Source: Chloranthus sessilifolius
Lineage: Eukaryota; Streptophyta; Magnoliopsida; Chloranthales; Chloranthaceae
DNA: 64,000 nt
NCBI GenBank assembly: GCA_021018995.1
Contig: CM037598.1
Location: forward strand, 62,700,671-62,764,670
Reading direction: 5' to 3'
The position numbers were made by a program, and so were the translations under genes. A model generated the notes under the pieces. The model was not told the origin of the DNA. It was given only the letters and a program-made list of their open reading frames with translations, and searched no databases. Below, piece by piece: positions 1 to 64,000 of this stretch. Numbering within the stretch: position 1 is the first letter of the stretch; the number at the start of each line of letters is the position of its first letter.

Positions 1-498
1 CATCCTAGGGATTTCCTCCAAATCAAAGGTTTCAATTAGAACATTAAAATCACTACAAATGCTGTGGATGAAAGGCCACAGGCACAAGCAGCCATAGGTC
101 TATCAAATCTAGAAAGATCAAATGGTAGTAAAGAGATCTAGCTGTTAAGTGGGTGGGCTGGTCCCATCTACACAAATCTGATCGAGAATCAAGTGAAACT
201 AGATGATCTATAGATCTAACTAAGCAATAAAATCAACAATTCATTGAATCAAAATTACTTACAATGACATTGTTCTCAAATCTGTAATCTGTGCATCAAT
301 CCACAAGACCTTCATGCCAAATTACAATTGAAAACCAGATCTGGACTACTACTTAGATCTAATCCAACAGGCTGGATTAGGGAGAGAAGGGGGAAGAGTA
401 AAAGAAAAAATAAAAACTAAACAAAACCTAAATGAGCTAAGGAGAACCAAAGCTATTCTATGGATACCTTGTTGAGAAATTAGAGCAGCAAGGTGTTC

Positions 499-506
499 TA
501 TTTATA
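499..506 (-). promoter_or_regulatory. TATA box of the inverted LTR
   Basis: The minus strand reads TATAAATA, upstream of a leader-like sequence. It sits where U3 meets R in plant gypsy LTRs, with the motif field upstream of it (higher coordinates). Confidence 0.5.
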
Positions 507-1060
507 CAAGTGCAGTGATCTATGTGCTTTGGATTGCAGCCAATCAGAGGAGAGAATTTCAGTTTAAGCTTAATCCCTGTTTCAGCATTCCAACCAATCA
601 GAGAGCATATATGGATCTGGTTTTGTGCTCAGCTGAAGCTAATTTGCACTCCCGCCAAAAATTAGTTCACACCCATATGCAGATTTCTTTGTGCCTTGAT
701 GTTCCCAAAACTGCCCTTGTTTAACCAAAAAATATCCTAGCTGCACCTCTTTATAATTTCTACAAACAAAATGAACCCAAGCTACCCCTACTGTCCATTA
801 TTCTTTCCAGCTACACACCTCAAGTGATTGCACCTAAAATGCTGGGAATGCCCACAAAATAATTACTCTGACTGCCCCAAAATACCCCTACCGTCCAACA
901 ACATTTTACCTGAAAATACTATCCAACTACAACCTTTACAAAATTAGCCTTCTCACTTTAGATTTGGTGGAGCTCGGGTCAGATCAGCTTGAGGAACCAT
1001 GGGCTGATGCAACTCTATTTAAATCTCCTGCCATTTCAGCCATGTGGTGGAGGAGATGAC

Positions 1061-2650
1061 TCGAGAAAATGAAGACCTCGAGAGGATTGCTACAGGGAAT
1101 CCAAGCTGCTGTCGGTTGAGAGGTTCAAGTGCAAGGAGCTGCTGGGAGTGCAAGGCCTCTAGGTTTGAGGGTTCTTGCAGCCGAGAGGTTGGTGCAGCTC
1201 TTAAGACAAATGGGCGATAGGTTTGAAAGGTGCACAAAAAGGACTCCACGACAAGATTGCAGGTTGCTGCATGTAAAATGTCGAGAGGTTCGATGGTTGT
1301 GCTCGAGAGGTGCAAGGGTCTACTGCTGGACAGGATTGGAAGCTGGGGACTACAAACTGTCAAGAGGTTGTGGATCTGCAACTTGAAGCTGTCGACAGGT
1401 ACATGCACTCGACAGGTTGCATGGGAGGAAGGCTTTGGAGCTTTGCTAGTCGAGAGGATGGGCTATGCACTACATGGAAGGTGTCGACAGGTTCTAAGCT
1501 TGAAGCTTGCTGCAATCCCTTCGACAGGTTTGAAAGGTAAGGCTTTAAAACAAATGGTGCTGAGAATGCATGGGAGGATGGAGGGGTGCAAAGCTGTCGA
1601 TAGGTTGTGGGCTGCAATGGAGCTAAAGCTGTCGTGAGGATTGGTACTATGGTAATTGCACTCCTCGACAGGTTTAGATGATGGAGGGCTGAAGCTCACA
1701 TGCTGGTCGACAGGTTTGTAGATGTAAAGCAAATGGTCGACATGTTCAATGCTCACATGGTCGACAAGTTCTGCATGTGGGGGAGTCTACACAAGTCAAG
1801 AGGATGATAGGAGGAAGGCTTTTCTAGTCGAGCGTTTCAGTGAGGGGTGCACTGCTGTAGATGTCGAGAGGTTCAAAAGGTGGGGCTGCGGCAAGGTGTC
1901 GATAGGTTCTACTCCCACATGGTTGATAGGTTCAGGCTTGGGGAATGGCCTGTTCAACAGGTTTGAAGAATTGAAGTGCCACGCATGTCAAGAGGTTGGC
2001 CAGATGGAGTTTGCAAAAGTCAATAGGTCGCTGCTGTCTTCGATTTTCAGCTAATGTTTCGTGAGGATGTCGTAGGTGTGCTCGATAGGAACTGAGGCTC
2101 AGCACCTTCCCTTCAGTAGGTTGTAGTTTCAGCTGGAGGTGCACCAATGCGCTTGTTGATGTTGCTGCATTTTCTTCCACTACAAGAGGGTGCACCTGAT
2201 ATAACATATATATATATATTTGTAGCAGCTATGGCAGTTATAATTGAGCACAAGTTGACAAGATGGGATGCATGGAGCTGCAGATTTCGATAGGTGCTGA
2301 ACAGAGGTGTTCCATCCATTTGCGATGTTGTTGGCTTTAAATACATCAACACTTGACAGGTTGCTGAAGCATATCTTGACAAGTTCATGCTTCCCATTGT
2401 TTGACAGCTTTGTTGGCAGTTTTGATGGTGCACCACGATAGATATGTTGTGTGCTCCATTGAAGATGCTGAATACATTGAGGCTCCACCATGCCGAAACC
2501 ACTTTCTCACTCTTTGACAAATTTGCTTATCAGTTGTGTGCACACCTTGATAGATTGGTTGTGAGTGCAAGGTGGTCTACCTATCCTGCACACTTGATAA
2601 ACCTGCAGCTTCAATTCTTCATTGGCCTTGCTTGCCAGGTTCAACATTGG
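1061..2650. repeat. Field of degenerate TCGA-centred motifs (E-type)
   Basis: Dozens of copies of gTCGAsAGGTT, half of the palindrome AACCTSTCGASAGGTT, lie here, nearly all in one orientation on the + strand. Clear copies have TCGA cores near 1281, 1303, 1392, 1409, 1450, 1484 and 1521. Spacing is irregular (17 to 41 bp in my counts), unlike the phased E array at 7581-8025. Beyond about 2100 the motif decays to forms such as 'ttgacaggtt'. ORFs crossing the field are shadows of the repeat. Confidence 0.6.
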
Positions 2651-2700
2651 CTAAGAGGATCAGCTGCATATTGAGAGGATGCAAGGCTTGGAGCTGCAAC

Positions 2701-3009
2701 TCAAGTAGGGGAATATTGTTGCAGATTTGAAGTGCTCAGTACCTAGCTATCAAACCCAAACTGTTGCTGAGCTGCAAGTGACCCTCAAAACACCTCCAAT
2801 GTGCCTAGCCCTTTATTTGTCATTCTTAGCTATTGATTGGTTCCAAAACTCTCCTTATTGGCGCTTTTTAACTGAAAACTACACTAAAGACAAAATTACC
2901 TCCTTGCTGCAAAACAACACTAACAAGTAATTATTAACTACTCAGAGGCTTAGCAAAAGCCAGGTTCAAAGGGTAAAATGTGGCATAAAATAGTGACTAA
3001 CACATGTGA
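2701..3009. other. Unassigned junction between inverted LTR and E internal region
   Basis: There is no recognisable domain, PBS or LTR terminus here. The E element's own 5' LTR, PBS and gag N-terminus should lie upstream of the gag remnant at 3010 but are missing, so this is probably a deletion or recombination junction. Confidence 0.4.
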
Positions 3010-3675
3010 ATGTTGCTCAGTCCTTTGGACAATAGCTTACTGTCGGTTATCATTGGAGAAACCACCCTAACTTGAGATGGAGACAAGATACCTTCCAAAA
3101 CTAGTAGCAGCAGCCATAACAACAGTCCATGCCCTTTAGAAATGCTCAACCCTACCAGCAGAACTACTTCCCAAGGCCCCAATACCAGCAGCCTATGGCC
3201 CAGCTTATGGGACAACCTATCCATGAAAGTGCACCAGCCCCAGCACCCTCTAGATCCCTCACTTTTGGGCTCTTTGTCTCAAACTGTTAACTCCCATAGC
3301 CAAAGTATTAAGAAGATAGACGACCATCTTAGTTAGCTATCCAATACTTTGACTAGGAGAGAGGAGTGAAGGCTACCTAGTCAGCCCATGAATAACCCAA
3401 AAGGGCAGCATATGGTGGGTGAGACTTCTTCACATGAAGAAGCCAAATCTGTCACCACTTTGAGAAGTGGAAGGCTGGTTGAAAATAAAATTGGTGTTGA
3501 GCTTGATGAGAAAAATGCAAGAAATGAAAGAACAACCCATGTTGATATGCAACAGGAGCAGTATATGAGAAATAAAGGGGGTGTTGATGTGCCCCAACAG
3601 AAAAATGAAAACAAAAATAAAGAAAAATCTTATGAGATGCACCTTCTCCTTTTAATAAGGGGAATGCCAAAGTTG
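3010..3675 (+). pseudogene. gag: gag C-terminal remnant of E
   Basis: Broken reading frames preserve the tail of an Athila-type Gag. There is an 'NHPNLRW' stretch, a Gln/Pro-rich linker with several PQYQQP-like repeats, then a 'NNPKGQHMVGETSS' stretch followed by 'VTTLRSGR', which marks the gag-protease linker in Athila elements. The matching segment of D (below) reads 'VNYPRGQVLLGETSA', which supports the assignment. The N-terminal capsid part is absent. At least one frameshift separates the 3388-3684 and 3681-3932 frames. Non-functional. Confidence 0.7.
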
Positions 3676-4270
3676 AAGAAATGATGGAAACATTTAAACA
3701 ACTAAAGATCAACTTACCTTTACTTGATGCTATCAAGCAAGTTCCAGCCTATGCAAAGTTTTTGAAAGATTTGTACACACACAAAAGACAATCTAGGATA
3801 CACCTATCCAAGAAGGCCTTTTCTGCTGAGAAAGTGAACCAAGTGCTATCCATTACAATCCAAACAAAGCTCCAAGACCCTAGAGTTCCCACAATCCCTT
3901 GCATCATTGGGGATCACACTATTGGGAGCTAGTGTAAACCTACTTCCATAATCATTTTATGAGAAGTTAGGTTCGGGAGAATTGAAGCCCACATATGTAG
4001 TTTATGAGAAGTTAGGTTTAGAATTATAGCTGGCTCACAGATCTGAAAGGAAGCTTGTGGGAATGATAGAAGATGTGTTAGTTGGGGTTGACAAGTTTTT
4101 CTATCCAACAGATTTTCTGGTTCTGGACATGGAGCCAAGCAAGTGCACTAATTCCATTCCTATAATTTTGGGCAGGCCTTTCCTGGTCACTGCCAATGAT
4201 TGTATACAATGTAGATCAGGTATAATAGAGGTATCTTTTGGCAACATGAAAGTAAAATTGAAGGTTTAGA
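3676..4270 (+). pseudogene. Aspartic protease region of E
   Basis: The segment contains the conserved pre-protease stretch LLDAIKQVPAYAKFLKDLY, then TIPCIIGDHTIGS just before where the catalytic Asp should be, where the frame breaks. Further on come 'GMIEDVLVGVDKFFYP' and the C-terminal flap region IILGRPFLVTA. The order matches Athila proteases, which mature retroviral-like proteins from the polyprotein. The catalytic region around 3930-3960 is scrambled and contains a stop, so the enzyme is inactive. 4271-4613 is the usual long linker to RT, with several stops. Confidence 0.75.
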
Positions 4271-4613
4271 ATGTAGCAAGTCAGCCTCACTTGGATAGTG
4301 AGGATTGCTTTTTAATTGATATGTTGGATGAGCTTGTGGAAGTGACTTTGCCCAAGCTGTTGATTTGTGATGATTTGTGTGATATTTTTGAGAATGTGTA
4401 GAGTGAAATTGTACAAGAGAAGGCCCCCACACCTGTGGTTCATGAGGTGAAAGCCTTAAATTTTGAAGTGAGGCCAGCAAAAAGGTATCCTCTTTGGAAA
4501 CTAGCTCTGTTGCCTGTTCCACCACCATCAAAGGCACCTTTATTGCCTTCACTCATAAGTCCACCTAATGTGGAGTTAAAATAGCTGCCTAAATCCTTGA
4601 AATATGCTTTTTT

Positions 4614-6000
4614 ATGGGCAAACTAGAAGTTATTATTTGTATGCATAAGATCTACTTGGAAGAGGGTTCCAAACCCTTTAGAGAGATACAGAGAAAGTTA
4701 AACCCTCACATGCAAGAAGTGGTGATGAAGGAGGTGGTCAAATTGTTAGATGCTGGAGTCATCTATCCTATTTCAGATTCTAAATGGGTGGCACCTACTC
4801 TGGTAGTACCTAAGAAATCTAGAATCACTGTGATTAAATCTGATTCTGGTGAGCCAATTCTAACTAGGGAAACCATAGGTTTGAGGGTGTGCATTGATTA
4901 TCGAAAGCTCAATTTAAAAACCAGAAAGGACCACTTTCCTTTGCCCTTCATCGACCAGATTTTCGACAAGTTGGCAGGAAAAGCTTTTTATTGCTTTCTT
5001 GACGGATATTCTGGGTATAACTAAATCCCTATGTATCCACAAGATCAAGAAAGGACAACTTGTACTTGTCCATTTGACACCTTTGCCTATAGAAGGATGC
5101 CAATTGAATTATGCAATGCTCCTACAACAGTCCAAAGGTGTATGTATGCCATCTTCTCTGACATGATTGATGAGTTTTTAGAGATATTCATGGATGATTT
5201 TTCTATCTTTGGAGAAAGTTTTAGCTAATGTCTACACCATCTCAGCCTTGTGTTGTAGAGATGTGAGGAAACCAACTTAGTTTTGAGTTGGGAAAAAAGT
5301 CATTTTATGGTCAATCAAGGCATTGACCTTAGCCATGTTGTTTCCAATAGAGGCATTTACATAGACCAGGTTAAAATTGATTTGATTGCACATTTTTTCC
5401 CACATAAAACTATCAAATAAGTCAGATCTTTCTTGGGGCATGCTGGTTTTTATAGGAGATTCATCAATGATTTTAGCAAAATCTCAAAACCTCTTTGTCA
5501 CCTATTGTGCTAAGAGGTTCCTTTTGAATTTAATGATGTGTCATTACTTTTGAGCTTTTAAATGGATGTTTAACCTCTACACCTATCCTTCAAGCACCTG
5601 ATTTTTCTTTGTCATTTGAGCTGATGTGTGATGCATCAAATTTTGCTATTAGTGCAGTTTTTGGGCAAAGAAAGGACAAAGCACCTTGTGTGATTGCTTA
5701 TGCAAGCAAGAAAATGATTAATGCTCAGTTAAATTACACAACAACTGATAAGGAATTGTTAGCCATTGTCTATGCTTTGTAAAAATTCAGGTCACTGTGT
5801 TGGGATCTAGGATAGTGGCGTTCACAAACCACTCAGCCCTGAAGTACCTTTTGTCTAAAAAGGATGCCAAGCCCAGTTTAATCAGATGGATCCTCCAATT
5901 ACAGGAGTTTAATCTTGAGATTAAGGATAAAAAAGGAGTTGAAAATGTGGTTACAGACCACCTATCCAGGATCCTAGTTGCTGAGTTTGATAGGTCGCCT
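4614..6000 (+). pseudogene. Reverse transcriptase and RNase H of E
   Basis: RT: 'RKLNPHMQEVVMKEVVKLLDAG', 'RVCIDYRKLN', 'FPLPFIDQIFDKLAG', then 'LDGYSGYN', followed by a stop at about 5022. The next frame has the active-site box FMDDFSIFG (about 5190-5215). RNase H: 'FELMCDASNFAISAVFGQRKD' at about 5620-5680, 'TTTDKELLAIVYAL' and, after a stop, 'KKDAKPSLIRWILQLQEF' and 'VTDHLSRI' at its C-terminus. Catalytic Asp and Glu positions can be seen, but at least five stops or shifts break the frame. The FMDD variant and sequence context are Athila-like. Confidence 0.85.
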
Positions 6001-7318
6001 ATCAATGATTCTTTCCCTAATGAACAGTTGTTCACTATCAGCACTTCTGCGCCTTGGTTTGCAAACATAGTGAACTATTTGGCTGTTGATAGGATTCCCC
6101 CACATTGGAATAAAATGGACAAGGAGTTGTTCTTTTCCCAGATCAGACATTACATGTGGGAGGATCCATACCTGTTCAAGCATTGTGCAGACCAAGTTGT
6201 GAGGAGGTGTGTCCCTAATGAGGAATTTTAAAGCATACTAACTATGTGTCATGAACAGGCTTGTGCAGGCCATTTCAGTGGGAACAAGACTACTGCGAAG
6301 ATACTTCAAAGTGGATTTTATTAGCCCACTATCTTCAAGGATGCATGAGAGCAATGCAAAGCTTGTGAAATGTTCCAAAAGATGAGAAGTATCTCCAACA
6401 GAAATTCCATGCCTTTACAGCCTATACTTGTTGTTGAACTCTTTGACATTTGGGAGATTGACTTCATGGGTCCTTTCCCTCTTTCCTATGAATATAATTT
6501 CATTCTTATGGCTGTGGACTATGTGTCCAAATGGGTTGAGGCCATAGTCACAAGAACCAATGATTACAGAGTTGTCCTCAACTTCTTGAAGGAAAACATT
6601 TTCTCTAGGTTTGGCAACCCCAGAGCTATCATTAGTGATGGGAGAAGCCATTTCTGAAGTAGGCAGTTTGATAACTTGCTTAGAAAGTACTCTGTGACAC
6701 ACTGAGTTGCCACCCCATTCCACCCACAGACCAGTGGGCAGGTGGAAATTTCTAATAGGGAGATCGAAAACATTTTAGAGAAAATTATGAGAGGAGATAG
6801 GAAGGATTTGTCCCTGAGGTTGACTGGTGCTCTTTGGGCTTATAGAACTATTTATAAGACTCCAATAGGGATGTCTCCCTTTAGGATGGTGTATGGCAAA
6901 GCATGCCATTTACCTATGCAATTAGAGCATAAACCCTATTGGGCTATTAAATCACTGAATGTTGATCTAACTTCTGCTGGCATGCACAGGAGGCTCTAGC
7001 TATTAGAGCTGGAAGAACTGAGTTTGGAAGCCTACTCCAATGCCATAATCTACAAGGAGAAAACTAAATTTTTTTATGACATGCATTCGCTTATAAAGGA
7101 GTTCACTACTGGCAACAAGGTATGGCTTTTCAATTCTAATTTGAAAATTTTTCCAGGTAAGTTGAGATCTAGATGGGAGGGACCTTACATTGTAGGGCAT
7201 GTATCCAAAAGATGGTAGGATCACGAAAGTTAATGGTCAAAGGCTCAAACTCTTTGTGGAAAATGTAGTAGAGCCTGTCGTGATCATTCGCCTTCAAGAA
7301 CCTCCCAAGTGTGACTGA
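6001..7318 (+). pseudogene. Integrase of E
   Basis: Core domains are in order. The zinc-binding region has 'CHEQACAGHF' and 'CKACEMFQK' (HHCC). The catalytic core has the first Asp in 'WEIDFMGPF', the second in 'IISDGRSHF' and the Glu in '[13 protein letters not shown]'. The C-terminal part has '[11 protein letters not shown]' and then 'KVNGQRLKLF'. The last readable stretch ends in EPPKCD before a TGA at 7316-7318. Stops occur near 6230, 6320, 6655 and 6998, and there is a frameshift near 7210. It has no chromodomain, as expected for Athila. Confidence 0.85.
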
Positions 7319-7580
7319 TTTTCAACAATGTAGACTATGTACCATAACTGTTGTTTTTATCAGTTTTGTTGTTGTTACTATTTTTAAGTCTGTTCGACAT
7401 TGTATATAGGTTGCAATTTTGTTTTAGTGTTTCATGTAGGTTACTGAGTCAACCTTGCTTAATTTGGAAATGCCCTCAATCCATGAGAAATCCAATGGCA
7501 ACATAGCAGAATTGAAAAAGTTGTGTGAATGGAGATAAGGGAACCGCTGTGAAATAAGTTTAGAATGCAAAACAGACCTG
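7319..7580 (+). other. Spacer downstream of E integrase
   Basis: This is a non-coding spacer between the pol stop and the palindrome array. It is T-rich in its first 100 bases. I see no ORF of note and no strong promoter motif. Confidence 0.4.
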
Positions 7581-8025
7581 TCAAGAGGTGTAGAGAGCAT
7601 TTCGATGGGTACTGAGGCCTCCCAATGTGCATTTTGACAGGTATTGTGACTTATTGAGAGGTTAAAGTTGATTCTCGATAGATACTGAAGCTGTACATGA
7701 GCAATTCGATAGGATTTGTGTACTTGTCGAGATATTAGGAGAGCTAGTCGAGAGGTACTGAAGGCATTTGAGTACATTTTTTACAGTTTTAGAGTACCTA
7801 TCGAGAGGTTCCATGAACCTCTCGATTTGATTTTTTTCTAAAGCCCTGAACCAGTCGACAGGGTTGAGTGAACCTCTCGAAACCTTCAACCTGCCAACCT
7901 TGCCAACCCAACTGATTTTAACTCTTCGACAGGTTGATGCAGCCTATCGAAACCTTCTCTATAATCCAATCAAAATACAAATTTGGTTGTTTTAAACCCA
8001 TCGACAACTTAATCCATCCACTTGA
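7581..8025. repeat. Phased palindrome array upstream of the E extra ORF
   Basis: About 16 copies of a degenerate palindrome with consensus AACCTSTCGASAGGTT and core TCGA (or TTGA/TCAA) occur here. Core starts: 7581, 7602, 7634, 7654, 7675, 7706, 7727, 7748, 7801, 7822, 7855, 7877, 7926, 7947, 8001, 8022. Successive distances are 21, 32, 20, 21, 31, 21, 21, 53, 21, 33, 22, 49, 21, 54 and 21 bp, mostly close to 2, 3 or 5 turns of B-DNA. Sequence between sites is not conserved. The array ends about 330 bp before the extra-ORF start at 8357. A binding-site array for a dimeric protein is an inference. Confidence 0.7.
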
Positions 8026-8356
8026 CAGCTGCTGCTCTTAGCTCCATTCCTTGTCTGCCAATTTTCCAGTTCCTTCTTCTTCCTCCACCTCATTGGTTCC
8101 AACTCCACTCACATTGTCGTTGCTCTAAGTGCTTTAATTTCACCAGGGATACATTTTGTACCTATTTGAGACTTGTGTGGTGCTGTGTACTTCAAGATCA
8201 GTCAAACCCTAGGTTTTTTGGGTAAGCTCTTCGTCAGCCTCCCCTCTGTAATTTTCTAGCATTGTAATTCCATTTTTTTAGTGTGTGTGGTTACTTTGAT
8301 TGAGCAAAGAAGTCTGCTATAGTTATTTAAAGTGATTGTGTGGATTTTTGTGACCA

Positions 8357-8990
8357 ATGGCTGACCATGAGGATACTCTAGCTAACCTGTTCAAAGCCCC
8401 TTCCAAATCTGCCCAGAAATCCACTAGAAAGTCTAGTAGACTAGCCACACAGCCTAAAGAGAGACCCACCTGCTAAGATGAAGCTCATCATGGATAAATC
8501 TGAGAAACCTAAGAAAGCTAAGAAAGCTAAAAAGGCCAAAATCACTGAGGAAATTACTGGAGAAATTATTGAGAATGTGTCAGTGCCTGAACCTAACCCA
8601 AAGGTTGAACCTGATATCCCTGTGAACCTATCTACTCCTAATGAGTTTGTCGATTCCCTAGACCTTTTCCCAGAGACAAATTTTGACCTACCTTAATTTT
8701 CTAAGGTAAAGGAGTGTAATGACACTTTGCATTATTTGGTTAAGGCAGTCCTAACACCCTTGTTGACCCCATTGCAAGAAAAATCCTACCTTAGACTGGT
8801 CAAATTGTGGTATTAGAATATCAGGAAGAAAATGAAGCCAGGGTCAACGGAGCCTACACTTGTGGTGCTGATTGATAATTGGGAGTTACTTGTGGATTAC
8901 AATGACATTGGGCTAGCAGTAGGGATTCCATCAGTTTTTGATACAACTTATGGTTTAGGAGCACCTAAGAGTGTGTCCTTTAGAGCTATG
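8357..8990 (+). pseudogene. Extra ORF of E, 5' part (split by O)
   Basis: The start ATG at 8357 follows a T-rich leader with splice-like sites. The N-terminus is Lys/Ser-rich (an 'AKKAKKAK' stretch). A one-base frameshift lies near 8476 and stops at about 8694 and 8814. The segment 'YLRLVKLWY' (about 8790) aligns with 'YPRLVRLFYQ' of D and 'YPRLVRLLYQ' of C, the core of what I take to be a plant transposon-protein domain of the type found in Athila extra ORFs. O inserted between codons at 8990. The same frame resumes at 32522, after the duplicated CTATG. Confidence 0.7.
8986..8990. other. Target-site duplication (left), CTATG
   Basis: The five bases CTATG directly precede the left LTR of O and recur at 32517-32521 directly after the right LTR. 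This gives the exact insertion point. Confidence 0.9.
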
Positions 8991-10568
8991 TGTGCGAGCA
9001 TGGATCCTCTCGAACCCGTCGCGGCGATGCACTCACGATGGAATAAAAAGTTGAGTCGCCACCCGGAGCTTTTGGTGACCTGGGAAACCTTTAAATCAAT
9101 ATTTTGAGCATCGAAGTGCTAAATATGACTCTGATTTACCGGTCTTTGCCAAAGGCTCTAGGGTAGGGGCTTCGGTTATCGATCAGGAAGGGTTTAGGCA
9201 CCCGATCAACCTGCATGTAGCGGTCTCTATCTATGGCCAAAAATAAAAGTAAATGGGTGGAGCTTCCCCTTGCCTGAAGGCAATACGGTCCTATCAAGCT
9301 TTGAGCCAAACCAAAATTTCGACGGCATAATGACTTGAATCCTTGGGCGGAGGAAACACCAAGAAGGTAGAGGAAGAGAGGGGTTAGCCGGAGCTCACGG
9401 GCCCTTGTTGCATCGTGGAAGACCTTCGCTTCAGCGTGCTCCCGATGGCTTTAGGAGGCTTAAGCAGTAGAGGAATAGGCTCTAATGCTAGGATTCGGTA
9501 GATAGGAAGTGTGGGGATGAAGCTAGGGACTAAGCTTTAACTAAAAGAGGTGATCTAATGGTTGAAAAGGGTTGAAAAGGATGATCTATGCATGCTGGAA
9601 TTTTGGTTGAAGAAATAAGAAAAGAACTTTCTCTCACTAGGGCTCTCTCTCTCCTAACTCAAGCTTTCACCCTAATCTTTTCAACCTTGCCTTTTTCAAC
9701 CCTTTAGGGAAGAGGGGGGGACTTTCTATTTATAAAGAAGAGGTGGGTTAGAGGGTTACTTAAGAGCTAATTGGTTTAGCAATTAGGTAATCCTCTATCT
9801 AAGGTTTTCTAGGTTTTTAGGATCCTAGAGGTTTGGGAAAACAATTTCAAAGGAAGATGATGGGGTGAGACCATGGGTGACTTAAGGGTTGCCAATAAGC
9901 TCAAAGGGGGTGCAACCAACCTTAAGACACCCACCTCAACCAAGGGCATGGTCAAAGGGTCAAACCAGATGGAGGAAATTCGAGCATTTACGACAGATGA
10001 ATCAGAGCTAAGTCAAGTACATATTACATACGCCCAGCTTATGCACAGTAATATTCATGAAAACCGGGGGGAATCTGAGAAGATGGGTGCTTGCGTTGGT
10101 GGCCACCTATGCTGGGCATATGTATTATATATGCTCGGCCAAATTTGGCCCAAACATGTTGGGCATATGTAATACATACGCCTGAGCAAAAGTTATCATT
10201 TTATGTGAAACTTCAATCGGCTAAAACTCTTGAACCACAACTCCAAATTGGGTGATCTTTCACTCGTTGAAAAGCTGGAGAAGTCCTCTTTCCAATGGTA
10301 TTTGGATCATCCTCAGCAGTAGTCTGTATAAAAATTTATAGCTCTCCTCCCATCAAATGCTCAGAAGGGTTTAAGTTGGGTCTGGGAAGGGATCCTAGGA
10401 TTTAGGGGTGATCTCTAAGGGTTGGGGGAATGGTTCTAATGGGTTTTAGGTGATTCCTAAAAGTCTGGTTAGATTCTCAAGGTTCAAGGGTGCCATCGGA
10501 AGCACAGGGGGTACATCTCTCTCAGAGTACAGACTGATCGGGCCTTGGGCCGAATTTGGGTGTCTACA
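8991..10568 (-). repeat. 3' LTR of O (left copy)
   Basis: It starts TGTGCGAGC and ends GTCTACA on the + strand. It is a direct repeat of 30895-32516 with scattered substitutions. A TATA box (minus strand TATAAATA) lies at 9727-9734. It is 44 bp shorter than the right LTR, matching the loss of one 47-bp palindrome unit. The copy corresponding to 31916 is half destroyed (about 10016-10038). Confidence 0.95.
10115..10182. repeat. O-type palindromes in the left LTR
   Basis: Two copies of the palindrome centred on GCGTATATATTATATACGC (here with CATATG variants) lie at 10115-10135 and 10162-10182, centres 47 bp apart. They are in U3, upstream of the TATA box on the minus strand. Confidence 0.8.
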
Positions 10569-10582
10569 GATGCCCCTCTTTG
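10569..10582 (-). promoter_or_regulatory. Polypurine tract of O
   Basis: The minus strand reads CAAAGAGGGGCATC directly before the LTR start TGTAGACACCC. This is the second-strand priming site. Confidence 0.85.
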
Positions 10583-12600
10583 GTATTCGATCACTAATGA
10601 TCGGATGCCAAAGACAAGAGACATCCGAGGAGGTCCAAGGCATGTTTGATGGGTCTGTCTGGTTCAAATCAATTCTCAAACATTCATGTGGATGGTGAGT
10701 GTACGTAAGCCCTCTCATTTCGGGATATCGTTCATACCTCAAAGTTAATAGTCCCCAAGCGCATTGCGACATTACTGGGCATAACTGCGATGATCATAGA
10801 AAGTGTAAGCCCGCTAGCTGGGATATAGTCCACTTCCTGAGGGAAATTATAGATTTGTGATGTTGAGTATTAATCTGAACCAGACAGCTCCATGAAATGG
10901 GATGATCGATCTATGCTTCGGGATCGACGCGAAGTACACAAAGCGAAGGCCTAAACAATGTGTCCAATCCTACGGGGTATTGCTAGCTCCATTGGATTGG
11001 CCACAGGTGCCCTTACCTAGGTAAGGCTTGGAGTTTCTGGGTGAACCCATCAACCTCGAGGTTGCTTTAGCATGATTTACCCTAGTGGAGCGAATATTGA
11101 TGTCGCAACACTTCTTGGGAATACATGCCCATTTTCAGAGTAATTTTTTTTGTGTTTTTTTGAATTTCCTTTTGTTTCGAGGCCTCTAAGCAAAGCTCAA
11201 GGACCTCTGGAAATGTTATTCTTGGTCAACTCTTTAAGTGGATAAAATGTTAGTTGATACGCTTTAAGAGTGCGTGCACTCTGCCGGGGATACGTACACC
11301 TTGGGGATAAGCATGAACCGGAGTGCCTGACTGGAGGTGCTCCTGATTCACATGAACCGGAGTGCCTTAACTCGAGACAAAGCTAAAAAGGATCAGGCTA
11401 GGACCAAACATTCATCGAAAGAGGTGGTTAATTCTAGCCTCCGTCCCTAATGAAATCACATCTTACTAACTATGCACAGACAGACACCCATTAGGGGTGC
11501 TAAGTAGCAAATAGGCGCGAACGGAAGCCTCGACCCTAAGGTATAATTTACGAGGACAAATGAACATCCTTCCGATTCCCAGACGCAAGTGTGTACATTC
11601 AACAGGGGCACCGTGCCTATACAGGTTTTAAGCCTGTGTAAAAGAAAATAAAAGGGAATGGGCCCTTCGGTCTGTATGTTTGCACATAGTTTGGTTGGTT
11701 GTAATTTCATTTTTGACGGGTCAGTTTCGACTGACAATAGACTTTTCGAATGGTCTGAAGTCGGGTGCACTCTTGGTCAACATAGATCCGAAGGTGGATG
11801 ATCAGAGCCGAAGCTTGGAAGGTGGGGTCAACATACTCAGGATTTTTACTTCATAACAAAAGGTTGTTATTTCCTCTCTTTCTTTTTCTTTTTCCCCTTT
11901 TTTTTTGCACATGTCAGTTCGAGACTTTGAGCATGATCAAACTCTCTTTATTTTTGCATGTATCCTTAGGTAGATCAACCTGCCATATTGATATACCTTA
12001 AGGACGTGTGCATTCCGATGGTAGGTCCTTGGGTTTCCGGCCGGATCAGGTCTCGACCTCTGATGGGGAAGATCTTGGGCTAGGTGTACGTTCTCAGGAG
12101 CGACCGTTGATTGATGAGTTCATTTGCCTGCCGAGTCAGGCTCTGACTCCTGGGGAACGTTTTTAGGGAACAGTGACCGGAGATGGGTAAAATTATTTGC
12201 CTGCCAGGTTAGGTATGGGGTGCCCCTGTGTAAAGCAGGGTTCGAGAGTTTTCGGGTGAACCCGATCATTCTGAATTGATTTAACACGGTTCTCGGAGTG
12301 ACACAAATAGTCATTGCGACGCTCTTTTGAGAACTAGTGTGGTTTTTCAGCATTTTCTTTTTCTCCTTTTTGATTTTATGGATTTATGGAGCACTCAACG
12401 GGTGCTTACGGATCTAGATCTGTTTATTATAACACGGTCCCTTTTGGCCAATCGAAGAGAGCTCGAAGGGCTGTTTGGGAATGCATGCACCATTGCTTGA
12501 TGGTACGTGGGATTCTAAGAGGGACTGGACCTTGGTCCATAGCATAGGGGGTCCGTCGGGCCTTAAAGCCAAAGAAAATGGCCGAGCAGTTTTAAAACTG
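10583..12600 (-). other. 3' non-coding region of O with a diverged internal duplication
   Basis: No coding domain is recognised. Two diverged blocks about 1.2 kb apart (about 11010-11160 and 12180-12360) share an order of phrases: a 'gggtgaaccc' box, a 'ttta(g/a)ca' box, then 'gcgac...ctt...gggaa/gagaa' and a T-rich tail. A short phrase, 'catgaaccggagtgcc', is also repeated at about 11311 and 11350. The function is unknown. Confidence 0.45.
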
Positions 12601-12613
12601 CCACTTTTGGTCG

Positions 12614-12682
12614 GGCGTATGTAATATATACGCCTGACCGAAATGCAACAAAAAATGGCTGGGCGTATATATTATATACGCC
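12614..12682. repeat. O-type palindromes between 3' LTR and the antisense PMD gene
   Basis: Two near-perfect copies of GCGTATATATTATATACGC with flanking G and C lie at 12614-12634 and 12662-12682, centres 48 bp apart. They lie about 1.1 kb upstream of the antisense ORF at 13744. Confidence 0.85.
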
Positions 12683-12939
12683 TGACCAAAATTGGCAGTT
12701 TTTAAAACTGTCCAAGCCTAAGCACAAAAGGGGCCCCCTTTCTTTCAAACTCTATCTTCTTCCCTCCTACTTTATCAAGTTCGGGACAGCCCCTTAGGGT
12801 TTTGGCATTTGATTTTTTCTTGAGTTCTAATACCAGGGGTTGCCTGTGTGGATCAAGAGACGTTTATCCTCCGCCGATTTTGGATTTATTTCTTCTCCCA
12901 TTGAAGGTAATCAATCTTTCCTTTGAATTTTGATAATGT

Positions 12940-13690
12940 TGTGTTGTTTTTTTTCTGTTTTTTTTTTTTTTTTGGGATGTTCCTTCTTCCTTTTTGTTGT
13001 TTGTTTTTTTGTATGATGCTTTCTTTTTTTTTGTTATTTTCTATTATGTGATGCTTCGTTTTTTGTTTTTTATTGTATATGTGATGCTCTTCCTTTTTTT
13101 GTTATTGTTTTTGTATATGTGATGCCCCCCTTTTTTTGTTATTTTCTATTATGTGATGCTTCCCCTTTTTTGTTTTTTTTTGTACATGATGCTTCTTTTT
13201 TGCTGTTTTTTTTTTGTATATGTGATGCACTCCTCTCTTTTTTTGTATATGTGATGCTCTTCCTTTTTTTGTTATTTTTTTTTTGTATATGTGATGCTCT
13301 TCCTTTTTTTGTTGTGTTTTTTTTGTTTATGTGATGCCCCCTTTTTTTGTTGTTTTTTTTTTTTTTTTATGATTACATATGTGATGCTCCCCCTTTTTTG
13401 TTGTTGTTTTTTTTTTTTTTTTTTATGATGGATTAGTGCACATATGTTATTGTTATTTTTTTTATGCATTTTTTCTTACTTTTCTCTTTCTATCTTTTGG
13501 TTTGGAATGCTTGATGTTCTTCCTTTTTGTAGTGCATTTTTCTCTCTTTTTTTTTTTTTTCAGGTATATGTGGTTCTTTAGGCTTATGCTCCCCTCTCTT
13601 TTTTTCATTTCTCTCATTACTCATCACCATTCATTTTTCATTCATTTTTTGATGATGGATTAGTGCATTTTTTTTTGTTATTCTCTTTCT
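12940..13690 (+). repeat. T-rich minisatellite upstream of the PMD gene
   Basis: About a dozen imperfect units contain 'tatgtgatgctcttcc' followed by long T runs, with variable unit length (about 40 to 65 bp). The block is a pyrimidine-rich leader or promoter-proximal region directly before the + strand PMD gene. Phe-rich ORFs inside it are low-complexity artefacts. Confidence 0.7.
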
Positions 13691-13743
13691 CCTCTTTTGT
13701 TTTTAGCAGCCCCTTCTTATACTGATGTGCTCCATATTTTCAG

Positions 13744-16099
13744 ATGTCCGGTGATGAAGGGCAGGTTCCACAGGAGGGGCCCGAGATGGCCTTTGGTCCT
13801 CACGGGGAACAGTTCATTGTTTCATAGCGCTCATCTCAACCTTGGTACGAAATGCAAGGTGAAGCCGCTTGTATTGGCCTCCTGCATTGTCATCATACCC
13901 ATATGTCCAACTTTGGGATCTCTGGCTAGGTAAACAGACGAGCCCCTTTTTGTTTTGTTTTCCTTTGATGCCTTCATTATACCACCTTCCTCCTATTTCA
14001 CTGATGCCTTTTGTTTGCAGCCCCTACCACACATTATGTTCCGAGGTGGTTGGTTTGACCTTCAGCACCTCATACTTTATCTTCCCCAGGTGGTGAAGGA
14101 CCTGCTCGCCCAAGCTGGTTTTGGGGACTTCATTTCATGCCCCGCTGTGAGGGCTGACACGGCCTATCTGAAGGCCCTGATAGAGCGCTTCTGCCCCGAG
14201 ACCATGACATTTCACATGGCCCTGGCTGAGATGACCCTCACGCCCGCAGATTGGTCCATGATTACCGGGGTTCATGTTGGAGGGGTGCCAGTGATACCTG
14301 CCCGTACGCCTGATAGGGAGGAGGTGATTCTGCTGATAGGGGCCTACCCGTCCTCTGGGAACATTTGTGGTTCCGAGGTTAAGTTATCTTGGCTGGTTGG
14401 TTTGTTTGAGCCTCACTAGTTAGTGGACCTGGGCCAACCTGATGCGGCCATTTACCTCGAGCCAAAGCGTGCACTGATGCTGGCCATTATTTCTCTGCTG
14501 TTCCTCCTTGGCAAGACTCTCCTTTCAAACACCAGTGGAGGGCGGGTCTCGTTGTCCCTACTCAGTCTTATGATAAATTGGGACACCGTACATCGGTTCG
14601 ATTGGGGAGGTGCTGGCTACGCGGTGCTCATGTCTAGCTTGGTGCGAGCCGTTCTTGGGGACTCCAGTTCCTTTATGGGCTTCTGGCCCGCTCTTGAGGT
14701 AATTTATCCTTTGGTCTCAATTCATTCCCCCCTTCTTTTTTTTACATATTTGTTTTTATCTACTTGCTTTCTCAAGTGTGGGGGTATCTGCATTTCCAAC
14801 CTGGTCACCCTCTACTTCTCTCCGAAGTTCCCACATTCCCCCTTATGAGCAATTGGCATGCAAACTGCCGCCGGGACGTGGGTATGAAGCACTTGGAGTT
14901 AGGGTTGCGCCCTCAGTTTGATTTGCTGATCCCAGAGCAGGTATAACACTTTCTCTCTTCGCAAATTTGACAGCTCTTTTATGTTGTGGGTTCTGACCAA
15001 ATGTATAAATCCCTTCTCTTTTGTTGAGCAGGTCATCTTTGATCCCTACGTTGGATCCCCCTTCTGGAACCTGGCTGCAGTGGCCCCCTCTCGCCTTTTG
15101 TTAGATCGGCTCATTGTTTTCTTCTATGGGTCCTGGGCTAGGGCCTATTACTTAGGAGAGAGGGTGGTTCATCGGTATCGACCTCTCTTTGCCGTGCCCC
15201 AAGCTCTTCCACCCCGAGGGTTCTATCGAAATGCTTACAGCTCGCTTTCTCCACCACGGGGTTCCCATTGATGACCTTCTCTTTCTTGGTGGATATCAGA
15301 TGTGGTATGAGTCTCTGTCCTATCAATCCCTGCTGCCCCAATTTGTGCCTGGTGCCAACTTTTTGGCTTTGGGTGGTCCGCGATCCCAGATAATGTTCTT
15401 TCCACTTTCTATTAGCAGCCTTCCATATGATTACCTTAATTACCCTGCTTTTGAATAAAGATTGTTTCTCTCTATAGTTTGGACAGGATGATGATTCAGA
15501 TGAGGGGGATGAGGCAGCTATTCCTGGTGAGGCTACTGGTGCAGGACCTTCCAACCCTTCTCGTGTTGGTGCTTCCGGCCGTTCGCCGACTGAGGTCCAG
15601 GGAACCTTTAAGCGCTTGGATGATGCCTTTCTGTCACGTATGTGGGCCGATGTGGCTGAGAAGGCCCGCATATCTGCTAAAGCTATTCGGATTCCGCCCC
15701 CTGAGCTGATCCCTGGGGTAATCTATCCCTTGTTACCTTGCTCTTCTGTTTTCTTGGATTATGCCGATGGCCTGTGTGATTGATACCTCTCTCTTTATCT
15801 TTTTGCTGCAGGATTATGAGTCGGCTGTAAACCAAGCCGAATATTACCGTAACATTGCCGGTCTTAGGGAGGTTGAGGTGGTGAGTGAATGTTGACTGTA
15901 TCTAGTCATCCTCATATTTACTTTCTGCTTGTTTCCCCAACTGATGGCCCTTCGTGTACTTGTGCAGCGTGCTCGTGAAAAGGAGTCGTGCTCTCTGCTT
16001 GGCCGCATCTCTCAGGCATGGACCCGGGTGGGGGAGACCCGTACCTTTCAAAGCGCGACCCGACGCTGGAAGAAGTCAAAGGGGGCTGCCCAGGATTAG
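13744..16099 (+). pseudogene. Antisense gene 1 of O: plant mobile domain (PMD) protein, multi-exon, degenerate
   Basis: A spliced gene runs opposite to O's gag-pol. Likely exons, from GT/AG sites and continuing homology: 13744-13929, 14021-14698, about 14776-14940, 15032-15457, 15478-15717, 15812-15880 and 15968-16099. Exon 2 carries PMD-type features: 'FRGGWFDLQHLILYLP', 'MTFHMALAEMTLTPADWSMITG', and later 'RVSLSLLSLMINWDTVHRFDWGGAGYAVL' split by divergence. Exon 4 has 'YYLGERVVHRYR' and 'LLFLGGYQMWYESL'. The last exons are acidic and then basic/coiled-coil-like. PMD is a transposon-derived domain shared with plant MAIN-like proteins. In-frame stops in exons 1 and 2 and a frameshift in exon 4 show decay. 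The acceptor at about 14776 looks mutated. Confidence 0.75.
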
Positions 16100-16500
16100 T
16101 TCCTTTTCTGAAAATTTGAAACAATAAAATAGTTTAGATTTTGGAATATTGGGGAATATGTAACAATTTTCTTTTGATTTTTTTTTGGATGGTATCACAA
16201 CTTTTGAGGTTTATATGAATGCTCCGTTTATTTATTTCTCTACCTCTATGATGATGTTCTTTTTTTTAAAAAAAAATTTTCTTGCACGAGGAGGGCCAGA
16301 GCCCCCTTCCAATGATGGGGGGAAGCTCGTGTGTGACTACCCACATATGTCCCATGGGTGCCACATCATCCATGACCGTGCCCGCCTGTGGGCTGCCCCG
16401 AGATAAAAAAGCAGGCTAAGTGAAATCCGCTCCTCTCTTTTGAAGTAAGAAAAAAGAATGGGATGACGCGAGGGAGGCTACACTTCCCTGCCCTTTTAAC
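16100..16500. other. Intergenic spacer between the two antisense genes
   Basis: An AT-rich 3' flank of the PMD gene is followed by the O-type palindromes. No coding content is recognised. Confidence 0.4.
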
Positions 16501-16502
16501 TG

Positions 16503-16665
16503 GGCGTATATATTATATACGCCAGGCAAAAATTTTGAAAATTTGCCCTCGCATATATAATAGATACACCTGGCAAAAAAACTGCCATGTTGCACTGGCG
16601 TATATAATATATACACCTGCCAAATAAATTTAGAATTTTAGCTTGGCGTATATATTATATACTCC
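16503..16665. repeat. O-type palindromes upstream of the DUF7745-like gene
   Basis: There are four copies, at 16503-16523, 16550-16570, 16597-16617 and 16645-16665. Centres are at 16513, 16560, 16607 and 16655, spaced 47, 47 and 48 bp. The 26-bp intervals share little sequence. The array sits about 180 bp before the ATG at 16846. Confidence 0.9.
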
Positions 16666-16845
16666 CCATATAACTGATGCTCGACAAGCTCCTTTTAACT
16701 CACGCCCAGCCCTCTTTGCCTCACTGTTCACTCGGGCTTTGCCTTTTTGCCCCTCCTTTTCTTTCTTTTTTCTCTCTTCCCCTATTTCTTTGATAAGCGG
16801 GTCCATCGCCCTACATTGACTGAGCTTTATATAGGACATCTTTGT

Positions 16846-18362
16846 ATGTCTATGGACCCGCTTCCCGGCCCAAATTCTCATACGAGGGATGGGGTTAGTG
16901 TACTTCCCTGTTTGGACTCGGGGCCCAGTTATTTGCAAAAGTGGTGTGCTAGGTTGGCTGAGGGCGAGCTCGCTGCTCTGGATCGCCTCGGGTTATCCCG
17001 CCTTTCCTCTCTCCTTGATGTTCCTTTGTTGCCCGACCTCCTAAAGGCGGCTTTAGCGTCATGGGACCACAGGGCTCATGTCTTCAGATTTCGGTCCAGG
17101 GAGCTCACCCCAACCTTGGAGGAGCTAGCCTCTATCACCAGCTTGATGATGCATTGGAGGCATGCCAAAGTGGTGCCCAAACCGGGGTATGCAAAGGCGG
17201 TCTATGCGGTTCTTGGTTTGAAAAAGGGTTGGTATGAGAAGGGCTTCGCTGGCGGACACACTAGGTTCTCAATGAAATTCTTGAGAGAACTTTTTGGTGA
17301 CTCGAGTCTCCGAAAGTTGCCTGCTTGAGATCCTTTCAATGTGAAGGCCTTTGCCCTTTATTTGCTATCGAAAGTTCTCTTCTTTACTGGGGGCGAGACA
17401 TTTTCCCTCGGATTATGCGATGTTTTGACCGAATTGAAGGGAGGCCGCTCATTGGTGCACCTAGTCTTGGCTGAGATGTATCGAGGCTTGGATGCCTCGG
17501 CCTCGGGCCGGGTTGGGATTCTTCGCGGGAGTCCACTCCTCATTCCGATTTGGCTAGGAGAGCATTTGGCTATCATGGGGCCTGTACCGTGCTTCTGCTT
17601 GGTAAGAGGGGATGTGGCCCGGGGCTTTCTGACACGCTACTCGAGGCTGCCCCATGGGAGCATTGAAGAACTGAGCTTGTGGCTATCTGATGTGGAGCTG
17701 ATCTGGCAGCTTCCCTGGTTGGACGACACTTTTTCGATTGTACGCTCTCGGGATTGTGAGGGTATCACACTTTTGGGGTAGAATAGTAGTACCTACTATT
17801 TCCCATCTCGGGTGCTTCGTCAATTCGAATATACCCAACACGTGCCGTGCACTGTGAGGCCACCCTTTTGTTCCCTGATATTCTCTCAAGGTTCTCTTTG
17901 TGACCTAGATCGCATAGCAGCACTCTGGGAGACCCGCCAATCGGCACACATGTGTAGCTTGGTTCAGGGGGGCTTCCTCTCTTTTGATTACGTGGTTTGG
18001 CTGGCATCTGAGAGCTTACCTGCCCCTAACCCGATTTCGGTAGATGCGATAGAGACGGGCCCTGGCCATAGAAGGAAACGGTGCTCCGGACTAGAATTGA
18101 GTCTCTTTTTGCAGAGAAGCTGGCTTTGACTGAGGCTTTGGGGAAGGAGAGGGCCAGAGCCAAAATGGCGGAGGTGAGAGCTGCTACGGCCGAGAGCGAG
18201 GTTCTTCGATTGACTGGGCTCTTGACTGAGTCTCACAGTGCAGCTGACGCTTCGTGGAGGCGGCAGAAGCGTCTTCATGGTAGGTGGTTGATCGATCGAA
18301 ATGCCCGTGAGGACTCTCTTCTTGTAGAGATCAGTGCTTTAAAGCATGGTTCCTGCCCCTGA
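16846..18362 (+). pseudogene. Antisense gene 2 of O: DUF7745-like protein with coiled-coil tail
   Basis: One long frame runs from MSMDPLPGP at 16846 to about 18080 with two stops (TGA about 17326, TAG about 17779), then shifts into a frame carrying a charged, heptad-like tail to 18362. The body resembles the plant DUF7745 family: 'HRAHVFRFRSRELTPTLEELA' near residue 80, 'ALYLLSKVLFFTGGE', a 'LAEMYRGLD' helix, 'LLIPIWLGEHLAI', then 'YYFPSRVLRQFEYTQ'. The tail reads 'LTEALGKERARAKMAEVRAA' and onwards. The function of the family is unknown. A longer start at 16747 is open but Phe/Leu-rich. A TATATA at 16828 is too close to the ATG to be its TATA box. Confidence 0.7.
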
Positions 18363-19997
18363 CCTGTTCCTGCACATACGATAGATCATATACACAGAGG
18401 GGGGCTGATGCCCCTTAACAGAAATCTCCTTTTTTTTTTTATTGTTTCCTTTTTATCTGTTTTATACTTATACAGAAGGCAGAAAGTAAAAAGTGTGTCA
18501 TGTTGTTCTCTTTTTGGGATGTGACACTTCATACGTGATGCTTGTAAGGAAAGGAATGAAATCTATTATATACACATATACATATTTTTTTGTGTTCGAA
18601 TTTTCTTCCATACGTCTCGCAACGTAAAGTTTTTTTTTTTTGGAAAAGGAAAATCGAAAAAATAAATTTCTACACCGAGGAGGCTTCTTATGGGAAAGGA
18701 AAATATATTATCTTTTTGAAATTTTCTCCCTCACAGTGTGAGGCTATTCATGGGAAATCCATTATCTCTTTTTTTGAAATTTTCTCCCTCACAGTGTGAG
18801 GCTTTTTACGAGAAAGAAAAATCCATTATCTCTTTTTTTTTTTTTGATGTCGGTATTTCCAAGGCCAATCGGCGGGTCCACTTTTTGAGCATGGTCGAAC
18901 CTCGTTTTGGAGTTTCCGGTGCTTCTTTTTGAACATGGATAGGTCAGCTTCCCCGAGAATGATTGGTCTTCTGGCCTTACCTTTGGTCATGCGTCGGACG
19001 ATGCGGTAGAGACGACATGCTTGCTTAGGAACCGATCTAATTTTAACATGAGCGGCCCAACATAAAAAAGGGAAGGGGCTCAAGGAGTCCCACAAAAAAA
19101 GGTGAACCAGAACAAATACTCTCCTAATCTCTCTTCTCTTTTTTTTGACATTTTTTGCTCACAGCACCCGAGACGGGTTTTCGCCATGCCTGTCATCCCT
19201 GTTTTTACCCGCAGCGCCCTTTCGGGTTTTCACTACATCCATGGGTTCGCTTTCTTACCCCAAGTGCCTTTTTAGGTTTTCACCTGGTCCGCATGAGTTT
19301 GCTGTTTTTATCCGTGGTGCCCTTGCGGGTTTTCACCACGTCCATCTTGCTTTGAACTCAAATTAATTAATTAATTAATTTTTATTTTTTTTCTTTCTTT
19401 TTTTTTTGAACCAGAGAGCCACGGCATAGACAAAGATTCCGTCGTAACCGGCTGGATGGGGTTCTGGTGTCGTCTCACGACTCGGCTCATGTTGACTTAA
19501 CATATATTATGACTGCTTGCGAACCTACAAAGAGGGCTTCCTTCAGGGTGTAGCTTCGCCATGGGTTAGGTTAGGATTTGAAGGTATGCTGGGCCAAAAA
19601 AGTGTTTCCTTGATACGGCTTAAATTTTCTTAAAATACCTTCTTCCTTGGGGTTTTCTACTGTACATGCCCCATGATTCTTCTATACACATTTTTTTTGT
19701 TATTCTTTTTCCTCCACTTGAGACAATCTCTTTTTGAGGTTTTGCTTTTTCAATTTTTTTTGGATTTGATAGTAACTTTATGCACATGCATCTTTTCTCT
19801 CTCTTTTTTGGTATACATATATTTTTTTGGGGGGAAAGAGGTTTATTGCAAGAAAGGTCCAGGCTTAAATGGGGTAGCAAAAGATATCATCATTTTTAGG
19901 GATGCTTTCTGGCTATTGTGTTTAGAAAGATGGCATCTTTTGGGTGGTTCTTAAGCAGTCACGTATCTGTTTCATCAATACTTACCTTATCGCGATA
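18363..19997. other. Non-coding region between integrase and antisense genes, with short repeats
   Basis: Two or three tandem units of about 60 bp lie at about 18640-18840 ('ttttctccctcacagtgtgaggct'-type). A second family of about 55-bp imperfect repeats is built around 'gggttttcac' and 'gtgcccttgcggg' at about 19160-19345. A TTAATTAATTAA run lies near 19364. There is no coding domain. The two genome halves converge here, so shared terminators are possible but not visible. Confidence 0.5.
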
Positions 19998-19999
19998 GA

Positions 20000-21224
20000 C
20001 TAAGAGTAGAACCGTCGGACGTATCCAACGTTGATGGGCTTAGGAAGATGATCTCCATCTATGGTGGTGAGGAGGATGGCGTACCCCGGCAGCACTTCTC
20101 GAATGACGTATGGTCCTTCCCAGTTCGGCTTAAACTTTCCTCTTGGATCGGCATGGAGGGATGGGAAGATCTTCTTCAGCACAGTGTCTCCTACCTTTAG
20201 ATCTCGACCGTGAACACGTTTATTTTAAGCGCGTGCGATTCGCCCCTGGTATTCTTGAGTGTGACACACGGCTAGGAGTCTCTTTTCGTCCAGTAAGTTT
20301 AGCTGATCAAAGCATGATCTCTCTTTTTCTGCTTCGGGTAAGCCTGATTCCATGAGTATTCAGAGCGAGGGTACTTCAACCTCTACCGGGAGGACAGCCT
20401 ATAGGCCCAAAGTGCGAAGGGTAACTACTCACTCCAATCTCTATAAGTGACTACCATCTTCTCGAGAATGTGGATCAGAGTTTTGTTGGCCGCCTCTATG
20501 GCTCCACTCGTCTGAGGCCTATATGGGGATGATCGATGATGCTTGATCTTGTATTGCTCGCAGAAGTCTCGGATGCGCTTATTTGCAAAGTTTGTGCCGT
20601 TGTCTGTTATGATATCCTTCGGTACTCCAAATCGGCACACAATATTATTCTTGAAAAACTTCTCAACGTGAATGGCCGTGATGTTGGCATATGACGCCGC
20701 TTCTACCCACTTGGTGAAGTATTCAATGGCGACGAGGATGAACCGATGTCCGTTTGATGCTTTTGGATTAATCATTCTGACAACGTCGAGGCCCCAGGTA
20801 GTAAATGGCCAAGGAGTGGTGATGCAATGAAGATCAATGGCCGGTGCATGTATCAGACTGGAGTGTTCTTGACACTTGTAGCATTTTTAGACATGTTTGC
20901 AACAATCTGATTCCATGGTGGTCCAAAAGTATCCCTGCCGTAGGATTTTCTTAGCGAGCATGTGACCGCTAACGTGGGCTCCGCATACCCCTCATGGATT
21001 TCTTTTATAATACAGACCGCTTCACTTTCAGTGAGGCACGGGAGGAAGATGTTATTGTATGATCACTTGTAGAGGCATTCCCCGCAAATGACGTAACCTG
21101 CTGCTAAACGTTGAATGGTTCTTCGGTCTGTCTTGGATGTACCCTCTGGGAAGGTTAAGGTCTTAAGGAAATTCTTGATGTCTGAGAACCAAGGCGGCTC
21201 ATCATCAGGCTTTGTAGGTTCCTC
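20000..21224 (-). pseudogene. Integrase of O
   Basis: The minus strand carries the zinc-binding and core region: 'CYKCQEHSSLIHAPA', the first catalytic Asp in 'WGLDVV', the core phrase 'FTKWVEAASYANIT', the second Asp in 'IITDNGTNFANKRI' and the Glu in 'TSGAIEAANKTL'. The C-terminal domain is 20000-20182 with 'ADPRGKFKPNWEGPYVI', ending in 'VRRFYS' before the stop. Between 20425 and 20182 the frame is broken by several stops and shifts, and there is a stop near 21060. It has no chromodomain. It integrates the cDNA copy in intact relatives. Confidence 0.85.
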
Positions 21225-21227
21225 AAT

Positions 21228-23476
21228 CTAGAGGTAGAATGCTGGCTCATTCCTCTGCTCGATCATGATCGGCTTCATCTCAACACCATAGGGGATTTCA
21301 ATCATTGACGCCAATGTTGCTAATGCGTCGGCAAAGCGATTCCTTATCCGGGGGACGTATGAGAAAGTCACATCTTGGAAGCAAACTATTAGATCCTCGA
21401 GGTGTTCATGATAGGGGATCAGTTTCTCGTCTTTCGTCTTCCAGTCTCCATTCATCTGGCATATGATTAACTGTGAATCGCCAAAAACTTGAAGGTGTGT
21501 TATATTCAGATCGAGAGCCGCCTGTAGATCGGCGGTGTAAGCTTCATACTCAACCATATTGTTAGTGCAAGGGAAGTTGAGTTTGATGAAGATCGATACA
21601 TGGGATCCTTTTGGCAAAATTAGGATGGCGCCAACTCCTTGGCCTTTGACATGCGATGCCCCGTCAAAGTGCATTACCCATGGTTCCTCTGCCACTTCTG
21701 TATCATCTTCCGTCATGAAAAAGATATCTTCATCTGGGAATTCGATTCTTAACGACTTGTAGTCAGGTAAAGGGTTCTCAGCCAGATGATCGGTGAGCGC
21801 CTGCCCCTTGATCAATTTCTGAGTGACGTACGTGATGTCAAATTCGGATAATAAAAGCTGCCATCGTGCAGTTCGGCCAGTGACAGCAGGTTTCTCAAAT
21901 AGGTATTTCAAGGGATCTATCCACGCTAGAAGTAGGACGGCTTGGGATAATAGGTAGTGTCGAAGTCTTTGAGTAGCCCACACGAGCGCTAGGCATGCTT
22001 TCTCCAGATGAGAGTAGCACGTCTCGTAATCAGTGAACTTCTTGCTCAGGTAGTAAATGGTCTGCTCTCTTCTTCCTATCTCATCGTGTTGCCCTAACAC
22101 ACAGCCCATGGAAAACTCTGTCGTGGACAGGTACATTATCAGGGGTCTACCAGGTACAGGTGGTACCAACATTGGTGGATTTAGGAGGTAGCCCTTGATC
22201 TTGTCAAATGTAGCTTGGCAATCATCATTCCACTCAACTGGTGAATCCTTTCTTAGTATTTTGAAGATTGGTGCGCATATCAAAGTTAACTGTGCAATGA
22301 ACCGACTAATGTACTGGATTCTACCTAAAAAGCCTCTAACCTCTTTCTCTATAGACGGTGGTGGCATTTCAGTGATGGCCTTGATCTTGGTCGGGTCGAC
22401 CTCGATGCCTCTCCTACTGACAATAAAACCAAATAGTTTTCCTGACATAGCGCCGAATGCGCACTTTTGGGGATTCAACCGCAACCTATACTTTCTCAAC
22501 CTCTCGAACAGCTTCTGGAGGTTTACCAAGTGGTCGTCCCTTTCTGGCGATTTGGCAATCATATCATCGACATACACTTCGATCTCTCGGTGCATCATGT
22601 CATGGAATAGGGCCGTCATTGCTCTTGGGTAGGTTGCCCCAGCGTTCTTGAGCCCGAATGGCATCACCTTGTAGCAGAAGGTTCCCCAGGGAGTGATGAA
22701 CGAGGTCTTCTCTCGGTCGGCCTCTGCCATCTTAATTTGACTATAGCCTGAGAACCCATCCATGAAAGAAAGCATCCCGTGCTTAGCAGTATTATCGACC
22801 AAGATATCGATGTGGGGTAATGGAAAGTCATCCTTAGGGCTTGACTTGTTGAGATTCTAAAAATCAATGCACATTCGAACCTTCCCATCTTTCTTCGATA
22901 CGGGCATGATATTGGCCAACCATTGCGGGTATTTGGATACCATGAAGAAACCCGCGTAATTCTGCTTAACAACCTCGTCCTGACCTTCAACATCCACTCA
23001 GGTCAGAAACGTCTCAGCTTCTGTTTAACCAGCTTGCAGTCAGGGTAGAGTGGCAACTCATGTTCAACAAGATCAGTATCCAGACCAGGCATGTCTTCAT
23101 ACGACCATGCGAAGACGTCTTGGTATGACCGGAGGAAGTCTATCATACCCTTTCTCTCCGTAGGGGACAGCGACATTCTGATTTTGGTGATTCTAGGGAC
23201 CTCTTCAGTGCCTAAATTGACGTCCTCTGTCTCTTCAATGATTGGGGTGGGGCCATGGTCAAAATCGATAAATTGCTTGAGGAGCTCATTAGGGAGCTCA
23301 TCGATTTGACCTTCCTCGTCTAGACTCGTAATTCCTACCTCTTCTCGTATTTCTACAGGGAAGGGGTCGGCTTCGCATGGGACGGGTATCACAACATCAT
23401 TTTCAATTTTATTAGGAATTTTAAAGGACAATATTTTTGGAATTGGTATTTTTTCTATTTTTATAGTTTTTTGCAA
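21228..23476 (-). pseudogene. Reverse transcriptase, RNase H and second RNase H of O
   Basis: From the minus strand: a pre-RT segment (23476-23003) with 'LSPTERKGMIDFLRSYQDVFAWSYEDMPGLD'-type sequence, a frameshifted RT start (22993-22800), then a continuous 524-codon frame. That frame holds 'FMDGFSGYSQIKM', the active site YVDDMIAKS, 'FLGRIQYISRFI' and the first RNase H ('YYLSKKFTDYETCYSHLEKACLAL'). After a linker comes a second, archaeal-type RNase H with catalytic residues in 'MHFDGASH', 'NMVEYEAY', 'VFGDSQLI' and 'RFADALATLAS'. The two RNase H domains in this order diagnose the Ogre/Tat group. One frameshift near 22800-23000 breaks the ORF. Confidence 0.93.
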
Positions 23477-24088
23477 TTTTTTAGAAGGTAGCCCCTGGCG
23501 AGGTGGATCTGTATATATACAGGGTAGAGTGCCCCAGAGGCAGACCTCACTTCTTACAGGTTGTTTTTTTTTGGAGAGCCGGTGCCGTATTCACAGCATT
23601 TGGCGGCTCCCAGGAGTTGGGGCAAAGATGCCCAGCTACTTACCACGAGGCTTGGCCTTTACCCTTTTGGTTGGAGACAGCATCAATAGGCTCTTGCAGT
23701 TCCTCCCTCAGCATGTTTATAGAGGGATCCTCTAGGACCCTGTCTTTGAAGGTTAGGATGGGCCCAAAGTTGCTAGTGCTGGACTGATGGGTGGGCCCGG
23801 GGATTTCCTCCTCAAATAAGGAGAGGGCTGCCAAGTCCACCTTGAGGTCCGGGGGGTGATGTAAGGGTTAGTGGGGTGGGTGGAAGCAAGTTTGTCTTGG
23901 GTTATCCTTGTTTCCCCATTCAGATCAATCTTTACTACCCCGGTGCTCACAAAGGTTTGACGGATGTGGGGTCGGGCGGGAGTTTCTTCTTCCAGGTTGA
24001 TTCCTCTGGCCTTGGTGACTGCTGCGGCCCTTATCTTCTCTTTGGCCTCTCTGACTTCTTCTTCATCGGGCCTGTAGCCTAGGGCAAA
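23477..24088 (-). pseudogene. Protease-RT linker of O
   Basis: Partly open, low-complexity acidic frames without a recognised domain connect the G-patch-like segment to RT, including 'FEEEIPGPTHQS' and 'LEDPSINMLREELQEP'. Ogre elements are known to have an intron near this linker. I see GT/AG pairs but none I can defend. Confidence 0.5.
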
Positions 24089-24967
24089 TTATGTTTGCTG
24101 CCCCTTAGCCCTGATGGGGTCACTTCTTCCTTGAAGGCGTGGGCCCAAACCCTTCCCCTTTTGGTGGCCCCATTTGTGGAGCATGAACACGGCTGCCTCC
24201 ATTCCTCCTCCAGTTTTGGCAGGGATTTTTTCAGAAATGGCTAAGAAGCCATAGTCAAATCGATGAAGATCAGTGTCCTCTGCTGTATGCGGCATGTCAA
24301 GCACTTTTAGATTCTCAATATGCAGAGCGCTCCGCTCCCTGTCTTCTTTGCTCTCACACATGATGGTGACGATTCTTTCACCGGAGATGAATCAAAGTTT
24401 TTGGTGTAGAGTTGACGGTATTGCTCCGATCTCATGCAGCCATGGCCGGCCCAATAGTAAATTAAATATAGACTTGATGTCCATCACCTGGAAGGGCACA
24501 GTGAAGGTTTGCGGCCCAATGATCAGGTCGAGGTCTACTTCTCCTATGATTTCTCTCCAGGTGTTATCAAATCCCCTGGCGCTTGTTATAGATGGCCAGA
24601 AGGTGTTGGGGTTTGTAAAGATTTTGATTGCCGTCATTAGAGGGCACACATTTAATGCCGACCCGTTGTCTATCAAGACCAACGGCACCACCAGGTTCCC
24701 TACTTCCACTGTTATATTCAGGGGCTTAGAGTGGTTGTTCCCCTCAAGCGGCAGATCTGCATCAGTAAATGAGATGGTATTTGGGGCCAATACTTGCCTA
24801 ATTATCTCTCCCACCTCGTCTGGGGTTACGTGGGTAGAAACATGCGCATCTTTGAGGGCTCCCATTAAGGCTTGAAAGTGGAGTGGGGACGTGATCAACA
24901 AATCCCAGACAGTAATGTGTGCAGGTGTCCTCTTGAGCTGTGTCTCCAACACATGCTCTCTAGCCAT
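24089..24967 (-). pseudogene. Aspartic protease and G-patch-like segment of O
   Basis: The 24967-24392 frame carries 'ITVWDLLITSPLHFQALMGA', 'FTDADLPLEGNNHSKPL', the catalytic loop 'LIDNGSALNVCPL' (Asp-Asn-Gly-Ser, usual in this lineage in place of Asp-Ser-Gly) and the flap end 'LLLGRPWLHEIGAIPSTLHQ'. After a stop, 24361-24089 encodes 'FMLHKWGHQKGKGLGPRLQG', similar to the glycine-rich G-patch-like tail of Ogre/Tat proteases. It cleaves Gag-Pol in active relatives. Confidence 0.88.
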
Positions 24968-25117
24968 TTTCTCAAAGGGGTTCCTTGCAGCCTGCTCTTT
25001 CTTCTTCTCCTCTCATCTATCGGCCCCCGATGCTTCTGGCTGTGTAGAAATTCTGCCTGACTGGGTGATAAATTCGACAGTCTATTCCCGGTCGCGACCA
25101 ATATTCATGTCCGTCTG

Positions 25118-27485
25118 CTAGTAACTTAACGGCACTTGATGCGGGTCATAGGCGGGTTTCAAGATGAGGAAGGGAGTGCTTGGTGATTCTGGGGCAGATT
25201 GGGCTGGGTATGTCAAATTCTCAGACCCAACTAGGTTGACTCCAATAGGGGGTGTAATGGTATTGGTGGGAATTGGCGAAGTTGGGTTTGAGGGTGCGGA
25301 GGGGGTTTGTGCAGGCGTTATCAGGGCATGGTAAGACCAGTGGTGATTGGGAGCAGGTGATAAGGGGAGTGGGTGAGGGGTTGTTTGTTTGGATGGGGGT
25401 GGAGCTGGATTGGGGGCAAAATAGTGCAGGGATGGTGGGGGTGTGACTGGGATAGGGTGACTGGGAAATGTCGGAGGTGCAGGTGGAGCGGGGTGATAGG
25501 GGTATGACGGGGTAGCAGACGGAGCAGGGGGGTACTGGTACAAAGGGTTTGTAATCGGGGTGGCATGATGGGGTGACGATGGGTTCGTGGATGAAACGGG
25601 GTGAATCGAGGATAATGGAGTTGTGCATGGGGCGGGGTGATTTAGGGATGGTGGAGTTGTGTATTGGGCGAGGTGATTTGGGGATGGCGGGGTAGTATGC
25701 TGGGCGGTGGGATTTGGGGGTGTGTATGACGTGGGGTAGTATGGGGGTGGTGGATTTATGTATGGCGTGGGGTGATTTTGGTGCGACGGAAAGGTATATA
25801 GGGTGGCTGACGGTGGGATGGTGTATGGGATGGGGTGACTGGGAGGTGGTGTGTAATGTGGGGTAAATTGGGAGTGGGTGGATATGCATATGATTGCGGC
25901 AGGGCTGAGCCCGTTTGGATTTGGTAGGTGGGAGCGAAAGTGAAAAATACTGCCCTGAATCTAGGGGCTCTTCTTGGTATGCCAGGGTGGGGAAGTAATC
26001 GGCTAAATACAGCGGCTCGATGACCCCTACAATTGGTCCCCCCTTGTTCAGCCTTATAAGTGAAAACTCTTCTTGATCACTGATGTAATCCGAGGGGTGA
26101 AACTCTTCGTCTTCCTCCTCTACATAGTGGATGTTAGGCCTGGGGTCTCCTGGATGAGGTGGCAGAGGGGCCTGATGGATATTCTGGTTCTGCCCTTGAG
26201 GAGGCGATGGGAGAATAATTTTTCCCGCCTCTATTAAATCTTGGATGGCGTACTTTAGTGGGAAGCACCAGTCCGTAGGGTGACCTGGTCCCTGGTGGAA
26301 GTACAATGCAGGTTCGGCTCATAGTTTCTTGGTATAGGATTGGGTGGTGGGCGAGGCTAGAGTAAATTAACCAGACCCTTTTATAGCAATACTGGCAATA
26401 AGAAACTTAATGACTACCCTAACGGCATGAAGACCAGTTCGAATCGTGCTTTCATTTGTTCCTGGGTGAATGGGGTCCTCGGTCCATTGTTCGGCCTTGG
26501 CACTTGTTCGAAACGGGCCAGGGGTGGGTGTGTGGCCTGGAGCTGTATCGGGGTGGTATTGGCCTGGGGATAAACGATGTTCCGCACTTCTGCCCCTGGC
26601 CTTCTTTCAACCCTTGGTTCGACAGCTTTTCGAACCACAGCGGCCCCATTGGCCATACTCTTTCCCAATCTGCCCTCTCTGACGGCGTCTTCACAACGGT
26701 TGGCATTTCAGACCAAATCAGCAAAACTGGACTGCTGCTAATATACCAAGAATTCTGCAATGACTAGGAGCCCTCCCTTGGTTATTAATTCAATCTGCTC
26801 ATCATTCAAAATCTGGTGGGTCACCTGGGTGGCCAATGCCCTCCACCTTCCTATGTAGGCACTGAAAGTTTCATCATGTCTTTGCTTCAAACGGGCCAGA
26901 TCCGACTTCCTTGGCTCTATGTCCATGTTATAGACATATTGTTCTTAGAATAAGTGTGTCATATCTTTCCAAGTTTTGGTCATGGATGGTTCTAGGGATG
27001 TGAACCATCTTAGTGTCGGGCCCGTTAGACTCTTTTGGAACACTTTGATGAGGAGTCATTCATCTCCGCCGTACTGACACATATCCCCATAGTAAGATTA
27101 AGTGGGCGATGGGGTTGCGAGTGCCATTATATTTATCGAATAACGACATCTTAAATTTTGGTGGTAGGGGGACATCCGAGAATAGACACAAGTCTGAAAA
27201 GTCTGTCGAATGCAGTTCTAGCCCTCCCATCTTCGTCAGCTACTTTTTTATTCTGTTTATCTGCTCTTTCAGCTGCTCTAATTCTTTTGTAGTTGGGACT
27301 GCCTCCCCCTGATTTAGCTCGGCCCTGGGTGTGATGATGACGGGCCTTGGGGGGCCAAAGCTGGCAGCTCCTCCACTCTTGCGGATCTCGTCCTCCTCAT
27401 ACTGTTGCTCATTGTACTGGTGAGGGGCGAGGTCTGCTATTTGGACTTGGGGGGTGATGGGTTGGATGACCTGGTGGGGCCACAA
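25118..27485 (-). pseudogene. gag: gag core and C-terminus of O
   Basis: Frames on the minus strand show a coiled-coil start ('ELEQLKEQINRIKK', 27485-27240), a decayed capsid region, 'MDIEPRKSDLARLKQRHDETFSAYIGRWRALA' split over 26926-26738, and the C-terminal 'YFHQGPGHPTDWCFPLKYAIQDLIEAGKI' (26306 on). That last motif replaces a CCHC knuckle in Ogre/Tat Gag. A long Pro/His/Ser-rich tail (25900-25250) has repeats of the type 'PKSPRPIHNSTI'. Several frameshifts and stops between 27240 and 26310. It forms the virus-like particle in active relatives. Confidence 0.8.
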
Positions 27486-27719
27486 GGCTTGTAGGGGATG
27501 GGAGGGAGTGAATGGATGAGTGGTTTGCGGATGAATGATGTGCTAAGCTGGGTGTATATTCTAGGGGTGATGGGGGTGTGGTTGATGTGGCGGGACGCTG
27601 TAGGTGTGGTTTTGAGGCATAGGGTGGATCGGATTTTCCGTTGGAGGCGGGATGGGGGCATAAGGAGTGTAGGTGAATTAAGGGTATTGGTGAAGAGGTA
27701 TGGGGTTTGTGAATGGGCA

Positions 27720-28660
27720 TTGATGAGTGTGGGTGGGTGGGCCTTGGGTTGGGCTTGATGGCTTTGGAAAATTTGGGTTGATGGGCGTTGGGCCTGGGTG
27801 TGGGGGTTGCTATGATTTTGGGCTAATGGGCCCTATTGGTATTGCGTGCGGGGTGATGGGCCTTGGGCTTGGGTTTCATAAGTTTGGGTCCAAGGGCCCT
27901 AGGGGGCTTGGAACTGGGCCTGGGTTTGGGCTTTGGCCCATGGGCCTTGAGGATTTTGGGCCTGGGCCTGGGTTTGATTGGTTTGGGCTTGGGCCCATGG
28001 GTCTGGAGGGTTTTGGGTCTGGGTCTGATGGGTTTAGGTTTGGGCCCATGGGCCTTGAGAATTTTGGGCTTGGGCCTGGGTATGATGGGTTTGGGCTTGG
28101 GCCCATGGGTCTTGAGGGTTTTGGGTCTGGGTCTGATGGGTTTGGGTTTGGGTTTGGGCCCATGGGCCTTGAGGATTTTAGGCTTGGGCCTAGGTCTGAT
28201 GGGTTTGGGCTTAGGCCCATGGGTTTTGAGGATTTTAGGCCTGGGCATGGGTTTGATGGGTTTGGGTTTGGGCCCATGGGTCTTGAGGGTTTTGGGCCTG
28301 GGCCTGATGGGTTTGGGTTTGGGATCATGGGCCATGAGGATTTTGGGCCTGAGCCTGGGTCTGATGGGTTTGGGCTTGGGCCTTGAGGATTTTGGGCGGG
28401 GGCCTGGGTTTGATGGGTTTGGGCTTGGGCCCATGGGTCTTGAGGGTTTTGGGTCTGGGTCTGATGGGTTTGGGTTTGGGCCCATGGGCCTTGAGGATTT
28501 TGGGCCTGGGCCTGGGTCTGATGGGTTTGCGCTTGGGCTCAGGGATTCGTGTGGGTTTGGTAATGAGATGAGGGGGCTTGGGTCTGTTGGGCTTGGGCCT
28601 TGGCCTGGAATTGAGGTGAGGGATCTTGGATGGTATGAATGATGGGTGGTTGGGCATGGT
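27720..28660 (-). repeat. G-rich coding minisatellite in the gag N-terminal region of O
   Basis: Alternating units of about 57 and 51 bp form a roughly 108-bp higher-order repeat. On the + strand they read 'gatgggtttgggcttggg' plus 'cccatgggtcttgagg'-type sequence. All three minus frames stay open for long stretches and encode Pro/Lys/Arg-rich repeats such as 'HGPKPKPIRPRPKTLKT'. Spaced GGG runs with 2-5 base loops match the canonical G-quadruplex pattern on the strand opposite the element's RNA. The Gly-rich + strand ORFs are shadows. Confidence 0.8.
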
Positions 28661-29260
28661 CATGGCGGAATGGGGTATAGAGGTTTTGGAGACCTAGATG
28701 TGGGGTTTGGAATGTTGGACTCCGAGAGGTAGCCCACAGGGCATACATCCTTCTCATATCCTCCATTGAGGGCAAAGATTCAGGTGTGAGATTGGAGGGT
28801 GATGGCCCATTCAAGGACAGAGGGGTTGGATGAAAATGGGCATGACCTGGGTATGTGGGGTATGAATGGTTGTGCTTGGAGGGTGTGGATGTATAGCTAA
28901 GGAAGATGGTGGGTTGCTGGTCACACCCTGGGCAAAATTGGGCATGCCCTGGGTAAACTGGGGGCTCTGTTGGGATGTGGATGGACCATGTGATGTGGAG
29001 GGTATGTGAGATGGGGTGAGTGGGATATGGGATATAGGAGGCATGGATGATGAGGTGGACGGAGTGTGGGAGGTAGGCGAGGGATGAGGTTCCCGATGGG
29101 GTCTTTGGGAGTAGGGGGTGCGGTAAGGGTGTATGGATGGGAAATGGAGATGTATGGGTCGATTGGGAAATGAGGTTTCAGTAGAGGATGAGATGGGGGT
29201 ATGTTGGGAAAATGTAAGGGCAGGGGATGGGGTGGATGCGAACACGGGTGCCCCAAATGG
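28661..29260 (-). pseudogene. Proline/serine-rich N-terminal region upstream of gag core in O
   Basis: The minus frame 29245-28811 begins MFASTPSPALTFSQ and is rich in Pro, Ser, His and Thr ('HTPSTSSSMPPISHIPLTPS'). Another frame follows to 28540 with 'MEDMRRMYALWATSRSP'. There is no recognised domain. Long disordered Gag extensions or a separate ORF1 are usual in Ogre relatives. The start codon choice is uncertain. Confidence 0.5.
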
Positions 29261-29875
29261 ACCTGTGATATTGAACCGGGTTTGGGTGAAGGTGTTGGAG
29301 ATCGGGTCTTCTCCTATATGGGAATGGGATGGGGATGATGGCGGGGATGTGTCAGCGCTCGACAGGATCTGTTGACGAGTGTTGTACCGATGTCTTGGGT
29401 AAGGGGCGAATACTCTCCTAGTTCTTCCTCTACGGGTTGGATTTGAAGTCGCCGTAGTGACGGTCGCACCGAAAGTGCGCGCATCTACGGATTTTTGATT
29501 TTTCTATATATTTATTTTTTTTGGAATTTTCAAATGAAAATTATCTCCCCTATTTAAACGAATGATGATCTAGTGCCCTACAAAAGTTCCCGTCTTCGGT
29601 GATATATGCACCTTTAGTAGGTCCCACGGCGGGATCTAACACACTTCGGAAGAAGCGAAAGGGAACCCTTTCGTTCTATTGAAGGTGAGGAAATCCACAC
29701 AAACGACCGGATCCCCCGGAGCAAATCAATGAGAAGTGGCTTTCTTTTGACTGGGCGGGGGCATATTGGGTGTTACAGAATGCGGGAGGCTACTGCGGGC
29801 ACTAATACTGCTAATCGGGAAACTTGGGTGGTGGATTGGGCCTCAGATCGGGCTGCCTGAACCCAGTATATACTG
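29261..29875 (-). other. 5' leader of O
   Basis: Untranslated leader sequence between the gag start and the palindromes. No ORF or structural motif is recognised. Confidence 0.4.
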
Positions 29876-30037
29876 GGCATATGTATTATATATGCCTGAC
29901 CAAAACTTAGCAGATTTGGCTGGGTGTATATATTATATACGCCTGACTTAAATCTGGGGAATTTGATTGGGCGTATATATTATATATGCCTGAATATTTC
30001 AAGGGATTTTTGGCTGGGCATATATATTATATACGCC
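29876..30037. repeat. O-type palindromes in the 5' leader
   Basis: There are four copies, at 29876-29896, 29923-29943, 29970-29990 and 30017-30037. Centres are exactly 47 bp apart three times (29886, 29933, 29980, 30027). The intervening 26 bp are mostly unique, with a weak 'gatttggctg' echo. Confidence 0.92.
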
Positions 30038-30555
30038 TGGCAGAGACAGTTATGTCAGCTTGTTTTGACAGTAAACAGCAAGCCCGAGATGGGTCTTTTG
30101 GACTAGTTTTCTGGGAGAGATGCTTCCGGGGACTACTGTGTATGTTATCGGGTCCCTCCTTTCCGCTTCCTAGGGATACACGGCTGAATTCGGGCTGTCT
30201 ACGCTCTCACTATTGCAGGTTTTACGGCTTGATTGGAATTGGCAACCCAACCGATATACCTCTGGCGCAAGCGCCTTCTCAGGTACGGGAAGGGGTGGTT
30301 CTTTTCAGGATCATCACCACTAGGGTTGCCGCCTTACTGGGAACCAGGTAAATTATATCTGTGCCTAAACCCCCCAAAAAACTATCCAAAATATGCAAAA
30401 ACAGATTTGATTATGTGCCCACACTGTTGGTTCACTTTTAATTACAGATTTTTAAAGGGGAGTGAATTTAAGTCCAAAATCGGGTCGGGGATGACAAGCC
30501 CGTGCCGCCTCAATGGGCTGGCATTCAATGGTGAGATATGATGACTGAAATAAAG

Positions 30556-30745
30556 AGCGCACGTAGGCCCACCAAACGGCTAAGGCTCGTAAATGATTGA
30601 AATTTAAATGATGTGGAAAGTAGATGCGAGCAGGCCCGCCAAACAGCTAAGGCGGCTTAAATGACAAAATCGTAAAAAACTGAAATTTAAAGGCGCAAGT
30701 AGGCCCGCCAATCAGCTAAGGCACTTAAAGGACTGAATCGTAGGG
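30556..30745 (-). repeat. Three 68-bp repeats near the primer-binding site of O
   Basis: The + strand phrase 'gtaggcccgccaaacggc' followed by 'taaggc' starts units at about 30556, 30624 and 30692, a period of 68 bp. It lies in the untranslated leader between PBS and palindromes. The role is unknown; packaging or dimerisation signals usually lie in this region, but nothing here proves that. Confidence 0.65.
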
Positions 30746-30874
30746 GTGAGTATGTTAGTAAAAACAACAAAAAATAAAGAAAAATAGCAGAAAATTAGAA
30801 CAAAAAAATAGCCATGGTTAGTAAATAAAAAAATAAAGAGAAAGGCCAACAAGAGTGGAAGCGCTAGGGTGACA

Positions 30875-30892
30875 TCCCCAGCAGAGTCGCCA
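30875..30892 (-). promoter_or_regulatory. Primer-binding site of O
   Basis: The minus strand reads TGGCGACTCTGCTGGGGA, starting two bases after the 5' LTR. TGG pairs with the CCA tail of a tRNA. This form is usual in Ogre/Tat elements, where tRNA-Arg has been proposed as primer. I did not check it against a tRNA set. Confidence 0.85.
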
Positions 30893-31627
30893 TCTATGCG
30901 AGCATGGATCCTCTTGAACCCGTCGCGGCGATGCACTCGCGATGGAATAAAATGTAGAGTCGCCACCCAGAGCTTTTGGTGACCCGGGAAACCTTTAATC
31001 AATATTTTGAGCACTGAAGTGCTAAATATGACTCTGATTTACCGGTCTTTGCCAAAGGCTCTAGGGTAGGGGCTTCGGTTATCGATCGGGAAGGCTTTAG
31101 GCACCCGATCAACCCGTATGTAACAGTCTCTATCTATGGCTAAAACTAAAAATAAATGGGTGCAGCTTCCCCTTGCCCGAAGGCAATATGGTGTTATCAA
31201 GCTTTGAGCCAAACCGAAATTTTGGCGGCATAACGGCTTGAATCCTTGGATGGAGGAAACACCGAGAAGGTAGAAGAAGAGAGGGGTGAGCTGGAGCTCA
31301 CAGGCCCTTGTTGCACCGTGGAAGACCGTCGCTTCGGCGTGCTCCCGATGGCTTTAGGTGGCTTAAACGGTAGAGGAATAGGCTCTAATGGTAGGATTCG
31401 GTAGATAAGAAGTGTGGGGATGAAGCTAGGGACTAAGCTTTAACTAAAAGAGGTGATCTAATGGTTGAAAAGGGTTGAAAAGGATGATCTATGCATGCTG
31501 GAATTCTGGTTGAAGAAATAAAAAAGAACTTTCTCTCACTAGGGCTCTCTCTCTCCTAACTCAAGCTTTCACTCTAATCTTTTCAACCTTGATTTTTTCA
31601 ACCCTTTAGGGAAGAGGGGGGGCTCTC

Positions 31628-31635
31628 TATTTATA
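31628..31635 (-). promoter_or_regulatory. TATA box of O
   Basis: The minus strand has TATAAATA inside a near palindrome (TCTCTATAAATAGAGA), as in many plant retroelement promoters. The palindrome array (31916-32130) lies about 280 to 500 bp upstream. Confidence 0.75.
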
Positions 31636-31915
31636 GAGAAGAGGTGGGTTAGAGGGTTACTTAAGAGCTAATTGGTTTAGCAATTAGGTAATCCTCTATC
31701 TAAGGTTTTCAAGGTTTGTTGGGTCCTAGAGGTTTGGGAAACCAATTTCAAAGGTAGATGATGGGGTGAGACCATGGGCTTCTTAAGGGTTGCCAATAAG
31801 CTCAAAGGGGGTGCAACCAACCTTAAGACACCCACCTCAACCTAGGGGATGGTCAAAGGGTCAAACCAGATGGAGGAAATTCGAGCATTTAATGACAGAT
31901 ATTGTAGCTAAGCTG

Positions 31916-32130
31916 GGCGTATATATTGCATACGCCCAGCTTATGCACAGTAATATTCATGAAAACCAGGGGGAATCTGAGAAGATGGGTGCCCGCGTTG
32001 GTGGCCACCTATGCTAGGCGTATGTATTATATACGCCCGGCCAAATTTGGCCCAAACATGCCAGGCGTATATAATACATACGCCTTACCAATCTGGAGCC
32101 ACATTGGCTGGGCGTATGTAATACATACGC
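31916..32130. repeat. O-type palindromes in U3 of the 5' LTR
   Basis: There are four copies, at 31916-31936, 32017-32037, 32064-32084 and 32111-32130. The last three have centres 47 bp apart. The middle one is absent from the left LTR, which explains most of the 44-bp LTR length difference. Confidence 0.9.
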
Positions 32131-32516
32131 TTGAGCAAAAGTTGTCATTTTATGTGAAACTTCAATCGGTCAAACTCTTGAACCACAACTCTAAATTTGG
32201 TGATCTTTGGCTCGTTGGAAAGCTAGAGAAGTCCTCTTTCCAATGGTATGTGGCTCATCCTCAGCAGTAGACTGTATAAAAATTTAAAGCACTCCTCCCA
32301 TCAAATGCTCAGAAGGGTTTAAGTTGGGTCTGGGAAGCGATCCTAGGGTTTAGGGGTGATCTCTAAGGGTTGGGGGAATGGTTCTAATGGGTTTTCAGTG
32401 ATTCCTAAAAGTCTGGTTAGATTCTCAAGGGTTCAGGGATGCCATCAGAAGCACAGGGGTACATCTTTCTTAGAGTACAGACTGATCGGGCCTTGGGCCG
32501 AATTTGGGTGTCTACA

Positions 32517-32521
32517 CTATG
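32517..32521. other. Target-site duplication (right), CTATG
   Basis: A copy of 8986-8990 directly after the right LTR of O. The interrupted Athila-like ORF resumes at 32522 in the same frame. Confidence 0.9.
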
Positions 32522-34614
32522 GCTAGACATTTGACCCAAGGCATCGTGGGTTCTGGGGAGTCACTGATGAGGAGAGACCTTGACCCTAGCCTGTTGTTCA
32601 TAGATTCAATTATGAGGAAAGATATTTATGTCAGCGGACATCAACAGGAGAGGAGAACTCCTATAGTGGATGCCCTTTACTTATTCTCCAAGGACCAGTT
32701 TTTAAATACCTCTCAATTGATCTTTGAGGCTATGGTGGATGTAAATGAGAAAATAAAAAAGGGTCAGGCCTTTCCAGGGTTACCCTATAGCAGACTCATC
32801 ACTGCTTTGCTTAAAAAAGGAAAGTTTATAATACAAAAGGAGGAGCCAGTGGAGAAACTGAAGCCAAAGGTATTTGGGAAGAGAGCCTGATCTGCTAGTA
32901 GGACCTTGATTGGGAAAAGCATGAAGAAATCAGTGGAGAGTCCTGAAAGAGAAGCACCTCAAGTGACCAACTCAACAGCTGCACCTGTGGTCCCTATAGC
33001 CCCATCAACCAACTTAACAGCTGCAGCTGGGACCTCTATATCAGTTAGCTTTGAGCTTCTGCTCACTACTACTGGACCTAGCTCAGAGCCCACACTTGTC
33101 ACCCTTGCACCCATAGTCATTCCCTCCACTGTTGTGCTTTTGCCTGCTATAAGCTCTGAGATTGGTAGCATTTCCATACCCTCCATTGCAGTTTCCATAC
33201 CTCCTAGCAGCTCAACCATCCTCTCCACCATCACCACCAGCAAACTTTTGTCAGCTCCTCCTACCATAGACCCCATACCTACCTTACCTCCACTCCCAAT
33301 TATATCCACTTACCAAAGAAAATCAAAGCCTACCCCTCTAGCTAGCCCATCCACATCTGTAGAACCCTTAAGCCCTGAGCCATCAGCTCCATCTCCATTA
33401 GCTGACCCAGTCACCACCTCTCCACCATCCATGCCCTCTGATTTTGACCCTACCACCTCCTTATCCCCTCCACATACCCAGGATCTGGACCACTTGACCA
33501 CTGAGGGGTATTCATCCCAGATAAAGTACGTTGTGGATAATATTGGGCATGAAAACTCTCCTTTACCTGACTCTCCACAACCCACCTCTCCATAGCCTAC
33601 CCAATTCCAGCATGCACCCACATCTCCTTTCCAGTCCATTATCCCCATTCCACCTGTTACCCAAGCCCAAATCCTACCTGAGGCCTCTACCCATATCTTT
33701 TCACTACTCACCACCATCCTTACCCAGCTCCAAACTGACACAGCTAACCAAGCTGCTATGGCCACCTGCCTTCAGGCCATTCCGTCCACTCTCATCCCAT
33801 CCACACCTCCTGTGCCCACTCCACCTCCATCTCCTTCAGTAGTGGTTTCCACTGCTGAGATGGAAGAACCAATCCCTGCCCCCATAGTAGCCCCTTCCAC
33901 TAGAGACTCCTCGACTTAAACTGACTTTGAGGAGGCAGCTCTGCCTTCTCTACCTTTTACCTATCCTTCTATCCCACCTGAGTCTATTCCTGTGGAAGAG
34001 GAGCTGCCCCTGTGGATGAGGAGCTGCCATTGACCCTCATTGTGCCATCACCACCACATCCTGAGCTGCCCATCACCCCCTCCTCTATGGATGACCCTCA
34101 CCATTGGGTCATTGTCCCATATGGCACCAACACCTTTTCCCTTTGCTCACTTACCAAAACCATTGAGGCCAACCCATATGTCCAGGAGGATGTGAGGTTT
34201 CTAGTGGACGCAATCATGGTGCTGCAACAGCAAGCCCACTAGGACGAGATTGAGCTTGTTTTAGAGACTCATAGAGCTAAGGAATGGAAGTTGTGGAAGA
34301 TGGTCCTCAACTCCCTACATCTTTACAAAATGTACAAGACCAAATCTAACACGCTTGCTAGGCTAGTAGAGACCCTCTCCCTGTACTCAGCCCTAGGTCC
34401 CTCAGAATCCAAAACCCTTTCCATCAAGGATCCCACCATGTCACAAGGCAGCACCAGACCTCAGAAGCCAGCTGTAAAAAGAACTAAGGAAGGTGGTGCT
34501 AGCACTGAGAAGCTGAAGATGAAAGAGAAGCTCACGGAGGAGTATGACAAGCTTGCTGCACAAAAAGGATGGGAGCCAATGACCATATCTTGCTCTAATT
34601 CAGAGTCTAATTAG
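32522..34614 (+). pseudogene. Extra ORF of E, 3' part
   Basis: This continues the ORF broken at 8990. The first 120 codons hold the C-terminal half of the conserved domain: 'RRTPIVDALYLFSKDQFLN', 'SQLIFEAMVDVNEKIKKG' and 'PYSRLITALL'. The same positions are 'KVQQALYAAFYGQWFDATM' and 'PYARLISSML' in C, and 'MANRYWFNVPSCLLEVIMII' with 'PFGGLIINLL' in D. Then come a TGA (32888), a long Pro/Ser/Thr-rich stretch to about 34000 with further stops (33593, 33917), a helical segment ('VQEDVRFLVDAIMVLQQQ') and a charged C-terminus ending at 34614. Together with 8357-8990 it would span about 900 codons. Function unknown. Confidence 0.75.
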
Positions 34615-36340
34615 GATTTAGTTGTAATTAGTTTGTATATAGGGCTTTTTACTGCACATATTTTTACTACATGTAGTTTGCCCTATTTCTTTTGTAATTA
34701 CTTGTGTTCAATACAATGCCTGTTTTGTCAATTGCAACTTTGTTTCTTGCTTTCCTGTTAGTTTACATTTGTTCTACTTTGTTCCTTATGCCACATTTTC
34801 TTGTGTTCACCCTATTATTCCCATTTGTTCTACTTACAAAATAGTGAGGACACTGTTCCTCATAGGTTTGGGGATATAGCATAGCAGGGTAGTTTTGGAA
34901 TATATATATATATATATATATATAATAATTTTGTGTGAGATAATTAAGGCAAGTGCAATGGCATGAATAAGATCAAAACAAAATTTCATAGAATTTCAAA
35001 TTGAGCAATTTTGAAAGAGGAAGATTTAAAAATGTATGGTAGATTGTTTAATCGTTGGATCTTTTTGAAAATTCATCATTTCCATGAAAGATATCATCAA
35101 GAAATTTTTGTCATAATCAGTATGTAGTGAACCATTACGGAAAGAGAAAGTGAAAACATGTCCTGTGAGTCCTAAGGAAGACCATACCTAGTGAGATTTG
35201 GGCCTGTTAAAATTTCTTTTGAAGAGTATTTTGATAATTTTTCTGCTCTAGGGACTAATTGAACCTATTCTTTTTTAGTAGAAGTTATGCACTCCAAATT
35301 AAAATAGCTTGACAGCACTCATGACATTGAAGACATGATGTAAGTCCATCCTTTGGACAATTTCAGCTTAAATTTCCCCACCTTTCAACTGCCCTTGATA
35401 CACACAATTGAGTCTGAAAATTCCATTTTTCTTTGACAAAAACCCTAAAATATTTTTTTCCTGAACCTCTTGACCTGTTTCAGTTCACCCTCAATCTGAG
35501 AATTCAGAAAGTAAAGGGAGAAGTAAGTAGTAGAGGAGCAAGGTTTCATATTTGGTGAAAGAAAAATAAAAAAAAGAGCTAAAGAAAAATAGTGTGATGT
35601 GGCATTCCAACATAAAAAATAAAAAATAAAATAAAATATAATGAATAAAAAGAATACAAACGAAAGAGAAAAATAGAAAAGCAAAAATAAAAATGAGAAG
35701 TCACTTCAAATCCAAAAATTTAAAGAAGAGGAAGATATGCTGAGATGAAGAAGGTGTTGTCATGACCACCTCCTTACCCTTGCTGACTTCTCAAATGATG
35801 AATCCCTTTATTCCCCTTTATTCTTTAGAAACCTAACCCATAAGCCACATTACAACCCAATAAAAAGACGCTACTAATCTAAAATGGATTGAGTTGTACT
35901 GTGGAGATGAGGATCTGTGTAATCTATGGTGAAGAGAGTTAAAAGATTTTAGGAACTAGAGCACTGCCTATGCTCATGCTTACAGTCCTATTTGAGGGCT
36001 GTAACTGCTCTTGAGCTGTGTGAAATAAAACAGCTTTGAAATTTATTTGTGAGAGTATCCTGTTAGAGAATTGGGTCTGAAATTAGACTTGTTTCGGCAT
36101 TGTTTGAGCTTGATGCTTAAATTACTGATGAAGTATATACTATTATGCACATAGCATTTCCTTGATGACTTCAGATTAGTATGATGATTTGGAAAAAAAG
36201 ATTTAGGTATTGAACTGGTTTACATTCACTGTTTTCTAACTTCTAAATCCAAAAGAGTAAGGCATGGAATAAAGTTAAACTTGTTGGGATCCAATTTATA
36301 ACTGCTTGCACTTGGTTTAATCATGTTCATATGGAAGTTT
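34615..36340 (+). other. 3' non-coding region of E
   Basis: A long untranslated region between the extra ORF and the 3' LTR, usual in Athila elements. It contains a (TA)n tract at about 34897-34924, an A-rich low-complexity stretch at about 35560-35700, and no ORF of note. Confidence 0.6.
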
Positions 36341-36455
36341 GTGGGTAACTTTACTGAAAACCCTCAGGAAACTTCACTCCTCCACTAGGGATCACCTAGG
36401 GGTTTAAAAGGCTTTATGCATATGCTAAATGCATTTGTGCTCCCTACAAAAGCAA
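36341..36455 (+). promoter_or_regulatory. Conserved block near the 3' LTR of E
   Basis: Contains 'actgaaaaccctcagga', 'ccactagggatcacc' and 'taggggtttaaaaggctt', ending 'gtgctccctaca'. The same phrases in the same order occur on the minus strand of D at 42936-43050, and in both cases the block ends about 75 bp before the LTR. The rest of the two 3' regions has diverged, so the block is probably constrained. Role unknown. Confidence 0.65.
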
Positions 36456-36513
36456 AATTTTCTATTTTTAATCATTGCTTTCAATTTCTCCTTTGCTCAG
36501 GGACTAGCAGAGA

Positions 36514-36528
36514 TTAGGTTTGGGGGTG
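36514..36528 (+). promoter_or_regulatory. Polypurine tract of E
   Basis: 'ttaggtttgggggtg' directly precedes the LTR start TGTTAATCAG. D has the matching AAGTTTCGGGGTG before its LTR. Confidence 0.7.
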
Positions 36529-36909
36529 TGTTAATCAGTGAAAAATACCATTTTTCACCTCCTAACCTAACCTTTGATGAACCTTTGAGTTGACTAATAA
36601 TGTGTTTTGAGTGTGTTTTTTTGATAAAAAATAAATTGCAGTCTTAGTGTAGGCATCCATCTAAAAATGCCAAAGAGGAGACTTGCTGCCTCAACATGTG
36701 CTCATGCAGCCCAAAAGGCCAGCCCATCAAACAATTCACAAAGCCTTAGAAGTCTATGGGAATACCATGTGTTCAACTGGGTATACTTGGGAGCTAAGGC
36801 AGCTGCATTGGATGAAGATTGAACCCATCAAGAAGCTACTATGTGCTGAACAACTGAAGGACAGCTCCCCAAGCTATGTGCCATCTGTGGAAACAAAGGA
36901 TATAACTTG

Positions 36910-37481
36910 TCGAGAGGCTCTGATGAGAGAAGCTAAGTTGTCGAGAGGATGGGGAGGCTTTGTTGTAAAGCTATCGAGAGGTTCCTCAACCTGTCGAGGG
37001 GTTAAAGATGAAGAAAGCCACCTGTCGAGAGGTTCTAAAGCTATGTTCCAGCCTATTGAATGGATTAAGCTACAACAAACCAACCTTTCGAGAGGTCACT
37101 TGTAGATGCAGGGGAGCTCGAGAGGTTCTAGCAACATATCAAGAGGTTCCCCTTAACCTATCGAGCAATGCAAGCCATCCTATCGAAGCCTTACCTGAAG
37201 CTGTGGCCATTTGCGCGAGGTTGAGTCGACCTGTCGAGAAGCAGAATAGCACCTATCGAAAGCTCAACTAGAGTTGTATAAGAAGTCGACAGGTTGTTGT
37301 ATAACCTGTCCAGAGGATAGATAGAGCTTAGACAACAGAGAGGTTTTTGAGGGCAATCCTGTCGACAAGTTTAATAGAACCTATCAAGAAGATAGCCAAC
37401 TCATCGAAAGCTACCTCAACCTGTCAAAATGAATACAAAGTGGAGTCAGAACCTGTCGAGAGGTTCCCTGAACCTCTCAAC
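36910..37481. repeat. E-type palindrome array in U3
   Basis: About 20 sites occur, TCGA cores at 36910, 36941, 36974, 36994, 37025, 37088, 37118, 37139, 37161, 37183, 37226, 37256, 37286 and on to 37478. The best copies read AACCTGTCGAGAGGTT. Distances fall mostly at 20-23, 30-33, 43, 53 and 63 bp; one extra core (37234) is only 8 bp from its neighbour. The array ends about 280 bp upstream of the TATA box. Confidence 0.75.
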
Positions 37482-37759
37482 ACTTGAATTGGGAACTTCT
37501 CACTTCCATTCATAGCAGTTGCTTACTTCAGTACTCTGTGCACTCACTCCAAGGTGCTTCAACAACCCTTCGGGGTATTTTTGGAATGCATATGGGCATG
37601 AATGGAAACCCTCTAACCTCATCTCATGTACTTACCAATTTGGACCAATTGGGAGAGAGCTTCTAGAAGAGAATTTAGCCACATCAACGGCTAAGAATAA
37701 CTAAAATATTCCCTTGAGCTCTGATTGGCTGAAACAAATCTGAGGACAGAAGGGAAGAA

Positions 37760-37766
37760 TATAAAT
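37760..37766 (+). promoter_or_regulatory. TATA box of the E LTR
   Basis: TATAAAT, preceded by a 'gattggctgaaacaaat' stretch that also occurs before the TATA box of the inverted LTR near 530-600. Confidence 0.6.
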
Positions 37767-38645
37767 GGCTAAGAAGTTGCACAGATGAAGTATCCAAAAA
37801 TTGAGAGACCCAGAACCAAATTTGAATTCTATCTTCCCTCTAAAATTCCTCCCCTCTTCCTTCTTCCTCATTCACTCTTTAGACCAACCATAGTTGGCTA
37901 AACCCCTTTAGGATCTAGGGTGAGGTTGAGAGTTGTAAAATTGAGAGGTTCAAAGCTTTGTATATGGATTGTATGCTGCACAGATTGCAAATCTAAGCAT
38001 AATTGGATTGTAAGTTGTATTGATTCAGTAATTTTGAGTTATAAAGTTGATTTTGAACTATAGGTCTCTTGTTTGCATTTGATTTCCCTAAATTAAATCT
38101 CCTTGTGGATGCTTGAGCTTGTAGCCTTGCATCCCCAACATCTGCAATAGCTTACTTGTTCCAATTAGGATCCTTGAATTAGAGAAATCTCTGGGATGAT
38201 CTATGACCATTCAAGTGGACAAATCATAGCCTTAGGATTACTACAATTCTCTGATTTAGGTTTGATTCTTATACCTTGCAACTGAGCTTGTAGCCAGATG
38301 AAGGATTATTACAAATCAGTTTTATGCACTACCTTTTAACCAATTGATTTTCTGTAAAGACCAAAAATCCCTAGCTGCTACTCTCCATCTTTTGATATTA
38401 ATCTTTTTCTTCATTTCCTTAACTCTGAGGTTTAATCAGTTCTAGATCATTTGATGTTACCTTTAATTTTCTATAGTTTTATAAATTGGAAACTCTTAAA
38501 ACCTTTTCTCTTTCGTATTTTGGCTTTGTTTTAAACAAGGATAGGCTAGAGTGCCAGATCAATTAGAGATCTGGAGATTTACCATAGTTTAAAGCACATT
38601 TTCCTGCGGGCGTACCCTAACTTACCCCTTAATGCTTGCTGCAAC

Positions 38646-38713
38646 AACCATGGTTCTCATTTCTCTGTGATTTTGTCTTTTAATTTTATTGTTTTAAGCC
38701 TTTTATAATTGTA
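38646..38713. other. Junction between E LTR and Tekay fragment B
   Basis: 68 bp of AT-rich sequence that is neither clearly LTR nor integrase. The exact breakpoint is unresolved. Confidence 0.4.
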
Positions 38714-40787
38714 AGGTAAGCAAGTCAACAATGGCATTGTATTTCCTCAACGTCTTTGGCAACCCCAAAATAAAGTCCATAGAAATGGCTTCCCATTCCC
38801 ACTCAAGTATCGGCAATAGTTGCAACAATCTCGCCGTATTCTGATGGTCCACCTTTACATGATGGTAGACTAGACACTTGGGCACATACTCGACAACATC
38901 GTTCTTCAAGCCTCTCCACCAGAATCTTTTCTTCAAATCTTGATACATCTTGGTACTCTCAGGGTGTATGGCATATAGTGACTTCTAAGCCTCTTCCAAA
39001 ATAGTGTCTCGAAGGTCAACACTGGTAGGTATGCACACTCGATGTTGAAATAACAAGATACCATCCTCCCTAATGTAGAAATCTTGTATGTTCCCACTGA
39101 TCACCCCTTTTCTGATGGCCATAATCTCATCATCAATCATCTAAAGATTGCATATATTTTCAAATAATATGGGGTAGATGACGATGGTAGCCATCAAAGC
39201 TCCTGAACGTCTAACATCGAACCTCTTGTCACACAAACTCATATCCTCAAGTAAGTGTCACCTGTGCACTCTAGTAATGAGATGTGACAACTAAACAGAA
39301 GACTTCTGACTCAGTGCATCTGCTACTATATTGGCTTTCCTAAGGTGGTACTGGATGGTTACCATCGTCATCCAGTACCACCTGACTCAATGCATCTGCT
39401 ACTATATTCTTTAAGAAACTCCATCCATCTTTACTGCCTCATATTGAATTCATTTTGAGTAAAGAGGTACTTGAGGCTCTTGTGATCTGTAAAGATGTCA
39501 AATGTCTCACCATATGGGTAGTGCCTCCAAATCTTCAGAACGAAGATTACAGCTGTTAACTCAAGGTCATGTTTAGGATAATTTTTCTCGTGATCCTTAA
39601 GTTGTCTAGATCCATAAGCAATGACTCTCTTGTCCTAATTAAGCACACAACCCAAACCACTGTACAAAGCGTTACTATATACTTTAAAACTTCCACCGCC
39701 AAAAGGTATAGCTAGTACTAGAGCGGTAGGCAAACGCTTCTTGAGTTCATGAAAATGCTACTCACACTGCTCTGTCAAATCAAATTTAGCATTCTTTCTT
39801 ATAAGTTGTGTAAACGGACCTGAGATCTTGGAGAAACCATCTAAAAATTGTTGATAGTATCCCACCAAACTAAGGAAATTGCGGACTGCTGTCACTGTGT
39901 TCGGTTGCTCCCAATTCACCACCGATTCCATCTTTGTTGGATCGACCGTTATACCCATTTCAGAGATGACATGGCCTAAGAAACTACCCTGCCCAAGAAA
40001 AACTCACACTTGCTGAGTTTTGCATACAATTTGTGATCTGTGAGGGTTTGTAGAGCCACTCATAGGTGCTGCTCATGTTCCTCTCGCGTCTTCAAATAGG
40101 TGAGGATGTCATCTATGAAAACAACTACAAAATTTTTTAAGTGTGGTTTGAATATCCAATTCATCAAGTCCATGAATGACGTGGGTGTGTTTGTCAACCC
40201 AAATGGCATCACCAAGAACTCATAGTGTCCATATCAAGTTTTGAATGTTGTCTTCTGAATGTCTTCAATTCTTACTCTTAGCTAATGATAGCCTGATCTC
40301 AAGTCAATCTTAGAAAAAATACCTCGCTCTGATAAAAAATATCTTCTATTATTGGAAGCGGGTAACGATTCTTAATCATCAACTTGTTTAGCTGACAATA
40401 ATCGATACAGAGCCGCATCGAACTGACTTTCTTTCTGATGAATAAAATTGGTGCTCCCCAAGGAGACACATTAGGTCGGATAAATCCTTTGTCTAGAATC
40501 TCTTACAACTGTTCTTTCAATTCCTTCAACTCAGCTAGAGCCATACGATACGGAGCTTTTGACATTGGCTCAGTACCCGGAGCTAGATCGATAGTGAACT
40601 TGATCTCTCGATCAAGCGGTAGTCTAGGTAGGTCCTTCGGGCACACATCTGGGTACTCACAAGCAATAGAAATATCAGTAATGATATTCTTCTCTTCTCG
40701 TTGTTCTTGTAGGAAGGCTAGGTATCCACTGCACCCATTCCTCATCAGACTTTCAGCCCGAATAACTGATATGAAAGGTGCCTGATT
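38714..40787 (-). pseudogene. Tekay-like chromovirus pol fragment B
   Basis: On the minus strand, from right to left: the end of protease ('VIRAESLMRNGCSGYLA'), the RT N-terminus ('CPKDLPRLPLDREIKFTIDL'), the active site FIDD near 40105, 'VDPTKMESVVNWEQPNTVTAV' and 'FLSLVGYYQQFLDGFSKIS', an RNase H region, then integrase ('YQDLKKRFWWRGLKNDVVEY', 'ISMDFILGLPKT'). The last ends abruptly at about 38714, and a 9-base deletion follows 'YNAI'. It has many stops. B is cut on the left by the E side and on the right by D at 40788, so it is older than D. Its other parts are not in the window. Confidence 0.85.
39345..39381. repeat. Small hairpin and flanking duplication in B
   Basis: GTGGTACTGGATG (39345-39357) and its exact reverse complement (39369-39381) are separated by 11 bp and followed by a second copy of the preceding 'ctcartgcatctgctactatat' phrase. 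This looks like a template-switch scar in RNase H coding sequence. Confidence 0.6.
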
Positions 40788-41696
40788 TGATCTATACTAT
40801 GTATATCTCTTAATTAAGTCTTAACCTATTGCAAGTGCACAATAGAAATTATAGTACTAGCAAAGGATCGTTCCCACGAGGAAGTTTGTTATCTTTTAAG
40901 AATTTTATTTATATATTTATATTAAAATTCTTATTTCAAAAACTTCTATTAAGATCTAATCTACTGGAGAAATATGAATAAAAGAGTTATTTTATTAATC
41001 AATATTCCAGAAAATAAATCTTAATCCTCAAACTTAAGATTATGGTCATCAATTATAGTCTTTTGCTCTCAGATATTTATGAATTTAAATAATACAGTTA
41101 TATTATATCTCTAGTCTCCTAATATTGGTCGTCAATCAATACTAAAATCCTATCAATGTAAATTTAATCCACTCAACAACTTTCTAAAATTTGGGCGTCA
41201 ATCAAGCCTTGGAAAACTAAAGATGGAAATGTAAAAACTGTTACACTAATCTGCAAATTCCAACCTGAGTCGTCAATTTAAATTAAAACTTGAAAATATT
41301 TACAAAGCAGTAAATTTCATAAAAATAAATCTAAACTAGAGAGCAACAAAATTTTACATCTTTCACCCCTCAGCCGTAGTTGTCAATTGCTTCTAAGAAA
41401 CTATAGATATCTACACTAATCTTTAGCACCCAATCATAATCGTCAATTGCTCTTAAGAAACTTCTGATATCTAAAGTAATCTAACTATTTTGCACTACTA
41501 ATCGGAAGAAAATTCAACCTCAGGCGTCAATTGATGCTTAAATTCTTCGATGCTTACTCCTATAACAGGCCCTCTTATTTATAGATCATAAGGGGTTGGT
41601 TTACAAAGATCTAATTCTAATAAAACAAACTACTAACATAAAAGATTCCTATTACAACTCTAATTCTACTTTTATTCTTCCTTGCTTCCACGGTTG

Positions 41697-42802
41697 ATGT
41701 GTTCCCGATTTATTTCCTTGATAACAGCAGCGAAGATCTTCTTAGGTTTATCTTCATCAATCTTCTCAGTTCCGTGATTAGCTAGACCTCTAATTCAAGA
41801 GTCCTTCTAATTTTGTATATGGCAGTAGAATTTCTCTCGTGATCAACAGCAGCAATAACAGCAATAGGAAAGCTTCTATTTATACAATCGTAAATCACGA
41901 TTCTTCTTCTTTATCTGAAAATCGTAAATCACGATTTTGTATCTTTCATAGCTTTCATTCTCAAGATGATTCTTCAGAATGATTCTTTGCTTTCTTTGTA
42001 TCGCTTCATTATTTTTAACGTATTTTCTTTGGGGAATTGTAAATTACGATTTCTCATTTTGTCTGTTAGTATTGCGCTCAATCGTCTTTTACGATTTTCT
42101 GTCTCTTAGTGCTTAGCAAATTGTCTTTAACGCTCAATCGCCTTTCTTACTGCTTAATGAGTTCATTTTCATAAATAACACTTTGACTCTATTTTACTAT
42201 TTTTTCTTAATATCTACACATCAGTATCTTATTAGTAGCACATCAGTATCTTATTGATGTGTTCCCGATTTATTTCCTTGATAACAGCAGCGAAGATCTT
42301 CTTAGGTTTATCTTCATCAATCTTCTCAGTTCCGTGATTAGCTAGACTTCTAACTCAAGAGTCCTTCTAATTTGGTATATGGTGGTAGAATTTCTCTCGT
42401 GATCAGCAGCAGCAATAACAGCAAGAGGAAAGCTTCTATTTATACAATCGTAAATCACGAATCTTCTTCTTTATCTGGAAAATCGTAAATCACGATTTTG
42501 TATCTTTCATACCTTTCATTCTCAAGACGATTCTTCAGAATGATTCTTTGCTTTCTTTGTATCGTTTCAGCATTTTTAACGCATTTTCTTTGGGGAATTG
42601 TAAATTACGATTTCTCATTTTGTCTGTTAGTATCGCGCTCAATCGTCTTTTACGATTTTTTGTCTGTCAGTGCTTAGCAAATTGTCTTTAACGCTCAATC
42701 GTCTCTCTTACTGCTTAATGAGTTCATTTCCATAAATAACACTTTGGCTCTATTTTACTATTTTTCCTTAATATCTGCACATTAGTATTTTATTAGTAGC
42801 AA
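41697..42802. repeat. Tandem duplication of the D promoter region
   Basis: A unit of about 558 bp beginning 'tgatgtgttcccgattta' occurs twice (about 41697 and 42256) with a few per cent difference. Each carries a TATA box (minus TATAAATA at 41877-41884 and 42437-42444) and four palindromes. Confidence 0.9.
41886..42657. repeat. D-type palindromes in U3
   Basis: There are eight copies of AATCGTAAATCACGATT or close variants (arms AATCGT and ACGATT), at 41886-41902, 41920-41936, 42035-42051 and 42080-42096, and in the duplicate at 42446-42462, 42481-42497, 42596-42612 and 42641-42657. The first of each set is one base upstream of a TATA box on the minus strand. Spacing is 33-35, about 115 and 45 bp; no helical phasing is evident. 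Confidence 0.85.
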
Positions 42803-42861
42803 ACTAAGTCCTAGCATCACTAAGTTAAGGGTGATAAAATGATAAATTATGTGACTGACCA

Positions 42862-42874
42862 CACCCCGAAACTT
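42862..42874 (-). promoter_or_regulatory. Polypurine tract of D
   Basis: The minus strand reads AAGTTTCGGGGTG directly before the LTR start TGGTCAGTC. It matches the E tract in position and form. Confidence 0.75.
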
Positions 42875-42935
42875 ATGTTTTGCTAGTCCCTAGCAAACAA
42901 GGAAAAATAATTATCGTATTCTAAAAATATAAATT

Positions 42936-43050
42936 GCCACTTTCGTAGGGAGCACAATTGCTTTTAGTAGATACAACAAGCCTTTAAACCCCTAGGTGAT
43001 ACCTAGTGGAGTTGTAGTCTCCTGAAGGTTTTCAGTGAAATTACTTACAA
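42936..43050 (-). promoter_or_regulatory. Conserved block near the 3' LTR of D
   Basis: The counterpart of 36341-36455 in E. The minus strand has 'actgaaaaccttcagga', 'ccactaggtatcacc' and 'taggggtttaaaggctt', then 'gtgctccctac'. It lies about 75 bp from the LTR, as in E. Confidence 0.65.
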
Positions 43051-45393
43051 ATTTCAAATATTTTTAGATTTCTCAAAATATATTTTTCAAAACGAAAATT
43101 AAAAATATAAAGTAATTTTATACACTACTAATTACTCAGTAAATCATTATATGTTCATTATTTTCTAAAAAAATTTCAAATCTTTTATCCTTAGCTTTCC
43201 ATCATCATAATTATCCTTTATCAAAACTCAACAATTTCAATTTGGTACAGTGTGGAGTGTGTGCATATCAGTGAAAAGTTTATTCATTCTAGATTTTTCT
43301 AAACTATAATTTTTAGAAAATATTTTCATCCAAACTCTTACTTATTGGCATACTCTTAAAAAGATATAGAAATTTAGGGTTCTCTCAATATGATATATAT
43401 GATAATTTTCATAGGGCAATTAACTAAAAATAAATAAATCTCATATAATGGATAATCAATTATGTTCATATGACTTCTCTATTTATTCATAGTATCTATT
43501 TCGTATATCACTACTAGACTCATACTTTTATAAATCATAAATCAGAAAGGTCATTCCTTCAACTTGTAATGGGGCTTTTGGATTTTTCAGAAGGTTTCAG
43601 AAAAAAGGTAGACAGGATTCAAAGTTATTTATGAGAATATAGCTCTTCCTTCTTTTTCTTCTTCTAATTTCATCTTTAGTAACTATCTTGATTTTGGATA
43701 ATTTCTTCCCATTTTCTTTTCTATATATATATCCCAGTTATTCAGCTGTAAAATCGTATTTTACGATTTTTCTTCTTTTGAAAGCCTTTTCTAAATCGAC
43801 GCTTTTTTCTTTCTTTTTTTTTTTTTCTAAAATCATCTTTTTACGATTTTTCACTCCTTTTACCAAATTCTTTTATATTTCTTTCTTATGCACCTCTTTT
43901 TATAATATTGCCTTTATGTTCTCCTTATATTCCTTTCACTCCCTCTTCTTCCCTTCTTTTCTATTCCAAACTCTCAGAAATTATAAGAGTGAAGGTAGAA
44001 AGCTTCGGGTAGTACTTATGGTTAAATGTTTATCATATTTTTGGTATAAAGAAATTTTATTTTAAGCTTCTAATATGGGTTCAAAGGATAAAATTTTATG
44101 AGATTTTAGCTTTTTTTTACTCTGGTTTAACAAAAGATGACCTTTCATCATTTTCACAATTTTGCTAGTATGAATGTCTTATTGCTTTGATATATTTAAC
44201 AGATAGTTCTAAATAAAAAAATTATCATAATCACAGAATATCTTGATTCTATTTTCAGCAATATGAGATTTCATTTGAAATTACTAGTAGAGAAGTTCAT
44301 GAAAAAAATTATTTTGAATAGAAACAATCTCTCTTTCTCAGAATAAAAAGAGGAAATATGGCTCTAAAGCTCACTGATTTATAATTTTGAAACTATAATC
44401 TAAAATTTTTACAATTTAGATCGATCGTATAGTTTCAAACATTCATCTGATATAGTATTCTAAAGATGCTTAACATGAGTTTGATTTTTGAACTTCTACA
44501 ATGATGGATTACTAAAAATTTTTAATTTTCATATTTTTTCAGCATAATTCTCATATAATGATTAACTTGCCTAATATATACAAAAATATTAAAATTCTAA
44601 AAAAAAATCTAAGCTAATATACTAATATATTCAAAAGTGGTGTATCCCCCCCTCCCAATCTTTAATAGGACAATGTCCTTATTGTCAAAAACAGGGGACA
44701 CAAAACAAAAATGAACTGAAAGAAAATTTGTTACCAAATGTATATCCTCTCCCCATACTTGAGAGAAAATATCCATGAGTTAGTGTTGGATCATAAATAG
44801 AAAAAGAAAGTTAGTAACACAATTAGTGAAGAAATAAAAGTTAGTTAATTAGTAGAAGAAAATAATAACAAAATATTTACAATGAATAAAAGGGAAACTT
44901 CTTTCAATAGCTGCAAAATTTATCTACATATGAGGTTTCTATGATGTGTACATTACTGTCAGTCACTCGGTGATGAAGGGCATGGCACAAATGATATTAT
45001 TTGTTAAGCTCATTCTGGTAATTCTAGTATTGGAGAATGATTACTTGTCATATCCTCATTTGTATCCGTCATTATGGCTGTGGAACAATCAAATCCATTT
45101 TCTACCGTCGTTCTAGTTGTGGCTCTTGTTCAGCAATTTTATAGGATACAACAATGTCTTCCTTCTCGGTTATCAATGCTTCATACTTTTCTCTTAAGGC
45201 TCGCAGCTCTATCTCTTTCTTTTGCTTCAACTTGAAGTTGGCAAATTACATCAAACTTGGCACTATTTTCCTCCCTTAATTTCTCAGAAACAACCTTCTC
45301 CTTTGTTACTGTGACTCAGAACTTCTTTGTAATGGACTCAATCTTTTCCTCTTGTTCTGCACAATTAAGGATTAGGGAGACTTTTTCTTCATG
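43051..45393 (-). other. 3' non-coding region of D
   Basis: AT-rich, without coding content. Two more D-type palindromes lie at 43752-43768 (AATCGTATTTTACGATT) and 43831-43848. A decayed charged frame continues the coiled coil of the extra ORF down to about 45190. Confidence 0.55.
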
Positions 45394-47666
45394 CTATTTA
45401 GCTAATTTCCCTTGTTCTGTTGTAAGTACATGAGTCCTTTCGTTCAACATTCTATTCAAGGTCTGTTGATACTCTTGATGAGCTTTTTCTCTTATTGTTT
45501 CTTGAGCATCTGGATCGCTAATGAATTCTCCCAATTGCTCTATTAGATTTGTTATTCTATCTTCATATTCATTTTCCTTTCTATCCCACCTTTGTTGATT
45601 TTCTCTCAGTGTCCTATTCTCTTGTTGTACCTGTGTAACTTGGTCATTGAGGGCTACAGTAGACTCTGGGATCTTCTTGTTTATTTTAGATGTCCAATGC
45701 GCATGATATTCTTTCACTGCCTTCTATTTCATTTTTGCAATCATTTCCTATTTTGCCTATACAATAGGCATGTTATCTCGGATTCTGCTTCTCAATAGAT
45801 GCAATTCATCAATCATCTTCCTCACAGCACTTGGGAGTTGGGCATTTGTACTTTGCCATTGCTCTACTTCTTTTAATCTTCTGTCTATATCAGATTGTTG
45901 AATCATTGGGGCTACTAAAGTAAGAGCTGGAGGAGACATTTCCTGATGTAACAATGCACTAAAGCTCTCCCTTGGGGTTTCAACATGTAGTACTGTATTT
46001 GCAGGTTGGGATATCTTATTCTGTCATGGTGTTGGGATTGCAGGTACTGTGGTGTTGATTATAGGATCACTATGGGGTATTTCTTCTTCAGTCAACAACC
46101 CTGAGAAATTTCTTGTTGGGACTTTGGTTCTCTGACTTGCTCCTATGGTTTGAGACATAGGAGGTTGAATTGATAGCATCTTCGATGGGGCGATAGGTAG
46201 AAGACTGACAGGGGCTTGGCTAGAAGTAGCCATTTTAACTTCCTATTGTTCCACTAGTACCAGGATTTCCTTTTCTTCTTCTCTGATTGGATTCACCGGT
46301 TTTGCTTCTGTGTAGTTTGGTTCAATTCCATGGGGCATAACAGGCCCTGTTGGTGAATCCAGAGCTGAGTCATATAGACTAGCTGGATCTGTAATTGGTT
46401 CTCTTTCCTTTGTTATTCTTCCTGATACTGGGAAGCTGAATTCTGCCCTCTCAACGGGTGGAGTAGAAGTGCTCACACCTTCTTCCATCACCACTTCTTA
46501 TGTGGTTACAATGTCTGTTGTCTGATCGATGACAGCCTCTTCTCTTTCCTTAGTCATTTGGGGAAAACGGGAGTACTTTTGGTGTGAGGAGTAAGTGGTA
46601 TTTTCTTTTTAGTTTCAGCACCTAAAGTTCTCCTATAGGCTGGGACTGTGAAGCCATCCTCTAGTCTCTGTAAAGCTTTTTCCTTGGGGTTTATGTTATA
46701 CCCCACATTCATCAGTAAATTTATTATAAGACCTCCAAATGGCAGCGTCAACTTCCTCGTTTGGTATTTTGCTTGACTCAGTTTCTCTCTTATGATCATA
46801 ATTACTTCAAGAAGGCAAGAGGGTACATTGAACCAATAGCGATTTGCCATAAGGTAGAATGCCTTGACAAAGAGTGACCTTTTTTGGGTTCCATGTCCCG
46901 TGGGGTGAATAGTCTTATGGATAAGTAGATCGAAGAAGTGAAGTGATAAACTCCTCGCTTCTAGGTCCTTTCAAAGGAAAAAGGACTTATCCTGTAGGGG
47001 TTTTCCTAAAAAATATGTTGTCGTTTCAATGAAGTTAGGGAGGGTCTCGGATGGCATCCACAAAAGGTTGGCTTCTAGGTTATCATGGGATAATTGTGAT
47101 ATCTCTAAAGGTGCATACATCACCCGGCCGACCAATTCCTCTATAATTTCAAGTGGGAGTCCATCAATACTGGTGGATAGAGTTAAGGATGACCCTTGGC
47201 TCATATTTTGATAAAATAGTCTCACCAATCTTGGATAGACCAGTGTGACCCCTGGCTCTAAGAAATAGTTTAGCCCGACATCCTTAAAATATTTAATTGC
47301 TTCTCCTCAAATTTCCAGTTTTTCTAAGGCTTCAACGTCTACTACAACCTCGGCTTCGACAATATGCTGTTTCATTGAAGTAGGGAGTTTATCCGCTAGT
47401 GTAACAGAGGATGCTGACCTTTTCCCTTTATCTAATTGGAGCCCCTTTTTAGGGACAGACACAAGTTCCATCCCCGTTGTGTCTATGGGAGCTTTTCTGA
47501 TAACTAACCCCGAAGATTTGGTTTTCTTCTTGGGTGCGTATGCTACTTTTAATTTGGCCTTAGGGGCAGTAGACCATGCAATATGATGGATATCTTGGGT
47601 GTTATCAGAATTGTTACCTTCTTCTTCCTTGTTCTCCCTTTGTTGTTTATTCTCCTTGTCTGTCAT
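45394..47666 (-). pseudogene. Extra ORF of D
   Basis: Start ATG at 47666 (MTDKENKQQ). The N-terminus is Lys/Glu-rich. The conserved domain follows: 'GVTLVYPRLVRLFYQNMSQ', 'LEIIEELVGRVMYAPLEIS', 'FYLMANRYWFNVPSCLLEV', 'TLPFGGLIINLLMNVGYNI'. It aligns with the extra ORFs of E and C. Next come a Pro/Ser/Thr-rich linker (46500-46020) and a coiled-coil tail (45950-45394, 'VTQVQQENRTLRENQQRWD'). The first third is one frame broken by two stops; a single frameshift near 46500-46550 leads to the second frame with a few more stops. It would be about 760 codons if intact. Function unknown. Confidence 0.75.
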
Positions 47667-47685
47667 TTTCCTGCCCTTTTCTACA

Positions 47686-47787
47686 AAAATTAACCAGCAA
47701 TACCATTAATTAAACTCTAAATTCCATGTATTGAATAGATATTTCATGTAGATACCCTTCCATTCTATTAAAATCATTCCCTTACCT
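47686..47787 (-). other. Probable 5'-UTR intron of the D extra ORF
   Basis: On the minus strand a donor AAG|GTAAGG at about 47787 and an acceptor TTTGTAG at about 47686 lie within the leader, 20 bp before the ATG. This suggests the extra ORF is its own spliced transcription unit. Confidence 0.5.
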
Positions 47788-48003
47788 TCTTTGATGAATG
47801 AAACCCTAATGTAAAAAAATATGAATAGAATGCTCGTAAGGTTCCCTCGAAATGAAACAGAAGGAGGAAGGGGATTTTTAGGAAAGTAGATGGTTCGATT
47901 GGGTGGCAGAACGGTTAGTATTAAGGGAAATTGGAAAAAAAAGGGAAGATAAGAGAGAAGAAACTAAAAGGTTTTGAAATTGGGACCGACATATCCCATT
48001 TTT

Positions 48004-48157
48004 ATTAATATATAGGTCCTATTTTCAGTGATGACTTACTAAGCCGGTCACCACATGAGTTTCACCTAGAATCGTAGGTTGATTCTAGCCTTTACTTTCA
48101 ATAAGAATCGCAATCGCTGTGTTTCGCCATGATGATCAATCGTAAATCCATACGATT
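48004..48157 (-). promoter_or_regulatory. Putative promoter of the D extra ORF
   Basis: A TATA-like stretch (minus 'ctatatattaataaaa', 48004-48016) lies about 340 bp before the ATG. A D-type palindrome (AATCGT...ACGATT, 48138-48157) lies about 120 bp upstream of it, with weaker half sites between 48050 and 48220. Confidence 0.5.
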
Positions 48158-48290
48158 GTTCGTTATAATATACAATAAGTATAAACTATGATTTATCATT
48201 TTTCAACGATTTAGGTCGTAATATGCTTAAAGAAGAGAAAAGAAATAGTTTAGATAATTTAAAATTGATGCTGCGGATGAGTCGGTAGCT

Positions 48291-48369
48291 CAACTATCCA
48301 AGAGGTGTTTATGTTGGATTCTGGAGAGCAGATGTCTCCCCCAAGAGTACTTGTCCTCTTGGATAGTTG
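48291..48369. repeat. 15-bp inverted repeat at the gag end of D
   Basis: CAACTATCCAAGAGG (48291-48305) and its perfect reverse complement (48355-48369) flank 49 bp. It lies where gag sequence ends and pol would be expected to start, so it may mark the pol-deletion junction. Confidence 0.6.
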
Positions 48370-49607
48370 ACTAGCTGCATCGACAATTGTCCACTCTCTC
48401 TCCTTGTCACTTGCAAAGCTAGCTGGCTAATCTAGATTTCCAGCTTTGTAATGGATTGAGTATGCGAATGTAGGGTCTACGAAAATTGAGCGAGCTGATG
48501 GAAATCCTTGGAGTGTTGGTGTGACTGTTACTGCAAATCCCAGAGGATCTAAACAACTGTGGCATTAGGCATATTGCTATGTGGAACCAATTGTTGCTGT
48601 GCAGTCGGCATAGGATGTTTTTGATGGAAAACTTGGGTCTGAGGCAATCGAGATTGTACAACTTGTGGTGCTAGTTGTGCTCCCACTGTAGAACCATAGT
48701 TAAATCTAGGATGGTTCCTCCAGGCTGGGTTATATGTATTCCCAAAATCTCCTCTCTAAAAGGCCATTACTTGTTCGGTCTCCACCACCTCTTGGTATGA
48801 TGGCGCTATGGGGTTCTTAGTGAAACTATGGCAATTTGAACAGTTTGTCGATTATCTCTCCACAGTGTTGGGTTTGGCAAGCATTAAAGTCATGATTTGT
48901 TGTTCAAGAGCCGCAACCTTTACACTCATTTCATCCTCCTTTACTTTATCTTCATTGATATTGTAAAGACCACCCCTTGCGAGCGGGGTGTGACGAATAA
49001 CATATGGGTCAGATCTAAGCAAAGCCTACTTTTGCTTTGAATTATCGGCCAACTTTTCAAATAAATTCCAAGACTGTTGGCCATTTTGAGCCATAAAGGC
49101 TCCTCCACTAACGGCATCAACTGCAGAATGGTTACTCTTAGTTAATCCCTGATAATATCTTTGTGTAATGGACTAGTTCTGCACATCATGATGAGGGCAC
49201 TTTTGCAATAAATCCTTCATCCTGGCCCAACTCTCATGGAATAATTCTCTAGGCATTTGGTTGAAGTCTTCAATGGCTTCACGAATTTCATTAGTTCTAC
49301 CAATTGGAAAGTACTTGCCCAGAAATTTGGACTGGAGTGCTTCCCAAGTGGTAATGCTTCTAATGGGTAGTGAAATTAACCACTATTGGGGTTTGGAGCT
49401 TGGAACATGCTACATAGAGTTCTATGAAGTCCCTGGGGTGTTGATAGGGATCTTCTCGATCAAATACATGAAAGGTTTGTAGCGACTGGAGGATGTGGGA
49501 TTGATCTCTGAATTTTGACCTGTTGCTACTTATGGTATCACTACACAAGTGGGCTCGGTCAAAACTATAGGGCTGAAACGTGCTTGGATTGAAAGCTTGT
49601 CAGCCAT
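48306..49607 (-). pseudogene. gag: gag of D
   Basis: Minus-strand start near 49607 (MADKLSIQA). Broken frames show Athila-type capsid features: 'LQTFHVFDREDPYQHPRDFIE', 'SITTWEALQSKFLGKYFPIGR', 'ESWARMKDLLQKCPHHDV', 'YYQGLTKSNHSAVDAVSGGAF', then a Gln/Pro-rich tail and 'VNYPRGQVLLGETSA' near the end, parallel to E. There are several stops and at least two frame changes. No pol follows. Confidence 0.75.
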
Positions 49608-49996
49608 GGTTTGAGAATCTCTTGTAGAGGATCGGTTTGACTCGAGTCTCCATAGGAGAGTCCGCTCAATTTCTAGGTCGTATTAAAAAGAGTCTAGACT
49701 TCAAAACTTGGTATGATGCATACACCAGAAAAATTATCTTTTTGTATTATCTTTTTATTATAGATAATTTTTATTTTAGAAGAGTAGGGAGAGAGAACAA
49801 ATCTAAGCCTCGGGCCTCGCTTATAAGGGGAAGTTGCAAACTCTAAATCGTCACTTTGAATGAACCTGTAAAAGATTTAAGAAGTGATCAATGAAAAATG
49901 AAAATATAAAGAAATATAAAAAGAGAAAGATAAATATCGGTTTCTAAAAGAATAAAAATATTCAGATATGAATAAAAGAAAATAAAGAAAAATATG

Positions 49997-50020
49997 CTTC
50001 CCCGACAGCAGCGCAAAAAA
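49997..50020 (-). promoter_or_regulatory. Degenerate primer-binding site of D
   Basis: The minus strand reads 'TTTTTGCGCTGCTGTCGGGG' close to the 5' LTR. It resembles the TTTGGCGCCGTTGCCGGGGA form known from Athila elements (tRNA-Asp type), with several changes. Confidence 0.6.
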
Positions 50021-50027
50021 CTTGACT

Positions 50028-50515
50028 TGATATATACTATGTATACCTTTTAATTAGGTCTTAACCTATTACAAGTGCATAATGAAAATTATACTACTAG
50101 CAAATGATCATTCCCAGGAGAAAGTTTGTTATCTCTTAAGAATTTTATTTATATATTTATATTCAAATTCTTATTTCAAAAACTTCGATTTATCTTTACG
50201 ATCTAATCTACTGGAGAAATATGTGTAAAAGAATTGTTTGTATTAATCTAAATTGTAGAAAATAAATCTTAATCCTCAAACTTTAGATTATGGTAGTCAA
50301 TTATAATCTTTTGCTCTCAGATATTTATGAATTTAAACAGTACCGTTACACTATATCTCTAGTTTCCTAGCATTGGTCGTCAATCAATACTAAAATCCTA
50401 TCAATACAGATTTAATCTAATCAACAACTTCCTAAAATCTGGGCATCAATCAAACCTTAGAAAACTGAAGATGGAACAGTAAAAATGATTACACTAATCT
50501 GCAAATTCCAACCTG
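50028..50515 (-). repeat. 5' LTR of D, truncated
   Basis: A direct repeat of 40788-41275, about 90% alike by eye. It stops at 'ccaacctg', where CACTACGTG begins at 50516. The remaining 1.6 kb of this LTR, including U3, is not seen in the window. Confidence 0.85.
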
Positions 50516-51280
50516 CACTACGTGAAAAAGCTAAAAAAACCATTGCCCTAAACAGTAGTTTTTTCAAAAAACCACTGTCTTTGATAGTGGTTTTTTTTCA
50601 AAAAATCACTGCCCTAAACAATTGTTAAAAAATGAGTGGTTTTTTTTTACCACTATACAAGACAGTGGTTTATGAACTTCAACAACAACTGCTCTTAACA
50701 GTCATAGAAAAAACCACTGCTTTTTTCCAACTATTTAGGGCAGTGGTTTTTTTATGCAATTTTTTTTTAAAAAAAAATTATTTAAAAAAACAAATTACAT
50801 CGACAATTTTTTATGCAAATTTTTTTAAAATAATATTTTTTTAATGCAATTTTTTTTATGCTTTTTGTAATACTTCTTTTTTTATGCAATTTTTTAATTC
50901 TTTTTTTAATGCTTTAAAAAAAATTATATAAAGAAAAACAGTCATTAATCTCATATTTCAACACATCCATTCAACTCAAATGTAAATAATTCAATGCCAT
51001 TAATAAAAAAAATAGAAACCCAATTATTTTATTCAAACAAAAGGTTTCATCTCAACCTTTCAAATCATTCAAACATTCTAAACTCTACACGCCCAATCCT
51101 TTTATTCAAATAGAAAGAAGAAGAAAAGAGAGTGAACAATATAAGGACTCCATGGCCCATTTTTAAAATAAAAGAACAAAAAAAATTAAATTAGCCTCGC
51201 CTCTCCTACCAAGTGTCCCCGTCCCCTAGTGATCCATTTGAGGTGAGCTTCAAATTGAAAAGTTTTGCCTGAAATAAAAA
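50516..51280 (+). repeat. CACTA terminal segment, copy 1
   Basis: A terminal CACTACGTG, at least six AACCACTG/CAGTGGTT sub-terminal motifs in both orientations (able to form hairpins), a low-complexity A/T stretch, then unique sequence ('cattcaactcaaatg', 'tttgaggtgagctt') shared with copy 2. Confidence 0.7.
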
Positions 51281-52433
51281 AGAAAACATCATTAAACTGA
51301 AATATTGATCTTTCCAAAATCCTAGTGGGGAAACAACTTGATCTTTCCAAAATCTTAGAAGTATCTATTACAATCACGACTATTATATTCGGTCCATACA
51401 TATAGGAGTCTATATAAATATCTGGTTATCCTAGACAACCACAAATTTTCTCATTTTTTACTAAAGATCTCCAACAAAGAACCCACAAAAGTTGGGGCAT
51501 TTAGTTGGAGTTAAAAAAATGAGTTACAACACAAAGAAGACTACCTGCCTTCTGGACAAAGAAAATAGACATGTCCATCCAAGTTAATTGTAACAAGGTA
51601 CAGAATGAAGTGGATGTACACACAACTAGGGCAGGGACATTGTTTACCATTTTTTTCTTTGTTTAATATCTCACTTTGGCCTCTCAAAAGCTTATTTTTT
51701 AATATAGACACCACCACTTACATTACCCTAGGTAAATGAAGATTGAAATGATAATTAAATGTAATCAGATTGTGTTATGAGTAGTAAACATCATGCAAAT
51801 GTGTCACCGCTCTGCTACTTTAAATAACTTTGCTACATACTATGCAAACATAGGAACTGATCTTTAACTTGTAAACAAAATTCTAATCTTGTTGGATGGT
51901 CCATTCTGACATTACATAAGCAAGAGAATTCTCATGGCCTTTAGCTGGCACGGTAATAAGCAAATCAATAAATTTTTTAACATTTGGGGCACTCAGATGG
52001 ACCTGCACACAAAAAAGGAATAGGATAGATGATCGATCTAGAGACTGATTTTAGAAGAGCTTTGGTAACAACCTATTTTGACGTAGTGATAAGCATTTGG
52101 TAATAAATTGTTTCTTGCCATCTGACTCCCGCAGAAACTAAAAAAGCTTAAAATGAGGTAAAAATTTGGAAGCTGCCCCATCCCCGCTGCTAGATTCTCG
52201 CTTTTGCAGGAGGGAATTGGTCAACTCTGCCCCAAACAGGGCCTCAATTATTTCAGGAAATGTAGGCTTCATATTCAAAAAAATTGGTCTAGGCCCCATT
52301 TAATTAAGTACAGGGTCTCTGTTAGCAGCTTCTATCAGAGAGCTCTTATAGAATGTTTCCCAATATTAATAGTCCAAGAGAACTGCTTACTCAAGTAGCC
52401 TAAAAGCAGGGGGCATAATTCCTTGATCATTAC
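51281..52433. other. Unassigned interior of K, left
   Basis: AT-rich sequence with no recognised domain. It may include further introns or exons of the captured gene downstream (minus strand) of 52434, but I cannot identify them. Confidence 0.35.
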
Positions 52434-52988
52434 CTTGGGGAGCAGTCCAAAAAGTGCCTAGGAAGGTTACGATGTAGCGCGGAGTAATAAGGAGTGGCAT
52501 GGCAGGGCATAAGGAAAAGTGTACTCTTCAGTTTTCTGTTAAGAGCCTCTTTCGCTAAAAAATTCATAACATCTTCGCTTCCTCTCTGTTTAGCATGCTT
52601 GCAGGTAAGAATCAAACAAAGCATTTATGTCAAGAAAAGAAAAGAATAACAGAAGAAAATGGAAATCAAATTTCTCCATTACGGAAATAAACAAAAAGGA
52701 AATTTAAAGAAGTCTGTATGGAATTGATACTTGGTAAATGAAAGGGGGAAAAATAACTTCATGTTTGCTACCAAGAACTGCTTTACCTGATGAATCAAGC
52801 TCATATACAAGGCCATTGGAAGATTGGTTGCAAGAAGGAAGATGATAGACAACTGCATTCTCGAAGGACATCGAATCCAGAAATTTGAAGATCTTTTCAT
52901 TCTAGTTTCTGAAGAATCAAGATTTTCCACTGCTGCTAAAGAATATCCAGAAAACATCAAAGCTATGGGAAGCACTGGCAAGACAAAC
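52434..52988 (-). pseudogene. Captured fragment resembling PIG-B / GPI mannosyltransferase 3
   Basis: Two exons on the minus strand: 52988-52787 and 52585-52434, joined by a 201-bp intron with AG/GT borders (donor CAG|GTAAAG, acceptor AAACAG|AGAGG) and in-frame phase 0. The first encodes 'RFVLPVLPIALMFSGYSLA' and 'SIIFLLATNLPMALYMSLI'; the second 'RGSEDVMNFLAKEAL' and 'FLMPCHATPYYSALHRNLP'. Both match the GT22-family GPI-anchor mannosyltransferase PIG-B as I know it. No stop lies in the spliced stretch. A donor-like AAG|GTAATG follows the second exon, but later exons are not found. This is capture of a gene piece by the transposon, not a complete gene. Confidence 0.7.
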
Positions 52989-53418
52989 CTGTAATTCAAG
53001 TATTCTTAGAAGGTTAGCAAGATGTCAAAATACATTGAAGCAAAAGCACACAATCTCTGAATAAATTAAGTATTCTCAGCCTAAAAAAGCATCAAGTTTA
53101 AGTGCAAATTCATGGGTAAGGCAAATTCATGCAAGCATCAAGCAATATTTAGTAAAATTACATAGATACCTCAGATTTCTGTTTTTGAATATCATAAAGA
53201 CATTAATAAATGTGGAGACCCTTAGAGGAGGATTATTGCTTCCTATTCTCTCAACCTTCCCTTTCGGTGGAAGTACCTCCAACTTCGATAGCAACTGTTT
53301 ATAGGAAAAATAACTCTTTCAAGTCTCCAGAATACAAAATGGTGCATTTTCATTGGGGCATGCAATATAATCAAGCAACCACACTCTCCACCCAAAGAAA
53401 TATGACGTAATCTTCAAC
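52989..53418. other. Unassigned interior of K, right of the gene fragment
   Basis: It contains an open + strand stretch (53210-53410, MWRPLEEDYCFLF) of unknown origin. Upstream exons of the captured gene would be expected here on the minus strand, but I do not recognise any. Confidence 0.35.
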
Positions 53419-54225
53419 CACTACGTGAAAAGGCCAAAAAAACCACTGCCTTAAATAGTGGTTTTTTCAAAAAACAACTGTCTTTGATAATGGTTTTTTT
53501 CAAAAAAACCACTGCCTTAAATAGTTGTAAAAAATGGAGTGGTTTTTTTTTACCACTACACAAAACAGTGGTTTATGAACTTCAACAACAACTGCTCTTA
53601 ACAGTCATAGAAAAAACCACTGTGTTTTTTACAATTGTTTAGGGCAGTGGTTTTTTTATGAAATTTTTATTTTTAAAAATAATATATTTAAAAAAAAAAA
53701 AATTACGTCGACAATTTTTTATGCAAATTTTTTTAAAATAATATTTTTTTTAAAGCAATTTTTTTTAATGTAATTTTTTTTATGCTTTTTTAATGGAATT
53801 TTTTTAATGTAATTTTTTAGTACTTTTTTTAATGCCTTAAGAAAAATTATATAAAGAAAAAAAGCTATTAATCTCATATTTAAACACATCCATTCAACTC
53901 AAATGCAACTCATTCAATGCCATTAATAAATAAAATAGAAGCCCAATTCTTTTATTCAAATAAAAGATTGCATCTCAACCTATGATCCAACCTTTCAAAT
54001 CAGCCAAACATTTTAAACTTGACATGCCCAATCCTTTTATTCAAACAAAAATAAGAAGAAAAAAATGAGATTTAACAATCTAAAAGCCTCATGGCCCATT
54101 TCCAAAATACAAGGGAAAAAAATTAAATTTATTTCGCCTCTCCTGCCAAGTGTCCCTCCTAGTGATCCGTTTGAGGTGAGCTTGAAATTGGAAAGTTTCA
54201 CCTAAAATCAAAAGGAGAACATCAT
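53419..54225 (+). repeat. CACTA terminal segment, copy 2
   Basis: A direct copy of 50516-51280, starting CACTACGTGAAAAGG, with the same sub-terminal motifs and trailing unique sequence but several indels in the A/T stretch. It is an independent related insertion or an internal duplication. Confidence 0.7.
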
Positions 54226-55903
54226 TAAATTAAGAATATTATTTCAAAATCTCGACTAGCTACATAAATAAGAGTACGCAATTTTATGTGGATGTACAAC
54301 AGCTGTCCTAATATAATACTAGTAGGTCCCACGTGCTATGCACGTGTGGAGAAACACAAGTGAGAGCAAGGGGTGAGAGCTGGTATAGGATAACTGACTT
54401 ATGCAGAATCTAGATAATGCACAGAAGTTAAAAAGGAATCTACACACATTCATCCATATAGTTCATGTCAGGATTTTTTTACTATAAGAACTAAATACCT
54501 TGTACACAGATCATAATCCACCTTCACCAAGCTTATTTTCAATGCAAATTTTTCCAGTTGCAGCTGCTGTTGTACCAAATTCAAATTGCAAGGACCCCAT
54601 ACTACTCATCTCAACAAAATCTGCACAAAGTTAACAAATATTAGAAATTGAAACAATATTGTAGGCAAGGAGATATAATAGTCTAAATTTGGCCATATTG
54701 AACTACCCCAGATACATTTTTGGGTTAGTGGTTTCACTCTATAAAATCAATTCCTTTAAATTTTATATCTGTAAGCATATGTATATTTGGATAAAAACAT
54801 GGGAAATGGATAAAAATGATTGATAGTTTTACATTTTCTTATGGATTCTTAGCTTGCAGAAATCTACAAGATTCCTTTGTTTTCCATCACTTCCCACAGT
54901 TTGATTAGTCATATTAATAGTCTAGAAAAATTGCAAAAATATATTTGGTAATGCACTAATGCCCGACTTAAGGAGACGTTTAATGCTATTTTCCAAGGAC
55001 TCAACAAATCAAAATTCCAAAAGGGAGCAATTAATCTTACCTGTCTGATTTGATCTTAAAACAAAAATTCTACAATTACTATTACATGACCATATAATTA
55101 ACCATATCTAGACCCCTTTGGGATAGAGAGGGTAAGGAAAACTGTGAATTCCCAAACCCATCAGAACTGCCCTGCAAATTCCATGATCAGGCACTTTAAT
55201 CCAAGGTGTTAGATGGAACTTAAACTATTGTCATGACCCCTTTGGGTTGTTCATGACAATAGTTCTGTACTCACAAAACACATGCTGCCTTGCGATATTC
55301 TTAAAAGGATTCACATTTCCGAAAATATCTTTAACGACGTACTTTTGGTTTTTGATGCCATTTGCACAAATTAAAAAATAGAAATTGATGAAAAACCAGA
55401 TAAAAAAAAAATCCTGATACTGTGCCCAATTCGAATTGCAATGACAGAATTATCATACACTCACATTTATTAAATATAATAGAGTTAGAAATAACAAAAG
55501 GGTTTAGCATCCCAAAATATGCTAATAAAAAGGGTTTAGCATCCCAGGATAAGGCAATTATGTTGAGTGTCCAACTAATTTAACAGAAACAACATAAAAC
55601 ATGCCTCTAGAATATTCTAATAAAAAGTCACAATAGAAAAAACTACTATTGAAAATTTAATAGAGTGCTGACAAAAGTAAAAGGTAAATAAGAGATAAAC
55701 CTATGCTTAATAGGGGTGTGTGTGTGCCTGTGTGGATGTGAGGATTTAAAGTCCACACTACCACCTCATGTGATCCTTTTAAGTGTGTGTATGTGGGTAG
55801 GTGTCCAAAACTTACATTGCTTTTCTTCTCTCACGCAAGAATGTGATCTCACGCAAGAGAAATCTCAAAAACATTCTCTCCCTGAGTAGTCCTTATCAAA
55901 ATA
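54226..55903. other. Unassigned sequence between CACTA copy 2 and element C
   Basis: AT-rich with no coding domain. A short GC-rich inverted sequence, CCACGTGCTATGCACGTG, lies near 54329. A local duplication, 'gggtttagcatccca', occurs near 55500 and 55534. Otherwise nothing is recognised. Confidence 0.4.
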
Positions 55904-58405
55904 TGTGACAGCCCGGATTTCTGCACCCCGAAACCCGTGCCATCAGCACGATCATCTTGACCGTGCCCCTTAGCTAATCACGGAACATTGGCATATCAAG
56001 CATAAAATAAAATAGTAAATGAAACTGCGGAATTTAAATCTATATAAAAGTATTTCTCAAAAGACAGTTCTACCCTCATGCCTTAGCATGAATGGAGAAC
56101 CGATCCGAACCATCGATGATAGCAAATCATCACGGATGGTTCGCCCCAAATGAATAATCTCAATTTATACATGTACGTTGTTTAGCCAAAACAAGGCTTG
56201 ACATACCAAGCCGTATAAATCTCTATCCAAAAGCCCTCAAAGCGACACAACGGAGTCCTCTAGAAGAAGTCCTCAGGAGGTGGCTCCAACTCTTCACCGG
56301 CCGCAAGGTCCGACTCACTGGGGTCAGCGTCTCCTGAAGCCTCGACAGCTGCTAGTAGTGGCCCTGCAACGTATAGTCTATAGGGTGAGCTACATCCTAG
56401 CTCAATAGGGCACAAAACACAGTTGAACATATAAATTATCACTCACATATATACCATGATATGCCATGCATGATGTGTCTATGCAGTTACTGATGAAAAC
56501 AATTAAAAGCATTACATTTTACTGGTAGTTACTTATGTCTTTATTTATTCATGAATGATACTGAAAAGCTCTAACGCAAAACTTAAACTTTCAACTTAAG
56601 CAATCCCCGAGCAATATAGCATCGAGCCCCGATGAGATACCCATCATTGTCATCTATATAGACACTTTTAACGTATTCCCTGGGAATACAAATAGTACCC
56701 AAGCCCCTTTCCCTTGGGGATTGGTGGATGGGTTTCACTAGTCTCAATCAACACCCCTGGGGTGTGCTTACTGTGTAAGGATAAGCCTCCACACTGGCGT
56801 ACGGTTTTGCCGCCGTATCGGTCACGGGTATCCTGCCGTGTCAGTCGTGGATATCCCGCCACATCGGTGGGGTACCCTATCAAACCTCAAATAACAAAAG
56901 TATCAGGTGCTTTACATATAGTTATTCACCGTGTAATTGTGCTATCTTATATCAGTTAGGCCCTATCAAACATGATTCAATCTTGGATACATCCCTGGGA
57001 TGTATCCATTCACTTACATCACACCTGATGCTCTTATCTCTTTACTTCCTCATCCCCTGGGGATGGTTCATTATAATTACTCTTATGGATGTCACGCACA
57101 CACACTTTTCACAATTCTTAAGCAATAAAAACATTTTGAATTGAATTCTATATCACTACATACATGCTCTTGCAAAATAAAGTACATGTTCAAGGTGTTC
57201 CCTACCTCAAGTCTTCGTTCGATCAATGCATCAAGGTCCCACGTGGCTCCTTGTGCACTAGCTCACACGTACCACCTATGGTACCACATAACATGTGAAA
57301 CACATCACTAAAGATGCAATGAAGGAGGTCCAAGACCCTCCATGAAGCTTAAAGTCAAACTCAAAAGTCAACATAAACTAGCCTAGTCGATTAATCGAAC
57401 TCCAAAATCGATTAATCGAAAGTCAATATCGATTAATCGATTCTCAAATCGATTAATCGAGATTCCCATTCGATTAATCGAAACCCAATTCGATTAATCG
57501 AAATTCTCTACTCTATCCTATCGATTCTCAATTCGAGTAATCGAATTTCCAAAATCGATTAATCGATCCCAAATCGATTAATTGAAATTCTAAATTGATT
57601 AATCGAATTCCCATTTTGATTAGTCGATTTCTCCAAGCTGTTTTCTTTCCTCCACTAGAGTTCACTGTAGGTTCCCAGTCGATCAATCGATTTCCAATTC
57701 GATTAATCGAAATCTAAAGTCGATTAATCGAAACTCAATTCGATTAATCGAGATCGGGGTCCTCTGACTTTTCAACTTTTTGGCCAATTTTGATTAATCG
57801 AAACCTAATTTCGATTAATCAAAATTGCCAGATTCAGCCCCCTTTTGGTTGTTCTTCCTAATCTCTTCCTTTACTTTTTTCCTCCATTTCTCTAAACCTT
57901 TGTCCTACATTTCACACTATTTCTAACCACTATTCACCCTTTCAATCCATGCATTTAAACTACAAAAATCTTACCTTCAATCAATCTCAAATTGATTTCA
58001 ATCAAGTGGTTGGAAAGGCTAGGGTTCCAGCTTTTGCTTGAATAGATTCCTCGCGTTGAATCGGTCTCTTTAATGCTAGAATCCCCCCTCCAATCACACA
58101 ATAACTCTTGTTCAATCTCTTTACTCCTCTCTCTTCTTTACTCCTCTCTCAACAACCAAAATACAGATTTTTAGGGTTATTAAACCCTTTTATCTATCCC
58201 CTCTCTTGTGTGTTGAGCACATACACCGCGATAGGTGTACGTGACTTCACATTCCCATCACACACCACATAAACACTCAACCCATCACATCTCATCGGTT
58301 CATCACACTCTATGCTAACCCTTGATCTCCTAATTGATCAAACTTGTGACCAATCAGGTACAGATCCCGAGGTCACTATTTAACATGATTTTTCTGGATA
58401 TTAGA
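55904..58405 (-). repeat. 3' LTR of C
   Basis: About 2.5 kb. The outer end is TGTGACAGCCCGGATT on the + strand. The inner end is placed at the sequence after the polypurine tract (minus TCTAATATCC, perhaps a mutated TG start). A 'gataaaaggg' box on the minus strand (about 58187) followed by a 'gagagaggag' leader is a possible promoter. The palindromes would then lie downstream of it, in R or U5. I cannot settle this from one LTR. Confidence 0.65.
57387..57822. repeat. Phased TCGATTAATCGA array in the C LTR
   Basis: About 17 copies of the 12-bp palindrome, 10 of them perfect. Starts: 57387, 57408, 57429, 57449, 57470, 57490, 57533, 57555, 57574, 57595, 57616, 57679, 57699, 57720, 57740, 57790, 57811. 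Neighbouring starts are 19-22 bp apart, with gaps of 43, 63 and 50. The 8-9 bp between copies differ from copy to copy. Confidence 0.92.
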
Positions 58406-58445
58406 TCCTCCCCACCTTGCGAATTTTCGTCCCCAAAAATAACCC
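58406..58445 (-). promoter_or_regulatory. Polypurine tract region of C
   Basis: The minus strand reads 'ttttggggacgaaaattcg' then 'caaggtggggagga' before the LTR, the form usually found just after the pol stop in Tekay elements ('gaggacgaa...aagggggggagaatg'). Here it lies 3 kb from the pol stop, with the extra ORF between. Confidence 0.75.
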
Positions 58446-58566
58446 AAGGGTACATGCTCCCCCCCCACACTCTGAGGTGAGGTGGTCTAGTTGACTCAGA
58501 CGCATCCAGGTATATATGAATACAAGCATAGAATTTAAATTTGACGAAATTGAATAATTTACACAA

Positions 58567-58587
58567 TTTTTTTTTTTTTTTTTTTTT
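58567..58587 (-). repeat. A21 tract downstream of the C extra ORF
   Basis: The minus strand has 21 consecutive A, about 335 bp after the stop codon of the extra ORF. It could be a slippage tract or the trace of a polyadenylated transcript. Confidence 0.7.
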
Positions 58588-58921
58588 GTATTTATAATTG
58601 AAAGTTTACAATGTCAGATAAGTTGGCGTACAAAAATAATCTATAGCTATACAAGAAAAACTCAAAATAAATACAAGATCGAGGGGTGCAGGGCAGTCGC
58701 CCATCTCGAGCTACGGTGCTACGGGTGGTGGGTCTGTTTGGAGCTGGGTCATGCGGTGGAGACCGTGCTGGCTGGGTAGTCGGAGGTAGCGGCGGCTGTG
58801 GCTGCGACGTCTCTGTCGGCGGAGCAGAGGTAGATGTGGAAGGAGCCGCGTCGGTAGTGGCAGTGGTGGAATGGAAGACGAGACCCCTGTGGAAGGCGGT
58901 CCGTCCGGCAGTCCACTCCTC

Positions 58922-60244
58922 CTAAGCGAGGTAGCGGTGGTAGTCCGTCAGGTAGATGTAGTGGAGGGTGTGGAACATCAAGAAGTCCATCCTCCGATTC
59001 ATCCGCTCGTTGTTGGCCTCCATGCGAGCCAACACGTCGTCAATGGTAGGACCGGATGGGGCGGCGCGCCGGCGATGTGATGAGGTGGGTGTAGCGGGCG
59101 CGGAGTGAGCGGGCGGTGTCGGTGACGCCGTGGTATGAGAGGTAGCCCTCTCTACTGATGGCTCGGCCGGGTGTGCCCCACCCATGGGTGGGTCCTGCTG
59201 TGGTGGTTTGGGTGGTGGCGGTGCGACTGCTGCTGATACTGCTGCTGGAGCGGGACCCGGAGCCGGTAGGGTCCGCTTGAGTAGGCTATAGCTACGGGTC
59301 CATGAAGACTTGGAGAATGTCTTCACACAATCCGTAGCCCTCACCTCGTGAGGTGAGATAGTGTAGGAGGGATCGCTGGAGTAGCACTCCAACATGCTGG
59401 AGATGAGGCGAGCGTAGGGCATCTTCTCCTTGGGCCGGAGGTTGCCCTTCATCAGTTTGCCCTTAATGTACCTCATCCCCTCGAGGACGAGCATGGTGGC
59501 GTCAAACCACTGGCCATAGAAGGCCGCGTAAAGTGCCTGTTGCACTTTTTCCATGTGCTCCGTGTCGTGGCGCATCGGGTATAGATTACACTTGATTATA
59601 GAATCAAGCATCCGCATGTAGTGGGGAAGGTCAACCCTCTTGATGGAGGATCCCGACCCCTTCTTACCATTGGTCATGCGGGTCATGACGTCCTCGAATC
59701 GAGGTTCCTCCTCAAAGGGTGGAAATAGGGTGGTCTCAGGGGTAAAGTCGAGGTAGCACTCAAGCACCTCGTGTATGTGACGACGAGTGATCGTGTACTC
59801 TCGACCCTCGATGGTGGTCTTGATCACATCGTCAGTCGGGCCGTCCACAAGCCCTTGGTAAAGTAATCTCACCAATCTAGGGTAGTAGGAACCCCGGATT
59901 GGTTTGAGAAGGTTGCCGAGATCGGCATTGTTAAGGTAATTATGAGCCCATTGGGTCTCGCTCGGTACATCGGGATTTGTGAAAAGGGTAGGGTCAATGA
60001 GGTACTCGACCTCAAAGGTCTTTGTGGCCCACCATTCATTTGGTTGCACCACGTTAGTGGGTGGTGGGGGCATGGGGGTGGACTCGCGCGAAGATGCGCT
60101 CATCGAACCGGAGGTGGTCTCCGATGCCGACGGTGATTGAGTCCTCACCGGCGATGGGGTAGGTGGTGGTGGCGCGGCGTTCATACGCCGAACCGGGAGC
60201 TTAGAGGTTGCCTTCTTCGAAGACAATCGGGTCTTAGGCGGCAT
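58922..60244 (-). CDS. Extra ORF of C, 440 codons, uninterrupted
   Basis: I chose the ATG at 60244 (MPPKTRLSSKK). The frame is open to 60469, but that part looks like a leader and lies just after the TATA box. Residues 1-65 are basic, then Pro/Ser-rich. About 75-300 form the conserved domain: 'WWATKTFEVEYLIDPTLF', 'SYYPRLVRLLYQGLV' (about 119-133), 'YTITRRHIHEVLECYLDF', 'LYAAFYGQWFDATMLVLEG' (about 228-246), 'MPYARLISSMLECYS'. Then come a Pro/Ala-rich linker and a short charged helix ('DDVLARMEANNERMNRRMD'). The domain matches the Athila-type extra ORFs of E and D and, I think, the putative plant transposon-protein family. No catalytic residues are recognised. It is the only intact extra ORF here. 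Confidence 0.75.
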   Translation of the reverse strand: MPPKTRLSSKKATSKLPVRRMNAAPPPPTPSPVRTQSPSASETTSGSMSASSRESTPMPPPPTNVVQPNEWWATKTFEVEYLIDPTLFTNPDVPSETQWAHNYLNNADLGNLLKPIRGSYYPRLVRLLYQGLVDGPTDDVIKTTIEGREYTITRRHIHEVLECYLDFTPETTLFPPFEEEPRFEDVMTRMTNGKKGSGSSIKRVDLPHYMRMLDSIIKCNLYPMRHDTEHMEKVQQALYAAFYGQWFDATMLVLEGMRYIKGKLMKGNLRPKEKMPYARLISSMLECYSSDPSYTISPHEVRATDCVKTFSKSSWTRSYSLLKRTLPAPGPAPAAVSAAVAPPPPKPPQQDPPMGGAHPAEPSVERATSHTTASPTPPAHSAPATPTSSHRRRAAPSGPTIDDVLARMEANNERMNRRMDFLMFHTLHYIYLTDYHRYLA

Positions 60245-60472
60245 TTTAGGTGAAATAACAAAACCTAGGGCTTTATCTAACTCAAATTGAAAGAAAAAGC
60301 AAATTCTAGGGTTTACCGTGGGTTTTGGAGGCGATACAACTTGAATTCGAGCCAAAAAAACCAACGGAGATGCAACCCTTGGGCGCCGGATGGTCAGAGA
60401 AGAAGAAGAAGATGAAGCGCCCAAAAATTCCAAGCTGAAATGACTTCGAATGGGGAATGAAATCCCCAAATT

Positions 60473-60482
60473 TTTATATATA
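60473..60482 (-). promoter_or_regulatory. TATA box of the C extra ORF
   Basis: The minus strand reads TATATATAAA, 10 bp downstream of the nearest palindrome (60492-60503) and about 230 bp before the chosen ATG. The leader between is T/C-rich. Confidence 0.65.
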
Positions 60483-60491
60483 GGCCCCGGC

Positions 60492-61224
60492 TCGATTAAT
60501 CGAAATTCAGAATCAATTAATCGAGATTCAAAACTAAGTTAAGCCGCACAAAATTGATTAATCGATTTCCCAAATCTATCAATCAAAAGTCAAATTCGAT
60601 TAATCGAAAACATTTCGATTAATCGAAATCGTATCCGTTTAAAAATTTAAGTTTTAGAGCTCACTGGCGCGAGCCAGTCGATTAATCGAAATCCATTTCA
60701 ATTAATCGAAATTTCAAAATCGATTAATCAAAATTCACTTCGATTAATCGAAATCGTGCAGTAACTTCCAAAAATTTTTGAATTCCTTAAGTTATTCGAT
60801 TAGTCGAACTATGGTTCGATTAATCAAAATTGTTTCTCTGTCTTAGAATTTTCAAGGTTCCTTTAAGCAAATCGATTAATCGAACTTTCAGTTCGATTGA
60901 TCGAAATCTCAAATCGATTAATCGAAACCTCCTCGATTAATCGAATTTTCATTAATTCATTCCTAATTTCTTCTAACATTCCCAGTATGTTCGATTAATC
61001 GAACATACGGTTCGATTAATCGAATTCCCAATTCGATTAATCGAATTCCCAAAATCGATTAATCGATCCCAAATCGATTAATCGAAATTATAAATCGATC
61101 AATCGAAATTGTATTCTGTGTCTGTCCTAACTCTTATCCAAATGTCCAATCACTGGCATAATCGAACAAAATCGATTAATCGAAATTCCAAATTGATTAA
61201 TCAATTTTAATTTTGATTAATCGG
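60492..61224. repeat. Phased TCGATTAATCGA array upstream of the C extra ORF
   Basis: About 25 copies of the 12-bp palindrome with few mismatches. Starts: 60492, 60513, 60554, 60575, 60596, 60615, 60678, 60698, 60720, 60740, 60797, 60817, 60872, 60893, 60914, 60933, 60991, 61012, 61033, 61055, 61074, 61095, 61172, 61193, 61213. Within clusters the step is 19-22 bp. Between clusters it is 41, 63, 57, 55, 58 and 77 bp. The array lies directly upstream of the TATA box. Confidence 0.92.
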
Positions 61225-61442
61225 TTTTGCCCAATTTCTGCTGATTTTCAATTTCCTTGGTTCTTTGATTTCTTTTGGCAGTTTATGACATCAAGTGGCT
61301 CATAGTTCCATAGAAACACATACACTTGGTCATGTACATACAAAATTTGTTCCTTTAATCATACTTTTGATCAAGACTTCCATTGAATTACAAGTATTGT
61401 GGAGATTCCACAAACATGCTTGTGGTTTATATTGGATTCTCA
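61225..61442 (-). other. Spacer between C pol and the palindrome array
   Basis: About 220 bp with no coding content and no polypurine tract. A Tekay element would normally reach its 3' LTR within tens of bases of the pol stop. Confidence 0.5.
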
Positions 61443-64000
61443 CGTCGTTGGAAACAAGGCTGGATATTGTTCTTTCACATTGGCCTCTCATTCCCAAGTA
61501 GTCTCTTCTTTTGGATGATTGTTCCACCGAACAAGCACTATGGGAATCACTTTAGTGCACAGTGCTTGTTCCTTTTGATCCAATATTTCCACTGGTTCCT
61601 CTATCATGCTCATGTCCTCACACATCTCCATAGGTTGTTTTCCTAACACATGAGATGGATCATTCACATACTTTCTGAGCATCGAAATGTGGAAAATGTT
61701 ATGTACCCGATCAAATAGCGGTGGTAAGCCAATGCGATATGCAACTTCACCTACGCGTCCCAAAATTTCAAATGGTCCAACATAACGTGGGCTTAACGTC
61801 CCTCTCTTTCCAAATCTCATTAAGCCTTTCATAGGTGACACTTTCACAAACACATGCTCACTCACTTTATAGTCGACACTAGTCTGCTTCATGTCGGCGT
61901 AACTTTTCTGTCTACTCTGTGCTGACTTCAGCCTTTCTCTGATTATTCGAATGACGGTGGCGTTGTCTTCAAGTAGTTTTGGCCCTGAAATAAATTTCTC
62001 ACTTGTTTCCTCCCAATTGAGGGGTGATTTGCATCGTCGTCCATACAGAGCTTCATACGGTGCCATGCCAATGCTCGTTTGGAAACTATTGTTGTATGCG
62101 AATTCGAGCAACGGTAGATACTCATCCCAGTATCCTTGCATATCAAGCATGCACGCTCTGAGCATGTCTTCTATTACTTAGTTCACTCGCTCTGTCTGCC
62201 CATCAGTTTGAGGATGGAAAGCTGAACTAAAGTCTAGTCGTGTTCCCATTCCTTCTTGAAATTTCTTCCAAAACTTGGACGTATATAGTGGATCACGATC
62301 TGAAACTATGCTGCTTGGAATCCCATGTAACATTACGATCTCCTTAATGTATAAGTCCGCCAGTCTTCCTGCCGTATACATAGTATTGTACGGCAGAAAG
62401 TGCGCTGATTTGGTCAATCGATCTACGACGACCCAAATGGCATTGTGTCTCTTGGCAGTACGGGGCAATCCAACAATGAAATCCATCGAGATTGATTCCC
62501 ATTTCCATTCTGGAATTGGTAAAGGCTGCAATAGTCCCGCAGGATGTCTATGATCAATCTTCACTTGCTGATAAGTCAAACACCGTGACACGTATTCGGC
62601 CACGTCTTGCTTCAGTCCTCTCCACCAGTAGTTCTTTTTCAAGTCTTGGTACATTTTGGTACTACCAGGGTGGATAGCATAATTTGACTTATGGGCTTCA
62701 TCAAGAATTGTTCGTCTTAGATCGGCATTGTCCGGAATGCATAGACGGCCCTTAAACAATAAAGAACCATCTTCTTTAACGGAGAAGTCTGACCTGATGC
62801 CTTCCCTCACGTCTTGATGAATCTTTGTTAATGCCGGATCTTTCATCTGTAGATCGTGGATATGCTCAAATATCACTGGCTTTACCGATATGCTAGCAAA
62901 AAAGGATCCGATAGCTTTTGACTCAATGTTCGCATCGTAGAGTGCCAGGTCTTCCAATAATTTCCATCGGTGCATACCCAAAACCAGACAATCTAACTGA
63001 GATGAACCCTTTCGACTCAATGCATCGGCTACTACATTCGCCTTGCCTGGATGGTATTGTATGGAGCAATCGTAATCCTTGAGGAATTCCATCCATCTGC
63101 GCTGTCTCATGTTGAGCTCTTTCTGTGTAAACAGGTATCGGAGGCTCTTATGATCGGTGAAAATCTCAAAAGTCTCACCATACAAGTAATGTCTCCAAAT
63201 CTTCAAAGACAAAATGATCAGCTAGTTCCAAGTCATGAGTCGGATAATTTTCTCGTGTTCTTTCAGCTGTCTTGATCCGTAAGCTATCACCTTCTTGTGT
63301 TGGTTGAGCACACAACCTAAACCATTATATGACGATCAGTAGACATCGCGTATCCTCCATCACTGAAGGAATAGCTAGCACTGGAGCCGAAGTGAGTCTC
63401 ATCTTGAGTTCTTGAAAACTCTTCTCGCATGCCTCACTCCACTCAAATCTTGAATCTTTTCGTGTCAGCTTTGTGAGAGGTCTCGATATCTTTGAAAATC
63501 CCTCGACGAAACATCGATAATAGCCTGTTAAGCCCAGAAAACTTCGGACATCGGTCACTGTCTTTGGTTGCTCCCATTTAACCACTGCTTCTATCTTTGC
63601 TGGATCTACAGTGACACCATGCTTTGAGACGACATGTCCCAAAAAGCTAACCTCTTCCAACGAAAACTCACATTTGCTGAGTTTGGCGTACAATTGGTGT
63701 TCACGTAGCATCTGTAGAGCAATCCTCAAATGTTCTTCGTGTTCCGTCTTGGATTTGGAGTATATCAATATATCATCAACAAACACTACGACGCAGGAGT
63801 CCAAGTGTGGTTTAAACACTCGGTTCATCAGATCCATAAACGACGCCGGAGCATTTGTCAACCCAAACGGCATCACAAGGAATTCATAGTGTCCATACCG
63901 TGTCCTGAAAGTTGTCTTCTGGATGTCCTCTGCTTTGACTCGCAACTGATGGTATCCAGATCTCAGGTCGATCTTGGAAAAATACCTTGCTCCTTGCAGT
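61443..64000 (-). pseudogene. pol of C: RT, RNase H, integrase, chromodomain (partial at window edge)
   Basis: RT: '[20 protein letters not shown]', the active site FVDDILIYS, '[19 protein letters not shown]'. RNase H: '[20 protein letters not shown]' and '[12 protein letters not shown]', after a frameshift near 63230. Integrase: '[19 protein letters not shown]', catalytic Asp in 'SMDFIVGLP', Asp in '[14 protein letters not shown]', Glu in '[10 protein letters not shown]', and 'FAYNNSFQTSIGMAPYEALY'. The C-terminus has 'SPRYVGPFEILGRVGEVAYR' and a chromodomain ('PIVLVRWNNHPKEETTWE'). Two stops look like C-to-T changes: TAA after QTERVN (from CAA) and TGA after TTWE (from CGA). Beyond the latter the frame continues to 'EQYPALFPTT' and ends at 61443. 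The chromodomain assigns it to the Tekay/Del chromoviruses. Confidence 0.9.

Follow-up and report, generated by a model that had tools for sequence, protein, structure and literature searches.

Short palindromes occurred in the LTRs of retroelements of Chloranthus sessilifolius and again before their extra ORFs. In the families compared outside the window, the palindrome mostly appeared to follow the lineage of the extra ORF more than that of pol. This suggested a matched pair of regulator and binding site, in which the palindrome changes with the extra ORF instead of with the replication genes. We lean towards reading the palindromes as arrays of operators acting on two promoters, that of the LTR and that of the extra ORF, with the extra-ORF protein as their probable binder.

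The window is the whole stretch of DNA analysed, 64,000 nucleotides from a genome of 2.17 Gb. The original prediction assigned a dispersed palindrome of its own to each of four elements with extra ORFs (C, O, E and D), with copies in the LTR and upstream of the extra ORF. The names Athila, Tekay (given to C) and Tat, in part taken from that prediction, serve here as labels of putative lineages. The features of C were:

57387-57822, no strand: C palindrome array in the 3' LTR (LTR pair 94.4%)
58922-60244, minus strand: C extra ORF, open, 440 aa, with a putative Transposase_32 domain (PF20167 profile and homology)
60474-60482, minus strand: TATA box of the C extra-ORF promoter, 9 nt past the last palindrome
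60492-61224, no strand: array of 24 C palindromes TCGATTAATCGA (at most 2 mismatches) separating pol from the extra ORF
61488-63999, minus strand: C pol pieces of gypsy type (RT, RNase H and integrase, by Pfam profiles), continuing past the window

Within the window the C motif was confined to these two arrays (at most 2 mismatches), and the 5' LTR array lay at L005:3880-4344. Another C copy, in L009, lacked the internal array. Its extra-ORF match began about 10 nt past the pol match, and no match to the pol tail was found in it. This looks like a deletion.

All four palindromes were far above chance in the window, as judged against 100 shuffles. There were 41 matches to the C motif (mean 1.90, at most 2 mismatches) and 28 to the E motif (mean 0.69, at most 3 mismatches). 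Counted on both strands, the O motif gave 28 hits (mean 0.00) and the D motif 15 (mean 0.13). A search of the whole window for perfect palindromes brought out the C and O words; those of E and D were absent among the repeated perfect palindromes it listed and were detected by mismatch-tolerant search. The same discovery also gave GGGCCC-type minisatellite words and one further word in 3 copies. No palindrome array was seen in a short LTR-pair element without an extra ORF at 50516-54240, a single case rather than a survey.

Element E had the following features:

1275-1993, no strand: E-type palindromes lying between inverted matches to the E LTR
7575-8001, no strand: E palindromes AACCTSTCGASAGGTT (degenerate) before the E extra ORF
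32486-32890, plus strand: piece of the E extra ORF, a homologue of that of C (33%, 6.8e-13), on the right-hand side of the nested O element
36531-38732, plus strand: E 3' LTR, limits approximate, with palindromes at 36904-37465

The E motif was a degenerate TCGASAGGTT-type dyad, with 4 sites before the ORF (at most 2 mismatches). The copies at 1275-1993 are probably not in the element's own 5' LTR. A better candidate for it is L007:3532-5748, to the left of the window, which was 88% identical to the E 3' LTR and carried 10 sites. The extra ORF of a relative, L28, was 67% identical to that of E across 128 residues. L28 carried 6 copies of the E motif upstream of this ORF and 11 in an LTR-like region, parts of which were 68-78% similar to the E LTR. 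Upstream of the L040 extra ORF (44% to L28, 54% to E) no own-lineage site was found.

The features of O were:

8985-10568, minus strand: O 3' LTR, with palindromes at 10116-10181
12615-12681, no strand: O palindromes before the first antisense extra ORF
13934-14848, plus strand: pieces of the first O extra ORF, plant mobile domain (7.5e-13; 0.0014 in a second scan)
16504-16664, no strand: O palindromes, 4 copies at 47-48-nt steps, before the second antisense extra ORF
16699-18129, plus strand: pieces of the second O extra ORF, with weak plant-mobile-domain and DUF7745 matches under the cut-offs
29877-30036, no strand: 4 O palindromes recurring every 47 nt, placed between the minus-strand ORFs and the 5' LTR
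30889-32516, minus strand: O 5' LTR, 90% identical to the 3' LTR, with palindromes at 31917-32130

The O motif sites of the window were those in the two LTRs and the three internal clusters listed. The cluster at 29877-30036 is an addition to those named earlier.

The features of D were:

41886-42657, no strand: two tandem repeats, each about 560 nt long, with D palindromes AATCGT-N5-ACGATT, assigned to the LTR by position
46554-47705, minus strand: pieces of the D extra ORF, with homology to that of C (1.7e-8)
48138-48157, no strand: single imperfect D site before the D extra ORF, with an 8-nt spacer, read by eye

The D LTR pair aligned 40783-41267 with 50023-50515. The sites at 41886-42657 lay outside the aligned part, and their LTR place was therefore by position only. 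Before the D ORF there were no sites with the LTR-type 5-nt spacer (at most 2 mismatches).

An own palindrome per element thus held for C and O as described, but E had a degenerate one and D a single imperfect site before its extra ORF. LTR pairs bore out the LTR copies in C, O and E; D offered an LTR place by position and one imperfect upstream site.

The extra ORFs of E, D and C were homologous (probable Transposase_32; tblastn), and that of O was a plant-mobile-domain ORF. With three of the four homologous, the system appears to be mostly one protein family with diverging sites. Against the curated PF20167 cut-off of 45 bits, C (33.2), E (17.2) and D (16.1) scored under, and the three were interlinked by tblastn; the C frame at 58922-60538 matched at 5.9e-8, below the family cut-off. 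Scores above it were obtained for L029, L031, L034 and L037 (60.9-67.8), and the open pieces scanned from L032 (34.4) and L039 (26.8) fell under it. Against a protein database the C extra ORF gave no match at E at most 0.001 among the best 8000 candidates by shared words. In the genome all 150 of the PF20167 matches scored, out of 13,856 first-look candidates, were above the cut-off.

From these 150, 12 extra-ORF loci were chosen for varied frame length and contig. Nine had a palindrome array, all of one family (K), and none was found in the other three (L029, L034 and L040). Copia domains were found in K loci alone: RVT_2 (L029), rve and gag_pre-integrs (L036) and Pol_BBD (L034). Copia RNase H was read by eye in L030, L031, L035 and L037, the L031 piece being without a Pfam match. 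K loci thus carry copia pol and the extra gene (PF20167) together, as in the Sirevirus genus. In the two K loci without an array the extra ORF adjoined RT (L029) or Pol_BBD (L034) coding; the spacer is therefore missing.

The pol of G, H, L7, E, P and F was related to the gypsy-type pol of C and O, none was identified for D, and G, H and L7 combined a C-like pol with a 3' extra ORF homologous to that of C. The palindromes before the related extra ORFs were CGCTCGAGCG, CTCGCGCGAG, TCAATCGATTGA and TCGATYRATCGA, and ACGGACGTCCGT in the copia elements.

At least 2 own-lineage sites were present in 20 of 25 upstream regions, where chance would give 0.00-0.14 per kb; the motifs were mostly discovered in the loci scored, and most of this matrix describes rather than tests. 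The exceptions were D, L029, L034, L040 and L7, the last with sparse sites and not given a separate column. Own-lineage sites (2 to 19) were present in every one of the 17 LTR or LTR-like regions. Ten of these regions belonged to pairs aligning over the palindromes (three from C, two each from G, H and O, one from E). Aligned LTR pairs confirmed the LTR place for C, E, G, H and O, and in D, P and F it was assigned by position; a search for LTR pairs covering the P2 and F arrays found none.

The relation of palindrome to extra ORF and pol was followed in identities taken from partial tblastx alignments, some shorter than 100 residues, over few families. C and H were 80% identical in pol and 34-36% in the extra ORF, and their palindromes were unrelated. 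P1 and P2 (pol 63%, extra ORF 67%) shared the same palindrome. E and P had 61-65% identical pol and different palindromes, and their extra ORFs gave no tblastx match at E at most 0.001 over the 400 nt of E compared. G and H had the closest extra ORFs among C, G and H (44%), and their palindromes cross-matched. On the other hand, C and F were 35% alike in pol and at most 39% in the extra ORF, yet their palindrome words overlapped, the F regions holding 9, 5 and 4 C sites (at most 2 mismatches). F also cross-matched the P and X palindromes. Likeness of words is therefore possible without a like extra ORF.

The prediction of different palindromes placed alike was partly borne out, with the overlapping C and F words as an exception. 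The proposed co-evolution of regulator and site agreed with the palindrome mostly tracking the extra ORF, but it has to accommodate the C/F overlap and the homology of three of the four extra ORFs.

The position of the internal arrays also pointed to a promoter function. In 5 of 8 families scored, the last palindrome lay 8-11 nt before a TATA box. The distance was 9 nt in two copies of C and in H, P2 and P1, and 8 nt in G. In K loci L030, L033, L037 and L038 it was 10-11 nt by reading, and the start of TTATAA was reported at 9-10. Such spacing was expected by chance at 77 of 5776 positions (1.3%). It was absent in E, F, L28 and D; among the K loci, L032 and L039 had no TATA at the expected spot and L031, L035 and L036 only TAAAAA. 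In the LTRs the TATA followed the palindromes by about 720 nt in 4 of 5 C LTRs (262 in C_L011), by 228-267 nt in H, 281 and 381 in O and 147 in the G 3' LTR; none was found in the stretch examined of the G, P2 and F 5' LTRs. No fixed TATA spacing was found in LTR promoters except in D, where each tandem copy had a TATA box 1 nt past one palindrome site.

The commonest steps between sites were 19-23 nt in C, H, P and K. Within an element the LTR and internal palindromes agreed, and lineages differed. We propose that the dyad-symmetric sites, arrayed at a common step of two DNA turns, would serve as operators for two promoters per element, the LTR for genomic RNA and the internal one for the extra ORF. 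The extra-ORF protein itself, of the Transposase_32 family or the plant-mobile-domain protein in O, is the most likely binder because the palindromes change mostly with the extra ORF and not with pol. It may dimerise and take part in a loop of autoregulation or anti-silencing; the dimerisation, the sign of the effect, the binding and the anti-silencing are all inferred.

Alternatively, host transcription factors may bind the palindromes, the families exploiting them for expression in certain tissues or under stress and the internal array copying the LTR enhancer. The arrays stand upstream of TATA boxes, as enhancers would, and the overlapping C and F words without like extra ORFs fit such factors. 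So do the Sirevirus repeated motifs: compared with the PLACE database they recovered mainly stress-related sites, and 4 of 13 Sireviruses kept LTR palindromes without an env-like gene, which favours a factor not encoded in cis (PMC2829016). But host factors do not predict the palindrome switch between elements with 80%-identical pol and differing extra ORFs, nor the palindrome shared by E and L28, and no single class of host factor would be likely to give all the words. We consider this alternative rather unlikely.

It is improbable that the arrays are functionless tandem-repeat by-products, grown by unit expansion in unconstrained spacers and then copied between the LTR and the internal region through gene conversion or template switching. 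Part of the arrays did score as tandem repeats. Against this, motif columns were 85-100% alike and flanking columns 31-73% (one 85%), a difference inflated by picking sites at no more than 3 mismatches, and dyad symmetry recurred, with a TATA spacing common to several families. A role at the RNA level, where the palindromes would form hairpins or serve dimerisation in packaging, or would give rise to siRNA from hairpins, appears very improbable: hairpins of maize elements are reported to correlate with small RNAs (PMC10760457), but loopless perfect palindromes of 10-12 nt would form short stems, and at the promoters with 8-11-nt spacing the sites precede the TATA box and would be outside that transcript.

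Returning to the extra-ORF protein as binder, we tentatively extend the proposal, with less than even confidence. Transposase_32 would be a self-serving, sequence-specific regulator common to copia, Athila-type and Tekay-type elements. Major divergence or replacement of the gene would rewrite the LTR and internal palindromes as a private code, each lineage activating or protecting only itself, and exchange of gene and sites between pol lineages would spread new codes. Such exchange could explain the C/F overlap. If this is true, retroelements would have a counterpart of VANC, and one account would cover both the repeated motifs and the env-like gene of Sireviruses. Should each extra-ORF protein bind its own palindrome, a protein family carried by many retroelements of this genome would gain the role that it lacks so far, the literatures on Sirevirus motifs and gypsy-type extra ORFs would become one, and retroelement expression in a silencing host would be testable with few proteins and short probes. 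Solo LTRs, too, could then be assigned to a lineage by their palindromes.

Palindromes have reportedly been described in the LTRs of maize Sireviruses. VANDALs, the carriers of VANC, are DNA transposons. In Sireviruses the repeated motifs are element-specific palindromes that precede the TATA box in the LTR (Bousios et al. 2010, PMC2829016) and, where an env-like gene is present, that gene as well (77 of 79 linker copies). The likeness here lies in palindromes upstream of TATA in the confirmed LTRs of C, G, H and O and linker copies in 20 of 25 regions. However, the motifs were reported as specific to Sireviruses (Ty1/copia), where Tnd-1 is the only one to lack a CGG-CCG core (PMC2829016), and Sireviruses are said to be the only Pseudoviridae with an envelope-like gene (PMC3599292). 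Here C and O are of gypsy type by RT and RNase H, the extra ORFs of the gypsy-type elements other than O match the Pfam family found in the copia K elements (C, E and D under its cut-off), the CGG-CCG core occurs in K only with other cores elsewhere, and the palindrome mostly tracks the extra ORF.

The suggested parallel with VANC was apt for the dense family-specific arrays in non-coding regions, where VANC too is an element-encoded protein with short dense motifs, the protein and its target diverging together (PMC5735166, PMC10398659). But VANC has DUF1985 and DUF287 rather than PF20167. Among 30 proteins profile-scanned neither domain gave a significant match (DUF1985 on an O piece, E 0.083, non-significant), the VANC21 motif YAGTATTAY is non-palindromic (PMC5735166), and the closest published layout is that of the Sirevirus motifs, which the original prediction did not mention.

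Retand elements likewise have antisense ORFs between pol and the 3' LTR, with predicted DNA binding, tandem repeats nearby and a proposed regulatory role; they differ in having TRP28 where O has the plant mobile domain, and among the uses of the term shown from that paper, palindromes appeared only in the reference list (PMC11963269). Sunflower Athila has a 3' extra ORF with partial Transposase_32 similarity, whereas sunflower Tekay has extra ORFs on the 5' side without a known domain and C, G, H and L7 have a 3' one (PMC11728184). MAIN and MAIL1 have the same plant mobile domain as the O ORFs, and a short promoter motif accompanies the genes needing them, but they are host proteins and the motif was ascribed to an unidentified transcription factor (PMC7156037). 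No account tying palindrome arrays of Athila or Tekay elements to the extra ORF was found in the literature searched, of which subscription journals were mostly out of reach.

Genome-wide, the C motif formed 110,381 close pairs. A K pair at C1:23873255 lay 296 nt upstream of a PF20167 match, C1:23872411-23872959 on the minus strand, the sole one among the matches listed within the K-list range on C1.

All four dispersed palindromes of the window were far more frequent than in shuffled sequences. Those of C and O were strong and perfect, and were recovered by a de novo perfect-palindrome search of the window. The E palindrome was a degenerate dyad, and that of D a dyad with a spacer. The described placement, in the LTR and again upstream of the extra ORF, was borne out in C, O and E. 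D had a single imperfect site upstream of the extra ORF, and its LTR sites fell outside the alignable LTR pair. O had an additional cluster between the 5' LTR and the minus-strand ORFs. The D promoter region was tandemly duplicated (window 41694-42809; about 560 nt, 95% alike), with palindromes and a TATA box in each copy.

The window (G000:C15:62700671-62764670) belongs to a genome of 2.17 Gb. Profile matches identified gypsy-type pol pieces in C, and its 3' extra ORF matched Transposase_32 at 5.9e-8, under the curated cut-off. In tblastn the C protein matched the extra ORF of E at 33% over 97 residues (6.8e-13) and that of D at 1.7e-8; both of these ORFs also gave weak Transposase_32 matches. 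Three of the four window extra ORFs thus belong to a single family. The fourth element, O, is nested; its pol lies on the minus strand, and its two ORFs on the plus strand match the plant mobile domain (one match strong, 7.5e-13; the rest weak). Long open frames of O, proline-rich on the minus strand, contain a minisatellite of 57 and 108 nt at window 27921-28538. The names Athila, Tekay and Tat are presumptive labels. A short element at window 50516-54240, whose LTRs (each about 0.8 kb, 81-83% alike) start about 2.9 kb apart, had no palindrome arrays and adjoins a D-type LTR piece ending at 50515.

Further extra-ORF elements, taken from DNA next to the window and from elsewhere in this genome, were compared. 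Their palindromes were located as follows.

H: CGCTCGAGCG in both LTRs and upstream of the extra ORF; arrays some 19 to 28 kb beyond the right end of the window
G: CTCGCGCGAG (at most one mismatch), four times in the 5' LTR, twice upstream of the extra ORF, three times in the 3' LTR
P1 and P2: TCAATCGATTGA upstream of the extra ORF and in terminal arrays
F: TCGATYRATCGA, placed as in P1 and P2
L28: the E motif
K, a copia-type family: ACGGACGTCCGT upstream of the ORF in 9 of 11 loci (K was seen here in upstream regions alone)

At least two own-palindrome sites were present in 20 of 25 regions upstream of extra ORFs and in all 17 LTR or LTR-like regions, including region X, whose word was defined on X itself. 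LTR pairs were alignable across the arrays in C (94.4%; a second C pair, 92%), H (96.1%), G (89.2%) and O (90.1%). From these differing identities, the copies would have inserted at different times. The likely 5' LTR of E (L007:3532-5748, left of the window) was 88% identical to the E 3' LTR and held 10 palindrome sites. No LTR pair alignable across the terminal arrays was found for P2 or F. An LTR-like stretch had a TCGATCGATCGA array (L005:8236-8673), and another part of it was 68% like the G LTR; the array may mark a further change of palindrome between related LTRs.

Pol and extra-ORF identities were compared by tblastx. Pol identity was 80% for C-H, 67-71% for C-G and 68-71% for G-H; the extra ORFs gave 34-36%, 30-37% and 44%, respectively. 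The palindromes of C and H differed despite the closest pol of the three, and those of G and H, whose extra ORFs were the most alike, cross-matched. P1 and P2 (pol 63%, extra ORF 67%) had the same palindrome, as did E and L28 (extra ORF 67%). E and P had different palindromes (pol 61-65%), with no extra-ORF match over the 400 nt of E compared. P and F (pol 56-60%, extra ORF 37-38%) had different words with a partial cross-match.

Every pair with an extra-ORF identity of at least 53% and arrays on both sides (window C and its L011 copy, P1-P2, E-L28 and the array-bearing K loci) had its palindrome in common. At 44% or less the palindromes mostly differed. C and F were the clear exception: their identity was 35% in pol and no more than 39% in the extra ORF, and their words overlap, TCGATTAATCGA being one form of TCGATYRATCGA. 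The L040 extra ORF was 54% identical to that of E, yet had no array.

Close palindrome pairs numbered 110,381 for C, 18,336 for H and 1914 per strand for K genome-wide; with the reversed controls the count was 0. One K pair on C1 lay 296 nt upstream of a PF20167 match from a separate search.

Pfam searches identified copia domains in three K loci: L029 (RVT_2, 4.4e-61), L034 (Pol_BBD) and L036 (gag_pre-integrs, rve). Among these three, the array was present in L036 alone. Inspection by eye indicated a copia RNase H in L030, L031, L035 and L037. In L034 the extra ORF was fused to upstream coding, with spacer and array missing; Pol_BBD and Transposase_32 shared a single open frame (L034:572-2449), in which a zinc knuckle match was not significant. 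The K palindrome shares its CGG-CCG core with the published Sirevirus palindromes, among them that of Usier, GTCGGACGTCCGAC; their layout and family specificity have already been described (PMC2829016). As far as the literature searched shows, the layout in gypsy-type elements, a Transposase_32 family of extra ORFs common to gypsy and copia elements, the way the palindrome tracks the extra ORF, and the palindrome-TATA spacing are new.

This spacing, from the last palindrome to the TATA box upstream of the extra ORF, was 8-9 nt in C (two copies), G, H, P2 and P1 (taken from the site at 883, not from a two-mismatch site further on). In K loci L030, L033, L037 and L038 the last palindrome lay 10-11 nt before TATAAA; TAAAAA took its place in three further K loci, and two had nothing there. 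No such spacing was found upstream of the extra ORF in E, L28, F or D. Five of the eight families scored thus had it (E and L28 counted as one; locus L7 left out). As background, six of these regions together contained 77 positions, out of 5776, with a TATAWA box 7-11 nt downstream. The commonest site-to-site step was 19-23 nt, or two DNA turns, in C, H, P and K, and 47 in O.

The palindromes may be dyad operators ahead of two promoters, which the anatomy fits. Since the palindrome co-varies with the extra ORF, the encoded protein, as a dimer, would be the first-candidate binder. It might activate, repress its own promoter or counter silencing. The proposed parallel with VANC of VANDAL transposons is one of function; kinship was not supported by the tests made.

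CpG-to-TpG/CpA changes made up 89 of 230 site mismatches in C, 15 of 46 in K, 4 of 12 in H and 5 of 30 in P. Many sites were therefore probably methylated after insertion. CG was present in every palindrome word named, which would suit a methylation-sensitive switch.
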